From Nitrospirota bacterium (GTDB taxonomy: Bacteria; Nitrospirota; Thermodesulfovibrionia; Thermodesulfovibrionales; Magnetobacteriaceae), in contig JADFYO010000011.1 in NCBI GenBank assembly GCA_015233015.1, positions 1 to 64,000 on the forward strand: a DNA stretch of 64,000 bases, written 5' to 3'. Under the pieces are notes generated by a model. That model made no database searches. It was given only the letters and a program-made list of their open reading frames with translations, and had not been told where the DNA came from. A program made the position numbers and the translations under genes. This document shows, piece by piece, positions 1-64,000 of the stretch; position 1 is the stretch's first letter; every line of letters begins with the position of its first letter.

Positions 1-70
1 GCTTGACTGCCCTTATTCTTATTTCTTCTAACGTTTTATGATCTATTTTCCTGCCGTCTAATTCTCTCAT
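1..70 (-). CDS. IS630-family transposase, N-terminal fragment (cut by window edge)
   Basis: Reading the minus strand from an ATG at 70-68 gives a peptide beginning MRELDGRKIDHKTLEEIR, open to the window edge. This resembles the N-terminal helix-turn-helix start of IS630-type transposases (DDE enzymes that cut and paste DNA at TA sites). Only 23 residues are visible, so intactness cannot be judged. A TATAAT-like hexamer just upstream could be its -10. No terminal inverted repeat could be fixed in 71-233. The family call rests on recognition of a short motif. Confidence 0.5.
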   Translation of the reverse strand, partial: MRELDGRKIDHKTLEEIRIRAVK

Positions 71-233
71 CCATTATTATAACATTTATCATTATTTTAT
101 GTCTACATACTTATGTGCTTATTAGTAGCTAAAACACCCCTTAAGGCGGGGCAGCCCTATGATCGCAATGCCTCCGCTCTGTCACAGGCGCGCAGGGCTT
201 GTCAGTATATTTTTTTTGTGATATACTGAAGAT

Positions 234-683
234 ATGAGTGTGATAACGATACCTCGTTCAATCAGAGAGCGGCTTGGCGACGATGCCAGTGAAGACTTTG
301 CCTCGCTTATAAATGATGTAGATATAGGCGCGAGAAAAGACGCTATCTCTATCGCTGAAGAGCGGTTTGAACGCCGTCTTGTCGAAGAAACTGGTAAACT
401 ACGGGTTGAGATAGGTAAACTCAACGAGCGCATTACTCTGGAGACAGGTAAAATCAACGAGCGCATTACTCTGGAGATAGGTAAACTCAACGACCGCATT
501 ACTCTGGAGATAGGAAAAGTCAACGAGCGCATCTCAGAGGAAAGCGGTAAACTGCACATCGATATAGAGAAGTTGCGGACTGAGGTAGAGAAATCAGGAA
601 AAGAAAATATCAAGTGGATGTTCCTTTTCTGGATAGGACAGTTGGCCGCTATGGCCGCGTTGCTTAAATTCTTTGTCAAATAA
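234..683 (+). CDS. Hendecad coiled-coil protein with C-terminal membrane anchor
   Basis: A 149-residue protein. Residues 1-50 are polar. Residues 55-125 are built from 11-residue units of the form GKLNERITLEI, four of them nearly identical in protein and DNA, followed by less regular units. The C-terminus (about 127-147) is one hydrophobic helix rich in Trp, Phe, Leu and Ala. An 11-residue period predicts a straight or slightly right-handed coiled-coil stalk. The layout (coiled coil, then tail anchor) resembles the DUF1640/CCDC90-like group of small membrane proteins, whose bacterial role is unclear. It stands alone ahead of dnaE. A longer reverse-strand frame over the same DNA is judged an artefact of the repeats. 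Function unknown. Confidence 0.75.
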   Translation: MSVITIPRSIRERLGDDASEDFASLINDVDIGARKDAISIAEERFERRLVEETGKLRVEIGKLNERITLETGKINERITLEIGKLNDRITLEIGKVNERISEESGKLHIDIEKLRTEVEKSGKENIKWMFLFWIGQLAAMAALLKFFVK

Positions 684-787
684 GAAGCCCCCAAGCTTTT
701 CATAGTATGAGGACATTTCTACTTTGCTATGACAATATCAAAAATCCTATTGACCTAACCGGCGGAATCAGTTAAACTACATAAGTC

Positions 788-3700
788 ATGCACCACTCGG
801 ATTATGTCTCGCTTCATCTTCATACGGAGTATAGCCTGCTTGACGGGGCTGTACGAATAGATGAACTCGTCGAAAAGGCTGTCGAATATAAGATGCCCGC
901 TATTACCATCACCGACCACGGCAATCTCTTCGGCGCCATTGAGTTTTATAAAAAATCTATTGACGCTGGAATAAAACCCATCATAGGGTGCGAGGTATAT
1001 GTCGCCCAGGGAAGCCGTTTCGACAGAGGGAAAGACAGTGGCAAGGGTTCTTATTTTCACCTCATCCTGCTTGCCAAGGACATGGACGGTTACAAAAACC
1101 TCGTATCGCTTGTCTCGAAGGCATATCTGGAGGGGTTTTACTACAGACCGCGCATCGATATGGACCTGCTTGAACAGTATAGCGGCGGCCTCATCGGCCT
1201 CACCGCGTGTCTGAAAGGCGAAGTGCCGTACTACCTGCAGCGCGATATGATAGACAACGCCAGAGAGGCTGCCCTCAGATACAAGCATATACTAGGTCCG
1301 GGTAATATTTATCTTGAAATTCAGGACAACGGCATCCCCGAACAGATTGATGTCAACAGAAAACTCATCGAGTTATCTAAAGAGCTTAATATCAAGCTCG
1401 TCGCCACAAACGACACTCATTATCTAAAGAAAGAGGACTCAGTCGCTCACGATATCCTGCTCTGTATTCAAACCGGTAAGACCGTCTATGACACCGACAG
1501 GATGAGGTTTAAGACAGACGGCCTGTATTTCAAATCTCCCGCCGAGATGAAAGCCGCATTCGCCGAAATCCCTGAAGCCGTATTAAACACAAGGGAAGTG
1601 GCCGAAAAATGCAATCTTACATTTAAATTATATAAAAACATGCTCCCCCAATACACAATAGAAAATGGCCTGACCCCCGATGAGTACATGGAGAGGCTCG
1701 CCCGTACCGGTATAAAGAAGAAACTCGGCAGCACTATTGCCCCGGAATACGCAGAGCGCTTTGAGACCGAGCTGAAGATAATCAAAAAAATGGGGTTCTC
1801 TTCGTATTTTCTTATCGTTTGGGATTTTATCAATTACGCCCGAACTAAGGATATTCCCGTCGGCCCTGGCAGAGGCTCAGCCGCCGGCAGTTTAATCGCA
1901 TACAGCCTCGACATTACCGATATTGACCCGCTTAAATATAATCTCCTGTTTGAAAGATTCCTCAATCCAGAAAGAATAAGTATGCCCGATATAGATGTGG
2001 ATTTTTGTAAGGACAAACGCGGCGAGGTCATTAACTATACGGCGGAGAAATTCGGCAAAGACCATGTCGCCCAGATTATCACATTCGGCACTATGGCCGC
2101 CAAGGCGGCAATCCGCGACGTAGGCCGCGCACTGGCGATGCCCTACTCCGAGGTCGATAAGATAGCCAAGCTCATTCCTGCAACCCTCAATATAACCATT
2201 AAAGAGGGCCTTGAGGCCGAGCCTGAACTCAGAAACGCGTACCAAAAATCGGAAGACGTGCGCCGCCTTCTCGACATAGCCATGCGTCTTGAGGGCCTAT
2301 GCCGCCACGCCTCCACTCACGCGGCAGGCGTCGTTATATCTCCAACCGCCCTGACCGATTACACGCCGCTTTATAAGCATCCATCTGAAGACGCCATTAT
2401 TACTCAGTTCGATATGAACTCAATAGAGAAAATAGGCCTGCTTAAGTTCGATTTCCTCGGCCTTAAGACACTCACCGTTATTCATAAGACCCTTGAATAT
2501 TTCAAGGAAAGAGACATAGAATTTGATTTGAAGCATATTGCTTTCGATGACAAGGCCACATATGATTTATTGAGTTCGGGGCTTACCACAGGGATATTCC
2601 AGCTTGAAAGCCCTGGGATGAGGGATATTCTGGTAAAGATGGCGCCAAACCGGTTTGAGGATATTATCGCACTTAACGCCCTGTACCGTCCCGGACCTAT
2701 TGGCAGCGGCATGATAGATGATTTTATAAAGAGAAAAAAAGGCCATATTCCTGTTCAATATAAACTGCCGCAGCTTAAAGAAATCCTCGACGAGACCTAC
2801 GGCGTCATCCTCTATCAGGAGCAGGTGATGAGGATAGCCAATAAACTCGCGGGTTTTTCAATGGGCCAGGCAGACATCCTGAGAAAGGCAATGGGTAAGA
2901 AAATCACCCACGAGATGGACAAACAAAAAGATACCTTTCTCGAAGGCGCAGCCAAAAACGGCATTAAAGAGAAACTTGCCGTTGAGATATTCGATCTCAT
3001 GGCCCTGTTTGCAAAGTATGGGTTTAACAAGTCCCATTCGGCCGCATATGCCTATATTGCGTATCAGACGGCATACCTGAAGGCACACTTTCCAGTTGAG
3101 TTCATGGCCGCTAACCTTTCATGCGAAGATGGTTCAGAGAAGGTCGTAAAATTCATAAAGGAATGCCACGAGATGTCTATAGAGATCCTGCCCCCTGATA
3201 TAAACCGGAGCCACAGCAAGTTTACAATCATAGGGCCGGCGATAAGTTTTGGCCTCGAGGCCGTTAAAGGCGTCGGAAGTGCCGCAATTGAGTCAATTCT
3301 CGAGGTGCGCGAGGGGAAACCCTTTGCGTCGTTAGAGGATTTCATTCAAAGGGTTGACTCGCGCAAGGTCAATAAAAAGGTCATAGAGAGCCTGATAAAG
3401 GCCGGAGCATTCGACATACTGATTAAATCCCGTGCAATGGCCTTTGACAGCCTTGATATGCTCCTGACTGGAACACGGGCGATGCCGTCGCTGTTTGACG
3501 ACCCGTCAGACGTTAAACTCACCGGCCAGATTTATGAATGGGAGGAAAGCGAAAAACTAGGCTACGAGAAACAATCTCTAGGCTTTTACATATCGAGCCA
3601 CCCATTAAGGAGATACGAGGGCCAGCTTAAAAGGATAAATATCACGAGAATATCTGCACTGGACGACATCCCTACAAACGAAGACATACGTCTTGCATGT

Positions 3701-4171
3701 ATCATAACCTCGATAAAAAAGAAGCAGTTAAAGGACAAAAAAGGACAGATGGCAATCCTGAATATCGAGGACGACGAAGGCTCCGTGGAGGCAATCGTGT
3801 TTCCTGACGTATTTCAGCGCTCAGAGCCGCTACTAAAAAAAGACGCTATAGTAATTATCGCAGGCAGACACGACTCCTCTGAAAAGGGGCATAAGATTAT
3901 TGTCACTGCGGTTGGGGAACTGCAGAAGGCACTGGATGAAAGATACTCGAAGATAGAGATAACGCTTGAGCCGTCTCTCTGCGCCCATGATACGTTTGTT
4001 AAAATAAAGGGTGCCCTTACCGGGGCAAAAGGAGCCATTCCGGTTTACCTGCGCCTTTGCGACGGCGAGAAGGAGACTGTAATCGCAACTTCTTACTGCG
4101 CGTCCAACGACATTGTGTTAATCGATGAGCTTGAAACTCTTACACACAAGGGTTCGGTTCAGTTAAACTAA
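788..4171 (+). CDS. dnaE: DNA polymerase III alpha subunit
   Basis: A 1127-residue replicative polymerase. The N-terminal PHP domain (about 5-215) starts with the HLHTEYS metal-site motif. The polymerase palm carries PDIDVDF, whose aspartates fall at 401 and 403, the catalytic positions in E. coli DnaE. The tail contains helix-hairpin-helix and OB-fold regions. Length is close to the usual 1150-1170. The frame is intact. accA follows after 24 bp on the same strand, a pairing seen in many bacteria. This is the single-chain DnaE type, not PolC: there is no embedded exonuclease domain. Confidence 0.98.
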   Translation: MHHSDYVSLHLHTEYSLLDGAVRIDELVEKAVEYKMPAITITDHGNLFGAIEFYKKSIDAGIKPIIGCEVYVAQGSRFDRGKDSGKGSYFHLILLAKDMDGYKNLVSLVSKAYLEGFYYRPRIDMDLLEQYSGGLIGLTACLKGEVPYYLQRDMIDNAREAALRYKHILGPGNIYLEIQDNGIPEQIDVNRKLIELSKELNIKLVATNDTHYLKKEDSVAHDILLCIQTGKTVYDTDRMRFKTDGLYFKSPAEMKAAFAEIPEAVLNTREVAEKCNLTFKLYKNMLPQYTIENGLTPDEYMERLARTGIKKKLGSTIAPEYAERFETELKIIKKMGFSSYFLIVWDFINYARTKDIPVGPGRGSAAGSLIAYSLDITDIDPLKYNLLFERFLNPERISMPDIDVDFCKDKRGEVINYTAEKFGKDHVAQIITFGTMAAKAAIRDVGRALAMPYSEVDKIAKLIPATLNITIKEGLEAEPELRNAYQKSEDVRRLLDIAMRLEGLCRHASTHAAGVVISPTALTDYTPLYKHPSEDAIITQFDMNSIEKIGLLKFDFLGLKTLTVIHKTLEYFKERDIEFDLKHIAFDDKATYDLLSSGLTTGIFQLESPGMRDILVKMAPNRFEDIIALNALYRPGPIGSGMIDDFIKRKKGHIPVQYKLPQLKEILDETYGVILYQEQVMRIANKLAGFSMGQADILRKAMGKKITHEMDKQKDTFLEGAAKNGIKEKLAVEIFDLMALFAKYGFNKSHSAAYAYIAYQTAYLKAHFPVEFMAANLSCEDGSEKVVKFIKECHEMSIEILPPDINRSHSKFTIIGPAISFGLEAVKGVGSAAIESILEVREGKPFASLEDFIQRVDSRKVNKKVIESLIKAGAFDILIKSRAMAFDSLDMLLTGTRAMPSLFDDPSDVKLTGQIYEWEESEKLGYEKQSLGFYISSHPLRRYEGQLKRINITRISALDDIPTNEDIRLACIITSIKKKQLKDKKGQMAILNIEDDEGSVEAIVFPDVFQRSEPLLKKDAIVIIAGRHDSSEKGHKIIVTAVGELQKALDERYSKIEITLEPSLCAHDTFVKIKGALTGAKGAIPVYLRLCDGEKETVIATSYCASNDIVLIDELETLTHKGSVQLN

Positions 4172-4195
4172 CCGTGCTGACGATATGCCAATAGT

Positions 4196-5182
4196 ATGAA
4201 AGTATATTTAGATTTTGAAAGGCCAATAGAAGAGCTTGAACTCAAAATAGAAGAGCTGACGCAGATCAGCGGCGCTAACGGTACGGGTCCCGACTCAGGG
4301 ATACCCTCCCTCAGACAGAAGCTCTCGGAACTTAGAAAAGAAATCTTTCTTGGCCTAAGCCCGTGGCAGAAATGCCAGCTGGCCAGACACCCTGAACGCC
4401 CCTATACGCAGGACTATATAGAGAGGATTACAACCGAGTTCACAGAGCTTCACGGCGACAGGAGGTTTGCCGACGACCCGGCAATCATAGCCGGCTTCGG
4501 CGTGATTGACAATGTCCCGGTGATGATAGCGGGGCACCAGAAGGGCAGAGGCACAAAAAACCGTATTCTCAGGAACTTCGGCCAGCCCCATCCCGAAGGC
4601 TACAGAAAGGCCCTGCGCATTATGAAATTGGCCGAGCGGTTCAACATTCCCATAGTAATGTTTGTGGATACGCCTGGAGCATTTCCCGGCGTTGGCGCAG
4701 AGGAGCGCGGTCAGTCCGAGGCAATAGCCTCAAATCTTATGGAGTGTTTTACTATCGGCGTACCTATTATATCGATAGTCATAGGAGAGGGCGGAAGCGG
4801 AGGAGCGCTGGCCCTCAGCGTGGCGGACAGGCTTGTTATGCTTGAACACTCTGTATATTCGGTTATCTCGCCTGAGGGCTGTGCCGCTATACTATGGAAT
4901 TCAGGGAAGGGTCTGAATCAGGAGGATTTTGCGCGCGCGGCATCGGCCTTAAAATTAACCGCATCTGATTTAATGGGTTTTAACATTATAGACGAAATCA
5001 TAGGAGAACCTCCGGGCGGCGCCCACAGGGACCACGACGAGGCCGCCGCTAATGTCAAAAAATACATTCTAAGTGAGATTGAAAAGCTCAGGGCTATTCC
5101 CACAGCGCAGCTCATAGAGGCAAGACATCAAAAGTTCAGAAAAATCGGCGTATATTATGGAACCGCAAATGCGTCATCATAA
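4196..5182 (+). CDS. accA: Acetyl-CoA carboxylase carboxyltransferase subunit alpha
   Basis: A 328-residue subunit that, with AccD, moves the carboxyl group from carboxybiotin to acetyl-CoA, the first step of fatty-acid synthesis. An N-terminal helical hairpin is followed by the crotonase-like carboxyltransferase domain, with the glycine-rich segment [16 protein letters not shown] and the conserved start of the core around [12 protein letters not shown]. Length is normal (about 320). It lies 24 bp after dnaE and is followed by two hairpins that should end transcription. Confidence 0.97.
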
Positions 5183-5204
5183 TAGCCATTAGCCAGAGTT
5201 CAGA

Positions 5205-5251
5205 AGCCGCCCAATGGCGGCTACAGGGGTGAAGGGGGATTATCCCCCTTC
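5205..5251. terminator. Double hairpin between convergent genes
   Basis: Two perfect inverted repeats follow accA: a 7-bp stem with a 4-base loop (5205-5222) and a 10-bp stem with a 1-base centre (5231-5251) built of G/C runs, followed by a short T-rich stretch (CGTCTTT). The gene on the other strand ends at 5267, so the structure probably terminates both transcripts. Confidence 0.75.
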
Positions 5252-5266
5252 GTCTTTAATCCTTAC

Positions 5267-7063
5267 TTATTGAAGTGACCTGAGCTTATTCGATGCCTCT
5301 TCATTGTAGGGGGCAAACTCTAGCACATTCTGAAATTCTATGACCGCCTCGCTCCTCCGGTTTGCCTTTATCAGTAGATTTCCCAGGTTCAGACGCGCGT
5401 CTATATAGTCGGGCTTTAACTTTATAGCGGCGCGATAGTCGGCGGCCGCCTCGTCAAACTGCCCCCTCTCATCATAAATCGTTCCCATGTTGTTATAGGC
5501 CACAGCAAAAAAGGGGTCGGCTTCGACCGCCTTTTTAAACACATCGATAGCCGCATCCAAACGACCCTGGGAGGCGTATATGTCGCCAAGATTGTTGTAG
5601 GCGTCGGCAAAATCTGGTTTCAGCAATATAGCGGTTTGAAATTCCCGTGAGGCGTCGGCCACCCTGCCCTGCCTTAGGTAGTCGTAGCCCAGATTATAAT
5701 GCGGCCTTGCCTTGTTCGGGCTTTTTCTAACCGTATCCTCCCACAGTGCCACCCTGTCAGACCAGACATTGTTTCTCATGAGGGTCAATGCCGCGAAAAG
5801 GATGATTATTACTGACAATGCCGTTAATGCCGTCATTTTTGCCCGTCTTTTCTTTTTCTCCACTAACCACACGACAACAGACATCACGGCGATAAAAAAC
5901 CCCACCGATGGATAATACAACCTATATTCGTTTATTACGTCTTTTATGGGTATAACGGAGGATTCGACCGACAAGGCGATAAAAAACCACAATATGCCAA
6001 AGGAATACAACCTTGCAAGATGGTGGTTCAGCGCCAAAGACCGGTATAACATATATATGGCCGAAACGAAAATCGAGGCAATCACTAAAAAAGATGACAC
6101 TACTTCAAGTTGAAAAAAACTCCTGAACACAGTGTAATCATAATCAAGATTAAGCCCAACGGGGACAAATAACAGTCTGAAATACGTCACTATGACACGC
6201 AGTTCTGTAAACAGATACTCTGACCTGGTCATATCTGTGATGCTTGCCATTTTCACAGACGAATCAATAATCCCTGGATTTAATGCGATAGTCAGGGCGT
6301 CTGTTGCGTCAGGCGTTTTATTTGCCAATATGGAAATTGGGATGATTAACATAGTTAACATCAGGGGAAGGAGATATAGAATCCTCTTTTTTAACTTCCC
6401 CTCAAGAAACATGAATTCAAACAACACTGCAATAACCGGCAGTGTAAAGGCTATTTCCTTTGTCCTCATTGCTGCAACTGCGGAAACCACTGAAACCGCA
6501 TAAAGCGTATAACCCAGTGCCCTCGAAGCCGTAAGCCTGAAGTGTACATATGACAAAAGTGAAACCAGACATAACAATGTTGCAAGGGATGTATAACGCT
6601 GCACGATGTATGTTACGGCAGACGTCTGAACCGGATGAACAGCGAAGACAAGGGCGGTAAAAAGCGCCGTCAGTCCACGCCCAAAAAGGGGGTCAAACGC
6701 GGTAAAAAAAGGCGTCTGGAATATAAGCGTTACAAGCCGGTATAAGGCCAGGGCAGTCAGCACATGCACTATCAGGTTAAATACGTGAAAGCCTCTGACA
6801 TCCATACCGTTGAGCTTGTAGTTCAGCGCAAAGGTCAACACTCCCACAAACCGGCGGTTCGCCTTTGGGCTGATTAATGTATAGCTGTCCTTGTACTGTC
6901 CAATATCTCTGATTACACTTTTTTCGATAATATTTGTGTAGTCATCGTACATAAACGGCGCTTTAAAGGAATTGCTATATACGATTACGCAAACTGCCGC
7001 GATAATCGACAGATGAACAATCGGCATAACATTGAGCTTTCCGTAGTTAGCGTTATTAAGCAA
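5267..7063 (-). CDS. TMTC-like membrane protein with C-terminal TPR repeats
   Basis: A 598-residue protein with about eleven membrane segments over residues 15-430 and four TPR units from about 455 to 590. The first external loop carries YDDYTN (Asp 40 and 41), the acidic pair expected at the active site of GT-C glycosyltransferases such as the PMT and TMTC proteins. By family it would transfer a sugar from a lipid carrier to a protein, the TPRs holding the acceptor. It sits 4 bp after the beta-helix gene upstream, so the two are co-transcribed. Substrate unknown. Confidence 0.7.
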   Translation of the reverse strand: MLNNANYGKLNVMPIVHLSIIAAVCVIVYSNSFKAPFMYDDYTNIIEKSVIRDIGQYKDSYTLISPKANRRFVGVLTFALNYKLNGMDVRGFHVFNLIVHVLTALALYRLVTLIFQTPFFTAFDPLFGRGLTALFTALVFAVHPVQTSAVTYIVQRYTSLATLLCLVSLLSYVHFRLTASRALGYTLYAVSVVSAVAAMRTKEIAFTLPVIAVLFEFMFLEGKLKKRILYLLPLMLTMLIIPISILANKTPDATDALTIALNPGIIDSSVKMASITDMTRSEYLFTELRVIVTYFRLLFVPVGLNLDYDYTVFRSFFQLEVVSSFLVIASIFVSAIYMLYRSLALNHHLARLYSFGILWFFIALSVESSVIPIKDVINEYRLYYPSVGFFIAVMSVVVWLVEKKKRRAKMTALTALSVIIILFAALTLMRNNVWSDRVALWEDTVRKSPNKARPHYNLGYDYLRQGRVADASREFQTAILLKPDFADAYNNLGDIYASQGRLDAAIDVFKKAVEADPFFAVAYNNMGTIYDERGQFDEAAADYRAAIKLKPDYIDARLNLGNLLIKANRRSEAVIEFQNVLEFAPYNEEASNKLRSLQ

Positions 7064-7067
7064 CGGT

Positions 7068-8009
7068 TTATGTCTTATCGACTATCTCAAGGCGGACAAA
7101 CGAGTAGAATTTGTTTGTCTGTGAGCTTACTTGCTGGTTTAAGGCGCTTTTTAGCGTAACTTCCCGGATTTTGCCGTCGATTAAACGGTAAAACCTGTTG
7201 GATGCGATGATGTTCTCGGTCTTGTATCGTGAGTACGGGTCAGTACCTTCTTTACACAGGACATAGGCCGCCGTGGAGCCGAGCAGTACATTGCCGCCGG
7301 TGCCGAAAAGAAAAATTTCATGGTCTTCCTCAAGCGGGCTGATATTTTCCATTATCGCCTCCCACGACCACGGTGTTTCGTCAGTCGTTATTATCTTACC
7401 CTCTTTTAAAACGACATAGCCGCCTGCAACATATGGCAGCGTGTCTGTTATAAGCTCACCGGCGTCTAGGTAGAGCGCCTCTCCTATACTGCCTATAGTG
7501 CCTTTGACGATACCGCGGGAGTTCGATATATGGAGCCATTTCTCTATTGAGCCGATTGTTCCGTTATATCTGCCATCGCGAATATAGACCATCGAGACCT
7601 TCGATATATTCCCCTGAACTATACCTCCAGAAACGATGTTCAGATTTGAGAGTTTTCCTATGCTGCCTATAAACAGGGTATTTTCTATCCAAACTGAGCC
7701 GTCGCTTAAGATTTTCTGTCCGATTTTCTCCACGTTAAGTGTCATATCTCTCAGGAGGATTACACAGTTTTTTATTGTAATGCTCCCGAATATAGTTATT
7801 TCCTTGCCGATGATTTCTGTGGCCATTTCGTTGCCGGGTTCCGAAATTACGACAGAGCCGGTATATTTAATTTTAATTGCTTTTGCGGGGAATATTTTTC
7901 GGAGCATATTGACATCGGCAAGGATTTTCTTAATGCCGGGGGTCTTCTTCCCGCCAGACAGCAGGGCCTTAAACGCAATAATAAAAAGAGCCCAAAGATT
8001 ACCGTACAT
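7068..8009 (-). CDS. Beta-helix-like protein of unknown function
   Basis: A 313-residue protein with a short hydrophobic N-terminus (LWALFIIAFKALLSG) and a middle part (about 50-205) made of short beta-strand units with recurring GTIGSI and GSIGK motifs, the pattern of a right-handed beta helix or a bactofilin-like solenoid. The C-terminal 100 residues look globular. No catalytic motif was found. It is the first gene of a two-gene unit with the TMTC-like protein downstream (4-bp gap), so it may be that enzyme's partner or substrate. This is inference. Confidence 0.6.
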   Translation of the reverse strand: MYGNLWALFIIAFKALLSGGKKTPGIKKILADVNMLRKIFPAKAIKIKYTGSVVISEPGNEMATEIIGKEITIFGSITIKNCVILLRDMTLNVEKIGQKILSDGSVWIENTLFIGSIGKLSNLNIVSGGIVQGNISKVSMVYIRDGRYNGTIGSIEKWLHISNSRGIVKGTIGSIGEALYLDAGELITDTLPYVAGGYVVLKEGKIITTDETPWSWEAIMENISPLEEDHEIFLFGTGGNVLLGSTAAYVLCKEGTDPYSRYKTENIIASNRFYRLIDGKIREVTLKSALNQQVSSQTNKFYSFVRLEIVDKT

Positions 8010-8240
8010 TCTTCGCCATATCCTCCTAAGTTAACCTCATCTCCTGAATTGTACTACAAAATCACAAAAATGACAACCATTGCCCTAAATCCATCATCAA
8101 ATTAAGCCTCAGCCTCAGTCTTAGGTTTTTTTTAGGGGATTCTTACGAGGGGGTTCAGAGGTTACTTCCATTTGCGAGGGGGTTTTCATAGCAGCCCTGA
8201 CGCCCTAAAAAACCAAAGTTCTGCCTATGAAATACGTACC

Positions 8241-8768
8241 TCACTGAATTCCATCATAAAGCAGGATACTATCGTAGAGCAGAGCGATGGCCTTTTTCGC
8301 AGTTTCAAACCGAATTCTATCGCGGCTGCCGTCAAAGCGGCATTCTATGACAGCCTCAATCGGGACAGGGCCTTTGAGCGATATATAGACAAGTCCTACG
8401 GGTTTCTCGGGCGTGCCTCCGGTTGGCCCTGCTATCCCGGTTACCGCAAGTCCGATGTCAGAGCCTGCTGCTTCCCTTATCCCAAGTGACATTTCAAGGG
8501 CTGTTTGGCGGCTCACGGCTCCATACGCGGCAAGCGTCTCAGGAGATACGCCTAAGAATAATTTTTTAATCGCGTTGCTATAAGTTACCACCCCGCCGCA
8601 AAACACCGAAGAGCTTCCCGGCACTGACGTAATAAACCCCGCAATCATACCGCCCGTACATGATTCGGCTGCCGCTATGAGTAGCCTCTTCGCTTTGGCC
8701 GCAACGACCACACGCCGTGTAAGGGCGCAGAGTTCTTCAATTTCCCTCTTATCTATGTCTGACAGCAT
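8241..8768 (-). CDS. pncC: Nicotinamide-nucleotide amidase (CinA C-terminal type)
   Basis: A 175-residue stand-alone CinA C-terminal domain. It deamidates nicotinamide mononucleotide to nicotinate mononucleotide, recycling NAD. The motif [12 protein letters not shown] near residue 35 contains the catalytic serine of the family, and [16 protein letters not shown] is the conserved loop after it. Length is typical (about 160-170) and the N-terminal CinA domain is absent. It follows the small Cys-rich gene by 14 bp in the same direction and probably belongs to the rluD transcript. Confidence 0.93.
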
Positions 8769-8782
8769 TGCAACATGGGCGA

Positions 8783-8938
8783 TTATATGGTTTTATAGCC
8801 GGGGCAACCTTCAAACCCCTTGCAGCCGCCTTTTCTCAGCTTGCAGTCTTTGTTGATACATACGGCCTTTTCCTCTTTGAGCTGGCGCCTCGTGTGTTTT
8901 CCAAGCTGCCCGCTTGCGTCTTTTTTAGCCGTGTTCAT
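8783..8938 (-). CDS. Small Cys-rich basic protein, coupled to the rluD-like gene
   Basis: A 51-residue frame whose ATG overlaps the stop of the rluD-like gene in an ATGA arrangement, a common sign of translational coupling. The protein is basic and has four cysteines in its second half, in the pattern C-x4-C-x6-C-x5-C-PGYK, which could bind a metal. It ends 14 bp before pncC. The coupling, the clean frame and the cysteine pattern argue that it is real. I do not recognise a function. Confidence 0.6.
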
Positions 8939-9870
8939 CCGTTATTATAACATTCCGCCTCAAGCAGGGAACAGATATGCTCCATGTCTTGCGGAGGACG
9001 GCTATTAAATTCAAGATACTGCCCCGTAAACGGGTGGATAAATCCAATGGCGGCGGCATGGAGCATCTGGCGCGGGACGGCAACCTTACCGCGCGTTATA
9101 AGTGCCTTCAGGCCATAGGTCCTGTCCCCAAGAACGGGGTGTCCGACGGCCGAGAAATGCACCCGTATCTGGTGTGTCCTGCCGGTAGCGAGTACCGCCT
9201 CCACAAGCGACGCCCCGTTGAATGTCTTCAGTGTCTGCCACCTCGTAATAGCAGGTTTGTGCCGGTTTGACACAGTGGACATCTTCTTTCTGTCAGATTT
9301 AGACCGCCCTATTGGCAGCGTTATCTCTCCCTGGGGCGCCTTCATCGAGCCATAAATCAGTGCAAGGTATCTTCTTTTTATTGTCCTGTTCTTAAACTGT
9401 TCGACAAGGTTGTAGTAAGACATGTCATCGAGGGCTATGACAACAAGGCCGGAGGTGTCTTTGTCTATTCGATGGACAACGCCGGGGCGCAGGGGGCCGC
9501 CGACTGAGGCCAGGGCAGGCGTTCTCCATTTAACGGCATTCATCAGCGTACCGTCACGGTGTCCCGCGCCAGGATACATGGACATCCCTGGGGGTTTGTC
9601 AACGACTATAAGGTGTTTGTCCTCGTATGGTACGTCGATTTTTATCGCCTGAGGAATGAGTTCGCAGTCTTCCGGCGGCTCCCAATCCAGCACGGCCATA
9701 TCGCCCTGGCGTATCTTATAGCCTTGCCTGACTGGCTGGCCGTTTAACAGGACGCGGGCGTCTTTAATGAGTTTATTTATTTGCGAGCGGGTAAGCAGGG
9801 TCTTAAATGCCAGATACACATCAAGCCGCTGTCCCTTTTCGGCTTCGGTTACAAGAAACTCAGCGGCCAT
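8935..9870 (-). CDS. rluD: 23S rRNA pseudouridine synthase, RluD family
   Basis: A 311-residue RluA/RluD-type enzyme that turns uridine into pseudouridine in RNA, in E. coli at 23S positions 1911, 1915 and 1917. Residues 10-60 form an S4 RNA-binding domain. The catalytic core has HRIDKDTSG with the catalytic Asp at 136, and the family motif GRTHQIRVH follows. It lies 11 bp after the hypothetical gene downstream of parA. The family is certain; which uridine is modified is inferred. Confidence 0.9.
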   Translation of the reverse strand: MAAEFLVTEAEKGQRLDVYLAFKTLLTRSQINKLIKDARVLLNGQPVRQGYKIRQGDMAVLDWEPPEDCELIPQAIKIDVPYEDKHLIVVDKPPGMSMYPGAGHRDGTLMNAVKWRTPALASVGGPLRPGVVHRIDKDTSGLVVIALDDMSYYNLVEQFKNRTIKRRYLALIYGSMKAPQGEITLPIGRSKSDRKKMSTVSNRHKPAITRWQTLKTFNGASLVEAVLATGRTHQIRVHFSAVGHPVLGDRTYGLKALITRGKVAVPRQMLHAAAIGFIHPFTGQYLEFNSRPPQDMEHICSLLEAECYNNG

Positions 9871-9881
9871 AGCGGTGGCTT

Positions 9882-10439
9882 TTACTGCAACAATAATAGT
9901 TCTTTAAGACGGCGCAGTGCCTCGATAGCCGCCCCAACGCGCCTGAAAAGTTTGTGGACTATTTCATTGTGGCTTATCCTGTTTAGCAGCGATATAAGTT
10001 TTATCTTCGTGGTGATAACGTAGTCTTCATCTTTGGCCATATTGCAAAAGACTGCCATCGCATGGGGTCCTAATTTGAGAAACGAGTCCATAAAGTCTTT
10101 ATCCTTCAATGACATGGCCTCGATGGCCCGCATACAGTCGACGGTGATGTTATTTTTCAGGAGTATCCTAAGGCCCTCGCGCATCTGGGGGGGTAAATCG
10201 TCAGCCGGGACATCATCCGCGGGGTTATCAGGCATATCCTGCAACAGGGGTTTATCCGGCATCACGGTGACTGATATGCTCTCCCCGGGCAGCTCCCGTT
10301 TCAGAGGTTCAGGCGTTTCAGATTTTTCTACCGATCTTGCCGCCTGTTCCTGAACAGCCTTCCCTTTTTTCTTTTTAGTTGTACGTTTTTCGAGGCGCGA
10401 GCGGCCGCCTTCCATCAGGTTCTTTATTTTATGTGACAA
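9882..10439 (-). CDS. Hypothetical protein following parA
   Basis: A 185-residue protein. The first 85 residues are Lys/Arg-rich then Pro/Asp-rich, with little predicted structure. Residues 88-185 look all-helical and end in a leucine-rich stretch (RRLKELLLL). Its start overlaps the end of parA by 16 bp, so it is translated with parA. Position suggests a ParA partner (a ParB-like adaptor or cargo-linked factor), but no HTH or CTPase motif is visible. Function unknown. Confidence 0.7.
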   Translation of the reverse strand: MSHKIKNLMEGGRSRLEKRTTKKKKGKAVQEQAARSVEKSETPEPLKRELPGESISVTVMPDKPLLQDMPDNPADDVPADDLPPQMREGLRILLKNNITVDCMRAIEAMSLKDKDFMDSFLKLGPHAMAVFCNMAKDEDYVITTKIKLISLLNRISHNEIVHKLFRRVGAAIEALRRLKELLLLQ

Positions 10440-11191
10440 CGCGATGCAACCTCCTTGCCGAACTTAGAGAAGTTCTCGGAAGCCAGCTGTCCTCTGGGAA
10501 AGTCAAAAACAGGGATTCCAGCTATTTGTGCCTGATTAATAGATTCTCTTTCATATATCTTCGTCTTAAAGATTCTGTTTTTGTACTCCGAGAGTTTATT
10601 GTCAATGACCTCGTTGGTCAGGCGGGCTGATTTTTTCACTCTGGACAGTACGATATGCCAACGGTTGTCGAGTTCGCCCTCTCTGACGTCTTTCAACTTG
10701 ATGATAAAATCGGCAAGCCCATCAATCGAGCGGGACGACGGTTCACAGGGGATAAAACAATGATCAGCCACCATGAGGGTGTTTTCAACCAGAGGGCCTA
10801 ACGACGGAGGGCAGTCAATTATCACCAAATCGTATGTCTTGTTCCTGTTTATACTTTCCATTGCTTTAGAAAGACGGCGTTCCCGTTTAAATGAATTATA
10901 CAATGTCTCGTTTACGAGGCTGAGCCTGATATTAGACGGGGCAACGTCAAGTCCCTCTATGGGCGAATTGGCGATTATGGAGGCAATTTCGGCCTGATTT
11001 GCAAGGACATCGGCGATAGAACGGTCATTATAGCCCACGTCTATGCCAAGCCCCGGGGCTACATGACCTTGCGGGTCCATGTCAATTATAAGAGTTCTTA
11101 CCTTCTTCTTAGCAAAATAGGCTCCCATATTAATACAAATCGAGGTCTTTCCCGTACCCCCCTTATGGTTAGCCAGACAAACAGTTACCAC
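10424..11191 (-). CDS. parA: ParA/Soj-family ATPase
   Basis: A 255-residue deviant-Walker ATPase: KGGTGKTS at 10-17, Walker A' with both lysines, IDMDPQGH and the switch motif DLVIIDCPPSLG. Such ATPases position chromosomes, plasmids or protein clusters by moving over the nucleoid. The start is GTG at 11191, chosen because AAGGAGG precedes it by 5 bases. No parB with an HTH is next to it; the gene after it codes for an unknown protein. It could therefore position something other than the origin, for example a chemosensory array, given the CheY-like gene upstream. Confidence 0.9.
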   Translation of the reverse strand: MVTVCLANHKGGTGKTSICINMGAYFAKKKVRTLIIDMDPQGHVAPGLGIDVGYNDRSIADVLANQAEIASIIANSPIEGLDVAPSNIRLSLVNETLYNSFKRERRLSKAMESINRNKTYDLVIIDCPPSLGPLVENTLMVADHCFIPCEPSSRSIDGLADFIIKLKDVREGELDNRWHIVLSRVKKSARLTNEVIDNKLSEYKNRIFKTKIYERESINQAQIAGIPVFDFPRGQLASENFSKFGKEVASRCHIK

Positions 11192-11219
11192 GAAATCCTC
11201 CTTTCCATTCCACTGTATA

Positions 11220-11249
11220 ATTTAACAAATATATACAAAAAGTGTCAAC
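11220..11249 (-). promoter_or_regulatory. Candidate sigma70 promoter of parA
   Basis: On the minus strand a perfect TTGACA (11249-11244) is followed after 18 bases by TTAAAT (11225-11220). The predicted start lies about 20 bases before the Shine-Dalgarno of parA. The -10 matches 4 of 6. Confidence 0.5.
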
Positions 11250-11340
11250 TGACGTGGCGAGATAGATTAAAAGACCTGACTTTGAGTGGAACGAATAGTC
11301 ATACTGAAAACTTCGTCACATTACTATCAGAGGTTAATAA

Positions 11341-11706
11341 TCAACCCAAAACCTTAGTTACAATATTTACCAGCTGCTCCGGTTTGAATGGCTTTATAAT
11401 CCAACCTGTGGCCCCTGCCAATTTCCCCTCCTGCCTCCTGGATATATGAGCCTCTGTGGTCAGCATAATAATCGGGACAAAACGGTAGTCACGCAATTGC
11501 CGTGCCTCTTTAATGAATTCAAGGCCGTTCATATTCGGCATATTCACGTCAACGAACATCATCTCAGGCTTTGCGTCCTTCAATTTGTTCAGGGCGTCAC
11601 TTCCGTCGACAGCCTCCACGACCTCGTGACCGGCATTCCTCAGCGTCATACCGACAAGCTGCCTTACACTAACTGAGTCGTCAACTATCAGAATAACTCT
11701 CTTCAT
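11341..11706 (-). CDS. CheY-like single-domain response regulator
   Basis: A 121-residue receiver domain without an output domain. The acidic pair is DD at 9-10, the phosphoacceptor is Asp53 in VDVNMPNMNG, Thr83-84 and Lys105 (in KPF) complete the site. Such proteins carry phosphate from a histidine kinase to a target such as the flagellar switch. No kinase gene is next to it. It lies 149 bp before parA, same strand, probably a separate transcript. Confidence 0.92.
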   Translation of the reverse strand: MKRVILIVDDSVSVRQLVGMTLRNAGHEVVEAVDGSDALNKLKDAKPEMMFVDVNMPNMNGLEFIKEARQLRDYRFVPIIMLTTEAHISRRQEGKLAGATGWIIKPFKPEQLVNIVTKVLG

Positions 11707-11784
11707 CGTTATGATATATTCTACATTAAAACGAACAAAAAGTTTAAACTATTTATTGGTTGAATATACCCGGCGGGAACTGAG

Positions 11785-12768
11785 CTACAACGAAATCATT
11801 CTGCTTAGGGCTTCCCATGCCTGTTCCCTTATTTCGCTGCTTACTTTCACTACGTGTTTCATTTCTTTCAGTGCGATATATACAGATTCGAGAGTGGTTT
11901 TTTTCATATTGGGACAAACCATGTCTTTTCTAAGGGGATAAAACGTCTTGCCCGGGTTTTCCTTTCTAAGCCTGTGGAGAAGTCCAATCTCCGTACCCAC
12001 GATAAATTCCGCAGCTGACGAGCCGGCCGCAAATCTCAACATTCCCGATGTGCTTGCCACATTGTCTGCCATTTCCAGGACATCGAGCCTGCACTCGGGA
12101 TGTGCCATAAAAACTGCATTGGGATAAGCCTTCCTTGCCTTTTCGACGTCCAAAGGCCTCACCTTGTCGTGTACATGGCAGTAGCCGTCCCATGCGATTA
12201 CCTCTTTTTTCGTGTTCTTAGCCGCCCATGCAGACAAATTCTTATCCGGCACACAGATTACACGCTCACCGGGCAGGGATTCGATAACCTCTGCGACGTT
12301 TGCCGACGTACAGCAGATATCGCTTTCAGCCTTTACCTCCGCAGTCGTATTGACATAGGCCACGACAGGGACGCCGGGATAGTCTCTTTTTATATCGCGA
12401 AGCGTATATTCAACGGGATATACATACTTAGGCGGGTCTTTATATCCGGGAAATGTCCAATAAGACTCCCTTTGCGTACCGGTGCTAATCATATCGGCCA
12501 TCGGGCAGAAGGCGTCAGAGGCCGTCAGGAGCACCACCTTGTCAGGGGAGAGGATTGAGGCGCTTTCGGCCATAAAGTTAACGCCGCAAAAGACGATTAC
12601 ATCACAGTCTGTTTCAGCGGCCTTCCTTGACAGCTCAAGGGAGTCGCCTGTGAGGTCGGCAATGTCCTGGACTTCGTTGCGCTGGTAGTTGTGGGCGATG
12701 ATGAGTGCGTTTCTCTGCTCTTTTAGTATTAGTATCTTTTCATTCAGGTCATTCGGGGATTCGTTCAT
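11785..12768 (-). CDS. nadA: Quinolinate synthase
   Basis: A 327-residue NadA, which condenses iminoaspartate with dihydroxyacetone phosphate to quinolinate for NAD synthesis, using a 4Fe-4S cluster. The three cluster cysteines are seen in FCGVNFMAES, CCTSANVAE and HPECRLDV, and AHNYQRNEVQD lies near the start. Length is normal. nadB and nadC are not adjacent. The transglycosylase gene ends 8 bp upstream, so the two may share a transcript. Confidence 0.96.
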   Translation of the reverse strand: MNESPNDLNEKILILKEQRNALIIAHNYQRNEVQDIADLTGDSLELSRKAAETDCDVIVFCGVNFMAESASILSPDKVVLLTASDAFCPMADMISTGTQRESYWTFPGYKDPPKYVYPVEYTLRDIKRDYPGVPVVAYVNTTAEVKAESDICCTSANVAEVIESLPGERVICVPDKNLSAWAAKNTKKEVIAWDGYCHVHDKVRPLDVEKARKAYPNAVFMAHPECRLDVLEMADNVASTSGMLRFAAGSSAAEFIVGTEIGLLHRLRKENPGKTFYPLRKDMVCPNMKKTTLESVYIALKEMKHVVKVSSEIREQAWEALSRMISL

Positions 12769-12776
12769 GGGCTGTC

Positions 12777-13655
12777 CTAAAATCTGCCTGAGAGAGGCCG
12801 TTCAGCGAGCCTGGGGGTATTCGTATATAGCACCGTGCCGTCGGGCATGGCTACCCTGAAAATATGCGAGTCCATGTGTTGGCTTGCGGCTTGATTATTA
12901 TATACGCTGGGGTAGTAGGTGCCGCCATTATAAGTGCTTAGCACCTTAGCCACATATTCCCTGGTCTCTGCGTATGGCGGGATTGCCCCGTAACGGTCAA
13001 CCGCATTCGGGCCGGCATTATATCCGGCGAGGGCTAAGGAGACGTTACCGTTGAATTTAGCCAATAAGTATTTCAAATATCTGGCGCCGCCGTCTATATT
13101 TTCAGCCGGGTCATATGGGTTGCTGACAGAGAGCAGACTTGCCGTGCCGGGCATCAGCTGCATCAGCCCCATAGCCCCTTTCGGAGACAGGGCGTCGCTG
13201 TTCCAGTTCGACTCGGCCTTTATTACTGCCTTTAAGAGGCTTGGGTCGATATTATGTTCTGCCGCCTTCTCGTGCACGATTTCCTCATAGCCCTTGTAGT
13301 TTGAGGCTTGTTTCAGGCCGTTATTCAGGGCCGGGGCCGCCGGGGTCACTTGGGGCTGGACAGCCGCAACTGGTTTTTCGGAGATCGGCGGCTGGACAGG
13401 CATTTTCTGCTTAGCCTTGCCTTCGGTTGAATCCGATTTCGCCGGTGGCTTAGTGCCCACATGTTCTGTCTTTTTCGGAGCGGATTTCATTAACCTCACG
13501 TATTTAGGATTCTTAGGCACATCCGTATAGTACACAACCCCATTGGCGTCAATAAATTTATATATATCGGCGTCTGCCACTGCACAAACGGCAGCGCATA
13601 TCACGGCTGACAGGACAGCTATAATATCTTTCTTTAACGTTGTATTAAAAAACAT
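12777..13655 (-). CDS. Exported lytic transglycosylase (DUF4124 plus SLT domain)
   Basis: About 292 residues. A signal peptide (hydrophobic stretch [17 protein letters not shown]) leads to a DUF4124 domain ([17 protein letters not shown]), a Pro/Lys-rich linker and a C-terminal SLT domain with the catalytic Glu in [20 protein letters not shown]. It would cut peptidoglycan glycan strands in the periplasm, leaving anhydro-muramic ends. Start chosen at ATG 13655 because it puts the basic residues right before the hydrophobic core; a GTG at 13667, in frame, is the alternative. It lies upstream of nadA by 8 bp. Confidence 0.88.
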
Positions 13656-13667
13656 ATTCCGCGGCAC

Positions 13668-13898
13668 AACCTCTGCCGTAAAGTTAGTCTGCCGTCAAAT
13701 AAGGCCGCCGAAAAACATGGCCTGATAGAGGCGCAACCCCACTTTATAGCTTTCCATACTAAGCTTTCAATCTGCCGGAACCACGGTGCCGGAACTCCGG
13801 CCAGTCAACCCGCCAGATTACCAGACGGCAAACGCCGTCTCCCTAATGTATCTGTCGGTATAAACCGGCAATATGTTTAGCGGCAAGTGCCTTATTTC
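13668..13898 (-). other. GC-rich spacer with several hairpins before the transglycosylase
   Basis: No gene is seen. Read as RNA on the minus strand this stretch holds several perfect hairpins, including a 6-bp stem GACGGC/GCCGTC with a four-base loop (13834-13849) and a CCGGAG/CTCCGG-type pair near 13790-13800. The density of stems is higher than in other spacers here. It could be a structured leader for the transglycosylase or a terminator region for tusA. I could not match it to a riboswitch class. Confidence 0.3.
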
Positions 13899-14135
13899 TT
13901 ATGCCTTTTTAATAAAGAACGATATTACGTTTCCGTTTTCTTTCGTGTCGAGAAGTTCATGGCCTAATCTGCTCAAAAGGGCAGGGATATCTGACTTTGA
14001 ACCGGCGTCCGTCGATTGCACCTCAAGTATCTTTCCTGACGCCAGACCATCGATGGCCTTTTTTGTCTTTAACACGGGCATCGGGCAATTCAATCCCTTA
14101 GTATCGAGTATCTCATCGGGTTTAATATCTGCCAT
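13899..14135 (-). CDS. tusA: TusA-family sulfur carrier
   Basis: A 78-residue sulfur-carrier protein with the family signature LDTKGLNCPMPVLKTKKAI; the sulfur-bearing Cys is residue 17 in CPMP. Such proteins pass persulfide sulfur from a cysteine desulfurase to tRNA thiolation, cofactor synthesis or dissimilatory sulfur pathways. It stands alone here, although a second, divergent TusA-like gene sits in the NifS operon at 19032. Start supported by an upstream GAGG. Confidence 0.88.
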   Translation of the reverse strand: MADIKPDEILDTKGLNCPMPVLKTKKAIDGLASGKILEVQSTDAGSKSDIPALLSRLGHELLDTKENGNVISFFIKKA

Positions 14136-14170
14136 TACAACCTCCTATAATTCATTGGCCGCCGGCCATA

Positions 14171-14212
14171 TTTTTACAGCCGCTGCCTGCGTTTTTACAG
14201 CCGCTGCCTGCG
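14171..14212. repeat. Two perfect 21-bp tandem copies
   Basis: A 21-bp unit beginning TTTTTACAGCCGCTG occurs twice in direct succession (14171-14191, 14192-14212), followed by a partial third GC-rich piece. It lies in the 332-bp gene-free stretch 14136-14467 between two divergent genes. No coding sequence is apparent there. Confidence 0.8.
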
Positions 14213-14300
14213 GCTGCTGTCTCTTTGGTTTATCAAACCATCAGCATTGTACTGCAATATCTTTAAGAATGTCAACATCGTCTCCCTAAAATGTGTAATA

Positions 14301-14340
14301 GCAAAATAGAAATGTCCTATTCCGGCAAAATAGAAATGTC
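14301..14340. repeat. Repeated 16-mer 24 bp apart, possible insertion-sequence end relic
   Basis: GCAAAATAGAAATGTC occurs at 14301-14316 and again at 14325-14340. Spaced direct copies of AATAGAAATGTC-like motifs are familiar from the ends of IS21-type elements, but no transposase is nearby, so if this is an end it is a solo relic. The rest of the 14136-14467 gap shows no other structure apart from the 21-bp repeat. Confidence 0.4.
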
Positions 14341-14467
14341 ATTGCAACGCCGGATTGAGTTATGGTATCATCTATCGTTGAACCGAAATAATAATAATGT
14401 GGAGGCGCGTTGTGCCGGAGAATTCTGAAGGGGCTTTTTATTCCAGCAGTGTAACGATACGAGGATT

Positions 14468-15601
14468 ATGAGCGCGGTGAGCACAACTGAAATCTATGCT
14501 ATTATTGGTGCCGCAGCGGGATTAATAGTATTTATTATAGCGTATTGGCACTATCGTTCAAAAAAAAACAAAGAAAGAGAGGCAATTATCCATAACATAG
14601 AAGGCGCTGAAAAGATTCGGGAAACTAATCCGGCGGAGGCTCTGGATATATATAAAGAAGCATTAGACGCCATGTCTCAGGAAAAGTATCCCCGATTATA
14701 CGCGCGAATAAAACATGACGAAGGGGTTTGTTATTATGCATTATCTTTCGTAAATAACAAGGAAGATAATCTGAAACGTGCGATAACCGCGTACGAAGAG
14801 GCTCTGAAAATCAGAACCATCGAGGAATTTCCCGTCGATTACGCCACTACGCAGAACAATCTTGGGAATGCTTATTCCATTCTCTCGCAAGTACGCGATA
14901 AAGAAGAGATCTTACGCCTTGCTATTAAGGCGTACCTTGAGGCCCTTATAATCAGAACCTCTGACAAATTTCCCGCCGATTACGCCAGAACGCAAAATAG
15001 TCTTGGGATTGCCTATCAAAGCCTGTCCGAGGTACGGGATAAAGAGGATAAATTAACCCTTGCCATCAGGGCATACGAGGAGGCCCTTGTTATCAGAACC
15101 GAAGACGAATCTCCTGCCGATTATGCAACAACTCAGAATAATCTTGGGAATGCCTATGTCGGTCTGTCACAGGTACGGGATAAAGAGGCAAATTTAGACC
15201 TTGCTATCGAGGCTTACAATGAGGCACTGAAAATCAGAACCGTTGACAGATTCCCCGTCGATTACGCAAAGACGCAAAATAGTCTTGGAATTGCTTACAG
15301 AAACCTGTCACAAGTGCGCGATAAAGAGTATAATTTGAACCTTGCTATCGAGGCTTACAAAGAGGCATTGAAAATCAGAACCATTGACAAATTTCCTGTC
15401 GATTACGCGGTAACTCAAAATAATCTTGGCGCCGCTTTCAGAAACCTGTCAAAGGTGCGGGATAAAGAGGCAAATATCGCCAGTGCTATTTCGGCTTACG
15501 ATGAGGCCCTGAAAATCTGGACTGCGGACAGGTTTCCCGCCGATTATGCGCGTACCCAAAATAATCTTGAAATTGCCCGCAGAAATCTGAACCTGCCATA
15601 A
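14468..15601 (+). CDS. Membrane-anchored TPR protein with 47-residue repeats
   Basis: A 377-residue protein with one N-terminal membrane helix (residues 8-28), a Lys/Arg stop-transfer segment and then about seven TPR-like units. Each unit is 47 residues, of the form DYA.TQNNLGNAY..LS.VRDKE followed by an AI.AY.EAL.IRT helix. This long TPR type is known from CHAT-domain and signalling proteins, but no CHAT or effector domain is present. The repeat array should face the cytoplasm. A similar protein without the membrane helix follows 9 bp downstream, so the pair is one operon. The repeats are also similar as DNA, allowing slippage or recombination. Partner unknown. Confidence 0.8.
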   Translation: MSAVSTTEIYAIIGAAAGLIVFIIAYWHYRSKKNKEREAIIHNIEGAEKIRETNPAEALDIYKEALDAMSQEKYPRLYARIKHDEGVCYYALSFVNNKEDNLKRAITAYEEALKIRTIEEFPVDYATTQNNLGNAYSILSQVRDKEEILRLAIKAYLEALIIRTSDKFPADYARTQNSLGIAYQSLSEVRDKEDKLTLAIRAYEEALVIRTEDESPADYATTQNNLGNAYVGLSQVRDKEANLDLAIEAYNEALKIRTVDRFPVDYAKTQNSLGIAYRNLSQVRDKEYNLNLAIEAYKEALKIRTIDKFPVDYAVTQNNLGAAFRNLSKVRDKEANIASAISAYDEALKIWTADRFPADYARTQNNLEIARRNLNLP

Positions 15602-15610
15602 CCAACAGGA

Positions 15611-17269
15611 ATGTGGGGTGTTCTTTTTTTCAGAAACCGTCAGCGCCCATCGCCGCACCCGTCACCGCACCCATATAAGGAGCATAAAGAATTAATTATC
15701 TCTAAAGTTGCAATAGCTGAGAAAATCCAAACAACTAATCCTATAAGGGCGTTAGGGATATATAAAGAAATATCAAACACGCTGCCCACCGCAAATGACC
15801 CCAAACTATACGCCCGGATAAAACATGGCGAAGGGGCTTGTTATTTCGCGTTATCGGCAGTCAATAACAAAAAAGACAACCTGAAACATGCGGTAATCGC
15901 ATATAGGGAAGCGCTTAAAATAAGAATAAAATTGCCGATTGAGTATGCCGATACACGAAACTCCATGGGGCATGTTTACTGCAAACTATCGGAAATACAG
16001 GACAAAGAGGCCAATCTGCTCCTTGCTGTCAAGGCCTTCGGAGTGGTTCTTAAGCTCAGAACTGTCGATAAATTCCCTGTCTGTTACGCTGAAACTCAAA
16101 ATAATCTTGGCATTACTTACAGCAAACTGTCTGCGGTACGGGATAAAGCCGCTAATTTACACCTTGCCGTTGGGGCCTTCAAAGAGGCGCTGAAGATTTG
16201 GACGCTCACTGAGTTCCCTGCCAGTTACGCATCTGCTCAGAATAACCTTGGCATTGCTTACAGCAAACTATCTGAGGAAGAGGACAAACAGGCTAATTTA
16301 CACCTTGCCGTTAAGGCCTTCGAAGAGGCGCTGCGTATCAGAACTGTCGATAAATTTCCGGTACATTTCGCGGCAACTCAGCATAATCTTGGCACTGCTT
16401 TCGGCAAACTATCGGAGGAGGAGGATAAGGAGGCCAACTTACGCCTTGCCGTTAAGGCTTACACGGAGGCTCTGAAAATCTGGACAGTCGATAAATTCCC
16501 TGCCTTTTACGCGAGGACGCAGTTTAATCTTGGAACCGCCTGTTATGACCTGTCTGAAATATGGGACAATGAGGCCAACTTACGCCTTGCCGTTAGGGCT
16601 TACACGGAGGCTCTGAAGCTCTGGACAGTCGATAAGTTCCCTGTCGTTTACGCTAAGACACAGCATAGCCTTGGCGCCGCTTATTATGAACTGTCAGAAG
16701 TACGGGATAAAGAGGCTAATTTATACCTTGCTATCGGGGCGTACGTGGAGGCACTGAAAATCAGAACCATCGATAAATTTCCTGTCGATTATGCAGAAAC
16801 TCAAAATAATCTTGGCATTGCTTACAAAAGCCTGTCGCAGGTACGGGATAAAGAGGCTATTTTACACCTTGCCATTAAGGCTTTCGAACAGGCGCTTATA
16901 GTGAGAACCATCGATAAATTTCCCGTCGAATACGCGGCAACTCAGGATAATCTTGGCATTGCTTACAAAAACCTATCACAAGTTTGGGCTAAAGAGGAGA
17001 ATTTGCACCTTGCTATTAAGGCCTTCGGGCAGGCACTTTCAATCAGAACAGTTGACAGATTTCCAGTCGATCACGCCACAACCCAGAATAATCTTGGCAT
17101 TGCGTATAAGCATCTATCGGAAGTTCGGGATAAGGAGGCGAATTTAGACCTTGCGATAAAGGCTTACGAGCAGGCACTGAAGATTGTCGGGAAGTCTGAG
17201 TACCCTGAATATTATGAAATTGTAACAAAAAACCTGAATAAAGCAAGGGAATTGCTCACGGGGGCGTGA
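15611..17269 (+). CDS. Soluble TPR-repeat protein, paralogue of its upstream neighbour
   Basis: A 552-residue protein made of a basic, His/Pro-rich N-terminus (about 1-25) and about eleven 47-residue TPR-like units of the same type as the previous gene, such as FPVDYAETQNNLGIAYKSLS. No membrane helix or enzymatic domain is visible. It begins 9 bp after the anchored paralogue, so the two are probably made together and may pack against each other. Likely arose by duplication and expansion of repeats. Role unknown. Confidence 0.8.
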   Translation: MWGVLFFRNRQRPSPHPSPHPYKEHKELIISKVAIAEKIQTTNPIRALGIYKEISNTLPTANDPKLYARIKHGEGACYFALSAVNNKKDNLKHAVIAYREALKIRIKLPIEYADTRNSMGHVYCKLSEIQDKEANLLLAVKAFGVVLKLRTVDKFPVCYAETQNNLGITYSKLSAVRDKAANLHLAVGAFKEALKIWTLTEFPASYASAQNNLGIAYSKLSEEEDKQANLHLAVKAFEEALRIRTVDKFPVHFAATQHNLGTAFGKLSEEEDKEANLRLAVKAYTEALKIWTVDKFPAFYARTQFNLGTACYDLSEIWDNEANLRLAVRAYTEALKLWTVDKFPVVYAKTQHSLGAAYYELSEVRDKEANLYLAIGAYVEALKIRTIDKFPVDYAETQNNLGIAYKSLSQVRDKEAILHLAIKAFEQALIVRTIDKFPVEYAATQDNLGIAYKNLSQVWAKEENLHLAIKAFGQALSIRTVDRFPVDHATTQNNLGIAYKHLSEVRDKEANLDLAIKAYEQALKIVGKSEYPEYYEIVTKNLNKARELLTGA

Positions 17270-17305
17270 ACTAAGTTCCAATCATATAAGCAGAACATAA
17301 ATTTT

Positions 17306-17451
17306 GTCATTCCTGCAAAACAGGAATCCAGGAACGTCGTTCAACTGTGGATGATATTTTTCAATAAGTTCCATTATTCATCGGAGTTTACTTTTATTAT
17401 TACATTGTTCCATGTTTCAATCGACTGGATTCCTGCTTTCGCAGGAATGAC
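17306..17451. repeat. MITE-like element with terminal inverted repeats
   Basis: A 26-27-bp sequence (GTCATTCCTGC...GGAATCCAG, 17306-17331) returns as its near-perfect inverse at 17425-17451, enclosing about 93 bp of non-coding DNA. Each end is itself a small palindrome around CCTGC...GCAGG. This is the form of a short non-autonomous mobile element or REP-like repeat. Right of it, 17443-17500 holds two and a half copies of a 21-bp direct repeat (AGGAATGACAGATTAAAGAAC and variants). The 262-bp gap 17270-17531 contains nothing else. Confidence 0.6.
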
Positions 17452-17531
17452 AGATTAAAGAACAGGAATTACAGACTAAAGAACAGGAATGACAGACTTT
17501 GAAAAATTGTTTATTTATCTGCAACGAGGCA

Positions 17532-18428
17532 TCAGCCGTATGTCAGCTCTGCCGCGCCTATTATGCCGGCGTCTCCGCCCAATGTCGATGGTATTATCTT
17601 CGCCTTTGCAAACAACTCCTTAAAGGCAGATGTTGCTGCCGTCTTTATGGCCTTCTCCACGTATATGTCCGCCCCTGTCAGCCCACCCGTCAGGATTATC
17701 GCTTCCGGGCCGAATATGTTTATGTAGTTTGCGATGCCTATCCCTAAATAAAATCCTGCGGTTTTGAATATTTCTATTGCAAGGGGGTCTCCTTCTGCCG
17801 CATACTTGTAAATGTCAGCAGGCGTTATACTGAAGCCGGCGTTTTTTCTCATCATCGTCTCTCTTTTGAGTTCAATTGCCTCCATGGCTACCGAGATCAT
17901 TGCCCTTGCCGAGGCATAGGCCTCGAGACATCCCTTTCCCCCGCAGCCACATAGTCTGCCCCCCGGCTCAACGATGACATGCCCAAGTTCGCCCGCTATA
18001 CTCAGTAGTTTCCGGTTATATACAACACCTCCGCCAATACCCGTGCCAAGTGTCAGCATCACAAATGTGTTCAAATCCTTTCCAGCCCCTGCGACACTTT
18101 CACCCAGGGCAGCCACAGACGCGTCGTTTCCCAGATACACCGGTGTGCTAAACCTCTCGTTTAGTAAGCCGACGAAGTCTATTTCTTTCAGAATGGGCAG
18201 ATTTGGGGCGGTCAATATCTTTCTTCCATCGGTCAGGCCGGCAACCGCCAGCCCTATGCCGTTAATCTTGTCCGAGAACAACCGCTCTATGGCGCCTGTC
18301 AGGCTCTCTATAACGTTACCGGTCGATAAAACCGTTATCTTGTTAACAATCGCCCCTTCCCTCGAGACCACGGCCACACGAAGGTTCGTCCCGCCTAAAT
18401 CCACTCCTATCGAAAATGGCTTACTCAT
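17532..18428 (-). CDS. ROK-family sugar kinase (glucokinase-like)
   Basis: A 298-residue kinase of the ROK group. The ATP-binding motif GVDLGGTNLRVAVV is at the N-terminus; the ROK zinc motif is seen in CGCGGKGCLEAYAS, and GTGIGGGVV precedes it. Such enzymes phosphorylate glucose or N-acetylated hexosamines at C6. The absence of an N-terminal HTH excludes the repressor subgroup. Divergent from the Rrf2 gene, with 136 bp between. Glucose is the most likely substrate but is not proven. Confidence 0.88.
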   Translation of the reverse strand: MSKPFSIGVDLGGTNLRVAVVSREGAIVNKITVLSTGNVIESLTGAIERLFSDKINGIGLAVAGLTDGRKILTAPNLPILKEIDFVGLLNERFSTPVYLGNDASVAALGESVAGAGKDLNTFVMLTLGTGIGGGVVYNRKLLSIAGELGHVIVEPGGRLCGCGGKGCLEAYASARAMISVAMEAIELKRETMMRKNAGFSITPADIYKYAAEGDPLAIEIFKTAGFYLGIGIANYINIFGPEAIILTGGLTGADIYVEKAIKTAATSAFKELFAKAKIIPSTLGGDAGIIGAAELTYG

Positions 18429-18525
18429 CGTAGTAAGGCCTCCTCAGTATTTCAGTAATATTTACTCCAGACTAATATACAATATTTATTAAGCAATATA
18501 CACGCCAAAAAAAACTCGACAAATA

Positions 18526-18558
18526 ATAGTTGACAAATTTAGTACACCATTATAAAAT
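18526..18558 (+). promoter_or_regulatory. Promoter of the Rrf2/NifS operon with an IscR type-1-like operator
   Basis: TTGACA (18530-18535) and TAAAAT (18553-18558) are 17 bases apart. The 25-bp stretch 18526-18550 overlaps the -35 and matches the remembered E. coli IscR type-1 consensus (ATASYYGAC...AGTCRRSTAT) at about 21 of 25 positions, with the half sites ATAGTTGAC and TTTAGT. The -10 ends 6 bases before the start codon, so transcription should begin at or next to the ATG (leaderless). Confidence 0.65.
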
Positions 18559-18564
18559 AGAATC

Positions 18565-19041
18565 ATGTTAAGACTATCGACCAGATGTCAGTACGGCGTC
18601 AGGGCAATGTACGAGATAGCCCGCGGGTATCCGGTAACACCGGTGACCGTAAAAACTATCTCGGAAAAGCAGGACGTGTCTGTGGCATTTCTGGAGCAGA
18701 TACTTGGAAAGCTCAGGAAGGCCGGCCTGATAAGGAGCGTAAAAGGCCCTGGGGGCGGCTATATGCTTAAAGCGGCTCCGGAGGAGATCTCCATAGAGGA
18801 GATATTGCTGGTACTCGAAGGCCCGATATCGATTACCGCGTGTGTTACTCAGGAGGCCAGGTTGGATAAGGCGGGCGGGTGCGTAAAGGCTGACCACTGC
18901 GTCATACAACACCTGTGGAAGGCACTGGGAAGACAGATTGAGGATTTTCTCAATACGATAACCCTCAGGGACCTCCTCGACGGGAGGCACTTTAATCCGG
19001 TTTTGCAGCATGGGGTTGAGGAGGAGGCGGTGTGCCGCTGA
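18565..19041 (+). CDS. Rrf2-family (IscR-like) iron-sulfur regulator
   Basis: A 158-residue Rrf2 regulator. N-terminal winged helix (RLSTRCQYGVRAMYEIA, then VAFLEQILGKLRKAGLI and the wing GPGGGY). Three cysteines at 93, 106 and 112 are placed like the 2Fe-2S ligands of IscR. First gene of an operon with tusA-like, nifS and nifU, so it most likely senses cluster supply and represses its own operon. Start chosen by family alignment; there is no Shine-Dalgarno, which fits a leaderless mRNA. Confidence 0.93.
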   Translation: MLRLSTRCQYGVRAMYEIARGYPVTPVTVKTISEKQDVSVAFLEQILGKLRKAGLIRSVKGPGGGYMLKAAPEEISIEEILLVLEGPISITACVTQEARLDKAGGCVKADHCVIQHLWKALGRQIEDFLNTITLRDLLDGRHFNPVLQHGVEEEAVCR

Positions 19042-19292
19042 AATTTGTCGAAAATGTGAAGGCCGACGTTACAAGCGACATAGTCTATATGATGTGTCCG
19101 ATGCACCTTCTCAAACTTGAAGAGCATATGAAGGAACTCTACGCCGGCCAGGTGCTTGAGCTGCTCACTGATTATGACGGCGCCCTGGAGGACATTCCGG
19201 CATGGTGTGCCAAGACCGGAAACGACTTTATGGGGATAGATGAAGAGGCAGATTACTATAAAATATACATCAAAAAAGGGGGAACCCAATGA
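19032..19292 (+). CDS. TusA-like sulfur carrier in the NifS operon
   Basis: An 86-residue protein starting with GTG inside the end of the Rrf2 gene (10-bp overlap, preceded by GAGGAGG). The motif MMCPMHLLKLEEHMKEL corresponds to the TusA CPxP region (Cys 22), but His replaces the second Pro. The TusA-like fold continues with LEDIPAWCAKTGNDFMG. The context suggests it accepts sulfur from the adjacent NifS. Its start and stop are coupled with both neighbours (the stop overlaps the nifS ATG). Confidence 0.8.
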   Translation: MPLKFVENVKADVTSDIVYMMCPMHLLKLEEHMKELYAGQVLELLTDYDGALEDIPAWCAKTGNDFMGIDEEADYYKIYIKKGGTQ

Positions 19293-20491
19293 GAGTTAAA
19301 TACTTTGACCACATAGCGTCAAACCCGCTGCTGCCAGAGGTGCTTGAAGCGATGATGCCGTACTTTAAGGAACAGTATGGCAATCCGATGAGCATGTACG
19401 ACCTCGGAATGAACGCCAAAGGCGCGATAGACACGGCGAGGGAGCAGGTTGCAAAGCTGATAAACGCAAAACCATCGGAGATAATCTTTACCTCTTCGGG
19501 GGCGGAGAGCAATAACTTCGCACTAAAGGGGATGGCACTGGCCAGACAAGACAATGGGAAACATCTGATCATCTCGAAGGCCGAACACCATTCAGTAATG
19601 AATACGGCACGTTCGCTCGAAAAGCAGGGTTTTGTAGTCACCTATGTGCCGGTCGATGAGTATGGAATGGTTGACCCTGAGACGGTAAAGAAATCCATAA
19701 CGAAAGAGACGACGGTGATTTCGATAATTCACGCAAGTTCTGAGGTCGGCACGATTGAGCCGATAAAAGAGATTGCCGCTATTGCTATGGAGCACAAGAT
19801 ATGCTTTCACACGGACGCGGTTGCCACAGCGGGAAACATACCAGTAGATGTAAAGGACCTTGGGGTAGATGCGTTGAGCATGTCTGCCCACCAGTTTTAT
19901 GGCCCTAAGGGGGCGGCGGCGATGTATCTGAAGACGGGGCAGCGCATTCTTCCTCTCATCTATGGTGGTATTCAGGAGGGAGGGCGGCGCGCGGGTACAG
20001 AAAATGTACCGGCGATTGCCGGTATGGGAAAGGCGGCTGAACTGGCAGATGCGGAACTTCCTAAACGTATGGCACATGTAAGGCAATTAAGAGACAGGCT
20101 GACAGAGGGGATACTGAAGATAGAAAAGGTCCACGCTACGGGGCATCCGGAGCATAGGCTTCCCGGTCTGGCAAGTTTTGTAGTTGAGTATATAGAGGGC
20201 GAGGGGATGCTGCTTCTGCTCCTTGCCAAGGGGATATATGCCGCAAGTGGCTCAGCCTGCACGTCGAAGGCGCTTAAGGCCTCACCGGTATTAATATCTA
20301 TGGGAGTGCCGGTATCAATGGCGCACGGCTCCATAGTGTTCAGCCTTGGAATAGGGAATACGCAGGAGGACATAGACCTCTGCGTGGAGGAGTTCCCACA
20401 GATAGTGAACCGATTAAGGGCGATGTCGCCGTTTGCTAAAGAGGGCTGGGGAGCAATGCCGGCAGAGGGTGACAGCAAGGAGGGTGCATAA
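19289..20491 (+). CDS. nifS: Cysteine desulfurase (NifS/IscS type)
   Basis: A 400-residue PLP enzyme that takes sulfur from cysteine and hands it on as persulfide for iron-sulfur cluster building. PLP lysine at 207 in SAHQFYGPKG; catalytic Cys at 324 in ASGSACTSKAL; His pair in SKAEHHSV. Class I desulfurase by the length of the Cys loop. ATGA overlap with the TusA-like gene; nifU starts directly after its stop. Under the Rrf2 promoter. Confidence 0.96.
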   Translation: MRVKYFDHIASNPLLPEVLEAMMPYFKEQYGNPMSMYDLGMNAKGAIDTAREQVAKLINAKPSEIIFTSSGAESNNFALKGMALARQDNGKHLIISKAEHHSVMNTARSLEKQGFVVTYVPVDEYGMVDPETVKKSITKETTVISIIHASSEVGTIEPIKEIAAIAMEHKICFHTDAVATAGNIPVDVKDLGVDALSMSAHQFYGPKGAAAMYLKTGQRILPLIYGGIQEGGRRAGTENVPAIAGMGKAAELADAELPKRMAHVRQLRDRLTEGILKIEKVHATGHPEHRLPGLASFVVEYIEGEGMLLLLLAKGIYAASGSACTSKALKASPVLISMGVPVSMAHGSIVFSLGIGNTQEDIDLCVEEFPQIVNRLRAMSPFAKEGWGAMPAEGDSKEGA

Positions 20492-20866
20492 ATGTATAGC
20501 GCGAAATTAATGGATCATTTCACAAATCCAAGAAACGTAGGAGAAATCACGGACGCCGACGGCATGGGCATGGAAGGCAATCCCACATGCGGTGACACAA
20601 TGAAGCTGTTTATCAAGGTAAAAGACGATGTTATAACTGATGCGAAGTTTCAGACATTCGGCTGCGGGGCTGCCATAGCGGTATCGAGCATGATAACGGA
20701 AATGGCAAAAGGCAAGACCCTCACAGAGGCCCTCGCTATAACGAAGGAATCAGTGGCGGACGAGTTAGATGGACTGCCGCCGCAGAAGATGCACTGCTCA
20801 AACCTCGGTGCGGACGCTCTGAGAAAGGCCATAGAGGACTATCGCTCAAAACATGTGCAGGGTTGA
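20492..20866 (+). CDS. nifU: Iron-sulfur scaffold protein NifU/IscU
   Basis: A 124-residue scaffold on which NifS builds clusters. The three ligand cysteines are Cys33 (GNPTCGDTMK), Cys58 (FGCGAAIAVSS) and Cys102 (MHCSNLGADAL); Asp35 after the first Cys is the conserved release residue. Only the IscU-like domain is present, without the ferredoxin and Nfu domains of long NifU. Last gene of the Rrf2-tusA-nifS-nifU operon. Confidence 0.95.
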   Translation: MYSAKLMDHFTNPRNVGEITDADGMGMEGNPTCGDTMKLFIKVKDDVITDAKFQTFGCGAAIAVSSMITEMAKGKTLTEALAITKESVADELDGLPPQKMHCSNLGADALRKAIEDYRSKHVQG

Positions 20867-20944
20867 TTTTTCATGGTGAAAGTGTTATAGTATAGGTTCG
20901 CCGTCTGAGAGGCATACATAAGCCGGGACATGGCGGCGGAACTG

Positions 20945-21033
20945 GGAGAGGTGGCCGAGCGGTCGAAGGCAGCCGCCTGCTAAGCGGTTGTGGGGGTAAT
21001 ACTCCACCCAGGGTTCGAATCCCTGCCTCTCCG
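20945..21033 (+). tRNA. tRNA-Ser (GCU anticodon)
   Basis: An 89-base class II tRNA with the long variable arm expected of Ser. Acceptor GGAGAGG (20945-20951) pairs with CCTCTCC (21026-21032). Anticodon loop CTGCTAA between the stem halves GCCGC and GCGGT gives GCU, reading AGC/AGU. T arm GGGTTCGAATCCC. G is the discriminator; CCA is not encoded. A copy of its 3' end occurs at 22295. Confidence 0.95.
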
Positions 21034-21345
21034 TATCTAACTGCTTGACAATAAAGGATAATTGCGTCAGCTGATTTGTGTCGGCAACATGCTGGCGATG
21101 GTTTAATCCTAATGTACCAAAATTATCATGTAAGATGTTTTGTCATTGAGACGCAATAATGTGCAATAGTCACAACTTAATCGAACAAGTTGCAGTCAAA
21201 TAGCTCCTTCATAAATAAATATGGTTCTTCTGGTAATGTACCTGCTGAGAAACTGGACTCTCCGATAGTGTAAGGAAATGTGGCCGTCCTGCATGACAAG
21301 CTGCAAACAGCCATTACTAAACTTACCTCTTATCATTAAATAAAT
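21034..21345. other. 312-bp gap after tRNA-Ser
   Basis: No gene, repeat or convincing terminator is seen here. The region is AT-rich and lies between the tRNA and the 3' end of the VOC gene, inside the stretch bounded by the tRNA and its duplicated end. Confidence 0.5.
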
Positions 21346-21939
21346 TCATACCGATGGCAGGGCATCCTTACCGCTTACTATGACGCTCAGCTCACCGCGG
21401 TAAACCTTGCGTTCACTCAGTGAAGTCGGTTTTTTCACTTCCGGCCAAAATGACTGGGGGTTGCGGCCTTGAAGCGTTACTGCGCTGGGCGTGGAATCAA
21501 CCAGATGGAGATCTTCCGACATATCCACATCCGGGACCCTGTAGCAGAGTTCCACCGATATGCCGTTAGGGTCGTTAGTGAATATGGAGTGGATAAAACC
21601 ATTGTCTATGACTTCCGACACCCAGATGTCGGCTGCATCAAGCCTGTCTTTTAACAACCACAGGACATCCTCAGTCTCTACTTCAAGACATACATGATCG
21701 AATGAGGTGCACTCCTCAGCCGGCGAACCTGCCTCTTTCTCTTTACACGCGTTGACGTTTGGCCACTCGAAAAAAGATAGCAAGCAACTTTCAGAAATCT
21801 GAAAAAAATATTGTCTGTTGCCACGCTTCGACACACCGCCGGCAAGTTTCAGCTCCAGCAAATCCCGCCAGAAGCGAATCGTTCTGTCCATGTCTGAAGT
21901 AACTAGAGCCAAGTGGTTGATGTCTTTATATTTTATCAT
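21346..21939 (-). CDS. VOC-superfamily (glyoxalase/dioxygenase-fold) protein
   Basis: A 197-residue protein starting INHLALVTSDMDRTIRFWRDLL, the standard opening of a VOC domain, with the matching second half (FDHVCLEVETEDVLWLLKDRL, then FTNDPNGISVELCYR). The His in INHLALV, the His in FDHVCLEV and the Glu in SVELC are candidate metal ligands. Members include glyoxalases, ring-cleaving dioxygenases and antibiotic-resistance proteins; nothing here picks one. It lies alone between tRNA-Ser and a copy of that tRNA's 3' end, so it may be cargo of a former integrated element. Confidence 0.8.
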   Translation of the reverse strand: MIKYKDINHLALVTSDMDRTIRFWRDLLELKLAGGVSKRGNRQYFFQISESCLLSFFEWPNVNACKEKEAGSPAEECTSFDHVCLEVETEDVLWLLKDRLDAADIWVSEVIDNGFIHSIFTNDPNGISVELCYRVPDVDMSEDLHLVDSTPSAVTLQGRNPQSFWPEVKKPTSLSERKVYRGELSVIVSGKDALPSV

Positions 21940-22294
21940 GTTGACAATACCATAGTCCCCAATTATATATCATTGTGCCGGGATTGTTCCAGTTCGCCAG
22001 CGAAATTTGTTGCGGCTCATCGAACTCATTCACTGGGTCTTTGACCATCATTTCAGATTATCATATGAGAGAAGTGTGGCGTGCCTTTTATCCTCATGTG
22101 CATTGCCTATGGTAAAATTATAGAGACATTGGTAGTAGTTGTCGTGAAGTCCAGGCAAGTTATTCACCTCTAAGATAAAATTTTTTATAAAAAAGTCCCC
22201 TAAAAAATACATGGTGATGGGTTGGCGACGGGTTATTAAGTCTTAATGCAGCTATAACACCTTGATAATTAATGATAATAGTTCTATTACACCC

Positions 22295-22317
22295 GGGATT
22301 TGAATCCCTGCCTCTCC
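22295..22317 (+). repeat. Duplicated 3' end of tRNA-Ser (possible attachment site)
   Basis: The last 16 bases of the tRNA-Ser acceptor/T arm (GAATCCCTGCCTCTCC, 21017-21032) recur exactly at 22302-22317, and similarity continues a few bases to the left (GGGATTT against GGGTTC). Direct repeats of a tRNA 3' end are the usual footprint of tyrosine-recombinase integration. No integrase gene lies between. A degraded second tRNA is the alternative. Confidence 0.55.
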
Positions 22318-22387
22318 ATCTCACCCGAATGCCGGACAAATTGCAAATTTATGTCAGAAAATGTTAGCATTAATGAACGAGCGCAAA

Positions 22388-22429
22388 TTTGGCACCATTG
22401 AAAACACATTTGGCACCATTGAAAACACA
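22388..22429. repeat. 21-bp tandem duplication with flanking inverted copies
   Basis: A 21-bp unit starting TTTGGCACCATTG occurs twice in a row, and related inverted pieces (TTGGTGC, TGTTGGTGCC) follow up to 22457. It lies just before the Shine-Dalgarno of the OsmC-like gene, so it could act on that gene's mRNA. The rest of the 578-bp gap 21940-22517 holds only the tRNA-end copy at 22295; no coding sequence is evident. Confidence 0.6.
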
Positions 22430-22517
22430 GTTGGTGCTTTTAAGCACTGTTGGTGCCCTCAAAAATAAAGTTAGCGCCGGCAAGAGAATCTGATACATTG
22501 GCAAGGAGGATGCACTG

Positions 22518-22946
22518 ATGGACATTGTAATAACCTTTCCCGGGGGTAAGCGTGTCAATGCAGAATTTGCCCCGGTTGGCGATGCGGCTCCGGTGGTTAT
22601 AGCCACTGACCAGCCTGTTAAATATGGCGGAGATGGTTCGGCCCCTGAACCTTTTAAATACTTCCTCGCGTCTATTGGCACATGCGCGGGAATATTTGTC
22701 CTGAGCTTTTGCCAGAAAAACGCCATCCCAACAGAAGGCATAACCCTTGAACAGAGCCACGAATACACCACCGAAGGGCCTGGGAAATCAAAGCTGGCAA
22801 AGATAACCATAGATATAAAGGTTCCTCCGGATTTTCCGGAGAAATACTACGACGCTATCGTAAGGGTTGCCGACCAGTGTGCCGTGAAAAAGGCAATTAT
22901 GGAGCAGCCGCAGTTCGAGGTAAAGACAGTTGTCGCCCGAAGTTAA
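22518..22946 (+). CDS. OsmC/Ohr-family protein
   Basis: A 142-residue OsmC-fold protein. Two conserved cysteines, Cys56 (SIGTCAGIFVLSF) and Cys121 (VADQCAVKKAI), form the thiol pair that reduces organic hydroperoxides in this family. Strong Shine-Dalgarno AAGGAGG before the ATG. cysteine synthase follows after 23 bp, which hints at a shared role in thiol or peroxide metabolism. Subfamily (Ohr, OsmC or YhfA-like) not settled. Confidence 0.85.
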   Translation: MDIVITFPGGKRVNAEFAPVGDAAPVVIATDQPVKYGGDGSAPEPFKYFLASIGTCAGIFVLSFCQKNAIPTEGITLEQSHEYTTEGPGKSKLAKITIDIKVPPDFPEKYYDAIVRVADQCAVKKAIMEQPQFEVKTVVARS

Positions 22947-22969
22947 TAAAGACATAAGGAGTTAAGACG

Positions 22970-23878
22970 ATGGGAGTTTTGGACGCAATAGGCAACACAC
23001 CGATAGTAAGCCTTGACAAGTTAAACACAAACCCCAAGGTGAAGGTCTTCGCGAAACTCGAAGGGAATAACCCCGGAGGCTCCGTAAAAGACAGAATAGC
23101 ATACTATATGATAAAAGATGCCGAGGCTGACGGCACACTGACAAAGGACAAGGTAATACTTGAGCCTACAAGCGGCAACACCGGCATAGGGCTGGCGATG
23201 GTTGCGGCCGCCAAGGGCTACCTCGTTAAGCTGGTCATGCCGGAGTGCGTGAGTATGGAAAGGCGCAAGACCCTTGAGGCATTTGGCGCAGAGCTTATTC
23301 TAAGCCCCGGCAAAGAGGGCACTGACGGGGCAATCAGGCTTGCCCATAAGCTCTATGACGAAAATCGCAAGGACTATTTTATGCCTGACCAGTTCAACAA
23401 TCCATCCAATATGAAGGCCCACTACGAGGGCACCGGCGTTGAGGTCTATAACCAGACAAAGGGCGAGATAAGCGTATTTATGGCCGGCATGGGCACATCG
23501 GGCACACTTATGGGCACAAGCAAGAGGCTCAAGGAATATGACAAGTCAATTCAGATAGTCGGCGTGGAGCCAATTCTGGGGCACAAGATTCAGGGCCTCA
23601 AGAACATGGGCGAGTCCATTGTGCCCGGCCTGTTTGACCCGTCTCGTCTGGACGAAAAAATAAACGTAAATGACGACGAGGCATACTCAACCTCAAGGGA
23701 CTTGGCGACGAAGGAAGGGCTTTTCGTGGGGATGAGCAGCGGTGCGGCCGTGTTTGCAGCCCTGAAAAAGGCAAAGTCAATGAAGGACGGCATTCTCGTG
23801 GTAATCCTGCCAGACAGGGGAGACAGATACCTGTCCACGGCGCTCTTTAAGTCGATATGCGCCGATTGCCCGCCATAG
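22970..23878 (+). CDS. cysK: Cysteine synthase (O-acetylserine sulfhydrylase)
   Basis: A 302-residue PLP enzyme that makes cysteine from O-acetylserine and sulfide. PLP Lys40 is in GGSVKDR; the substrate loop is PTSGNTGIG; SSGAAVFAAL near the end binds the PLP phosphate side. Whether it is CysK or CysM cannot be decided from sequence alone; the length fits either. It follows the OsmC-like gene and has its own AAGGAG. Confidence 0.9.
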   Translation: MGVLDAIGNTPIVSLDKLNTNPKVKVFAKLEGNNPGGSVKDRIAYYMIKDAEADGTLTKDKVILEPTSGNTGIGLAMVAAAKGYLVKLVMPECVSMERRKTLEAFGAELILSPGKEGTDGAIRLAHKLYDENRKDYFMPDQFNNPSNMKAHYEGTGVEVYNQTKGEISVFMAGMGTSGTLMGTSKRLKEYDKSIQIVGVEPILGHKIQGLKNMGESIVPGLFDPSRLDEKINVNDDEAYSTSRDLATKEGLFVGMSSGAAVFAALKKAKSMKDGILVVILPDRGDRYLSTALFKSICADCPP

Positions 23879-24001
23879 AGACGGCGCACATCGATATATT
23901 TCCTGCTTGGGCCAGCAGTGGACGTATTTTTTTGAATTGGCAAGTTATTGTCAAAGTTAGCAGGGACATGATGTGGTCCCAAAAGGGGAAGTTTTGTTCT
24001 G

Positions 24002-25327
24002 ATGGCTCTACCTGTTGAATTATCCAAATTAATTGAGAAAATTAAGACGAAGACCGCCGTTGTCGGCGTTATCGGGCTTGGATATGTCGGGATTCCGCTT
24101 GTCGTGGAGTTTTGCAGGGCGGGGTTTCATTGTATCGGCTTCGATATTGACGAGATACGGGTCAACTCTCTGCAAGCAGGCAAGAGCTATATTAAACACA
24201 TCGACGAGGCCAGGATTAAGTCATGTCTGCCGCTCCTTACTCCTACTACCGATTTCTCCAAACTCTCCGGCGTGGATTGTATTGTCATATGTGTGCCCAC
24301 TCCGCTTGGACGCCACCATGAGCCCGATCTGTCCTATGTTCTAAATACGACAACTACAATCGCTCAATATCTCAGCAAAGGGAAACTCGTAGTCCTCGAA
24401 TCAACCACATATCCCGGCACTACCGACGAGGAGATGAGACCCATTCTCGAGGCCGCAGGGCTAAAGGCCGGCGAGGATTTCTATCTCGCATTCTCCCCTG
24501 AACGCGAGGACCCGAACAACAAGGACTATTGCACTTCGACAATACCTAAGGTCGTCGGCGGCTATACGCCTCACTGCCTTGCCGCCGCTCAGGCTCTCTA
24601 TGACGCAATCGTCGTCAGGACAATCCCCGTGTCCTCTACCAAAGTGGCCGAGGCAACAAAGCTCCTCGAAAATATCTACCGCTCAGTAAACATAGCCCTC
24701 GTAAACGAGCTGAAGGTGCTATTCGATAAAATGGGCATCGACGTTTGGGAAGTAATCGAGGCGGCTAAGACTAAACCGTTCGGATATCAGCCGTTTTATC
24801 CCGGCCCGGGGCTTGGCGGGCACTGTATCCCCATCGACCCCTTTTATCTTGAATGGAAGGCGCGCGAGTATGAGGTATCGACCAAGTTTATCAACCTCGC
24901 CGGGGAGATTAATACCTCCATGCCACAATACGTCATTCAAAAAACCATAGACGCACTCAGCGAAAAGGGCAAGAGCATCAAAGGCGCGCGGGTTCTCATT
25001 CTCGGCCTGTCATACAAAAAAGACCTCGACGACACAAGGGAATCCCCATCGCTTAAACTATTCGATATACTGCAAAAAAAAGGCGCCGTTGTCGATTATA
25101 ACGACCCCTATATCCCTGAAATGCCAAAGACAAGGAAATACTCATTTAAAAAGGCCTCGGTAGCCCTAACCGCTGAAAACCTGAGCAAATACGACTGCGT
25201 CCTGATCTCCACCGACCACTCGGCCTATGACCCCGGCTTCATTGCCTCGAACTCCACAATGGTTGTCGATACGAGAAACCTGATTAAGGATTCTCATAAA
25301 TATAAAGGTAAGATAATCAAGGCATAG
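24002..25327 (+). CDS. UDP-N-acetyl-hexosamine 6-dehydrogenase (WbpA/WecC-like)
   Basis: A 441-residue nucleotide-sugar dehydrogenase that oxidises the C6 alcohol of a UDP-sugar to the uronic acid with two NAD. Rossmann motif VIGLGYVGIP at 24-32, catalytic Cys275 in GLGGHCIPIDP, conserved Lys220. Pattern (YPGTTDEE, FYLAFSPERED) matches the UDP-GlcNAc/UDP-ManNAc group more than UDP-glucose enzymes. It opens a three-gene run with a methyltransferase and a GT-C protein, probably surface-glycan genes. Confidence 0.9.
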   Translation: MALPVELSKLIEKIKTKTAVVGVIGLGYVGIPLVVEFCRAGFHCIGFDIDEIRVNSLQAGKSYIKHIDEARIKSCLPLLTPTTDFSKLSGVDCIVICVPTPLGRHHEPDLSYVLNTTTTIAQYLSKGKLVVLESTTYPGTTDEEMRPILEAAGLKAGEDFYLAFSPEREDPNNKDYCTSTIPKVVGGYTPHCLAAAQALYDAIVVRTIPVSSTKVAEATKLLENIYRSVNIALVNELKVLFDKMGIDVWEVIEAAKTKPFGYQPFYPGPGLGGHCIPIDPFYLEWKAREYEVSTKFINLAGEINTSMPQYVIQKTIDALSEKGKSIKGARVLILGLSYKKDLDDTRESPSLKLFDILQKKGAVVDYNDPYIPEMPKTRKYSFKKASVALTAENLSKYDCVLISTDHSAYDPGFIASNSTMVVDTRNLIKDSHKYKGKIIKA

Positions 25328-25337
25328 ATATTGTCAT

Positions 25338-26144
25338 ATGCAGGAAGCGCAAATTAAAGAGATTCTCATAGCAAACACTAACGCCGCGCTCAGACCCTTT
25401 ATCGAGAGGATGGACTTTGAGCCTGCTACACATTGCTGGTGCGGCGGGGTGCTTGAGCATTGGTCGCCTGAGTTTGAGCTATACCTCCAGTGCAGAAGCT
25501 GCGGGTGTAAGCCCGTAAGATTCAGGCCTACCGTTGAGAGCCTCGCAAGGTTTTACTCATCCTCATACTGGTACGAATACCAGCAGGTTCACAAGTGTCC
25601 TACCGTCGATGAGCGCTTCGAAGGGGATATGCTCGATAGAATCCCGCTCTATATTAACTGGCTCAGGGGGATGCGCCCGCCTCCGTGTAAGGTGCTTGAG
25701 ATTGGCTGTGGAAATGGTCGTCTGCTTTTTGAGCTGAAACAGGCAGGGTATGACTGCACCGGCGTTGAGATGGACAAAGGTCTTGCTGCCCTTGTGACAA
25801 AAAAGACCGGAGTACCTGTTCACCACGGGTCTTTCCCTCCAGACAACGACCCCGTTTATGATTTAATCGTTATTATCGATGTCCTTGAACATGCCCCCGA
25901 CCAAATCAATTTCGTTAAAAACGTAAAATCGCGGCTGTCTCCTGCAGGCAAGGTCATGGTGCATTGTCCGGTCTTAGATACGCTCGAGGCCTCAGTTCAG
26001 TTCAGGCACATGTTTAATCCCCTTTCACACCTGTGGATTCATACCAGCGCTTCGTTTAATAAACTCTGGCTGGACGCCGGTTTTAAGGCCGGCAAGGTTG
26101 GGGAGCTATTTAATATGCCTGTCTATGCAATCGGCAAAATTTAA
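25338..26144 (+). CDS. SAM-dependent methyltransferase with Cys-rich N-terminus
   Basis: A 268-residue class I methyltransferase. SAM motif VLEIGCGNGRLLFEL near 119, acidic DVLEHAPD further on. The N-terminal 60 residues carry Cys33, Cys35, Cys52, Cys55 and Cys57, a likely zinc ribbon, as in the sugar C-methyltransferase-like group found in glycan clusters. It starts 10 bp after the dehydrogenase. A sugar or glycan acceptor is inferred from context. Confidence 0.8.
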   Translation: MQEAQIKEILIANTNAALRPFIERMDFEPATHCWCGGVLEHWSPEFELYLQCRSCGCKPVRFRPTVESLARFYSSSYWYEYQQVHKCPTVDERFEGDMLDRIPLYINWLRGMRPPPCKVLEIGCGNGRLLFELKQAGYDCTGVEMDKGLAALVTKKTGVPVHHGSFPPDNDPVYDLIVIIDVLEHAPDQINFVKNVKSRLSPAGKVMVHCPVLDTLEASVQFRHMFNPLSHLWIHTSASFNKLWLDAGFKAGKVGELFNMPVYAIGKI

Positions 26145-26162
26145 TAATAACTGGTCTCGGCG

Positions 26163-28118
26163 ATGTCATTAATTGTCCCATTTCTGTGCCTTTTCTTTAC
26201 CTTTCTGATATTTTATAAAGGACTTCACACTCATGCCAACTATCTCAACGCGCGCGCCTCTTTTATGGCGGCAACAGTTGTGTGGGGGGGGCTGATTGTG
26301 ATGTCAACAGAAGTCCTTAGCCTCTTTACGGCTTTGTCGTTCTGGCCTGTCCTTACGTTTTGGGGGATTGCAGCGGCTGGTGCGTGTGTTATATTTCTAT
26401 TGCTTATCCTGAAGCCTAGGCCAATAGCATATAACACGGCGCTTAAATTAAGCGGCTTTGAGATTTTTCTTATATCGTATATCGCATTTATATTTGCGGC
26501 AACCGCGGTAATTGCCTGTCTGAGTGCGCCTAATAATTGGGATTCCATGACATATCATCTGCCCAAGGTGATGCACTGGATTGCCAACCATAATGTTTCC
26601 CATTATCCAACCAATATTACATTCCAGTTGTTCAACAGTCCGGGTGCTGAATTTGCCGCGGCTCATTTTTTAATCCTTAGTAACACCGGCAGCGCCGCCA
26701 ATCTCGTGCAGTGGTTGAGTATGGCGGGAAGCGTCATTGGTGTATCGCTTGTTGCCGAACTCCTCGGTGCTAGCAGAAGGGGGCAGATCTTTGCCTCTGT
26801 GCTTACGGCCTCCATTCCGATGGGGATTTTACAGTCCACCAGCACACAAAACGACTATGTGGCCGCCTTTTGGCTGGTTTGTTTTGTCTATTTCACACTG
26901 CTATTAAAAGACGCCCCTAAGAAAACAGTTGCATTGGCTTCCGGCGTCTCCCTTGGACTTGCCGTTTTAGTTAAGCCCACTTCATATTTTTTCGCATTTC
27001 CATATCTCCTGTGGTGTGTCTTAAAATTAATAAAAACCATTCGCACGAGGGCATGGATACCCGCTTCGATTATAGTTTTGCTTACTCTGTCGCTTAACAT
27101 CGGGCACTATACCAGAAATATATCTTTATATGGCCACCCCAATGCCTCCAAACGTTTCATAGATATTCAAACGATTAAGGGCCTTCCCTTGCCGTTGATT
27201 TTTTCCAATGTGGTAAAAAACATGGCTTTGAACATGAGCACTCCCTCTGACGCCATTAACAAGACCATAGTAAAGGCGTTCAATCAAATCCATAAACTCT
27301 TACACATAGACATCGACGACATTCGCTCCACATCACATAGTTTTCCATTTGCTATACCATTTACGCTTAACGAAGACAATACGGGAAATCTTATCCACTT
27401 TATTTTGATATTATTATGCGCGGTAGTTCTCATCATGCGGCATAACGAACCGGAGGATTTGACCCGATACGCGGTCTCGATAGCCGCTGGTTTCATCCTG
27501 ATGTGTTGTTTCCTGAAGTGGCAGCCGTGGTCCAGCCGCTATCACCTGCCGTTGTTTGTGCTATCGACACCGTTTATTGCCGTAATACTCAACTCTGCGA
27601 AAAATCAAAAAGTTATCAGCGCGGCCATTGTCCTCGTTCTGTTATCAGCACTACCGTGGGTCCTTCTCAACGAACGCCGCCCGATTATTGGTAAAGATAG
27701 CATATTTGTTACTGACCGTATGTCGCAATTGTTTATAAGCCGCCCCGAATTAAAACGGCCATACACCGGTGCGGCCGCGATAATCCAATCAAAGGGATGT
27801 ACGAATATAGGCCTGTCGCTTCCTGATGACGACGCATGGGAACATCCTTTTTGGGTGCTGCTGAACAGGCATGAAACTAAGGTGCGAACTGAGCATGTTA
27901 ACGTAAAAAACGAATCAGCCGTCTATTCTGAAACATATCCCTTCAATAACTTCGTCCCATGCGCCGTCATATCGCTAAGGCCGGAGGAGGGTACAGGGTT
28001 CATACTAAATAATTCCCGCTACGAAAAAGAATGGGAGGCCGGTCCCGTCATGGTGCTGACCTTACGGCCAACAGCGTCAATTCAGGGCAGCGGTAACACC
28101 AATTCGGGCTCGCGCTAA
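26163..28118 (+). CDS. Polytopic membrane protein, GT-C glycosyltransferase-like
   Basis: A 651-residue protein with about eleven membrane helices through residue 500 and a soluble C-terminal part. The first external loop has NNWDSMTYHLPKV, an acidic residue in the place typical for GT-C enzymes that use lipid-linked sugars. It follows the methyltransferase by 18 bp. Its end meets the end of the magnetosome operon head-on with 7 bp between and no visible terminator, so read-through from either side is possible. Substrate unknown. Confidence 0.75.
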   Translation: MSLIVPFLCLFFTFLIFYKGLHTHANYLNARASFMAATVVWGGLIVMSTEVLSLFTALSFWPVLTFWGIAAAGACVIFLLLILKPRPIAYNTALKLSGFEIFLISYIAFIFAATAVIACLSAPNNWDSMTYHLPKVMHWIANHNVSHYPTNITFQLFNSPGAEFAAAHFLILSNTGSAANLVQWLSMAGSVIGVSLVAELLGASRRGQIFASVLTASIPMGILQSTSTQNDYVAAFWLVCFVYFTLLLKDAPKKTVALASGVSLGLAVLVKPTSYFFAFPYLLWCVLKLIKTIRTRAWIPASIIVLLTLSLNIGHYTRNISLYGHPNASKRFIDIQTIKGLPLPLIFSNVVKNMALNMSTPSDAINKTIVKAFNQIHKLLHIDIDDIRSTSHSFPFAIPFTLNEDNTGNLIHFILILLCAVVLIMRHNEPEDLTRYAVSIAAGFILMCCFLKWQPWSSRYHLPLFVLSTPFIAVILNSAKNQKVISAAIVLVLLSALPWVLLNERRPIIGKDSIFVTDRMSQLFISRPELKRPYTGAAAIIQSKGCTNIGLSLPDDDAWEHPFWVLLNRHETKVRTEHVNVKNESAVYSETYPFNNFVPCAVISLRPEEGTGFILNNSRYEKEWEAGPVMVLTLRPTASIQGSGNTNSGSR

Positions 28119-28125
28119 AATACCC

Positions 28126-28839
28126 CTATTCGATATTCCTGCTTATCAGGCTGTCACGCTCTTGCACGCAGTCTCTGTAGCTGCGCTCAAGCTTTGCAAT
28201 TTTCTCCCTGTGAATATGCCTCTCGCCCTTGAGAATATTTATCTCCTTTGCATAGGCATTTATCTTTTTCATTGCAGCGCCGATTTTCGTCTCCAGATAG
28301 TTTATATCCCTGAGCAGGTCTGACTTCTCTTCATTCAGCTCCGCAATACGGTTCTTATAAACCTGAGCCTCGTATTTTGCTTTATCAGATACTGCCTTCA
28401 TGTCAACAACATATGACTGTGAGCTGTTTCGTTCTTCGATAAGGTGTTCTATCTCCGCCTGAAGTTCTCTTTTTGAGGGTATTTCGCGGTTGATAGTATC
28501 GATTGTCCTTTGGAGGTCCTGTTTTTCTGTGCGCAGATTTGTTATCAGCTCCCTCGAGGATTTAATGTCCCGCTCCAGTGAGGCGTTTATCGAAAGGACA
28601 TCGGTAAGCTGTTTCTCCATGTTTTGAATGCAGATAAACATCTCCCTGATGGTCTTTCCTACGTCAACTGTGCCGCTTGCGTCTCTTAGCAGCTCAACCC
28701 CGCGTATCTCCGGCAGGGTGCTGGTTAATGCCCATGACGCACCTGCGGCCTGATTGGCACCCGTTCTTACCGTACCAGCCTCTTCACCAGGCGGCATTAA
28801 AGACATTTCGTGCATTTCGAATTCGCTTATATTGTCCAT
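28126..28839 (-). CDS. Coiled-coil protein, last gene of the magnetosome block
   Basis: A 237-residue soluble protein. Residues 1-60 are loosely structured; about 65-235 form an almost unbroken coiled coil (MEKQLTDVLSINASLERDI, then LRTEKQDLQRTIDTINREI). No enzymatic motif. It starts 2 bp after the stop of the next coiled-coil gene, with AAGGGG ahead of the ATG. In deep-branching magnetotactic bacteria comparable coiled-coil genes are called mad or man; I cannot say which one this is. Likely a structural or scaffold protein of the chain. Confidence 0.75.
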   Translation of the reverse strand: MDNISEFEMHEMSLMPPGEEAGTVRTGANQAAGASWALTSTLPEIRGVELLRDASGTVDVGKTIREMFICIQNMEKQLTDVLSINASLERDIKSSRELITNLRTEKQDLQRTIDTINREIPSKRELQAEIEHLIEERNSSQSYVVDMKAVSDKAKYEAQVYKNRIAELNEEKSDLLRDINYLETKIGAAMKKINAYAKEINILKGERHIHREKIAKLERSYRDCVQERDSLISRNIE

Positions 28840-28841
28840 GG

Positions 28842-29438
28842 TTACCCCTTTTTATAATAAGATAACTTTGTTGTTTTCTCAACTGTCTTCATAGCGCCAA
28901 ACAAATTTGTCAGTGCCTTCGAAGTCCATTCTATTTTCTCTATCAGATAGTCCAGCTCGTCGAACTTTTGAGGAACCTCATATTCAATCATCGTTACCTT
29001 GTTCTTCAGGGCGGCAATCTCCCCTTTTGTGAAATCTATTCCCAATATCGTATTGCCAAGGGTAGAGATATGGGCACCGAGGTCCTCGGATATCCTGTTG
29101 TAAATGGCGACGAGGCCGGCCCTTTCCTCTTCGAGGAAGTCTATTTCGGCCATCAGGCCGCTCTCGTCGGCAATTGGCTTTAAAAGTGAGCGCCTCAGGT
29201 CTGCCGCAGTGCCGGAGAGTTTCTTTATCTTCTTGTTCTTATCCAGCAGTTGAATCTCCAGCTCCTTTATCTGCCTTTCCATCTTGTTCTTTTCCACTTC
29301 AAGGGCTTCTATTTCGCTGTCGAGGACTTTTTTCTCGGCAAGAAGCCTGTCCCTCCGGACCATTAGCCCCTCCTCATTCTCCTCTATCCTCTCCTCTATC
29401 ATAGAATTCCTCTCTGCCGATTGATTGAGTTCATTCAT
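28842..29438 (-). CDS. Coiled-coil protein of the magnetosome block
   Basis: A 198-residue protein. Residues 1-75 are a highly charged coiled coil (LDSEIEALEVEKNKMERQIK). The second half is helical, less charged, and ends LSYYKKG. No signal peptide or membrane helix. It lies between the HEAT-repeat gene (17 bp) and the terminal coiled-coil gene (2 bp), so the three are made from one message. Exact homologue among Mad proteins not determined. Confidence 0.75.
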   Translation of the reverse strand: MNELNQSAERNSMIEERIEENEEGLMVRRDRLLAEKKVLDSEIEALEVEKNKMERQIKELEIQLLDKNKKIKKLSGTAADLRRSLLKPIADESGLMAEIDFLEEERAGLVAIYNRISEDLGAHISTLGNTILGIDFTKGEIAALKNKVTMIEYEVPQKFDELDYLIEKIEWTSKALTNLFGAMKTVEKTTKLSYYKKG

Positions 29439-29455
29439 CTCTCATGTACCTCGCC

Positions 29456-31123
29456 TTACACATTGAGGAGGTTTATAAGCTCTGCCTTTGTAAAAGTATC
29501 GTCACATTCCACGCCCAGGGCTTCGCACAGTGAGATAAGCTCCGACTTTGACATCCTCTTGAGTTCTGCCGGCGTCGGCATATCAGTTCGTTGTGCCGCC
29601 GCCATTTCGGCGGCAGGCTCACCTGATACAGCAGGCTCGTCTATTTCTGTGGCAGGCTCGTCTATTTCTGTGGCAGGCTCGCCTGTTTCAGCAGGTTCCG
29701 TTGATTCGGACACGGCCGGTTCGGCATAGTCCGGGGCTTCATAGCGTGAGTAAGAGGACTGCTCCGCCGGGGCGTCAGACGCCGTAACGTCCGCATATTG
29801 TTCAACCACTGCCTCGCCGATGCCGTCCATTCTCTCTCTTTGCCACCAGTCTTTCAAGTCGTTGACGGCCTTTGCAAGCGCCTCTCCGGTAAGCTCTATG
29901 TTGAAGGTTATATCCTTTGCCGTAATCATCTTTATGGCCTCGAGGGATTTCTGTCTTATTTCGATGCCTTCGTCTGTCAGTGTCCTCATAAGCGGCAGCA
30001 CGGCGGATGTGTCCTTAATATTAGCAAGCGCCGATACCGCCGCCTTTCTCACTGAGTCATCCTTGTCCTGAAGGCTCTGGACAAGCCCCGGCACTGCCTC
30101 GGTGCAGTCCTTCCAGCCCAAAAATGTGACTGCCGTACGTCGCACCTCGGCGTGCTCATCCTTCAGGGCGTCCATCAGATAAGGGATAATCTCATCGTCC
30201 TTACCAAGTTTATACAACCCGCGAAGGCTGTTTATGCGTACCTTGTGATTTGCGCCGGAGGACATATCCTTACATAACGCGACGGCCTTTGGGTCTCCTA
30301 TGTTGATAAGGGAATTAATAACCTCGGCGGTAAGATAGTGATTGTCGTATCTTACGGCCTCAAGCAGCACACCCACCGCCGCCAAGTTGCCCGTCTTGCC
30401 TAATTCTGTGGCGGCGAGGATCTTTACGTCCATCTCCATATCAAGCAGGTCGTTGGCTATTTTATTGAATATCGCCTTGTCGCTGTCTGTCTCAAACGTA
30501 CCGTGTTTCAGCGCCTTTTCAATGGCTGACCTGAGAAGTGCGTCAACCTGGCTCTCTGTCAGTTTCAGCTTCTTTTTTGTGAGTTTGGCCTCTCGTCTGG
30601 TATCGGTCTTTTTTGAGCCGTCCTCTCTTTTCGTCTCTTCTATTTCCAGGATGCGGCCTCTGAGCCTCTGTATCTCCTTCTCAAACTCCTTGACATCCTC
30701 TATCATCTTTCTGACCTTGTCGGACTCAAGCTGGTCGGTGGAGGCGCCTTCCTTGCCGATTTCAAAGTAAAGGTTCCTGATTTTTCCCTCATATTCAGTG
30801 ATTTTATCTCTGAGGTCATCCTTTTCAGAGCCGGGAGTTATCGCACTGAGCTTTACCGAGCTGAAATTAATCGCGCCGAAATCGATGCGACTAGTCAGTT
30901 CGCCAATCTTCGAAATGCCGCTGTAAAGGAAATCCACGGTCTTACCAGACAAATCCACGGTCGAATCCACAATACCCGGCGCTGCCTTTTTCACGGCGCT
31001 GGCCGTTTTATTAAATAAATCCACCGTGTAGTCAAAGGATTTTAGCGCTGCGGCACCGGTTGCGTTAAGTGCTCGTGCCACACTTCCCCAAAGACCTTTT
31101 CTTTTTACCTCTTCCTGTTCCAT
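29456..31123 (-). CDS. HEAT-repeat protein with coiled coil and SAP-like tail
   Basis: A 555-residue protein of four parts: an N-terminal region (1-110) with amphipathic helices, a charged coiled coil (about 110-205), five or so HEAT/armadillo-type repeats (about 215-425, e.g. HAEVRRTAVTFLGWKDCTEAV), an acidic linker with EPATEIDEP repeats, and a 35-residue C-terminal SAP/HeH-like helix-turn-helix (MSKSELISLCEALGVECDD). HEAT arrays bind proteins; SAP-like domains usually bind DNA or RNA. It is co-directional and 27 bp after the TauE-like gene. In this context it may be a large scaffold of the magnetosome surface. No counterpart in Magnetospirillum comes to mind. Confidence 0.75.
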   Translation of the reverse strand: MEQEEVKRKGLWGSVARALNATGAAALKSFDYTVDLFNKTASAVKKAAPGIVDSTVDLSGKTVDFLYSGISKIGELTSRIDFGAINFSSVKLSAITPGSEKDDLRDKITEYEGKIRNLYFEIGKEGASTDQLESDKVRKMIEDVKEFEKEIQRLRGRILEIEETKREDGSKKTDTRREAKLTKKKLKLTESQVDALLRSAIEKALKHGTFETDSDKAIFNKIANDLLDMEMDVKILAATELGKTGNLAAVGVLLEAVRYDNHYLTAEVINSLINIGDPKAVALCKDMSSGANHKVRINSLRGLYKLGKDDEIIPYLMDALKDEHAEVRRTAVTFLGWKDCTEAVPGLVQSLQDKDDSVRKAAVSALANIKDTSAVLPLMRTLTDEGIEIRQKSLEAIKMITAKDITFNIELTGEALAKAVNDLKDWWQRERMDGIGEAVVEQYADVTASDAPAEQSSYSRYEAPDYAEPAVSESTEPAETGEPATEIDEPATEIDEPAVSGEPAAEMAAAQRTDMPTPAELKRMSKSELISLCEALGVECDDTFTKAELINLLNV

Positions 31124-31150
31124 ATTTAAATCCTCCTCAGTGCAATATTT

Positions 31151-32062
31151 TCAGATTATACCCAAAATCAGTTTTACCGAAACAATCAGCAATAAAAACG
31201 CGATAACCCGTTTTATAACCTCAGAGTTAACGGACATGGCGAGCTTTGCGCCATAGTATGCGCCAAGTATCGTGCCAATCCCAAGAAACACCGTATAGTC
31301 GAGGTCAATGGTCTTTAGTCCCGCAAATATCATCACTCCAAAGAAACTCGTTATCACTATAATAAAATGCGACGTTGCCGCGGCTATATGTATAGGCATT
31401 CCTATAAAATTCATCAAAGGCACGTGCATAAGGCCGCCCCCTACCCCCAAAAGCCCTGAGAGTATGCCCACCAGAAAACTCCCGCCAAACCCCACCGCCA
31501 TATCCGGGCTGTATGTGTGCGTCTCTCCGGCTGCATCATAAACCACGCGCTGACTTGGCTCTGTTTGCGACTTCGAGCAGACCAGATAAAACTCATCCAC
31601 AAATATCAGACTGTACGTAACAGCCAGTAAAAGAAGGGCAAATATAACCGAAAACACCACCGTATTAAACTGTTGCGAGACTATAGCGCCAATCACCACA
31701 CCGGGGACTGCCACTACCGAAAACTTAATCCCAAGCCCGTAATCTATCCTCTCCTGAGACATATAGGAAAACGTACCTGAAAGCGCGTTTAAAAAAACCA
31801 CCGCCGTTGAAGTCCCTATGGCGTGCTGAGGCGTAAACCCGTACATAATCAACAGTATGGGAACGAGTATAAACCCACCCCCGGCACCGACCAGCGTACC
31901 AACAAGACCTACAAAAACCCCCGTCAGCACAACGGGAACGACGCCGAAAAACCCCTCTATCATATCGTGCTGAGCGTCTGGCCGCACATACGCGCAGCCG
32001 CCCATAAGTACCGCCGCAATGGCTATGAGAAACAGCGGCTGTCTGGAAACGGTTTGTGTCAT
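31151..32062 (-). CDS. TauE/SafE-family permease (MamO C-terminal-like)
   Basis: A 303-residue membrane protein with about eight helices. Paired glycine-rich motifs VGTLVGAGGGFILVPIL and LVGILSGLLGVGGGLMHVP mark the TauE/SafE fold, which exports or imports small anions. In Magnetospirillum the magnetosome protein MamO carries such a domain at its C-terminus after an inactive protease; here it is free-standing, as reported for other deep-branching magnetotactic bacteria. No mamO protease part is seen. ATGA overlap with the upstream coiled-coil gene (4 bp). Substrate unknown. Confidence 0.85.
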   Translation of the reverse strand: MTQTVSRQPLFLIAIAAVLMGGCAYVRPDAQHDMIEGFFGVVPVVLTGVFVGLVGTLVGAGGGFILVPILLIMYGFTPQHAIGTSTAVVFLNALSGTFSYMSQERIDYGLGIKFSVVAVPGVVIGAIVSQQFNTVVFSVIFALLLLAVTYSLIFVDEFYLVCSKSQTEPSQRVVYDAAGETHTYSPDMAVGFGGSFLVGILSGLLGVGGGLMHVPLMNFIGMPIHIAAATSHFIIVITSFFGVMIFAGLKTIDLDYTVFLGIGTILGAYYGAKLAMSVNSEVIKRVIAFLLLIVSVKLILGII

Positions 32063-33204
32063 TGTATCTCGTTCACTATGGTAAGTATTACCTTTTCCAC
32101 GGCAGTCTTATATTCCTGCGAGAGTTTGACAAGTATGCCGTTTATGCTCCCAGCGTAGTCGTTAATAGGGCTGAGCACCTCGATGAGTTTTTCGTCGGCC
32201 TCCTCATCCATAATCAGGCCCTGTAACTGGGTTTCAATATCTGCAAGTGCGGCCTTCGCCGGCTCAAGGTCTGCGTTTAGTTTGGCGTAATGCGCCGTGA
32301 ATTCCTCTTCTTCCTTTATCGAATTCTCTATGGCCTCTGCCGCGCTCGTAAGCTCCGCCACCTTCCTTTCGTTGCCCTCAACGGCGGCTGCCAGCTTATC
32401 CTTTTTCGCCGTAAGGGTTTCTATCTCTGCAAGCAGGTCTTCTTTGCTGTCGGCGGCGGTTAGTTCAGAAATTCTGCTCTGCAGATTATCCCTGAGTGTG
32501 GTCAGGGCATCCTTTTTTTGTCTCAGCGTACCGGCATTTGTCCTTATGGGCGGCAGCTCATTCTCAAGGGCATTAAGTTGTCCCTTTGAGCGGTCAATCA
32601 GGGCGGTATTTTCCACGATGGAAAGTTCGGCCTCGTTTTGCCTCGCTGTGAGGTTATCTCTTGCGGGAATCTTTGGAAAAAGGTGTTCTCTACGATTTAT
32701 CAGCAAATCATATTCGGCGTTAAGAGAGCGGAATGTATCTTCCTTTTGCCTTAGCTCATTGTCGAGCCATTCTTTTTCTTTTAATTTTTCGCCATACTCA
32801 GGGGTCAGCCTGTTTATCTTCAGTTCAAGCGCCCTGACCCTTTCAGTAAGCGTTTCTATGTCGGCGTTCCTTTGCTGCAGGACTGCTGCCTTCTTCTCGA
32901 GATCGAGGATTTGGTCCAGCGCCTTTATGGCGGCGTCTTTTTCTTCTCTAAATTGTTCTATCTGGTTCTTGATTTCCCGCGAACGGTCTTCCATGCCGCT
33001 CAAAACCGCGTTCAGCTCTGCGGCCTTTTTCTGTACCCGTTCAAAATATTCTTTTTTGTATTCTATCTCGTGCTGTTTTTTCTGAATATCGGTTTCTAAC
33101 GAAATTTTATCCTTCTTCAGAACAAGGTTCGTGCCAACCTCGTTAATCAGCCTGACCATGTCCTGCTTTGTATAAGTCGTCTGTTCTTCCGTTAATTTAG
33201 TCAT
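32059..33204 (-). CDS. Long coiled-coil protein of the magnetosome block
   Basis: A 381-residue protein, almost entirely coiled coil (about 25-340), rich in Glu, Lys, Leu and Ala, with SMC-like texture but no ATPase motifs. The C-terminal 50 residues (PINDYAGSINGILVKLSQEY) form amphipathic helices. Overlaps its neighbours on both sides by four bases (ATGA). Probably a filament or tether component together with the two coiled-coil genes upstream. Confidence 0.75.
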   Translation of the reverse strand: MTKLTEEQTTYTKQDMVRLINEVGTNLVLKKDKISLETDIQKKQHEIEYKKEYFERVQKKAAELNAVLSGMEDRSREIKNQIEQFREEKDAAIKALDQILDLEKKAAVLQQRNADIETLTERVRALELKINRLTPEYGEKLKEKEWLDNELRQKEDTFRSLNAEYDLLINRREHLFPKIPARDNLTARQNEAELSIVENTALIDRSKGQLNALENELPPIRTNAGTLRQKKDALTTLRDNLQSRISELTAADSKEDLLAEIETLTAKKDKLAAAVEGNERKVAELTSAAEAIENSIKEEEEFTAHYAKLNADLEPAKAALADIETQLQGLIMDEEADEKLIEVLSPINDYAGSINGILVKLSQEYKTAVEKVILTIVNEIQ

Positions 33205-34292
33205 CTGGGCGACCTCACAATTTCACCAAGGGCTGCCGTGCCCTTCTCTATATACAGCAGTTCACTTTCAAGCCTGAATTTTGAGGCAAGGTTTATTTCG
33301 ATATTCTCCATCTCAAGGTCTTTTTTCCTTTTGGATTCAGCGTGTTTAGTCAGATTTATCTTAGCCCCGGCAATCTTTTCGTCATACGCGAGGAGTTCTT
33401 TGGCAAGCGCTGGGGCGCTTGCCCTGTTTGCCTCGTTTGCGGCCTTGCGTTCTTTGAGTATTTCTGTCTGCTTATCGAGCTGTCCTTGTAGTTCTCCCGC
33501 GTTGAGGCTCAGAGATTTCTCCCGTTGTTCAAGGCTCCCGATAGTCTCTGTTAACGACGCCTTTTGGGCGGTGAGTTCCTTAACTTCCCTGTTCGCCTGC
33601 TCAAGGGCTTCAAGCCTTTGCTCCAATTCGCCGACCTCGGTCTCAAGCGCCGCGGTTTGGGGTTCAGCCTCTGCAACAAATGCCTTTAGGGCGTTAATCT
33701 CATCTGTGCATTGGGTTATGCCGGTTGTGAGAACGCCAAGCTCTCCAGCGAGCCGCTCCGCCTCTATGAATATCTTCGCCAAGGCCTCGAGCACCGCGAC
33801 CTCATCGACGAGTGCCTTTCGCTTTGGCTGCATGTCGCTGATTGTCAATGACAGCCGCTCTACCACCGCGGTCTTATCGGCCATGGTCTCTTCATACAGC
33901 TTAGTGTTGGCTTCTATCTCCAAGAGGAGCTTATTCAGCTCTCGTTGCTTTGCCCCAAGGGTATTTAAGAGTTTCTCCTGCCTGTTGAATTCATGTTCAA
34001 CGCCGCCTTCTGTGCCGGCCATCGCCCGTCTTTTTTTCAGCGCGAAGATATGCCCCTGCATCTCCTTCATCTCTTTTTCATGCACTGCCATCTCTACGTT
34101 ATAGACGCGAATCCGGTCAGAGCCATCGGCAAACTGTTTATTGGCCAGATTAAGGGCGTCAGTTAAATCACTGAGTTCTTTAGACAACCTTGCACGCCTC
34201 GTGCGCAGCTCAGTTATCTCTCCCGTGATGACTATGTTATCCGGGGACATGCGCCGGCCATCATTGCGCTCGATGTAATCCAATCTCGACAT
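33201..34292 (-). CDS. Long coiled-coil protein of the magnetosome block
   Basis: A 363-residue coiled-coil protein (about 15-345) without membrane segments or known enzymatic motif. Start placed at ATG 34292 (MSRLDYIERNDGRR), 2 bases after the preceding stop; an earlier in-frame start at 34322 would overlap the previous gene by 28 bases and lacks support. It ends in an ATGA overlap with the next coiled-coil gene. The three consecutive coiled-coil genes at 32059-34711 may form one hetero-oligomeric structure. Confidence 0.75.
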   Translation of the reverse strand: MSRLDYIERNDGRRMSPDNIVITGEITELRTRRARLSKELSDLTDALNLANKQFADGSDRIRVYNVEMAVHEKEMKEMQGHIFALKKRRAMAGTEGGVEHEFNRQEKLLNTLGAKQRELNKLLLEIEANTKLYEETMADKTAVVERLSLTISDMQPKRKALVDEVAVLEALAKIFIEAERLAGELGVLTTGITQCTDEINALKAFVAEAEPQTAALETEVGELEQRLEALEQANREVKELTAQKASLTETIGSLEQREKSLSLNAGELQGQLDKQTEILKERKAANEANRASAPALAKELLAYDEKIAGAKINLTKHAESKRKKDLEMENIEINLASKFRLESELLYIEKGTAALGEIVRSPR

Positions 34293-34294
34293 AG

Positions 34295-34711
34295 CTAAAC
34301 ACCCCGCATAAAGGTTTCCCATTGCTGCTGAATAATGGAGAGCCGCTCGTCTGCGTCGGTCTTTTCTTTCGCTAACCGGTCATAGGCGGCCTTTAAAATC
34401 TGATGCTCACCGGTGAGCTTTTTCATTGACTCGTTAAGTTCGTCCAGTTTACTGGTATCTTTCATGATGTCGTTTATTTTCTTTCGCAGCTCAACGTTTT
34501 TCTTCTCGATACGCTGGACATTGTCGTTGAGAATCTTCTTAATCTCATCTGTTGCAGCGCGAGACTGCGCCGTTATGGCCTCTGACACGGCCTTCTTCGC
34601 AACAACGGTATCCTCCAGATTCCCTACGGCCAACAGGAGTTTCTCCAGAAACGCGTTCTTTTCGTTTGCCCCAAGGCTCATAGCCCTATTTATCAGTTCG
34701 TTCGATAACAT
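34295..34711 (-). CDS. Short coiled-coil protein of the magnetosome block
   Basis: A 138-residue protein, helical throughout. Residues 50-130 form a charged coiled coil (DNVQRIEKKNVELRKKINDI). The N-terminus (LINRAMSLGANEKNAFLEKLL) looks like a short protein-binding helix pair. Located 25 bp after mamQ. Function unknown; likely works with the coiled-coil proteins that follow. Confidence 0.75.
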   Translation of the reverse strand: MLSNELINRAMSLGANEKNAFLEKLLLAVGNLEDTVVAKKAVSEAITAQSRAATDEIKKILNDNVQRIEKKNVELRKKINDIMKDTSKLDELNESMKKLTGEHQILKAAYDRLAKEKTDADERLSIIQQQWETFMRGV

Positions 34712-34736
34712 AGTTTCAACCTCGTTCAGATTTCAT

Positions 34737-35462
34737 TTATTCTACCTTTGGCGCCTTCGCAGCACCAGCTATCGCGCCGGATATCGGCAGCGGTTCGAAT
34801 CTGAAAATCATATTATAGATATTCCCAGGGAACATCTTTAATCTGGAGTTGTAGAAATTGGCTATCCTGTTATAGCTGATACGGCTTTCGGCTATCTTTG
34901 TCTCGGTGTCCGAGAGTTCCTTCATCAGGGTGTTATATGCCTCTGACGCCTTGAGCGCCGGGTATGCCTCGGCAACAGCCTGAAACTTTGACAACAGTGC
35001 CTTGCTGTCAATGGCCGCCTCTGTCTTAACGCCCGAATTCCCCGAACTCATAGACTTTTCCATTGCCTCAAGCTCCAGCGTCTTAACCGCGCTCCTTACC
35101 TCCGCCACATGACCAAACAGTGTCTTTTCGTAGCTCATGTAGTTATTGGCGCTGATGATAAGGTTCGGTATAAGGTCTGCCCGCCTTTGCAGCTGCGCCT
35201 CTATGTGCGCCCTTTCCATCATTGCCTGATACACGTTAACCGTGAAATAGTTGTAGTAATAGACCGCACCGGAGAGCACCGCAAGGACAAGGGACACAAT
35301 TGCAACTTTTATCGCCGGGGACTGCCTCGTCCATGACTTCTCTGAGACCCTTTGCAAGAGCCCCTTTCTCCTCAGGCTAACCTCGGGGATATCCCCGAGC
35401 AGCCCAAGGTCCTTGGCATATACCTTCTTCAGTATATCGTTTAGCTGGTCATTCTCAGTCAT
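34737..35462 (-). CDS. mamQ: MamQ (LemA-family magnetosome protein)
   Basis: A 241-residue LemA-fold protein. One membrane helix near residues 48-68 (VAIVSLVLAVLSGAVYYY) is followed by a long helical bundle with the LemA pattern (AHIEAQLQRRADLIPNLI, then ESRISYNRIANFYNSRLKMFP). In Magnetospirillum MamQ is needed to form the magnetosome membrane. It sits between mamE (9 bp) and a coiled-coil gene. A second, shorter LemA-like gene occurs in the same block at 39502. Confidence 0.88.
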   Translation of the reverse strand: MTENDQLNDILKKVYAKDLGLLGDIPEVSLRRKGLLQRVSEKSWTRQSPAIKVAIVSLVLAVLSGAVYYYNYFTVNVYQAMMERAHIEAQLQRRADLIPNLIISANNYMSYEKTLFGHVAEVRSAVKTLELEAMEKSMSSGNSGVKTEAAIDSKALLSKFQAVAEAYPALKASEAYNTLMKELSDTETKIAESRISYNRIANFYNSRLKMFPGNIYNMIFRFEPLPISGAIAGAAKAPKVE

Positions 35463-35471
35463 AGCCTTCTG

Positions 35472-37268
35472 TTATCCTTTTACCGTTATGAACATCGGAT
35501 GGCCGGAGCGTACTATATCGAGCAGAATTCCCTCCACCGGGTTTGCCTTCTGGGCAACCTTAATGAATGACATCATATCGTTCACCGGTTGATTGTTGAC
35601 CGCCCTTATGACGTCGCCGCGCGCAACACCAGAAGCCGCAAGCACCCCGCCCGTGTCTGCCACATATACGCCCGTCGTGTAGCCCTGGAGGGCTGACAAT
35701 AACGGCGATATTTCAGCGCCGAGCCAATCGAATTCCTTAGGCTGTTTTGCCGGAGGCAGCTGCGGAAGCTGCGGTGGATATGGGCCTGTGCGCAGCTTTA
35801 CGGTCTTTCTCGTTCCACCGCTTAATATGGCTACATCGAACTTAGCGCCGACCTTTTTCCCCGCCATCGTCTTTTTGAAATCGGCAACCGTCATCACGCG
35901 CTGCCCGTCAAGCCTCATAATAATATCGCCGCGTTTGATACCGGCGTCTGATGCCGGCGTCCCTGGGAACACCGTGTCAACCAATATACCACCGGCGTGG
36001 GCGAGATTAAACTGTTTTGCAACCACCGTATCCACATCGAGCAGCACCGCGCCAAAAAATGGGTCGCCGGCCTGCTGTCCTGCAACGGCAATCGCCCCGG
36101 CGGCCACTCCGCCCTGATTACGCGTTGGACAGAGTTGCGGGTGACAGTCTATACACCTGCCCCTGTACTGGTGAGGCGGCTGGAGCAGCTGCCCGTTTGG
36201 CATTTTAAATGAATTGCCAATTTGTCTGCCCTGCTTTGACCATGCGGCTATCTGGCCTGCCGCCGCCTGTGCGGGCATGTTATTGAAGTCCACAACGCCT
36301 GCCACTAGTGTAGAGGCCAGGTTAACAGGTATCGAAAACGCGATGCCGCTGAATGACCCCGTAGGTGAATATATCGCCGTGTTTATGGCTATTACCTCGC
36401 CTCTGGCATTTACCAGCGGGCCGCCGCTGTTACCCTTGTTAATAGGGGTGTCTGTCTGGAACATCCCCTCGAAAACCTTGCCGCCTATGCTTATCGAGCG
36501 GTTTCGGCCGCTTATTATGCCTGAGGTTATTGTCTGATCAAATCCAAACGGGCTGCCCATGGCAAGGACGACATCGCCTGATCTAACGGCGTCGGAATCC
36601 CCTAAGACCGCGGCGGGAAACGGCCCGTCGCCATCGAGCCTCAGAAGGGCCAAATCAGTGGATTTATCCACGTTTACCACCTTCATTGGATAGTCCCTTG
36701 CCCCACCGGCACCATAAACCGTGCCTTTAAAAGACGCGGCACCTTCGATTACGTGAAAGCTGGTCAACACAAACCCCGCAGGCTCTACAATCACGCCCGA
36801 CCCTACCCTTGTGTAGTTTACAACAGGCACACCGGCGGCTACTAAAGTAGGATTGTTCTGTACCTGTCCGCCGCCTATCGCAGGGGCAGGGTCAAACTGC
36901 TGAGGATTGCTGACGACAACGTCTATGCTTATCAGCGCCGGTCTCACGGTCTCGATTATATTGTGGTAGCTGTCCTGTACGGTGTTAACGATAGTCGGCG
37001 CGGCTACGGTATTGTAATACTTATCGGGGGCAACCTTGCCGGTGATTTTATTGTTTATCGTTTTTTTAATATCGTCTGTCTCGATCAAATTCTTTACAAT
37101 GCCGCCTTCTTTGTAGCTCTCGAACAATGTCCAGCCGAGTGTGACGGTCGCAAGGATGACGAGCGTCCATATCCACGGCCTGAAACTCCTGGGGCAGCTC
37201 ACCTGCGGCTGCTGCGGTGATTGACCCCTTGAATCACTTTGTTTATAATCGTTTCTAGTCTCTGCCAT
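35472..37268 (-). CDS. mamE: MamE, HtrA-like protease with magnetochrome motif
   Basis: A 598-residue membrane-anchored serine protease. Helix at about 31-48, trypsin-like domain with His172 (TSFHVIEGA), Asp205 (STDLALLRL) and Ser281 (KGNSGGPLV), one haem-binding CIDCH at 372-376, then two PDZ domains (about 400-495 and 510-598). In Magnetospirillum MamE sorts and processes magnetosome proteins and its haem motifs influence crystal growth. There MamE has two CxxCH motifs; here I see one. The complete triad makes this MamE and not the inactive MamO. It lies between mamI and mamQ. Confidence 0.93.
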   Translation of the reverse strand: MAETRNDYKQSDSRGQSPQQPQVSCPRSFRPWIWTLVILATVTLGWTLFESYKEGGIVKNLIETDDIKKTINNKITGKVAPDKYYNTVAAPTIVNTVQDSYHNIIETVRPALISIDVVVSNPQQFDPAPAIGGGQVQNNPTLVAAGVPVVNYTRVGSGVIVEPAGFVLTSFHVIEGAASFKGTVYGAGGARDYPMKVVNVDKSTDLALLRLDGDGPFPAAVLGDSDAVRSGDVVLAMGSPFGFDQTITSGIISGRNRSISIGGKVFEGMFQTDTPINKGNSGGPLVNARGEVIAINTAIYSPTGSFSGIAFSIPVNLASTLVAGVVDFNNMPAQAAAGQIAAWSKQGRQIGNSFKMPNGQLLQPPHQYRGRCIDCHPQLCPTRNQGGVAAGAIAVAGQQAGDPFFGAVLLDVDTVVAKQFNLAHAGGILVDTVFPGTPASDAGIKRGDIIMRLDGQRVMTVADFKKTMAGKKVGAKFDVAILSGGTRKTVKLRTGPYPPQLPQLPPAKQPKEFDWLGAEISPLLSALQGYTTGVYVADTGGVLAASGVARGDVIRAVNNQPVNDMMSFIKVAQKANPVEGILLDIVRSGHPMFITVKG

Positions 37269-37277
37269 ATCGTTCTC

Positions 37278-37508
37278 CTATCGGTCTCTTTCGCTAGCAG
37301 TATCGTCCTGAGGCATCTTCCCGTTGAAATTTTTGACCTTCGCCTTCAATCCAGTGTTTCTTATACCGGCAACCAATGCGACAAAACCACCAAACAGAAG
37401 CGCCACCGGCAGCAACGCTAAAAACACATCCACCACATACCACCAGTACGTTACCATCCCCCACAGGCCAAGACACATTGCTATCAAACCAAACACTATA
37501 CTCAGCAT
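37278..37508 (-). CDS. mamI: MamI, small magnetosome membrane protein
   Basis: A 76-residue protein with two membrane helices (about 3-27 and 31-50) and the family-like motif GLWGMVTYWWYVVDVF, ending in a basic-polar tail. Length and topology match MamI (about 70-77 residues), which in Magnetospirillum is required for magnetosome membrane formation. It lies 9 bp before mamE and 64 bp after mamA. Confidence 0.8.
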   Translation of the reverse strand: MLSIVFGLIAMCLGLWGMVTYWWYVVDVFLALLPVALLFGGFVALVAGIRNTGLKAKVKNFNGKMPQDDTASERDR

Positions 37509-37572
37509 ATTTATACTCCTCTAATCAGATTATTTATACTTTTCAATGGGCATCCCATCGTTATATTCTCCA

Positions 37573-38217
37573 TTATCCTGCCTTCTCCTCCTTCTCCAGC
37601 GCCTTCTTGAAATACTTCACGGCTTCCTCCCTCTGCCCCTTTGCCTCATAGGCAAGGCCGATGCTCTGGTATGCCTTGATGAAGTTCGGCTTAATGGAGA
37701 CCGCCTTCTTGTAGGACTCTATGGCGTTTTCGTGGTCGGACATATTGTCATAGACGAGACCGAGCTTGTAGTATGCCTCGGCGTAGGCGGGGTCTATCTT
37801 TATCGCCTCGTTAAGTGCCCACTGCGCCTTGGGGTTGTCGTCAACCATGAAATAGGCCGAACCTAAGTGAAAAAAGCTATGGGCGGAGCCTTTATCCAAA
37901 TGCGTCGCCCTGCCGAGAGACTCTATGGCATCGTTTGGAAGCCCGACTTTCAGATACGTCCTGCCGATTTCATAAAGCGCCTCAGCGTTTACGCTGTCAA
38001 CGTCCAGCACCTTTTTGAAACTCTTTATCGCCCCTTCGTAATCCCCTTTATCTCTCAGTTTGACGCCTACATCCATGTAAATGCCTTTTGCGTCAGCCGG
38101 GTTTAGCTGCAACATCTTATTGTAGCCGTTTACAAGCGAGTCCATAAACATCTTTCCTTTTATCGATACAGTCTTAAAAAAAACCTTTAAGTCTCCTGTA
38201 TCTAAATTAATCCCCAT
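37573..38217 (-). CDS. mamA: MamA, TPR protein of the magnetosome surface
   Basis: A 214-residue protein built of five TPR units (ADAKGIYMDVGVKLRDKGD onward, to YQSIGLAYEAKGQREEAVKYF). No signal or membrane helix. MamA is the abundant TPR coat of magnetosomes, forming higher-order assemblies that dock other proteins. Length matches MamA (about 215). Position between mamI and the small cytochrome-like membrane gene supports the call. Confidence 0.88.
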   Translation of the reverse strand: MGINLDTGDLKVFFKTVSIKGKMFMDSLVNGYNKMLQLNPADAKGIYMDVGVKLRDKGDYEGAIKSFKKVLDVDSVNAEALYEIGRTYLKVGLPNDAIESLGRATHLDKGSAHSFFHLGSAYFMVDDNPKAQWALNEAIKIDPAYAEAYYKLGLVYDNMSDHENAIESYKKAVSIKPNFIKAYQSIGLAYEAKGQREEAVKYFKKALEKEEKAG

Positions 38218-38231
38218 GCGTTAACCTCCCG

Positions 38232-38633
38232 TCATAATATCGAATGTCCCAAAATAATCAGCACAATCCACACATAAAACATCAGCTGCTGCGAATGTAC
38301 CAGCTTCATCTCCCTGTAATACCTATACGGCCACTTAAAGTACATCATAGCGCCCACTATCGAAAGCCATATCGTAACTAAAAATGACATTTGAAGTATG
38401 ACATTCCTCTCTTCGGCATAATGGCCGTGAAAAAGTGTAATCCACAGTCCCATAAGGTTAAGCAGTATGTGCCACCTCAGATAACTCTGAAAAAACTGCG
38501 ATATCTCCTTTGAATGGCCTATCAGCTGCGTCGTTATTATCTTAGCCGGATAGTACGCGTTTGCTATGATAAATAAGACTGCCGCTATAGTTCCCGAAAA
38601 ATCTAACAGTGGCCTCAATTCCAAAACCTCCAT
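38232..38633 (-). CDS. Four-helix membrane protein with cytochrome b-like histidines
   Basis: A 133-residue protein with four predicted membrane helices (about 14-34, 52-70, 79-98, 115-132). Helix 2 carries His55 and His69, 14 residues apart, the spacing used by haem-bridging histidines in ferric reductases and related b-type cytochromes. His71, His113 and His130 are further candidates. Overall length equals a half ferric-reductase domain. It overlaps the end of mamB by 19 bp and precedes mamA by 14 bp. Possible role: moving electrons across the magnetosome membrane to set the Fe(II)/Fe(III) ratio. Family not recognised with certainty. Confidence 0.7.
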   Translation of the reverse strand: MEVLELRPLLDFSGTIAAVLFIIANAYYPAKIITTQLIGHSKEISQFFQSYLRWHILLNLMGLWITLFHGHYAEERNVILQMSFLVTIWLSIVGAMMYFKWPYRYYREMKLVHSQQLMFYVWIVLIILGHSIL

Positions 38634-39505
38634 TTATCAATCGGATGCGCCCTGACAAACACGCCGTCAAGGCCATCGATTTTATTAAGTATTATCGCCT
38701 TCACCTGCTCTATCATCGTATGGGTCTCCATGACGGTAACCGTGCGCGAGACCTCTATGTCGATATCCACGCTGCACTTCTGGCCCATGCAGCGAGACCT
38801 TATCGCCCGCACGCCTTCTATCCCTTTTACCCTTTGGCAGATGCTTCTGATGTCCTCCAGTGTGCCATGGTCCATAGATATATCAATCAGGCCGTGTACG
38901 CCCTTCATAAACATCTCGACACTTATATGAAACACGAATATCGACACTACCAGAGCCGCAACCGTATCCGAATATATAAATCCCAGTCTGGTACCTATCA
39001 AACCCAGGAGCACCGCCACTGACGTGAGGCTGTCGGCCTTACTCTCCGCAGCGTCGGCAAGCATCGCCGGGCTGTTCAGCTGTGTCCCCGCACACGTGTT
39101 TGACGTGTACATGAGCCAGCTATAAAATAACGATATAATTGTGGCAACCAGGGCAGCGTTACTTGGAATGGCGTGTGAGCCGTGTCTGAAGCTGTGCAGG
39201 GCGTCAAGCAAAATAAGGCTGGCGCATAAGAATATGAACAGGCTTGCCGAGATAGTGCTTATGTATTCCACCTTGCCGTGCCCATAGGGATGCCCCGCGT
39301 CTTTTGGTTTGTCAGATATCTTTAGAGCGATGAGTACGAACAGCGACGACACCGTATCGGCTAAGGAATGAACCCCGTCGGCCATCAGTCCTTTACTGCC
39401 CGTAAGGCCGCCTACCACGAATTTAAATATAGACATGGTAAAATTCCCTATCGCGCTCATTGGCGGCGACAACTTGCCGCATCTCGTACATTCGGGATAC
39501 TTCAT
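38615..39505 (-). CDS. mamB: MamB, cation diffusion facilitator (iron into magnetosome)
   Basis: A 296-residue CDF transporter with an N-terminal CTRC motif (Cys6, Cys9), six membrane helices and a cytoplasmic domain. The first metal site is seen in ADGVHSLADTVSS (Asp43, His46, Asp50). KISDKPKDAGHPYGHGKVEYIS matches the CDF loop. The His in the first site fits MamB, whereas MamM has Tyr there. MamB is essential for magnetosome vesicle formation and, with MamM, for iron uptake. It overlaps mamQ-like upstream by four bases. Confidence 0.9.
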   Translation of the reverse strand: MKYPECTRCGKLSPPMSAIGNFTMSIFKFVVGGLTGSKGLMADGVHSLADTVSSLFVLIALKISDKPKDAGHPYGHGKVEYISTISASLFIFLCASLILLDALHSFRHGSHAIPSNAALVATIISLFYSWLMYTSNTCAGTQLNSPAMLADAAESKADSLTSVAVLLGLIGTRLGFIYSDTVAALVVSIFVFHISVEMFMKGVHGLIDISMDHGTLEDIRSICQRVKGIEGVRAIRSRCMGQKCSVDIDIEVSRTVTVMETHTMIEQVKAIILNKIDGLDGVFVRAHPIDKWRFWN

Positions 39506-40134
39506 TTTTCTCCCTTGCCGTTAGCCGTAGTAAACATGTGTGTAACGTCCAGCTTTGCCACCAGAGGCACCATATGCGCCCCCTTGTCAGCCGCATTGAA
39601 CTCTGCCTTCTTAAAGCCATGCAGCCATGCCGTTATATTATACGGGAATAATCTCAAAAACGTATTGTACTCAGCAACGGCGTCATTATAGTGAAGCCTT
39701 GCCAATACCACGCCCTGCTCAGCCTTCCAAATGGTCTCCATAAAGTATATGTACGGCCCCTTGGCCGTCAGGTCTGGCGAGGCCTCGGCAAGCGCCCTGA
39801 GTTTGCCTAAGAGCATCGTCATCTCGTCCTGCTTGTTCCTGGTTTCGGCGCTATTTATACCTGCTCTGGTTCTGATTGCGCCGTTTAACTCGATGAGCAG
39901 ATTAGAGAGCCTTCTCTCTGTTTCCACATATGTATCAACGGCATGGGCGGCCTTCTTATATATATTTTTGCGCTTTTGAAGCTCAATTTCAAGCTGCCCG
40001 TGCGATATATGCAAAAAGTGCTCCTCGTCGATTAACCTGTTATACAGGAACATCGCCATCGAGACCTTAAACAAAACCGCCGTCCCAAGGGCATATAACA
40101 CGTATCTCATTATATTATTATTCGCTTTCATCAA
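39502..40134 (-). CDS. Second LemA/MamQ-like protein
   Basis: A 210-residue LemA-type protein with one N-terminal membrane helix (about 9-27) and the conserved signature VLARLHYNDAVAEYNTFL ahead of FPYNITAWLHGF. It is shorter than the MamQ at 34737 and quite different in sequence, so it is an old paralogue. ATGA overlaps on both sides tie it to mamB and the EcsC-like gene. Two MamQ-type genes in one block have been described in other Nitrospirota; specific role unknown. Confidence 0.82.
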   Translation of the reverse strand: MMKANNNIMRYVLYALGTAVLFKVSMAMFLYNRLIDEEHFLHISHGQLEIELQKRKNIYKKAAHAVDTYVETERRLSNLLIELNGAIRTRAGINSAETRNKQDEMTMLLGKLRALAEASPDLTAKGPYIYFMETIWKAEQGVVLARLHYNDAVAEYNTFLRLFPYNITAWLHGFKKAEFNAADKGAHMVPLVAKLDVTHMFTTANGKGEK

Positions 40135-40817
40135 TCGCTCTCATATCTGCCAAGCTCGTCGTCATCTATCCATGTGCTGAAGTATTTTCTTGCCTGATTT
40201 CCTATCATCATAGTGGTTGCCGCGTTTACAGACACACCAATAGGGATGCCTATTAATGGTATTAACTTATACCACTTAGTTAAGAGCCGGGGGATAGCCT
40301 TCTCCGCTATCTCGACGGTTGCCCTTGCCAGACCGGTTTTAATGTAATCTGAGGCAAGCGTATCCACGGTCTTTCTCAACATGCTGGCCGTTACCGCCTT
40401 TGCCGCCGCGGCAGACCCAGAAAATCCCACAAGCGCAAGAGCCGCCGCCTTCAGCTCATCCTCATCCATATGCACGTCATAGGCAACCGAAAGGGCATAG
40501 CACAGCTCTATCTGCATCCTTAGCACGATGGCAAGGTCAATGGCACCGCCAATCAGCACCGTGCCAACTGTCCCCACAATGGGCAGCGTTCCCGGTATGG
40601 AGGTCAGCCCTCCTATGCCTCCCGCTTTTATGGCCGCGTTTTTTATTAACTTGCTGCCAACGGCGTAGGCTACGTACTTGTGCGGCTTTGCGCCCAAGTG
40701 TCTTAAATCGTATTCGTTTATCATCTCTTTGACCTCCTGCCTGATAGTAGGCAGGTACGTCCCTGAGACGGTCAGTATCTTATCAAACCAGTCTATATTT
40801 TCAAATCTGTCGTTCAT
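40131..40817 (-). CDS. EcsC-like membrane-associated protein
   Basis: A 228-residue protein with several hydrophobic stretches, notably a Gly-rich run (IKAGGIGGLTSIPGTLPIVG) followed by LRMQIELCYALSVAYD, a pattern seen in EcsC-domain proteins. A second Pro/Gly-rich hydrophobic hairpin (LIPLIGIPIGVSVNAATTMM) lies near the C-terminus. The function of EcsC domains is poorly known; in Bacillus EcsC accompanies an ABC exporter. It is 22 bp after mamM and overlaps the LemA-like gene by 4 bases. Not one of the classic mam genes. Confidence 0.65.
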   Translation of the reverse strand: MNDRFENIDWFDKILTVSGTYLPTIRQEVKEMINEYDLRHLGAKPHKYVAYAVGSKLIKNAAIKAGGIGGLTSIPGTLPIVGTVGTVLIGGAIDLAIVLRMQIELCYALSVAYDVHMDEDELKAAALALVGFSGSAAAAKAVTASMLRKTVDTLASDYIKTGLARATVEIAEKAIPRLLTKWYKLIPLIGIPIGVSVNAATTMMIGNQARKYFSTWIDDDELGRYESD

Positions 40818-40839
40818 GTTTATCTTTTCATCCTATCCA

Positions 40840-41748
40840 TTATGGCATATACGGCTCTACGGCCAGATTAATCCCCACTATACCATCGACGCGTTTCATA
40901 AGCGTCTCCTCCACATACCGGCCTATCAGATAGCCGTTGTCAAGGGTCTGGCTGTGGTCAACCTTTATCACTATCTCCACCCATATGCCCTGACCTACTT
41001 TCCTTGCATTTATCGAGGATACACGCAGGACCCCGGGGACTAGCCCTGCAAAGTGGGTAATCTGTCTGATGATAGACGGGCTGATGGAGGAGTCCATTAT
41101 CCCTTTTAACGAATCGTTGAGCATCGAGGCACTGAGCCTTATCAGGTCAAGTGTTTCTATTACGGCAACCAGAGGGTCGGCGAAATAAAACCCAAACCTT
41201 GTAAGCAGTATCGCACCCGCCACACAGGCCGAGGAAACGGCGTCTGAGTGATTGTGCTTAGCATTGGCGAGCATGGCAGGGCTTCCACGGCGCTCACCCA
41301 CACAGTGCAGATATGAAGACAGTTTAGCATTTGCGATAATCGAGACCACCGCCGCCCAGAATGCTATAAACTTAGGCGGGTTTACCATGCCGTGCCAGGC
41401 ACCCCACACATCCTTTACCGAATGAATAAATAAGAACAGCGTACCGATTATTATCAGCAGGCTTATCAGGAATATTGCAACGAACTCTATCTTACCGTGG
41501 CCGTAGTGGTGGTCGTCGTCGGCCGGCTTGCCGGATATCTTCACCCCGACTAATACTACAAGGGAGGTCAGGAAGTCCTTAAATGAATAGATGGAATCGC
41601 CAATGACGGCCTTACTGCCGCTGATGATACCGACAACCAGCTTAAACACCGCAAGGAGCAGATTTGAGATGACTGCTATCCCGCTGGCCTTTTTCTCGCA
41701 GTTAGAGCACTGCGCGTAGGTCAGATTATCTTGTGACAGTTTGTGCAT
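40840..41748 (-). CDS. mamM: MamM, cation diffusion facilitator
   Basis: A 302-residue CDF transporter. N-terminal CSNC (Cys14, Cys17), then six helices. The metal site IGDSIYSFKDFL has Tyr54 and Asp58, as in MamM of Magnetospirillum, and its partner AKHNHSDAVSS follows in helix 5. The C-terminal domain has VGQGIWVEIVIKVD, also MamM-like. It forms heterodimers with MamB and carries iron into the vesicle. Its start overlaps the end of mamP by 28 bp. Confidence 0.87.
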   Translation of the reverse strand: MHKLSQDNLTYAQCSNCEKKASGIAVISNLLLAVFKLVVGIISGSKAVIGDSIYSFKDFLTSLVVLVGVKISGKPADDDHHYGHGKIEFVAIFLISLLIIIGTLFLFIHSVKDVWGAWHGMVNPPKFIAFWAAVVSIIANAKLSSYLHCVGERRGSPAMLANAKHNHSDAVSSACVAGAILLTRFGFYFADPLVAVIETLDLIRLSASMLNDSLKGIMDSSISPSIIRQITHFAGLVPGVLRVSSINARKVGQGIWVEIVIKVDHSQTLDNGYLIGRYVEETLMKRVDGIVGINLAVEPYMP

Positions 41749-42662
41749 TGCCCTCTATCCCTGTGGGGCGGAGTTACCCCCCACTTGATTGGCGGTGGTG
41801 TTACGGTTAGTACATCGCCCGCGTCCTTTGCGAGCTGTCCGGTGTTTACAGCCGTTTTAGAAATTGAATGGCACTTGTTGCATGGGCCATAGTAGCCGTG
41901 GGGCGAGGTGGCGGTAGGAAGTATCATCGGGGCCGCCTCCATCTGCGCTATACCCAGGACATCCGCCGCGGTAACGGTGATGTTCTTTACCGCGCCCGTT
42001 CTGTAAACCGTCACAGCGGCCTGTTGCGCGTTGGCAACTGGCTTTGTGGCCGCCCTGAAAGTGGCTAAATCTGTTACCGGCGCGTCGTTGACTGCCTGAA
42101 TGACATCGCCCGCCAAAATGCCGGAGTTTGCCGCCACAAGCGTTACCTCATCCACTAACACGCCCTTCACGCTTGCCGGAATACCGTTTGCCGCCGCAAT
42201 GGCAGGCGTCAGGGGGATTGTCTCGAGACCTATCCAGTGGCCTTCCTGAAGCACCATTTCAAGCAGCGGGTTTGCCGCCGGTGCTGTGGCTGTCTTTGCC
42301 TGATTAGCCGTGTCCAACTGAGGGGCATAGACGCCTTGTGTGTCAGCCCCGGGCTGAGACTGCGGCGCGGTTGGGTCGTTGAACTTCGCGTACGGGTCTG
42401 CCCCGTTAGCCGCGTTGGGGTCGTTGGCCTGGTCTGCCGGGTTATTAGCCTGATTGACCTGATTATTTGGGCCGGCGTTATTTCCTGGCTGCCACGCAAC
42501 TATCTCCGGTGACTGTGCATTTTGCCGGGCGTTTTTAATCATCCCCTCTTCCCAGCCGTCACGCTTCATGAGCTTGGCCGGATTGAAGATCAGGAGATAG
42601 CCCGCCGTGCCGATTATCAGCGCGATTATCAGGTAATTTAATGAACGCCAAAGGTGGTTCAT
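41721..42662 (-). CDS. mamP: MamP, PDZ and magnetochrome c-type cytochrome
   Basis: A 313-residue protein with one membrane anchor (about 8-26), an Asn/Gln/Pro/Ala-rich linker (45-130), a PDZ domain (about 140-232) and two haem-binding CxxCH motifs, CNKCH at 261-265 and CTNCH at 306-310. This is the MamP layout; in marine strain MO-1 MamP oxidises Fe(II) and promotes magnetite growth. The haem domains should face the vesicle lumen. It begins 3 bp after the 58-residue gene and overlaps mamM. The low-complexity linker is longer than in Magnetospirillum as I remember it. Confidence 0.92.
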   Translation of the reverse strand: MNHLWRSLNYLIIALIIGTAGYLLIFNPAKLMKRDGWEEGMIKNARQNAQSPEIVAWQPGNNAGPNNQVNQANNPADQANDPNAANGADPYAKFNDPTAPQSQPGADTQGVYAPQLDTANQAKTATAPAANPLLEMVLQEGHWIGLETIPLTPAIAAANGIPASVKGVLVDEVTLVAANSGILAGDVIQAVNDAPVTDLATFRAATKPVANAQQAAVTVYRTGAVKNITVTAADVLGIAQMEAAPMILPTATSPHGYYGPCNKCHSISKTAVNTGQLAKDAGDVLTVTPPPIKWGVTPPHRDRGQCTNCHKII

Positions 42663-42665
42663 GGC

Positions 42666-42842
42666 TTAGCCCGCTGCCTCTGTCTCGCTGTCGTCGATGT
42701 TTGGCTCCATCAGGCCGTTGAATTTTTCCTTAATCTTAGCAGCTAATTTTTTGGCCATCTCCGGTTCCTGCCTCTGAAATATCTCATAGAACAGGGCGCT
42801 TACAAACACCCCTACAAATACTCCCGCTAATATCTTTGACAT
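42666..42842 (-). CDS. 58-residue single-pass membrane protein
   Basis: A 58-residue protein: one membrane helix (ILAGVFVGVFVSALFYEIF) and a charged helical tail (MAKKLAAKIKEKFNGLM) ending acidic. Start set at 42842 because AAGGAGGT lies 7 bases upstream; a longer in-frame start at 43001 would run through the end of the His-rich gene and is rejected. Similar in form to YtxH-like proteins and to the short man/mam membrane proteins of magnetosome clusters. 3 bp before mamP. Confidence 0.75.
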   Translation of the reverse strand: MSKILAGVFVGVFVSALFYEIFQRQEPEMAKKLAAKIKEKFNGLMEPNIDDSETEAAG

Positions 42843-42876
42843 ATCACATACCTCCTTAATATGCGCCGTTGAGCGC

Positions 42877-43524
42877 TTAGTCTGCCTGACCGCTTTCGTC
42901 TTCAGTCTTTTCCCAAGTATCCTCTTCAGCGTTTGCCTCAGTAATGGCCTCGTGCGTGTGAGGCTCTTCGTTTGCCTCTTCCTGCGTATGTAACTCTTCA
43001 CTCACATGCGGCTCTTCGTGGAACTCCTCCTGAACTTGCGCCTCTTCATGTGTGTGGTGTTCGTCGTAGATGTGCTCCTCTTCGTGCGTATGCGGTTCGT
43101 CATGTGTATGCAGCTCTTCGTGTGTATGCGGCTTTTCGTGAATATGCTCTTCTTCCTGTGCGGGCGTTTGTTCCTGCGTACAGGTACACATGCAGCTCGA
43201 TGGATACAATCTGCTCTGGCGCTCGGCAATGAACTCGTCGTATCTCTTTTCTGTCTCATCGAGAGTGGTCAGTATCTCCCTTACCTTCTCATCTGCAAAT
43301 ATAACCTGTTCCGGGTCGGTCTTTCTCAGAGCCGCTACCCGCGCCCCCAAATCATTAACCAGTCCCCGCTTTTTCTTTTTCAGAAAATGAATATCATACG
43401 TGAGAATGACCCCTTTGGCCGAACATCTTGCGGCCTCGGATACCTTGTCAACCATCCCGACGAAATAATCCCCTAAATGCTCCATCCTATACCGGAACCC
43501 TGTCTCCATATTCAAAACCTCCAA
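42877..43524 (-). CDS. His/Glu-rich putative metal-binding protein
   Basis: A 215-residue protein of two parts. Residues 1-105 are helical and soluble, with no signal peptide. After a CMCTC motif (111-115) the C-terminal half is an acidic run with repeated HTHEE and HIHEK-type units and 17 histidines between 127 and 191. Such repeats bind divalent metals (compare HypB, SlyD or ZIP loops). It sits between the MamL-like gene (12 bp) and the 58-residue membrane gene. In a magnetosome operon, buffering or delivering iron on the cytoplasmic side is the attractive guess. Not recognised as a named Mad or Man protein. Confidence 0.75.
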   Translation of the reverse strand: MEVLNMETGFRYRMEHLGDYFVGMVDKVSEAARCSAKGVILTYDIHFLKKKKRGLVNDLGARVAALRKTDPEQVIFADEKVREILTTLDETEKRYDEFIAERQSRLYPSSCMCTCTQEQTPAQEEEHIHEKPHTHEELHTHDEPHTHEEEHIYDEHHTHEEAQVQEEFHEEPHVSEELHTQEEANEEPHTHEAITEANAEEDTWEKTEDESGQAD

Positions 43525-43536
43525 TAACTCGTTCAG

Positions 43537-43797
43537 TTAAAAATCCCTGATTTCCTGTTCCATTTTTCTTTTCTTTATCTTTTGCGCAATACCCTTAAAT
43601 ACCAAATAACCTATTATAGTTAAGGCCGAACCCGCCGCCATGCTTATAATAATCACCATACTCAGCTGCATGTGGATGGGGCTGCCTATGAAAAACTTCA
43701 TCGGCACAGGACCGGTATTCTGGTCAATAAATACCGCAAATAGAAAAAGTGCCGCTATCAGCGGTAAAAAAACCTTCTTAGTCAATAATTTGTCCAT
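43537..43797 (-). CDS. LapA-like (MamL-like) two-helix membrane protein
   Basis: An 86-residue protein with two membrane helices (about 9-26 and 44-70) and a strongly basic tail (KGIAQKIKKRKMEQEIRDF). The N-x-GPVPMKFFIG pattern between the helices is that of LapA/DUF1049 proteins, the fold of magnetosome protein MamL, whose basic tail is thought to help bend the membrane. It begins 3 bp after mamK. Given without symbol because LapA proteins are common outside magnetosomes. Confidence 0.7.
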   Translation of the reverse strand: MDKLLTKKVFLPLIAALFLFAVFIDQNTGPVPMKFFIGSPIHMQLSMVIIISMAAGSALTIIGYLVFKGIAQKIKKRKMEQEIRDF

Positions 43798-43800
43798 TTT

Positions 43801-44871
43801 TTATTTAGACCTGTCTTTCAGCTCATGCCAGTATTCGTCCGGCATGTCCTTACAAAGCAGCAGCGCACCGTTGGCCCCGGCGTAAAGCGGCTCCTCCACA
43901 CATGTTACCTTGCCGTAGCCCAATTTTTCTGTCATAAAGTCCTCTATCTCCCTTTTCAGGCCAACTATCTGACTCCCGCCGCCGGCAAGTATAACATTCT
44001 CCTTTAAGTGCGTCTGAAACTCAGGGTCATATGTTGAGATGAGTTTCCTGATGCCCTCGACAAGCTCCGGGACTATTGCCTTGCACGCCATTCTAAGCTC
44101 GGCCGTTACATCGTGCCTTACGGGTTTGCCATTTACGGGAAGCTCTATAAATACGCTGTCGCCGTGCTGGGATACGTTAGAGTTTTCTTCCTTGAATTTC
44201 TTAACCATATTTACTGTAAAATTAGCGTTCGTATATTTTTTTGAGAGCAGTTCATAAAATACCTGATCAACATAGTCGCCTGCCTTCATTGTCGTTATCT
44301 GGTCGTCCTCTGTGGGCATTGTCCCGTGCATCCTGCACAGGTCAACCGTCCCTGCGCCTATATCTACGATAAAGGCATTGGTCAGCAGCCCAAGCCCATA
44401 GGCAACGGCAAACGGCTCAGATACATACATCACATCGTCGAGTATGCCGCGGGCTATCTCGAGCATCGCCTTCTTGTTCTTCCTGCTTGCAAGGGCCGGT
44501 GCACCCAAAACGCCTCTTACCAGTACGTTACTGCCTCCGCCAGGGTCGGCCTCCACGGCTATTTCGATAAGACGCTTCAGGAGCGCCCTCGCCGCCTCTA
44601 TCGCCTTCTTGTACTCCGGGGAATTCTCGTCCCAATCCTGCGCTATTTTGAGCATTCCCTTGTCAAAAGGCCTTATCAATTCTAAAGACATCCTGTTTTT
44701 CAGTGCCTCTTCTCCAAATACGATGTCCTTACTCAACATCTTCCTCGCCACAGCGTCTTTCGGATAGCCCACAACGCTTGGCAGGTATGTCCTGACGCCG
44801 TTGTCACACGCTATGACGCTTCTTGACGTACCCAAATCTATACCTACATTAATAACCCTCTTACCGACCAT
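43801..44871 (-). CDS. mamK: MamK, actin-like filament protein
   Basis: A 356-residue actin-fold protein: phosphate-1 NVGIDLGTSRSVIACDNG, connect and phosphate-2 VDIGAGTVDLCRM, adenosine motif VILAGGGSQI. MamK filaments run along the cell and align magnetosomes into a chain. Length and the DLGTSRSV start are typical of MamK, not of MreB or ParM. Start at ATG 44871 (AAGGAG nine bases upstream); an in-frame GTG two codons earlier is possible. A 120-bp gap precedes it, with a possible own promoter. Confidence 0.93.
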   Translation of the reverse strand: MVGKRVINVGIDLGTSRSVIACDNGVRTYLPSVVGYPKDAVARKMLSKDIVFGEEALKNRMSLELIRPFDKGMLKIAQDWDENSPEYKKAIEAARALLKRLIEIAVEADPGGGSNVLVRGVLGAPALASRKNKKAMLEIARGILDDVMYVSEPFAVAYGLGLLTNAFIVDIGAGTVDLCRMHGTMPTEDDQITTMKAGDYVDQVFYELLSKKYTNANFTVNMVKKFKEENSNVSQHGDSVFIELPVNGKPVRHDVTAELRMACKAIVPELVEGIRKLISTYDPEFQTHLKENVILAGGGSQIVGLKREIEDFMTEKLGYGKVTCVEEPLYAGANGALLLCKDMPDEYWHELKDRSK

Positions 44872-44915
44872 TGCCACCGTCTCCTTTTGAGTCAGTTTTA
44901 TAATCCAATCGGGTT

Positions 44916-44921
44916 ATTATA
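44916..44921 (-). promoter_or_regulatory. Possible -10 element before mamK
   Basis: A perfect TATAAT on the minus strand in the only sizeable gap of the block (44872-44991), 45 bases before the mamK start. The -35 region is weak (TGAATA at 18 bases). It could allow mamK to be expressed apart from the first gene. Low confidence. Confidence 0.3.
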
Positions 44922-44991
44922 ACACTTCGATATATACTATATTCACATTCAGTTATTATTTTTCCTCCATTTTCATCGAAAGTATGAATTT

Positions 44992-45510
44992 TTATTCCCC
45001 TTCCTTATCATCTGCCATCAAATCGATATTTTCTTTCACTATATTTTTCAGGAACATCAGCCTGTCTTCGGTCAGTTTCTTGCCCTTGACGTGTAAGCCT
45101 TCGTTGGTGGCAATTATACCGTGCTTTTCGAGGTAAGACAGCCTATCCTCCAGCTGGGCAAGCCTCGCATCGAGCGCTTGAAGTTTCTCGTTTTCGAGTG
45201 ACTCAAGTCTCTTGCCGCGGCAGACCGGTAAAACCTTACCAATTGCCTGAGACGCGGCAATAATACCGTCTGAAAACCCGTTTATTGTCCTTTTGAAGGC
45301 TGCCCCTACAACCTCCTTTACCGGAGTGAATACAGCGGGGCTGACTACTTTAGCGGCTGGTTCAACGGCGGAGATAGCGGCAGCGCCCCCAATTTTAATA
45401 TAGCTGAAGACGACAAGGCCGGTATATTCGGCAAACGCATATGAATACTCCCATGATTCGCTAAGCACATCCGCCCCCGCGTCCAGATACTTCTTCCCTA
45501 TGTCCAGCAT
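44992..45510 (-). CDS. First gene of the magnetosome block, unknown function
   Basis: A 172-residue protein. Residues 25-80 are Ala/Val-rich and weakly hydrophobic (YIKIGGAAAISAVEPAAKVV), probably a membrane-associated helix region. Residues 95-130 form a short coiled coil (ALDARLAQLEDRLSYLEKHG) and the tail is acidic. GAGGGGGT precedes the ATG. It heads the operon behind a repeat-rich leader. The Ala/Val-rich N-terminus resembles the start of the HEAT-repeat protein at 29456. No family recognised. Confidence 0.75.
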   Translation of the reverse strand: MLDIGKKYLDAGADVLSESWEYSYAFAEYTGLVVFSYIKIGGAAAISAVEPAAKVVSPAVFTPVKEVVGAAFKRTINGFSDGIIAASQAIGKVLPVCRGKRLESLENEKLQALDARLAQLEDRLSYLEKHGIIATNEGLHVKGKKLTEDRLMFLKNIVKENIDLMADDKEGE

Positions 45511-45580
45511 ATCGACACCCCCTCATCGTTTATCCCGTCTGTACATTTAACCCATAAAAAATATGTTACACCACCGTAAC

Positions 45581-45688
45581 GCCGTTATTAGAGACGTTAT
45601 TAGAGACGTTATTAGAGACGTTATTAGAGACGTTATTAGAGACGTTATTAGAGACGTTATTAGAGACGTTATTAGAGACGTTATTAAA
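45581..45688 (-). repeat. Nine 12-bp tandem repeats at the head of the magnetosome operon
   Basis: The unit GACGTTATTAGA (minus strand TCTAATAACGTC) occurs seven times perfectly (45593-45676) and once with one change at each end. It lies in the 343-bp gap between the end of trpD and the first magnetosome gene. The predicted promoter at 45694-45723 would start transcription at its right edge, so the array would be the 5' leader of the operon. Each unit holds ACGT, a tetramer palindrome. Nothing else is seen in the gap. Confidence 0.9.
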
Positions 45689-45693
45689 AAAAT

Positions 45694-45723
45694 AGTGTAT
45701 CGTCTCAGTCTATCTTATGTCAA
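45694..45723 (-). promoter_or_regulatory. Candidate promoter of the magnetosome operon
   Basis: On the minus strand a perfect TTGACA (45723-45718) and, after 18 bases, TACACT (45699-45694, 4 of 6). The start of transcription would fall near 45687, at the edge of the 12-bp repeat array, giving a leader of about 177 bases before the ATG at 45510. No other good sigma70 match was found in the gap. Confidence 0.5.
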
Positions 45724-45853
45724 GTCTTTTTTTACCTTTTATTTTTCTCACCCCTCTGTAACCAAAGCTATTGATTATCATATAAATATCTACAGCTTGT
45801 CTATATGTATAATTAAAATAAAGCCATGGAAGGTGATAGATATTGTCCTGATA

Positions 45854-46873
45854 TTACAACGCGTTCGTTACCTTTTTTATCTCCATGAGTTTTTCAAACG
45901 CCTTGCCGGAGTCAATGGCGTTTTTAGCCACTCTCACGGCCTCCTTAATATCATCAATGTGAAGCTCTGAGACCATCAGTCCTGCTGCGGAGTTCATCAG
46001 GACAATATCGCGCGCCGCGCCCTGATAAGTGCCATCGAGAACTCTCATCGTGATTGCGGTGTTTTCCTGACTGTCGCCGCCTTTGATAGCATCAATATGT
46101 GCACGTTTAAATCCAAAGTCTTCGGGGTAATACTCCATATTCTCAACATGACCGTCTCTAACTCTCGACACATATGTCCTGCCCGTTATAGTTATCTCGT
46201 CGAGGCCGTCCTCACCGTGAAATACCATAGCGTCAACCGCGCCGAGGTTACCAAGTACACGTGCCAGCGGTTCTACAAGTTCCCTTGAAAATACGCCCAT
46301 TATCTGGCGCCGCGCTCCGGCTGGATTGGTCAATGGACCAAGAATATTGAAAATCGTCCTGATTCCCATCTCGCGCCGCACAGGGGCGGCATGTTTCATT
46401 GCGGGATGAAACAAGGGCGCAAACATAAATCCAAACCCTGCTTTAAATAAGCAGTTCTCGACCATCCAAGGCGCCAAATCAATCTTCACACCCAACCCCT
46501 CAAGCACATCTGCGCTGCCAGAGCGGCTCGATACCGAGCGATTCCCGTGCTTTGCAACCGGCACACCGCAGGCGGCAATAACTATGGCCGCCGTAGTGGA
46601 AATATTAAACGTGCCTGAAAGATCGCCGCCAGTCCCGCACGTATCAACAACGCCGTCGGGTGCACCTCCAAAGCGCGCGGCCTTTGCTCTCATCACGCGT
46701 GCCGCCGCGGTTATCTCCACAATGGTCTCGCCTTTCATCTTCAATGCCGTCAGAAATGAGGCGATTTGAGCGGGTGTGGCGTCGCCTTCCATTATCTCAG
46801 CCATAGCGGCAGACATCTCATCTTCTGAGAGATCGATACGGCGCGTGAGTTTGTCTATGGCTTCTTTTATCAT
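45854..46873 (-). CDS. trpD: Anthranilate phosphoribosyltransferase
   Basis: A 339-residue enzyme that joins anthranilate to PRPP in tryptophan synthesis. GTGGDLSGTFNIST, the PRPP loop, is at about 80; NRSVSSRSGSADVLEGLG follows. Length is normal. Separated from trpG by 3 bp. trpC, trpF, trpB and trpA do not follow; the magnetosome operon begins 343 bp downstream in the same direction. Confidence 0.97.
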   Translation of the reverse strand: MIKEAIDKLTRRIDLSEDEMSAAMAEIMEGDATPAQIASFLTALKMKGETIVEITAAARVMRAKAARFGGAPDGVVDTCGTGGDLSGTFNISTTAAIVIAACGVPVAKHGNRSVSSRSGSADVLEGLGVKIDLAPWMVENCLFKAGFGFMFAPLFHPAMKHAAPVRREMGIRTIFNILGPLTNPAGARRQIMGVFSRELVEPLARVLGNLGAVDAMVFHGEDGLDEITITGRTYVSRVRDGHVENMEYYPEDFGFKRAHIDAIKGGDSQENTAITMRVLDGTYQGAARDIVLMNSAAGLMVSELHIDDIKEAVRVAKNAIDSGKAFEKLMEIKKVTNAL

Positions 46874-46876
46874 GTC

Positions 46877-47470
46877 TTATTTTTTTTCGGGCGAGTTATA
46901 TTCATTTGCAAGGCGCAGGAAATTCTTTAAGATGTCCTTTCCAACCGTCGTCAAAATAGACTCTGGATGAAACTGAACACCCTCGACTAAGAATTTCTTA
47001 TGGCGCACCCCCATGATTTCCTTTTCAAGCGTCCACGCGGTAACTTCAAACTCCGGCGGCAGCGTCCCCAGCTGAATGACCAGAGAATGATACCTCGTAG
47101 CGGTGAAGGGGTTTTCAATCCCGTAATAAATACCCTTTTCGTCGTGGTGGATTTGTGAGGTCTTGCCGTGCATAAGCCTGTCCGCCCTGACTATTTCAGC
47201 CCCGAATGCCGCCCCTATGGATTGATGACCGAGGCAGACGCCCAGAATTGGGATAACGCCCGCAAATTGCTTAATAACGTCAACCGATACTCCTGCCTCA
47301 ACGGGCGTACACGGCCCCGGTGAGACGACAATCGCCTGCGGGGCAAGTGTCCTTATCTCGTCTGTCGTTATGCGGTCATTTCTATAAACTCTTACGTCCT
47401 GCCCAAGCTCACCAAAATATTGAACAAGGTTATATGTGAATGAGTCGTAGTTGTCTATCATTAAAAGCAT
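46877..47470 (-). CDS. trpG: Anthranilate synthase glutamine amidotransferase subunit
   Basis: A 197-residue class I amidotransferase that gives ammonia to TrpE. Catalytic Cys79 in [12 protein letters not shown]; His and Glu in VQFHPESIL. Also serves p-aminobenzoate synthesis in many bacteria (PabA), and no second copy is seen here. 9 bp after trpE. Confidence 0.95.
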
Positions 47471-47479
47471 AATTATAAG

Positions 47480-49039
47480 TTACTCCTGCTTTGGATTATA
47501 AAACTGTGTCTTAGCCATTTGCACGGCTCGCATCATACCCTTAGCCTTATTTACGGTCTCATTATATTCACCCTCGGCCGTTGAATCGGCCACAATACCC
47601 GCCCCCGCCTGAACATAGACCGTACCGTCTTTGATGACCAGCGTGCGAATGGTTATGCACATGTCCATTGCCCCCGAGAAGCTGAAATACCCGACCGCAC
47701 CGGCATACGGACCTCTCAGCACTGGTTCAAGTTCGTCGATTATCTCCATTGCCCTCACCTTGGGGGCGCCGGTTACCGTTCCCGCAGGGAAACATGCCCT
47801 AAGCACATCGAAGGCATCCAGCCCCGCGGCAAGCGTCCCCTCGACGTTTGATACAAGGTGCATGACGTGGCTATAGCGCTCGACACACATCAGGTCGGTA
47901 ACCTCCACCGTACCCGGCTGTGCTACTCTGCCGACATCGTTTCTGCCCAAATCAACGAGCATTATGTGCTCAGCCTGTTCCTTGGGGTCGGCCTTGAGTT
48001 GTCTTTCCATGTCAAGGTCTTCCTCATCGCTGAGACCTCGGGGTCTGGTGCCTGCAATTGGCCGGAGAATAACTCGGTTCCCCTCAAGCCTGACAAGAAT
48101 CTCAGGGGATGACCCGACAATAGCGGCTTCGCCAATATCTAAATAAAACATATAGGGCGAAGGGTTTATAACTCTGAGTGCCCTGTATATGTTAAATGGC
48201 TCTACGTGTTCCTCAGTCTCAAAGCGCTGCGATATAACTACCTGAAAGACGTCCCCGGCCCTTATGTATTCCTTCGACTTCTCAACAGCGCCAAGAAAAT
48301 CATGTTTAGTAAAAGAGGATTTATATTGCACATCGGGATACTCATAATTAACATCAAGACTGGGGAGAGTAGCGCTTTTACCAAGCGTCTCTATAATGGA
48401 ATTTATCTTGGACTTTGCCTTATCATATGCCTCATTGTAATCGACCACAAACCCTCTTTCGTCCATCATACGGGCATTTGCCACCACTTTAATTACCTGC
48501 TTGAGATTGTCAAAGATCAACACCGTGTCCATCGTCATAAAAAACATATCTGGAAGGCCAAGCGATGGGTTATCGCCCATTTTATCGCCAATATTGAGCC
48601 TCTCGAAAAAGCGCACGTTTTCGTATCCCATGAAGCCTACGAGACCTCCATAAAAACGCGGAAGGCTACTCAATGTCGGGGCATAAAATCGGGTAAGCTC
48701 TTTACGCAATTCCCCAATGGGGTCACTGACTGGCCTTGGCTCCGGTCTCACGTTATCTTGGCCTTCGCGCGGAAGAATTTCTGTTACTACCTTATTTCCC
48801 CAAGACTTGAAGATACTCAACGGACTTACGCCCAAAAAAGAAAATCTCGCCCATTTCTCCCCACCCATAACGCTCTCTAATAAAAAAGAGTATTTTCCCT
48901 TTATCTTATAAAATGCAGACACAGGCGTCTCCGCATCGGCAAGGATTTCCTTATAGACGGGGATGAGGTCAAACATACGCCCGTCCGGGCCGGCTGCCCC
49001 GGCCATCTTTTTAAATTCTTCTATATTCGGATAAAACAT
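47480..49039 (-). CDS. trpE: Anthranilate synthase component I
   Basis: A 519-residue chorismate-utilising enzyme forming anthranilate with TrpG. The C-terminal catalytic domain has IAGTRPRG, VDLGRNDVGRV, PAGTVTGAPKVRAMEII and the ending VQAGAGIVADS. First gene of trpEGD. No leader peptide with Trp codons or T-box was found in the 128 bp before it. TrpE rather than PabB by the following trpD. Confidence 0.96.
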   Translation of the reverse strand: MFYPNIEEFKKMAGAAGPDGRMFDLIPVYKEILADAETPVSAFYKIKGKYSFLLESVMGGEKWARFSFLGVSPLSIFKSWGNKVVTEILPREGQDNVRPEPRPVSDPIGELRKELTRFYAPTLSSLPRFYGGLVGFMGYENVRFFERLNIGDKMGDNPSLGLPDMFFMTMDTVLIFDNLKQVIKVVANARMMDERGFVVDYNEAYDKAKSKINSIIETLGKSATLPSLDVNYEYPDVQYKSSFTKHDFLGAVEKSKEYIRAGDVFQVVISQRFETEEHVEPFNIYRALRVINPSPYMFYLDIGEAAIVGSSPEILVRLEGNRVILRPIAGTRPRGLSDEEDLDMERQLKADPKEQAEHIMLVDLGRNDVGRVAQPGTVEVTDLMCVERYSHVMHLVSNVEGTLAAGLDAFDVLRACFPAGTVTGAPKVRAMEIIDELEPVLRGPYAGAVGYFSFSGAMDMCITIRTLVIKDGTVYVQAGAGIVADSTAEGEYNETVNKAKGMMRAVQMAKTQFYNPKQE

Positions 49040-49167
49040 ATTGACAAATATAAACGTCTTCCTATATGATTTCTATCGTATCACGTATCAGCACAACGCT
49101 ATTATCATACAGCTAAGGCGTTGTAAGATACAAGCGGTATTTTACAAGTGGTATTTTATTAATGTAA

Positions 49168-49242
49168 GCGGGCGTAGCTCAGTGGTAGAGCACAACCTTG
49201 CCAAGGTTGGGGTCGCGAGTTCGAGTCTCGTCGCCCGCTCCA
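49168..49242 (+). tRNA. tRNA-Gly (GCC anticodon)
   Basis: 75 bases with CCA encoded. Acceptor GCGGGCG pairs with CGCCCGC (49232-49238); anticodon stem CAACC/GGTTG with loop TTGCCAA, giving GCC; T arm GCGAGTTCGAGTCTCGT. Divergent from trpE. Confidence 0.97.
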
Positions 49243-49404
49243 ATAAATTATAGGGTTTACAGAGCAGTCTCATGTTAATCGTAAGCTCAGCTGTATAGTT
49301 AGCATTTCCTCTGATAGCGTTATCTGGAATGTCCACCTTTACCCTACTCCCCTGCCCCTATATGGAAGGTTGTCAAAAGTGATTGATTATGTCATAATTG
49401 AGAC

Positions 49405-49605
49405 ATGAGACAGGTAATTGTATATGCAGGGGAAGACGGCTACTGGATAGCTGAATGTCCGTCACTGCCGGGCTGCATCACCCAGGGGAAAACCAAAGAA
49501 GAGGTTATCGAAAATATCAGAGAAGCGATTGACCTTTACATTGAGACATTGATTGAAAGAAACTCTGCCGTACCAGAAGATACGCTCGAAGTCCTGCAAG
49601 TATGA
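49405..49605 (+). CDS. HicB-like antitoxin, orphan
   Basis: A 66-residue HicB-fold protein: GEDGYWIAECPSLPGCITQGKTKEEVIENIREAI is the partial RNase H-like domain in one piece (positions 9-42), with no DNA-binding tail. Its stop overlaps an ATG (ATGA), as where a hicA toxin usually starts, but that frame stops after six codons (MKLRKR). So the partner is missing or degraded. It may regulate another HicA, or be a remnant. Confidence 0.75.
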   Translation: MRQVIVYAGEDGYWIAECPSLPGCITQGKTKEEVIENIREAIDLYIETLIERNSAVPEDTLEVLQV

Positions 49606-49743
49606 AACTGCGTAAGCGTTAAGTAAAAATTGCTGTCGTACCAAACTAAAAATCCCTTGACTTTGGGGTAGAATTCATATAGCATACACTATGTGCCGCG
49701 GGTGTGCACTTGGGCTGTAAATCTTCAGAGAAGAGGTGGAAAA

Positions 49744-50688
49744 TTGGAAGGTATTATAGCACTCAGAAGTCTGGCAGGCGGCTTCAGACAGAGTAGGATA
49801 CTTTTTACGGCGAACAATCTGCGCATATTTGATCTCCTTAATAAACCTAAATCGGCAAAGGCAACAGCCGCTAAACTTGGCACTGATTTAAGGGCAACAT
49901 CCATTTTGTTAGACGCACTGGTATCTATGGGGCTTATTAAAAAGGACGGCTCATTATACGAAAACCTTCCTGTCAGCTCTAAGTACCTGCAATCCGGCCG
50001 TCCTGAGTACCAGGGGGACATCATAAGCCACTTCGACACACTGTGGAATAACTGGTCTAGCCTCGATACTGTCGTTAAAACCGGAAAACCAAACCGTACA
50101 GCCGCAAACCATGATAGTTTCATCAGGGGAATGCACAACTTATCAGTATTCAAGGCTAAATATATTATAGACGCTATTGGACTGACAGATGTGACAACCG
50201 CCATTGATATTGGAGGCGGCCCCGGCACGTATGCGATTGAGCTTGCGAGGCGCGGCGTCGATGTCACACTCTTTGACAGGCCTGACACTATCGCCATAGC
50301 TAAGGAATATGCGGGGGGTCTTGCAAATGTTACATTTATGGAAGGCGATTTCTTAGTCGATACAATAGGAAAGGGTTATGACCTGGCCTTTATCAGCCAG
50401 GTGTTTCATTCCTATACACCGGCGGAGAATATCAGGCTGATAAAGAAAGTTAAAAAGAGCCTGAATAAAAACGGTAGAATCGCGGTTCAGGAATTCTTCA
50501 TCGAGGACAACATGTCCGAACCGCTTGAAGGCGCCCTGTTTGCCGTTAATATGCTTGTCAATACAGAGGGCGGGCGATGCTACAGCGTGAATGAGATGCA
50601 GTCGTGGCTTAACAAGGCCGGATTGACTTCGGTTACCACAAGCCGGCTCAACGAGGCCGTCATCATAACCGCCAGGGCTGCCGGTTAG
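49744..50688 (+). CDS. SAM-dependent O-methyltransferase (two-domain type)
   Basis: About 314 residues. N-terminal winged-helix dimerisation domain (LRIFDLLNKPKSAKATAAKL, then ILLDALVSMGLIKK), C-terminal Rossmann domain with DIGGGPGTYAIELARRG (about 165-180 of the protein). Layout of hydroxyindole O-methyltransferase and related enzymes that methylate small molecules. Start placed at TTG 49744 because GAGGTGG lies just upstream; an in-frame GTG at 49693 is the alternative. Converges on dinB with 17 bp between. Substrate unknown. Confidence 0.82.
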   Translation: MEGIIALRSLAGGFRQSRILFTANNLRIFDLLNKPKSAKATAAKLGTDLRATSILLDALVSMGLIKKDGSLYENLPVSSKYLQSGRPEYQGDIISHFDTLWNNWSSLDTVVKTGKPNRTAANHDSFIRGMHNLSVFKAKYIIDAIGLTDVTTAIDIGGGPGTYAIELARRGVDVTLFDRPDTIAIAKEYAGGLANVTFMEGDFLVDTIGKGYDLAFISQVFHSYTPAENIRLIKKVKKSLNKNGRIAVQEFFIEDNMSEPLEGALFAVNMLVNTEGGRCYSVNEMQSWLNKAGLTSVTTSRLNEAVIITARAAG

Positions 50689-50705
50689 GTGAGCGCGGCC
50701 TATCG

Positions 50706-52019
50706 TCAAATCTTAATATTCAGCATGGGCAGCCCCAGTCGCTGCCTCTTGTTTTCGCCTTTGAACAGCTCTGTTTTTCTTAGGGGGACATCTTCTCTGC
50801 CGCCCTCATGCTGGGCCTGCTGCTTCGTTGGCAGACTTGAGCCGTGATGAACCGTGTGCTTTCCATACTTTGCGGAAAGCCTGTCAACGGCTTCATATAT
50901 ATTTGCCATTTTCTGAATCTTCGGGATGTCGTCAAATAGTGTATAACGGGAGCCGTCGTCAGGGACAAGGCCGGCAAGGACAACTCCTGTCTGGCGATAG
51001 GGCGTGTTTGCCTGATAGACTTTCGTGAATCCTCCTTTCAACGCCCCCATCAGATAATAGGGATAGCTGGTCGGTAGGGTCAGTTTGATTTCGACGCCGT
51101 AATTCCTGAAATCCTGACCCCTGACAAATACAATAAGCCGTGTGGCCGCAAGGTTGTATCTCCTTGCCTTGATGCAGGCGTTCTCGAGATTTTTTGACAT
51201 CTGCGCGAATATAAAAATCTCATCGTCTGATGGGGGAGTAAATGTCTTTGCCTTGCTTATCGATTGGTAACTATTTTTCGCCTCAGTCGTTACGGGGAAA
51301 ACACTCCTGCCGTTGAGTTCATTCCAGATTGCCTGATATGGTCTGGAAAGGTATTTATTTATAAATATCTCGTCTTTTTCCGCAAACTGCAGCGCAGTGT
51401 GTATCCCATGTTTGTTTAAAAACGCGGCCGTGTTTGGGCCTATCCCCCAGATGCTCCCTATGGGAAGAGGTCTCAGGTACAGATGTATATCTCTTCCCGG
51501 GATGATGGTACAGCTGTTTGGCTTGTTATGTTTGGAGCCTATCTTTGCTAAGACTTTTGACAGGCTTATGCCGACGGACGCCGTTATGCCTAGTTCCTTT
51601 TCTATCGTCTGCCGAATATTTTCCGCTATCATGCCGTATGAGCCATGGAAACTTCTCCTCAGTCCGGTGAGGTCAACAAATGCCTCATCGATGGAATACT
51701 CCTCGACCTCAGGCGAGAAACGCCTTAATATCTCAAACATCCGCATCGAGAACAGGCTGTATGTCTCATAATCTGAAGGAAGGATAGCGGCATCCTTACA
51801 GAGCCGCCTGACCTCGAAGAGCCTCATACCTCTTTTCACTCCCATTGCCTTCGCCTCATAACTGGCAGCTGCCACAATGCCGCGTTCCTTCCCTGTTATC
51901 ACCGGCCTTCCCCTGAGTTCGGGATGCACTGCCTGTTCACAGGATGCAAAGAAGGCGTCGGCATCGACATGTAAAATGCCCTGAGGCCATGAGCGTATCG
52001 TTAAAGGCTGGTCTTTCAT
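50706..52019 (-). CDS. dinB: Y-family DNA polymerase IV (DinB-like)
   Basis: A 437-residue translesion polymerase. HVDADAFFASCEQAVHPEL near the start and the catalytic YSIDEAFVDLTG are the metal-binding motifs; the little-finger domain follows. Start set at ATG 52019, 2 bases after the LexA-like stop. Paired with a LexA/UmuD-like gene, which gives the layout of a umuDC operon, but the sequence is nearer DinB. SOS-controlled through the operator before the upstream gene. Confidence 0.9.
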   Translation of the reverse strand: MKDQPLTIRSWPQGILHVDADAFFASCEQAVHPELRGRPVITGKERGIVAAASYEAKAMGVKRGMRLFEVRRLCKDAAILPSDYETYSLFSMRMFEILRRFSPEVEEYSIDEAFVDLTGLRRSFHGSYGMIAENIRQTIEKELGITASVGISLSKVLAKIGSKHNKPNSCTIIPGRDIHLYLRPLPIGSIWGIGPNTAAFLNKHGIHTALQFAEKDEIFINKYLSRPYQAIWNELNGRSVFPVTTEAKNSYQSISKAKTFTPPSDDEIFIFAQMSKNLENACIKARRYNLAATRLIVFVRGQDFRNYGVEIKLTLPTSYPYYLMGALKGGFTKVYQANTPYRQTGVVLAGLVPDDGSRYTLFDDIPKIQKMANIYEAVDRLSAKYGKHTVHHGSSLPTKQQAQHEGGREDVPLRKTELFKGENKRQRLGLPMLNIKI

Positions 52020-52020
52020 T

Positions 52021-52608
52021 TTAGCCGTACTTTCTGACAACCGCGGTAACAACGCCCGCTATCTTCAGGTCATTCTTAGGTTTGATAGGCTTATAGTTTG
52101 GATTGGCCGGTATTAATGTGACGCTTTCCCCTCTTTTTCTCAAATACTTCATCGTCCACTCTCCATCGACCTCGGCGATAACGATATCCCCGCTTTTCGG
52201 GGTCTGTCCTTTGTCAACGATAACCATGTCCCCGGGAAGAATACCAGCCCCTGACATTGAATCCCCCGAAACCTTTAACAGAAACGCGGCCTCACGGTTC
52301 TTTATCAGGAAGTCGTCTAAAGAGATGGTGTCCGCAAGTTCCTCTTCGGCGGGGCTTGGAAATCCTGCCTCTACCGTTCCTAATATCTTAACCGGCGACT
52401 TTATGGAACCTGGGATCAGCTTTCCCCGCTTGTCCTTGCTGAGTACCCCCATCTTTTCAAGTTTCCCGACGGCCTTATACGCCGCGCTCTTTGAACTCAG
52501 ATGAAATATCTCTCCCACCTCCGAGAAACTCGGCATACGGCCATTTTTATGAAAGAAGGCAGACATATCGCTTATTCTTGCCCTCAGCTTATCATCTGAA
52601 CTCTTCAT
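52021..52608 (-). CDS. lexA: LexA-like SOS repressor
   Basis: A 195-residue repressor: winged HTH (about 8-62, GRMPSFSEVGEIFHLSSKSA) and S24 peptidase domain. The self-cleavage site is Ala81-Gly82 in VEAGFPSP, catalytic Ser117 (GDSMSGAG) and Lys154 (WTMKYLRK). Self-cleavage stimulated by RecA would release dinB and other SOS genes. The DNA-binding part departs from canonical LexA, so this may be a second LexA-type regulator. Start directly after the promoter, likely leaderless. Confidence 0.88.
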   Translation of the reverse strand: MKSSDDKLRARISDMSAFFHKNGRMPSFSEVGEIFHLSSKSAAYKAVGKLEKMGVLSKDKRGKLIPGSIKSPVKILGTVEAGFPSPAEEELADTISLDDFLIKNREAAFLLKVSGDSMSGAGILPGDMVIVDKGQTPKSGDIVIAEVDGEWTMKYLRKRGESVTLIPANPNYKPIKPKNDLKIAGVVTAVVRKYG

Positions 52609-52614
52609 ACCTCT

Positions 52615-52643
52615 ATTATAGGCGAACGAACGTTCTATGTCAA
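52615..52643 (-). promoter_or_regulatory. lexA-dinB promoter with SOS box
   Basis: Minus strand: TTGACA (52643-52638), exactly 17 bases, TATAAT (52620-52615). The spacer contains CGAACGAACGTTCT on the plus strand (52623-52636), a match to the CGAAC-N4-GTTC box used by Gram-positive-type LexA. The start codon lies 6 bases after the -10. Autorepression is the expected control. Confidence 0.8.
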
Positions 52644-52671
52644 GGGGAAAATATGAGATTGAATATCAACG

Positions 52672-52700
52672 TTGACATTTACATATTTGCCTTATATCTT
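52672..52700 (+). promoter_or_regulatory. Candidate promoter of the zinc-ribbon gene
   Basis: TTGACA at 52672-52677 and TATCTT at 52695-52700, 17 bases apart, give a start about 65 bases before the ATG at 52773. Divergent from the lexA promoter. Confidence 0.5.
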
Positions 52701-52772
52701 GTAAAATATAATCAGGGATTGCCTGATAAGGCTGATATTAACTTCTTTAAAGTCAGATGAGGAGGATTAGCC

Positions 52773-52949
52773 ATGATGGAAAAGCTCCTGTGTCCTGAAT
52801 GCAAGGGAAGTAAGGTCGTCTCAGGCGAAGTGGTATGCAATATGGAATGGCGGGGAAGCGATTTAGAAAGTGAAACCGATGACTGTATCGCCGAACCGAA
52901 CAAGGAGTGTCCTGTCTGCTACGGCAACGGGTATGTAATGGCCGCCTGA
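52773..52949 (+). CDS. 58-residue zinc-ribbon protein
   Basis: A 58-residue protein with two CxxC pairs: CPEC at 7-10 and CPVCYGNGYV near 47, plus two isolated Cys between. The second resembles one DnaJ-type zinc-finger unit (CPxCxGxG). GGAGG lies 7 bases before the ATG. Own promoter candidate upstream. A 91-bp spacer with an inverted repeat (GCTGCCTCTC/GGGAGGCAGC) follows. Function unknown. Confidence 0.7.
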   Translation: MMEKLLCPECKGSKVVSGEVVCNMEWRGSDLESETDDCIAEPNKECPVCYGNGYVMAA

Positions 52950-53040
52950 GTATTGTTAACTTCAATGGCTGCCTCTCTGGCATAGTGAGACATCCGGGAC
53001 AGGGAGGCAGCTGGCATAGCATTTCCGTGTTTAACATATT

Positions 53041-53256
53041 ATGGAACATTTGGGGAAATCTTTAGTTTTCATTGGGATTGCAATTGCCGTTGCGGGTGCC
53101 GCGTTGATGTTTTTCAACAAACTCCCGTTTTCAGGAAGACTTCCCGGTGATATAGTTATTCATAAGAAAAACTTCACTTTTTACTTCCCGCTTGCAACAA
53201 GCCTGATATTAAGCATAATATTTTCCCTTGTTTTATATCTGTTAAGGCGAAAATGA
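53041..53256 (+). CDS. DUF2905 small membrane protein
   Basis: A 71-residue protein with two membrane helices (about 7-24 and 49-67) and the family motif KLPFSGRLPGDI between them. DUF2905 proteins are widespread and of unknown function. Its stop overlaps the start of the metallo-hydrolase gene by four bases (ATGA). Confidence 0.88.
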   Translation: MEHLGKSLVFIGIAIAVAGAALMFFNKLPFSGRLPGDIVIHKKNFTFYFPLATSLILSIIFSLVLYLLRRK

Positions 53257-54098
53257 AGATTGGCAGCTATGAGATTTACCCTGTGGAAGGCGGCAGTTTC
53301 AGGCTTGACGGCGGGGCTTTATACGGCATAATTCCCAGGGCGCTATGGGAAAAGACCTCGCCTCCAGACCCATTAAATCGGGTCAGAGTGCAGCTGCGAA
53401 GCCTGCTTCTTGCCGGCAACGGCAGAAAAATCCTTATAGATACCGGTATGGGGCAGGACTGGACTGAGAAATCGAGGGAAATTTACAACTATCACAACGC
53501 GGTAAATCCGATTGTGGAATCCTTACAGACATATGGGTTCACTGCCGAAGATATTACAGACGTAATCCTGACACACCTTCATTTTGACCATACCGGAGGG
53601 GCAGTGGCACATGAAAACGGCTCATACCGTCCTCAGTTTCCACACGCGGCGTATTATATTCAAAGAGAGCAGTTAGAGTGGGCGCTAAGCCCCTCCGGTA
53701 AGGACAAAGGCAGTTTTATCAGGAGCACCTTTATGCCTCTTTTGGAGGCAAAAGTCCTGACCTTGCTTGACGGTTATACCCGGATAGACGATGAAGTTGA
53801 GCTGCTCACCTTTAACGGCCATACAAAATCTCAACAGCTTGTAAGGATATTCGGCAGCAATATTTCAATCTTTTTTGCAGGCGATCTCTTCCCGTTTGCG
53901 TCTCACTTTAAGCCGCCATGTATTATGGCATATGACCTGAATCCCCTGATTACGCTTAACGAAAAGAATGAAATCCTCAGACTGGCTTACGAAGAGGGCT
54001 GGATTGTGTTTTTTCAACATGACCCTGAAAACACAGCCGTAACAATCGGGAAAAATGAAAAAGGATTCACAATTAAAGACATAATTAAGATCGTTTGA
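53253..54098 (+). CDS. Metallo-beta-lactamase-fold hydrolase
   Basis: A 281-residue MBL-fold enzyme with the metal motif LTHLHFDHTGG, a second ligand in FNGHTKSQ and an Asp in FAGDLFP, so a dinuclear metal site. The build resembles the quorum-quenching lactonase and YtnP group, but the substrate cannot be told. Translationally coupled to the DUF2905 gene. Confidence 0.87.
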   Translation: MKIGSYEIYPVEGGSFRLDGGALYGIIPRALWEKTSPPDPLNRVRVQLRSLLLAGNGRKILIDTGMGQDWTEKSREIYNYHNAVNPIVESLQTYGFTAEDITDVILTHLHFDHTGGAVAHENGSYRPQFPHAAYYIQREQLEWALSPSGKDKGSFIRSTFMPLLEAKVLTLLDGYTRIDDEVELLTFNGHTKSQQLVRIFGSNISIFFAGDLFPFASHFKPPCIMAYDLNPLITLNEKNEILRLAYEEGWIVFFQHDPENTAVTIGKNEKGFTIKDIIKIV

Positions 54099-54174
54099 TT
54101 TATGTTATGGCCATTCAGATGCTGCGCCAGCCTTTGTCCATAGTGCATTTGCCCTGCGTTAAATGTTATTATAG

Positions 54175-54399
54175 ATGACAATGAAGCGGTATATACTTAT
54201 AATAATCGTCGCGGCGTTGGCAGTTGTGCTTAGCTCCTGCGGTGGGGACAGCCCTAAGTCTATGTTTGATACTGCACAGCTCGAGGAACTTCAGAACAAT
54301 CCAAAACACGCAAAAGAACTCTATGAAGAGATACTCACTAAGTATCCAAACACCGGCTATGCTCAAAAATCAAAGGAACGGCTCGGGAAACTCCAATGA
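54175..54399 (+). CDS. Small lipoprotein with one TPR-like hairpin
   Basis: A 74-residue protein. Signal peptide with lipobox VLSSC (Cys at 22), then a helix pair of TPR form ([20 protein letters not shown], continuing with the KSKERL helix), as in fragments of BamD/YfgM-like proteins. No Asp follows the Cys, so outer-membrane sorting is possible. Its stop overlaps the yjbQ start. Confidence 0.75.
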
Positions 54400-54812
54400 A
54401 AAGCTACCGCAATGAACTATGGTTTGATACAAAAACACGCCATGCCTATATTAATATCACGCCGGAAATAGAAAACTGCATCAGAGAAAGCGGCGTAAAA
54501 GAAGGCATGGTCCTTGTCAACGCCATGCACATCACATCGAGCGTTTTCATCAACGACGACGAGCCGGGCCTCCACGGGGATTTCGATAAGTGGCTTGAGA
54601 AGCTCGCCCCTCATGAACCGGTATCCGGATACCTCCATAATGTCGGCGAAGACAACGCCGACGCCCATCTAAAACGCCAGATAATGGGCAGAGAGGCCGT
54701 CGTTGCCATAACAGACGGCAAACTTGACCTCGGCCCGTGGGAACAAATCTTCTACGGTGAATTCGACGGCAGACGAAAGAAGCGCGTACTCGTTAAAATC
54801 ATAGGCGATTAA
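54396..54812 (+). CDS. YjbQ-family protein (UPF0047)
   Basis: A 138-residue member of the YjbQ family. Motifs [22 protein letters not shown] and [12 protein letters not shown], ending in [19 protein letters not shown], are characteristic. Family proteins show weak thiamine-phosphate synthase activity; the true role is open. ATGA overlap with the lipoprotein gene, 4 bp before coaE. Confidence 0.92.
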
Positions 54813-54816
54813 GATT

Positions 54817-55407
54817 ATGTTAGCCGGCCTCACGGGCAATATCGGCAGCGGCAAAACAACCGTATTATCACTGTTTAAAACACTCGGGGCGCGTGTCACA
54901 AGCGCGGATGAGATCGTAAAACGCCTTCTTGAAGAGGATGGCATCAAAAATAAGATCAGGGCAACACTTGGGAGTGGCGTTTTTTATGGAGACGGCAGTC
55001 TTGACAAACAAAAAACCGCAGGTGTTGTCTTCAACAACCCGGCACTAAGAAAGGCGCTCGAAGAGATTATCCATCCCGCAGTGATGAGAGAAATCAGGGA
55101 GTTCGCGCTGCCAGATGCACTGACAATTGCCGAAATACCCCTTCTTTTTGAAGGCGGCTTCACGAATAAGGTAGATGCGGTAATCACCGTTACCGCGCCA
55201 AAAGAGCTTGTCTATGAAAGGCTTGGTAAAAAGGGCGTATTCTCGGATGAGGACATAACTAAAAGACTTGCCTGCCAAATCCCTGACGAACAAAAGACCG
55301 CAAACTCCGACTTCGTCATCATAAACGCCGGTGACATGGGCGATACCACAGAGCAGGTGAAAAAAATCTACGGGCTGTTACAATTACGACATCGGCGCAA
55401 TGTTTAG
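54817..55407 (+). CDS. coaE: Dephospho-CoA kinase
   Basis: A 196-residue kinase performing the last step of coenzyme A synthesis. P-loop GLTGNIGSGKTTVL at 4-17; IHPAVMREI and the later conserved D(E)DITKRLACQIP segment follow. Its last 24 bases overlap the end of the sensor-kinase gene on the other strand. Confidence 0.95.
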   Translation: MLAGLTGNIGSGKTTVLSLFKTLGARVTSADEIVKRLLEEDGIKNKIRATLGSGVFYGDGSLDKQKTAGVVFNNPALRKALEEIIHPAVMREIREFALPDALTIAEIPLLFEGGFTNKVDAVITVTAPKELVYERLGKKGVFSDEDITKRLACQIPDEQKTANSDFVIINAGDMGDTTEQVKKIYGLLQLRHRRNV

Positions 55408-57177
55408 CGCACACAGAAGCGGCATAGAGATAGTAAAACACGCCCCATCTTTTATATTTCCGAACTCCAGCTTGCCGTTCATGTTCTTCTCTATAATGTT
55501 CTTTGACATGTAGAGTCCTATTCCTGTTCCTTTATCGCCTTTTGTGGTCACATATGGCTCGAATATCTTAGGTACTATCTCATCCCTGATGCCGCCTCCG
55601 TTGTCGCATATCCAGACTACGGCGTTTTCTGTCTCCTCGGCTATCTTTATAGTTATACGCCCGCGCCCCATTGCCCCCTTTAACCGGCGCTTTCGTTCAA
55701 TTATGGCGTCTCTTGCATTGTTTACCAGGTTTAATACAGCCTGCTTGAATTCGTTTGGATAGCCCCAGATTGTAGGGTCGCCTTTACATTCTACCGTAGC
55801 ATCTATGTTGCGCTTTATAAATTGCAGATATATCAGGGCAAGAATGTCCTCAACCGCCTTTTTTACGCTGAAGGCCGTCATCCCCTTTGCGGGTTTAAAG
55901 AAATTCCTGAAATCCTCGACCGTCTCAGCCATGTAATTGATGAGTTTCATCGATTCGACAATTACGTTATTAACATATGGGCGGTCTATTTTGTTGTCCT
56001 CAAGGTCCTCTTCCATATTTTGAACTATCAGGGCAAGCGTGTTCAGCGGCTGCTTCCACTGGTGTGCTATCGCGCTTATCATCTCCCCCATAGCGGCCAT
56101 TTTGGACTGCTGTATCAGAAGGCGCTCCTGAACTAATCTCTTCTCTGCCTCCCTGCGAATTTTATGCTCCAGAGAAAGGTTTGACTCCCGCAGCTCGTCC
56201 TCCGCCTTAATTCGCCCCTGATAATTCCGGTATGCCTCTATTATATTTCCGCAAGCGGCACAAAAAGGTTGAAGGAATTCGGCAAGTTCCTCGTCATACC
56301 CGCCGTCTCTGTTTGCTATGGCGGCAAGCCCCACGAGCTTATCGCCGCTGTATATCGGCATCCCCATGAAAGAGCTCAACTCAGGATGCCCTTGGGTAAT
56401 CCCCCCCAAACGCGAATCATTGGGCGGGTCAGACGATATTACCGCCTTGCCGGTCTTTATTACAGAGCCAAAAAAAATGTCCATGTCGCGAAACTGAAAT
56501 CCGTTTTCCATATGCTGCCCATACAGCTTACGGGTTTCCTCGTTCCATGCTGTGTTGGAAACTGCAAAGGTACTTAAATATTCCTTTCCATTGTCATCGG
56601 CTAAGACCTCGCCTATGATTCCAACTTCGCTGCCTGTCAGAGATAAGAGCATCGCAAGCAGCTCATCCATCAGTGCACCGGGTTTGGGAGAGAGAATGAA
56701 CTTCGACTGAATATAGCGTATAGCATCCAGAAGATTATTGGTCTGTAACAGACGCTCACTGGCACGGGCACAGTCTCGTTCAGATTGATATTTTATCAGC
56801 GCGTATTGAACTGCACTATACAACCCCTCATCGTCCAGATTTTCTTTTACAAGATAGTCTGAAGCGCCAAGCCTCATCACCCGTACAGCTAAGGCGTCAG
56901 TACTGATTGCGGCAAGCACAATAACAGGTATCCTTAAATGCCCTATGCCATCTTGCAGACCTTCTAAGAAATCGGGTACTTCCTCGCCAAAGCAATGATA
57001 ACTTAACAAAATGCAGCCGCAGGTGAGCGTGTCGCAAAATCTCAGTCCTTCCTCTAACGACCATACCTGCAACGGCTTATAGTTACGGCCTGCCCCTGAT
57101 AACCTGCCGCATAAACTCACGGTATCAATATCCGGGACATCTCCTATGATAAGGATGTTTAACTCTTCAGTGTCCAT
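55384..57177 (-). CDS. Sensor histidine kinase with degenerate receiver and GAF domain
   Basis: A 597-residue cytoplasmic kinase. Residues 5-130 have a receiver fold, but the phosphoacceptor position reads CILLSYHCFG, with Ser59 where Asp is expected; Lys111 is kept. Then a GAF domain (about 165-315), a coiled-coil linker, HisKA with His372 in SAIAHQWKQPLN and HATPase with VNNARDAI, DNGGGI and GTGIGLYMS. The receiver probably serves as a docking or sensing module. No regulator gene is adjacent, so its partner is elsewhere. The lone receiver at 11341 is one possibility only. Confidence 0.9.
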   Translation of the reverse strand: MDTEELNILIIGDVPDIDTVSLCGRLSGAGRNYKPLQVWSLEEGLRFCDTLTCGCILLSYHCFGEEVPDFLEGLQDGIGHLRIPVIVLAAISTDALAVRVMRLGASDYLVKENLDDEGLYSAVQYALIKYQSERDCARASERLLQTNNLLDAIRYIQSKFILSPKPGALMDELLAMLLSLTGSEVGIIGEVLADDNGKEYLSTFAVSNTAWNEETRKLYGQHMENGFQFRDMDIFFGSVIKTGKAVISSDPPNDSRLGGITQGHPELSSFMGMPIYSGDKLVGLAAIANRDGGYDEELAEFLQPFCAACGNIIEAYRNYQGRIKAEDELRESNLSLEHKIRREAEKRLVQERLLIQQSKMAAMGEMISAIAHQWKQPLNTLALIVQNMEEDLEDNKIDRPYVNNVIVESMKLINYMAETVEDFRNFFKPAKGMTAFSVKKAVEDILALIYLQFIKRNIDATVECKGDPTIWGYPNEFKQAVLNLVNNARDAIIERKRRLKGAMGRGRITIKIAEETENAVVWICDNGGGIRDEIVPKIFEPYVTTKGDKGTGIGLYMSKNIIEKNMNGKLEFGNIKDGACFTISMPLLCALNIAPMS

Positions 57178-57277
57178 GGTTAAGAATCCTGGATGTTTGC
57201 CTCGTTACGTCTGCCATCGGCCGGCAATTCAACGGGTCTCCGGGCTTCAACGGGCCTCCGGTTATAAACAGGTTAAA

Positions 57278-57349
57278 AGGCGGCGGCCGGATTTGAACCG
57301 GCGCATAAAGGTTTTGCAGACCTCCCCCTTGCCGCTTGGGTACGCCGCC
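57278..57349 (-). tRNA. tRNA-Cys (GCA anticodon)
   Basis: 72 bases. Acceptor GGCGGCG pairs with CGCCGCC; anticodon stem GAGGT/ACCTT with loop CTGCAAA, giving GCA; T arm GCCGGTTCAAATCCGGC; U discriminator. CCA is not encoded. Confidence 0.94.
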
Positions 57350-57405
57350 ATGGCTGAATTAAATATAACACAAACCGGTGTTTCTTTTCCATTACAATAT
57401 ATTTA

Positions 57406-59829
57406 TTATGTCTGCCTGAAAAATATTCGCCGGCCAGCCACCATAAAGTAATTGAATACCAGCATACCAACCGGTATCAATATGAGCAACCACTTCAGAG
57501 GCTTATCTTCATATCTGAAGACCAGGGTATGACGGCCGGTGTCCCTGATTACTATGGCTTGAAATGCAATGTTGGCCCTGAATACCCACGTCTGCCGCCC
57601 ATCGACATAGGCCTTCCAGTTGGGATCGTAGTTGTTTGAGACAACGACAGCCGCAGGAACGGCAAGTTCCAGTCTCAGGCTGACTTCATCGGGGCTGTAA
57701 TTTTCAAGCGTCATTTTATTTCGCTTAAAATCTTCTCCGGCTGTGTCTTTGGACATGGGAGATGGGACATCGGCACCAGAAAAATAAACCGTATCGATTA
57801 ACTCCGCTCCTTGCGTCTTAACAAGCGTATCATAGATGTCCTTATCTGACTTCAGTGTTTTAATGTGATTTACCATATAATACCTGTCAAACGCGGTCTT
57901 AAACCTGCCAATCACTATCGGGGATGAGTAGAGTCTCATTATTTTTCCTGCTATTCCCCGATATTCTTTGACAGAATTCCCCTCATAAATCAACTCAACC
58001 AAGCCATTCGTCTCTGAAGATATACCCCTGGCTACGACATATCTTATATTCAGGAAAGAATACGCGTAATGTAATGTGTCTGGCGTGAAGTTTGAAATAA
58101 ATAAGTTATACCAATAAGTCTCAAAATAATGGAGAAATCCGGGGTCTGAAAGCTGCGGGTTTATTACGACTTTGAAAAACTCCTTGTAATATTTATTAAA
58201 AAGCACGCCTCTGCCGTCAGGCGTCTCAAACCCTTGTGACTGGATACCGGGAATTGTTGTGGGATCGAATGATGCAACCCTGAATGGGTTGTGGCCGTTT
58301 TCCTGTTTTATACTCTGCAGAACATCTATATCAGGAAAAATTGTTACATATGGCACATGCTCCTCCCCAAAAAAACGAGTGAATCTCACCTGAAAAAACA
58401 GGACAGCTCCAATTGTTATAATGAGCAACCCGGCCAACTGCCGCTTATTCTGAGATTTGCCTGAGAGCTTTTCGCAAAACCAGAATATGGCCCATGTCGA
58501 AACTACTAAAACAGGGGCAAGAGAAATCCTGTCCACATTCCCGACTTTCCCGGGGCTGAAATAAAATACCGCCGCAATCGCACTAAGGCATAACAGGAAG
58601 ACAACCGCCGGTTTTTTCGCCAATTCAGGCAAAGACAATGCCTCATTATTTTCGGCCATTAAAATCATAAGCGATATGAAAATTCCGCTTCCAATGTTTA
58701 GTATAAGAAATTGAACACCCTGTGTCTCGATTGAATCAACAGTAAATACGGCAACGACCGCGCAGGCCACACCGGCGGCTTCCCCGATGAGAAAGCGCCT
58801 GAGCAGTCTCCTGTCTTTGATGACCGCATCTATTGCCAAAAAAGCCGCGATTGTCATTACTATAGGAAAGACTGCGGTTATTTGTCCAAGGTCCATTTTT
58901 TCGAACAGCGTTCCCCTGAACAGCACCTTCAACCCTGAGGTAAACACCGCAGATATACATACCACTATAGCCAGAAGCATTAAAGAGCGCCTCAGACGTG
59001 CTGATTTATTCGATACGGCAAATGCACCTGCAAGCGGGATTAGTGTCATCGTCTTTAACGAAGACGCGGCAAACCCACTGAAAAGACTCCTCAAAAATCC
59101 CTCAAGCGAGGCCGTCTCATACACATATGTCCTTTGCGAAAACGGTATATATTTATAAAGGCTGTAAAGCACCGGCAGACATATTAAGATATATCCAAAC
59201 CAAACCAGCGATGCCTTTATCAGCATCCTGAGTCTCGTATCTCCACCTTCAGGCGGCAGCAATACTATTACCAATACCTCTAAGATGAAAAAATATGGCA
59301 GTGTATGTACGGGATACGAAATCGCTGCAAGCAAGTTTATTACTATCAACTTCAGTATCAACTTTAGTATCGGGACATTCTGATTCTCAGGTGCGTTGCT
59401 GAAGTCCCAGCTCCATGCAAAATAAAGCGGAAAGGCATAACTATAGTATCTCACTAACAAGAATGTCCACACCTGCATGTTTAAGGCAAAAAACACCCCG
59501 CCAACTACCGCAACCCACCCGGCTGCGTTCAGGTATCCACTGAGAAATCTGTACATCCCATAACCGGCAGCAACCATCGTCGCAATAACCAATCCGCCGT
59601 AAACAGCCCACAGCGGGACGGCCTGCGCGGCTATATTCAGGATGTAAAAAGGACTGTGCTGACCAGCAAAAGCCGGCATACCGCCAGGCCAGTTTGGGTA
59701 CCAGAAATACAGGCCGTATTTGAATAGCAGCTCCCCCATTGGCTTATAACTCTGGAACTCTGCCTCAAACACATCGTGAAGCACTACCGGCGCCAAAGGC
59801 CCAAGCGTCAGCTTGTCTATGAAAAACAC
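57406..59829 (-). CDS. YfhO-like polytopic membrane protein
   Basis: About 807 residues from a GTG at 59829, with some twelve membrane helices in the first 530 residues, a periplasmic C-terminal region and a last helix. WYPNWPGGMPAFAGQHSPFYILN and the C-terminal VVSNNYDPNWKAYVDG match the YfhO/DUF6044-type GT-C proteins linked to cell-surface glycosylation. The paralogue upstream has 27 more N-terminal residues. Equivalent residues exist here (YIEEYILRDRKR) with no ATG, GTG or TTG in frame, only an ATA six bases after AAGGAAG. The true start is therefore uncertain. Confidence 0.78.
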   Translation of the reverse strand: MFFIDKLTLGPLAPVVLHDVFEAEFQSYKPMGELLFKYGLYFWYPNWPGGMPAFAGQHSPFYILNIAAQAVPLWAVYGGLVIATMVAAGYGMYRFLSGYLNAAGWVAVVGGVFFALNMQVWTFLLVRYYSYAFPLYFAWSWDFSNAPENQNVPILKLILKLIVINLLAAISYPVHTLPYFFILEVLVIVLLPPEGGDTRLRMLIKASLVWFGYILICLPVLYSLYKYIPFSQRTYVYETASLEGFLRSLFSGFAASSLKTMTLIPLAGAFAVSNKSARLRRSLMLLAIVVCISAVFTSGLKVLFRGTLFEKMDLGQITAVFPIVMTIAAFLAIDAVIKDRRLLRRFLIGEAAGVACAVVAVFTVDSIETQGVQFLILNIGSGIFISLMILMAENNEALSLPELAKKPAVVFLLCLSAIAAVFYFSPGKVGNVDRISLAPVLVVSTWAIFWFCEKLSGKSQNKRQLAGLLIITIGAVLFFQVRFTRFFGEEHVPYVTIFPDIDVLQSIKQENGHNPFRVASFDPTTIPGIQSQGFETPDGRGVLFNKYYKEFFKVVINPQLSDPGFLHYFETYWYNLFISNFTPDTLHYAYSFLNIRYVVARGISSETNGLVELIYEGNSVKEYRGIAGKIMRLYSSPIVIGRFKTAFDRYYMVNHIKTLKSDKDIYDTLVKTQGAELIDTVYFSGADVPSPMSKDTAGEDFKRNKMTLENYSPDEVSLRLELAVPAAVVVSNNYDPNWKAYVDGRQTWVFRANIAFQAIVIRDTGRHTLVFRYEDKPLKWLLILIPVGMLVFNYFMVAGRRIFFRQT

Positions 59830-59906
59830 CGCCGCAAGGATTATAAAAAACAGGGCAGTCCTCTTCCTGTCTCTTAATATATACTCTTCTATGTATTGTT
59901 TTAAAT

Positions 59907-62420
59907 CTATGAGTTCTTCCTTTTAATCAGCAGCGCATAACTATATATAAATATCCCCAGAGGTATAAAAATGTGTAAAAGCAGTAATATCTTGTCCTCA
60001 TATCGTAAAACTACGGAGTTCTGCCCCGGATTTTCTAAAAAAACGGACTGAAAGGCAATGTCTGCCTTGTGTATCTTCTTTTCGATTCCATTTACATATG
60101 CCCTCCAGTTGGGGTCGTAGCTGTTTGAGACGACTAATACCGCGGGCGAAGTAACTTCTATATCAAGCCGTATCTCATCGGGGCTATAGTATTTTGCGGT
60201 GATTTTATCTTTGGCTGAGAGTTCCCCGTTCAGTGCTATTGGGATATGCACATTGGCCTCTGAATAATAAACCGTATCGAGAAGGCTCTTTCCCATGGAT
60301 TTTCGAATCGCGGAGGCGATGTCTTCATCTGATTTCATGACAGATGTCTTTTTCACTATATACCATCTGTCGAAAGCGGCATTGTACCTGATAACATTGA
60401 TTGGCCTTGGAGCATAATTGAGATTCAGCACTTTCTTCCATATCCCATTGTAATCGCCTGTTGTAGTGCCAGCGTAAAATAATTCAAAATTGCCGTTTGG
60501 CTTCAATCCCGATATATCGTCAACCGTAACAAAATACCTGATGTTCAAAAACCCCAGCATATAGGAATAAAAAACTGCGCGGTCATTTGGAAAAGATACC
60601 TTACTGTTCATCCCTGCCACGAAGGACTCCTGCTCAGGGGACACGAGAATTCCGAAAAAATCACAGTAATATTTATTAATAAGCGCACCGTAGCCATCTG
60701 GAGTCTCAAATCCTTTGCTTTGAACCATCGATGTATAATAAGCTATCGATGCTACCCTGAATGGCCGGCGAGGTTCAGATACCTCCTCAGCCCTTAGTTT
60801 ATCCAAAATAGAAACTTCAGGGAAAAGACTGATATAAGATATGCCCTCCTCCCAATTCAACCGTATAAATCTTACCTGAAAAAAAACGATACTTCCAATC
60901 ATTATAATCAGCAAGCCGATTAACTGCCCCTTTTTCTGAATAAAAGATTTACTTAAGAGCTTTTTGCAAAACCAGATAAAATCCAACGTCAAAAATACCA
61001 AAACAGGCGCCATCGCAACCAAACCCACATTCGAAATTCCTGGGGTGGAATAAAACGCCGCTGCAATCACAGTACAACAAAACAGGAAGACAACGGCTGG
61101 GTTCTTCGCCCATTTCGGAAATGAAACCGCCTCTTTATCTCCGGCAGTCAAAATCATAAACGCTATGAAAACTCCGCTTACAATGTTTGCCGAAAAAGTT
61201 TGAATACCACGTGTCCTGACTGTCGTAGCAATAAACACGGCAAAGACCGCATAGCCTGCCCCTGCAAACGCCCCGATGAGAAAACGTTTGACGAGCCTCC
61301 GGTCTTTTATAACAGTATCGATTGCAATAAACGCTGTCATTGCCATTGCGATAGGAACTATAACGTCTATGTGCATAAGGTCCATTTTCTCAAATATCGT
61401 ATCCATGTATATAACGCTCACACCCGAAGCAAACACGGCAAATAAGAACAGCACTATGGCAATGACCATTAAACCGCGCCGTACCCGCGCCGATTTACCC
61501 ATTATGGCAACCGCACCGGCAAGTGGAATGAGGGTCATTGTCTGTAATGAACGTTCCGCAAACAATACATGAATACTCCTCCAAAACCCGGAAAGCAAGG
61601 CCAACGCATATTCATACGCTCCGTTGGAAAAAGGCATGTATCTATGCTGATACGTCCTGTTTGAAAAAGGTACATATTTATAGAGGGCATAAAGCACCGG
61701 CAGGCATACCATTATATATCCAAGCCACACCAGCGAAGTCTTTATCAGCATCCCGAGCCTTGTATTCTTTCCTTCGGGTGGCAGCAGCGCTATGACTATC
61801 ACCTCTAAGATAAAAAAATACGGCAGCGTTAACACGGGATAAGAAAGCGCCACAATCAGATTTATTATTATCAGCTTCATTATCCGGCCATTGCTGCCTG
61901 CAGAGCCTTTCCCTAAATCCCAGCTCCACGCAAAATAAAGCGGAAAGGCATAACTAAATACATACAGAAAAAATAAGTCCGTCGACACCATTCCCAAGGC
62001 AAAAGACACCCCGCCAACTACAGATATCCACCCCGCCACGGTCAAATAGCCACTTAGAAATCTGTACATACCATAACCGGCTACCGACATCGTGACAATG
62101 ACCATTCCGCAGTAAACTGCCCAGAGAGGCAATAATTGTGAAACCACATTCAGTATGTATAATGGACTGTGCTGCCACGCATACGCCGGTATCCCGCCAA
62201 GCCAGCCTGGATACCAAAAAAACAGGCCATGCTTAAATAACATTTCCCCCATCGGCTTGTATCTCGGCATGTCTGTAGCGATAATGTCACGAAACTGCAC
62301 GGCTGCCAAAGGCCCCATAACCAGCTTGTCTATGAAAAACACCACCGCAACGAATATAAAAAAAAGGGTAGTCCTCTTCCCGTTTTTTAATATATATTCC
62401 TCTATGTATTCTTTAAACAT
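59907..62420 (-). CDS. YfhO-like polytopic membrane protein, paralogue
   Basis: An 837-residue protein, same layout as the gene that follows it (77 bases later): about twelve membrane helices, WYPGWLGGIPAYAWQHSPLY, and a C-terminal VVSNSYDPNWRAYVNG domain before a final helix. Tandem duplicates with clear divergence. Probably transfers sugars from lipid carriers to surface polymers; acceptor unknown. Its ATG shares one base with the stop of the ColD-like gene (TAATG), so translation is coupled. Confidence 0.8.
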   Translation of the reverse strand: MFKEYIEEYILKNGKRTTLFFIFVAVVFFIDKLVMGPLAAVQFRDIIATDMPRYKPMGEMLFKHGLFFWYPGWLGGIPAYAWQHSPLYILNVVSQLLPLWAVYCGMVIVTMSVAGYGMYRFLSGYLTVAGWISVVGGVSFALGMVSTDLFFLYVFSYAFPLYFAWSWDLGKGSAGSNGRIMKLIIINLIVALSYPVLTLPYFFILEVIVIALLPPEGKNTRLGMLIKTSLVWLGYIMVCLPVLYALYKYVPFSNRTYQHRYMPFSNGAYEYALALLSGFWRSIHVLFAERSLQTMTLIPLAGAVAIMGKSARVRRGLMVIAIVLFLFAVFASGVSVIYMDTIFEKMDLMHIDVIVPIAMAMTAFIAIDTVIKDRRLVKRFLIGAFAGAGYAVFAVFIATTVRTRGIQTFSANIVSGVFIAFMILTAGDKEAVSFPKWAKNPAVVFLFCCTVIAAAFYSTPGISNVGLVAMAPVLVFLTLDFIWFCKKLLSKSFIQKKGQLIGLLIIMIGSIVFFQVRFIRLNWEEGISYISLFPEVSILDKLRAEEVSEPRRPFRVASIAYYTSMVQSKGFETPDGYGALINKYYCDFFGILVSPEQESFVAGMNSKVSFPNDRAVFYSYMLGFLNIRYFVTVDDISGLKPNGNFELFYAGTTTGDYNGIWKKVLNLNYAPRPINVIRYNAAFDRWYIVKKTSVMKSDEDIASAIRKSMGKSLLDTVYYSEANVHIPIALNGELSAKDKITAKYYSPDEIRLDIEVTSPAVLVVSNSYDPNWRAYVNGIEKKIHKADIAFQSVFLENPGQNSVVLRYEDKILLLLHIFIPLGIFIYSYALLIKRKNS

Positions 62421-63580
62421 TATATCCCCTTTAGGGATTCATACAGATAGTCGATTTCATTTCTGATATCCACGGGGTGGTTGCCGACGAAAAAGCCGCA
62501 GTCGTGGGCTATGCCGGCTTGTTTTGAGCTTATTACCTCATAGTCGAAATACTTAATCACGTCGTGTCTGAGGATATTGCCGCCTGTGATTATCCTGAAT
62601 TCGACCCCTGAGTTTTTCAGGGCGCCGAGGACCGCGTTCCTGTCTGTGTGTGAATCGGGATTTACTATCATCGTAAAACAAAACCATGAGCTTTGCCCTG
62701 TTTCCTGCTGAATGATAAAGCGTTTGTCGTCTTTAAAGACACTTATAAAATGGGCGGCGTTGATGCGCCTCGCCCTGAGAAAGGAATCGAGTTTTTTTAA
62801 CTGAACCTTGCCGACCGCCCCCTGAATTTCCATTGGGCGGACATTGTAACCGGGCAGAATAAACCGGTATGCCTCGTAAAAATCGCTGTCTTTTTTCTCA
62901 AAAATCGGGCTTCCCTCCGGCTGCCCGCGGCACCAGCCGTGATTGCGTATTGACCTGCACAGGCAGTCCATTTCAAAGTCGTCAGTGAGAATAAGCCCCC
63001 CCTCCATTGTAGATATATGGTGAGAGAAAAATGTGCTGAATGTCCCTACAAGGCCAAAAGTTCCCGTGTAACGGCCATTATAAACCGCCCCCATGGATTC
63101 GCAGTTGTCCTCGAAGAGGATAAGATTATGTTTTTTGCATATCTCTGTAATTTTATCGAAGCGGCAAGGATTTCCAAGAATGCTCACCGCCATAATCATC
63201 CTTGTCCCGGGCGTTATAGCCGATTCCAATTGTTCCACATCGATATTAAGGGTATTAATGTCAATATCGACAAACCTGAGTTTAAGGCCGTACTGCTGCA
63301 GGGGATAAAATGTAGTGGCCCACGAAATACATGGCACTATTACCTCATCCCCCGGCATCAACGGCAGCTCCTTCCGGTAAAACAACGCGGCAATGGCCAC
63401 CAGATTTGCCGACGACCCGGAGTTCACCATAATGGCATGTTTCCGCCCGAAATATGCGGCAAACTCCGTCTCGAACTCCAGAACGTGCCTCCCCATTGTG
63501 AGCATATCGCTTTCCACGACTGCGGCGATTGCGTCTTTTTCCTCCCTGTCAAAAGTGGAAGATGTAAGGGAGAGTTTCAC
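62420..63580 (-). CDS. ColD/E1-type PLP dehydratase for 3-deoxy-sugar synthesis
   Basis: A 386-residue DegT/AHBA-fold enzyme. The PLP lysine is replaced by histidine: FFSHHISTMEGG has His188 in its place, the same residue as the catalytic base of GDP-4-keto-6-deoxymannose 3-dehydratase (ColD, 388 residues). It would remove the C3 hydroxyl using PMP or PLP with glutamate. The Fe-S cysteines of the E1 enzyme (CDP type) are not apparent, so ColD-like is preferred. GTG start shares a base with the upstream stop (TAGTG). Feeds a deoxy-sugar into the surface glycan made by the neighbours. Confidence 0.85.
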   Translation of the reverse strand: MKLSLTSSTFDREEKDAIAAVVESDMLTMGRHVLEFETEFAAYFGRKHAIMVNSGSSANLVAIAALFYRKELPLMPGDEVIVPCISWATTFYPLQQYGLKLRFVDIDINTLNIDVEQLESAITPGTRMIMAVSILGNPCRFDKITEICKKHNLILFEDNCESMGAVYNGRYTGTFGLVGTFSTFFSHHISTMEGGLILTDDFEMDCLCRSIRNHGWCRGQPEGSPIFEKKDSDFYEAYRFILPGYNVRPMEIQGAVGKVQLKKLDSFLRARRINAAHFISVFKDDKRFIIQQETGQSSWFCFTMIVNPDSHTDRNAVLGALKNSGVEFRIITGGNILRHDVIKYFDYEVISSKQAGIAHDCGFFVGNHPVDIRNEIDYLYESLKGI

Positions 63581-64000
63581 TACGGCCTCCTCTGAGGTTG
63601 ATAGACTATGATTTTCGAGCCGTCGAAATCGAAACTGAACGGCACATGCAGGTAATCGTTCAGGGCATGTTTAAAGCGGTCTTGTCTTTCCCGCTCTACA
63701 AAAAAGACCATAAAACCGCCTCCTCCCGCCCCCAGCAGCTTCCCTCCAACTGCCCCGCTTTTCATGGCGCGCTCATAGAGAGTGTCTATCTCTGAGTTTG
63801 ATACCTTGTTTGACAGGGTTTTCTTCAGGTGCCATGAAGAGTTCATCAGCTCCCCAAACTCCCGCATATCTCTGCCGTTGTTTACAAGTATATCAAATGC
63901 CTCATCCACCATGTCTTTCATCTGTGCGAGGTTCTTTTCGTTTCTTGGAATGTTTTTAATCTTATCTCCGGCCACCTCGGACGCGATCCTTGAAATGCCT
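63580..64000 (-). CDS. GHMP-family sugar kinase, C-terminal part (cut by window edge)
   Basis: The frame is open to the window edge (GISRIASEVAGDKIKNIPRN), so only the C-terminal 140 residues are visible. GAVGGKLLGAGGGGFMVFFV is the third GHMP motif. Best match in form is D-glycero-D-manno-heptose 7-phosphate kinase (HddA) and the related fucose/heptose kinases. Overlaps the ColD-like start by one base. A GTG at 63975 is not the true start. Confidence 0.8.
   Translation of the reverse strand, partial: GISRIASEVAGDKIKNIPRNEKNLAQMKDMVDEAFDILVNNGRDMREFGELMNSSWHLKKTLSNKVSNSEIDTLYERAMKSGAVGGKLLGAGGGGFMVFFVERERQDRFKHALNDYLHVPFSFDFDGSKIIVYQPQRRP

Follow-up and report, generated by a model that had tools for sequence, protein, structure and literature searches.

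The window, i.e., the whole 64,000-nucleotide stretch of contig JADFYO010000011.1 that was analyzed, carries between positions 28126 and 45510 a block of 22 open reading frames, all on the minus strand and none interrupted by a frameshift or an internal stop. The ends of the block, the number of genes and their single direction agree with the initial annotation, as does the statement that the genes mostly overlap or lie within 35 bp of each other. This is true for 19 of the 21 junctions, with seven overlaps (4–28 bp) and 12 gaps (2–34 bp), the larger gaps being found between man1 and mamK (114 bp) and between mamA and mamI (64 bp). The block comprises ten mam, six man and six mad genes in the order man1 to mad25, with man1–man6 interspersed with mad2, mad10, mad23–25 and mad31 as in published clusters. 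The nearest relatives of its MamK (86–90% identity) belong to Ca. Magnetominusculus xianensis HCH-1, Magnetominusculus sp. LBB02 and the MAG nDJH13bin15. Only a partial 16S gene (~770 bp) is present, on a small contig, and placement relied instead on protein identity together with the genome set; on this basis, the host is a Ca. Magnetominusculus species (Magnetobacteriaceae, Nitrospirota) distinct from HCH-1 and LBB02.

The first gene, man1 (44992–45510), encodes a coiled-coil protein of 172 aa that belongs to no Pfam or NCBIfam family, has homologs that precede mamK in loci of Desulfobacterota and gave a predicted structure that was not interpretable (pLDDT 54, pTM 0.20). It is followed by mamK (43801–44877), encoding the actin-like filament protein (NF040964, 468.8 bits for a cut-off of 400), and by man2 (43537–43797), encoding a small membrane protein with a LapA-like domain (PF06305, 35.5 bits, cut-off 28) that has been proposed as the MamL equivalent (PMC9840458). 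The product of mad10 (42877–43524) is rich in histidine and acidic residues (19 His and 55 Asp/Glu among 215 residues) and is 31–70% identical to the gene at the same place in relatives; in Desulfovibrio magneticus RS-1, Mad10 binds magnetite and starts chain formation. Then come man3 (42666–42842; 58 aa, one transmembrane helix), the start of which was chosen from homologs of 47–58 aa, mamP (41721–42662), with a PDZ domain and two magnetochrome CxxCH motifs at residues 261 and 306 (PF18509, 58 bits, cut-off 30.4; NF040965, 243 bits, cut-off 300), and mamM (40840–41748), encoding a CDF iron transporter (NF033615, 400.3 bits, cut-off 350). The EcsC-like mad31 (40131–40817; PF12787, 29.9 bits, cut-off 30.4) is 38–87% identical to the gene at the same place in relatives. 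Downstream of it lie mamQ-2 (39502–40134; LemA family, PF04011, 79 bits, cut-off 26.2), mamB (38615–39505; CDF iron transporter, best match NF033616, 234 bits, cut-off 350), mad2 (38232–38633; 133 aa, four predicted transmembrane helices), mamA (37573–38217; TPR protein, NF040959, 151 bits, cut-off 200) and mamI (37278–37508; NF040963, 71.9 bits, cut-off 80).

The HtrA-type protease encoded by mamE (35472–37268) was recognized from its domains and motifs, namely GNSGGP, PDZ domains and one CxxCH. Its score was marginally higher with the DegP/HtrA model (298.8 bits) than with the MamE model NF040960 (266.6 bits, below the cut-off of 800), and the gene was named because of its position, its magnetochrome motif and its 85–89% identity to relatives. 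Further on, mamQ-1 (34737–35462; LemA family, PF04011, 120.7 bits, cut-off 26.2) precedes three genes for coiled-coil proteins, man4 (34295–34711), man5 (33201–34322) and man6 (32059–33204), and mamO-Cter (31151–32062), encoding a TauE-like membrane protein (PF01925, 166.8 bits) that matches the MamO model NF040961 over its C-terminal part (41 bits). The block ends with mad23 (29456–31123), encoding a HEAT-repeat protein (PF13646, 85 bits) found in the Magnetobacteriaceae genomes searched, and with the coiled-coil genes mad24 (28842–29438) and mad25 (28126–28839), assigned by synteny and 33–75% and 36–84% identical within the family, respectively. In RS-1, Mad23 joins crystals into subchains and Mad25 holds the subchains straight. 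Pfam matches of the coiled-coil genes to SMC/Rad50 or eukaryotic coiled-coil families were judged to be coiled-coil background. The mamABIKMQ core was thus found in full, MamK and MamM scoring above the NCBIfam cut-offs; for MamP, MamB, MamA, MamI and both MamQ, the best NCBIfam match was the corresponding magnetosome family, below cut-off. Apart from the marginal case of MamE, no candidate of the initial annotation had its best match outside magnetosome proteins. Its mam core (mamK, P, M, B, A, I, E and Q) was correct and is extended here by a second mamQ and mamO-Cter. Most of the genes it left unplaced have already been named in the literature, and for several a mutant phenotype has been described in RS-1.

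The same order from man1 to mad25 was found in Magnetominusculus, Magnetobacterium and other Nitrospirota genera (loci L010–L012 and L046–L051 among others). It matches the published Nitrospirota man1–mad26 order (PMC8353452, PMC9376291) except for mad26, in line with the initial assignment to the Nitrospirota type. With this arrangement shared by further species and genera, chance is no concern. The gene mad26 is located on another contig (G000:C58:44986–45558) rather than directly after mad25. It lies outside the block, beside differing neighbors, in 7/7 genus members searched. Published descriptions of the blocks of nDJH8bin6 and LBB02 likewise lack it, so that a mad26 immediately after mad25 is common in this cluster type without defining it. 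Contig C55 carries a mad28-orf-mad29 group together with feoB, and another mad28-like gene is located on contig C69. Hence, the block, initially called complete, is so with regard to its 22 intact genes but not with regard to mad26, mad28–mad29 and feoB.

Upstream of man1, a consensus scan predicted a sigma-70-like promoter on the minus strand (45694–45723; TTGACA, 18 nt, TACACT; 10/12), of which the TTGACA box and the 18-nt spacing are retained in genome G003 and in LBB02. The block is probably transcribed from this one strong predicted promoter as a long operon. About 8 nt past the -10 box, at the predicted transcription start and within the predicted man1 leader, begins a perfect 12-bp tandem array (45583–45686, minus strand) with 8.7 copies of CGTCTCTAATAA (minus-strand reading; TRF score 208, 100% match). 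The chance that this array is a neutral tandem repeat devoid of function falls just short of even. Two other arrays scoring >180 occur within the 437 kb sampled, the repeats close to man1 in other genera differ in sequence and place, and folding gave no pairing of the array with the ribosome binding site above shuffled controls. An anti-RBS leader, in which the GAGGAGG site of man1 would be base-paired to CUC-rich repeats, was rejected, shuffled arrays pairing equally well. Neutrality is harder to reconcile with the position of the array at the predicted transcription start in 3/3 species with promoter sequence at hand and with its score, the highest of any short-period array in the 437 kb. 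Besides, the unit is identical in three species (also G003 and HCH-1; LBB02 has a 13-bp form) despite fourfold-degenerate sites being only 46–60% identical, and about 50–60% identical among these three. A search of four congeners, all of them incomplete genomes, recovered neither of two control arrays. No paper describing a repeat ahead of man1 was found in a literature search that had most subscription papers outside its reach. The man1 leader array offers a first candidate for an element regulating magnetosome genes in this phylum, which is uncultured.

The 133-aa product of mad2 may be a membrane haem protein handling electrons for crystal growth, as suggested by its histidines. In an alignment of 30 rows from two phyla, some of which represent the same gene twice, His55 and His69 were present in 30/30 rows and His130 in 29/30, the exception being a truncated protein; Gly94 and Gly129 were invariant, and His113, the fourth putative haem ligand, was missing in a few proteins. 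In the predicted structure (pLDDT 80), His55 and His69 are located on the helix 42–72, and His113 and His130 on the helix 105–131. In membrane cytochromes b with two haems, one helix usually bears two histidines spaced by 14 residues and a second helix bears two more, together with conserved glycines, and Mad2 shows this layout of transmembrane b-type cytochromes. In Desulfobacterota, Mad2 is longer (166 aa) and has an N-terminal extension, and five such orthologs place the residues corresponding to His55, His69, Gly129 and His130 at H87, H101, G162 and H163, the counterpart of His113 being H146. Through the numbering of these orthologs, the RS-1 alleles H101Y and G162S, both of which abolish magnetism, were mapped to His69 and to Gly129, beside His130. 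The histidine pattern and its match to these alleles are direct observations, from which we infer haem and, probably, a b-type cytochrome. Searches with eight Mad2 proteins gave no relevant Pfam match, cytochrome families included, and nothing relevant was found among PDB sequences. Cytochrome b6f, cytochrome b561 and designed two-haem bundles were matched by fold at Z 10.6–11.4, a level that unrelated helical bundles reach, other designed and sensor bundles scoring equally or higher, and all Foldseek matches had E >0.4. Since no described family matches in sequence, Mad2 is proposed to work like b-type cytochromes and not to be a member of one of their families.

Instead of haem, the conserved histidines could bind iron or another metal directly, in an iron channel or a nonhaem site, for which His55, His69, His71 and His130 could serve as ligands. 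This reading, which we hold to be rather unlikely, would account for the lack of sequence match to cytochrome families and for the need of iron to pass through the magnetosome membrane. It leaves unexplained why two pairs of histidines, the first spaced by 14 residues, and the invariant Gly94 and Gly129 reproduce the arrangement of a two-haem cytochrome b. Moreover, the RS-1 mad2 mutants still form rare misshapen particles, which fits a loss of redox control better than a loss of iron supply. Magnetite contains both Fe(II) and Fe(III). We lean slightly toward Mad2 being a two-haem transmembrane b-type cytochrome of a new family. In deep-branching magnetotactic bacteria, it would connect the lumen of the magnetosome with the electron pool of the membrane, be the missing electron partner of the magnetochrome proteins MamP and MamE, and take the place attributed to MamZ in Magnetospirillum. 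The electron partners of magnetochrome proteins were described as unknown, and MamZ contains a ferric reductase domain (PMC3971196). No paper calling Mad2 a b-type cytochrome was found in the literature search, most subscription papers being outside its reach. Mad2 is a concrete candidate for the electron partner, with non-magnetic alleles already existing at a proposed ligand.

Man1, Man4, Man5 and Man6 were described as Nitrospirota genes. Profile comparisons newly indicate that each of them has its own single counterpart at the equivalent position of Desulfobacterota clusters. With hhalign, the Desulfobacterota sets aligned to their own Man partner with P 99–99.8 and E 1e-18 to 1e-29 (P 99.0 for Man4, 99.7 for Man5 and 99.6 for Man6), whereas off-diagonal comparisons of Man1 and Man4 gave P 0.1–19. 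The genes man5 and man6 correspond to those published as mad21 and mad22. That these four proteins are specific to Nitrospirota, their likeness to Desulfobacterota proteins being coiled-coil background, is quite improbable. Published trees of Man1, -2, -4 and -5 do contain only Nitrospirota (PMC9376291), and coiled coils cross-match weakly, Man5 and Man6 even matching each other's partner (P 84–94); these crosses are nevertheless 17–19 orders of magnitude weaker in E-value than the diagonal, the gene order is identical in Desulfobacterota, and the two genes of nDJH14bin9 at this place pair with Man5 (P 97.7) and Man6 (P 97.9). If Man1, Man4, Man5 and Man6 are old and shared, arguments based on man genes about the many magnetosomes per cell and about cluster transfer across phyla will have to be revisited.

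Compared with congeners, MamK, MamB, MamM and MamE have an amino-acid identity of 0.86–0.91 versus 0.46–0.60 at fourfold-degenerate sites, a difference indicating that the block is under purifying selection. MamB retains C9, G20 and G32, the residues hit in RS-1 alleles, and both MamQ proteins contain an R-x17-P pair, as R160/P178 of RS-1; mutations at the corresponding MamB, MamQ and Mad2 residues abolish or reduce magnetism in RS-1. The displacement of mad26 from the block in this genus and the existence of silent magnetosome clusters in other taxa (PMC9938234) might suggest that the block is a remnant, silent or in decay, of the kind met in some non-magnetotactic bacteria. This is extremely unlikely given the 22 uninterrupted genes, this amino-acid conservation, the key residues retained and the presence of mad26, mad28, mad29 and feoB elsewhere in the genome. 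From gene identities, order, intactness and conservation, we consider with high confidence that the block is the main magnetosome cluster of a Ca. Magnetominusculus species, kept by purifying selection and probably expressed as one long operon from the man1 promoter.

In the scheme that can be proposed, the roles of MamB, MamE, MamP, MamQ, TauE, Mad10, Mad23, Mad25, MamK and Mad28 are those determined by experiments in other species. The magnetosome membrane would be shaped by MamI, MamQ-1/2, MamB and Man2, Fe(II) would be imported by MamB/MamM, proteins would be sorted and processed by MamE, and nucleation would be supported by MamO-Cter/TauE. MamP (two magnetochromes) and MamE (one) would control the proportion of Fe(II) to Fe(III) inside the lumen, and Mad2, as a putative transmembrane b-type cytochrome, may shuttle electrons through the magnetosome membrane, either toward their lumenal haems or away from them. 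Mad10 would coat magnetite, and the crystals would then be passed to a Mad23–Mad25(–Mad26) scaffold involving Man1, Man4, Man5 and Man6; chain spacing and placement would depend on MamK together with Mad28, encoded elsewhere in the genome.

In Magnetospirillum, the mamAB operon has mamA, B, E, I, K, M, O, P and Q in common with the block. It is devoid of man and mad genes, and the mamO of the block corresponds to the TauE part only; the order differs, as had been pointed out at first reading. MamZ of Magnetospirillum was proposed to have a redox role like that suggested for Mad2, the two proteins showing no homology in sequence. Desulfovibrio magneticus RS-1 and other Desulfobacterota share mamK, mamB, mamQ, mad2, mad10, mad23, mad25 and the mamO-type TauE gene, other Desulfobacterota loci adding the counterparts of Man1/4/5/6. 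The RS-1 island differs in gene order, and its mamL, mad1, mad6 and fmpAB were not identified within the block, man2 standing in for mamL (PMC9840458).

Within Nitrospirota, Ca. Magnetobacterium casense MYR-1, Ca. Magnetomonas plexicatena LBB01 and Ca. Magnetomicrobium cryptolimnococcus XYC have the same order from man1 to mad25. Unlike here, mad26 comes after mad25 in their clusters, and the repeats near man1, where present, have another sequence and place. The closest systems are those of HCH-1 and Ca. Magnetominusculus linsii LBB02, which have all 22 genes in an identical order as far as the contigs can be compared (identity of 86–88% for MamK, 95–97% for MamI and 89–90% for MamB), mad26 on a separate contig (for LBB02 also in PMC9376291) and a tandem array ahead of man1; LBB02 differs in lacking trpD beside man1. 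The block adds one more well-assembled example to a kind of cluster that is already known and published.

The initial annotation described a tightly spaced, single-strand magnetosome gene block at 28126-45510, and this arrangement was recovered as 22 minus-strand open reading frames running from 45510 down to 28126. All 22 genes could be translated without internal stops, with seven junctions overlapping by 4-28 bp, 12 gaps of 2-34 bp, and only two wider gaps (man1-mamK, 114 bp; mamA-mamI, 64 bp). The borders of the cluster are sharp at both ends: trpD, trpG and trpE lie upstream on the same strand, the nearest 343 bp away, while downstream a putative glycosyltransferase gene oriented toward the cluster ends 7 bp from it. 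The man1-mamK gap (window 44878-44991) contains an extended -10-like sequence, TGTTATAAT, a possible internal promoter for mamK. Elsewhere in the window (14468-17269), two neighboring genes are composed of 141-bp (47-residue) tandem repeats resembling TPR units.

Profile searches bore out the magnetosome identity of the mam genes. MamK and MamM exceeded the cut-off in NCBIfam and Pfam scans, and the top NCBIfam match of MamP, MamB, MamA, MamI and both MamQ was the corresponding magnetosome family. MamE is a protease of the HtrA type that carries PDZ domains and a single CxxCH. Most NCBIfam cut-offs were not reached by the Mam proteins of the cluster, perhaps because the models were built on other lineages. 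Position and an identity of 69-97% to the Candidatus Magnetominusculus equivalents left no doubt over the mam genes. The nearest MamK relatives are also Magnetominusculus sequences, and the genome (3.78 Mb, 149 contigs, 99% complete) is a further species of this genus, distinct from nDJH13bin15, LBB02 and HCH-1. Compared with three congeners, MamK, MamB, MamM and MamE display an amino-acid identity of 0.86-0.91, against merely 0.46-0.60 at fourfold-degenerate sites of their genes, hence these proteins are held by selection. Residue changes abolishing or reducing magnetism have been listed for Desulfovibrio magneticus RS-1 (Rahn-Lee et al., 2015, PMC4287615, Table 1); among these sites, C9, G20 and G32 of MamB are retained in the window, and an R-x17-P pair present in both MamQ fits R160/P178 of RS-1.

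Mad2 (133 aa) gave no family match in Pfam or NCBIfam scans. It was modeled as four long helices (pLDDT 80), and Desulfobacterota orthologs were recovered at about 1e-22 in a profile search of twelve genomes. In the joint alignment of 30 rows, some of which duplicate one gene, His55 and His69 occur in every row and His130 in 29, the lone exception being a truncated gene; invariant columns of a 19-sequence set include N25, Y27, P29, H55, N59, H69, G94, G129 and H130. According to the structure model, helix 42-72 would bear His55 and His69, spaced by 14 residues, and helix 105-131 would bear His130 together with His113, found in most sequences. Two histidines on each of two helices is the layout of membrane cytochromes holding two haems between two helices. 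Mad2 is probably a b-type cytochrome, and it may well serve in electron transfer for magnetite. Its fold matches include cytochromes b6f and b561, but at no higher level than unrelated bundles, and were consequently not counted as proof. In the 166-aa Desulfobacterota orthologs (n = 5; one Desulfovibrionaceae genome), His69 corresponds to residue 101 and Gly129 to residue 162. Through this numbering, they match the two RS-1 missense alleles of mad2 abolishing the magnetic response, H101Y and G162S, in a protein described as being without obvious homology to any characterized protein (Rahn-Lee et al., 2015, PMC4287615).

Following published Magnetospirillum and RS-1 work (PMC9840458, PMC4287615, PMC3971196), magnetosome formation would proceed from membrane shaping through iron import, protein sorting, magnetochrome redox control and nucleation to chain building, the latter by Mad10, Mad23, Mad25, Mad26, MamK and Mad28. 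To this scheme, our analysis adds Mad2 as a likely membrane haem step.

In six Desulfobacterota loci, the gene immediately preceding mamK was a match to the Nitrospirota Man1 profile (E 1e-24 to 1e-28). Several of these loci also contain a run of adjacent genes that matched, in unchanged order, the Man4, Man5 and Man6 profiles. Profile-profile comparison between the two phyla gave P 99.8, 99.0, 99.7 and 99.6 for Man1, Man4, Man5 and Man6, respectively, with a clean diagonal. Man5 and Man6 also cross-match each other's Desulfobacterota partner (P 84-94) and thus may be old paralogs. The genome nDJH14bin9 was reported with mad21 and mad22 and without man4-6 (PMC8353452), the names mad20-22 for Desulfobacterota genes being taken here from position; its two genes at the man5/man6 place match Man5 (P 97.7) and Man6 (P 97.9). 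Also added here is the reading of Man1, Man4, Man5 and Man6 as chain or scaffold genes common to phyla rather than phylum-specific. In some Man4 counterparts (L020:7413-8954 and L060:10906-12231), the N-terminus bears a fused domain resembling the receiver of response regulators.

The predicted man1 leader carries a perfect tandem array of the minus-strand unit CGTCTCTAATAA (45583-45686; TRF, 12 bp, 8.7 copies, no mismatch). A predicted TTGACA-18-TACACT promoter ends 8 nt upstream, so that the array begins at the expected transcription start. The unit is identical in nDJH13bin15 and in HCH-1, whose assembly breaks within the array, i.e., in three species including that of the window, whereas LBB02 has a uniform 13-bp version; the sequence 3' of the array is poorly alignable save TAACGGYGTT at its end. 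In 437 kb of the genome it is the top-scoring short-period array, with two others near in score that a search of four congeners (incomplete genomes) did not recover. Pairing of the array with the ribosome-binding site received no support from a folding test. Because a 12- or 13-bp unit is unfit for one helical face, a role at the RNA level is mildly favored. Loading of Rho is only an idea, suggested by a C-rich, G-poor and weakly folding repeat. Around the man1 promoter of other Magnetobacteriaceae (L122, L123, L124 and L126), perfect tandem repeats are also short but show no sequence relationship with the 12-bp unit: they are either five copies of an 11-bp unit upstream (AAAGCATTACT or TTAAATCATTA) or 3.4 copies of a 21-bp unit downstream.

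The block had also been called complete, which holds for the main region only, since mad26 and mad28/mad29/feoB sit on other contigs. Contig C58 carries mad26 (L094:8987-9568) beside a fragment that reads as transposase-like, and this gene lies apart from the main cluster, with differing neighbors, in all seven genus members searched. On contig C55 (L095:6728-12443), feoB and a DtxR/FeoA-like gene lie in head-to-head orientation to mad28, a 177-aa gene and mad29 (ParA/MinD type). On contig C69 (L096:7393-10690), a second Mad28-like actin gene, whose 93-95% identity among three congeners exceeds the conservation of mad28, adjoins a class A penicillin-binding protein gene; the N-terminal domain of the latter's product and the small protein whose gene separates mad28 from mad29 are homologous (hhalign P 97). 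This context suggests a curvature-sensing magnetosome actin linked to cell-wall synthesis. The C55 layout is retained in HCH-1, whereas the feo and mad28 regions of Candidatus Magnetomonas plexicatena LBB01 were published as 1.7 Mb apart (PMC9376291). As for the main cluster, its gene order is the same, as far as mad25, as that published for Nitrospirota (Zhang et al., 2021, PMC8353452; Uzun et al.); it is a well-assembled example of an already known type, which chiefly Mad2 raises above the routine.
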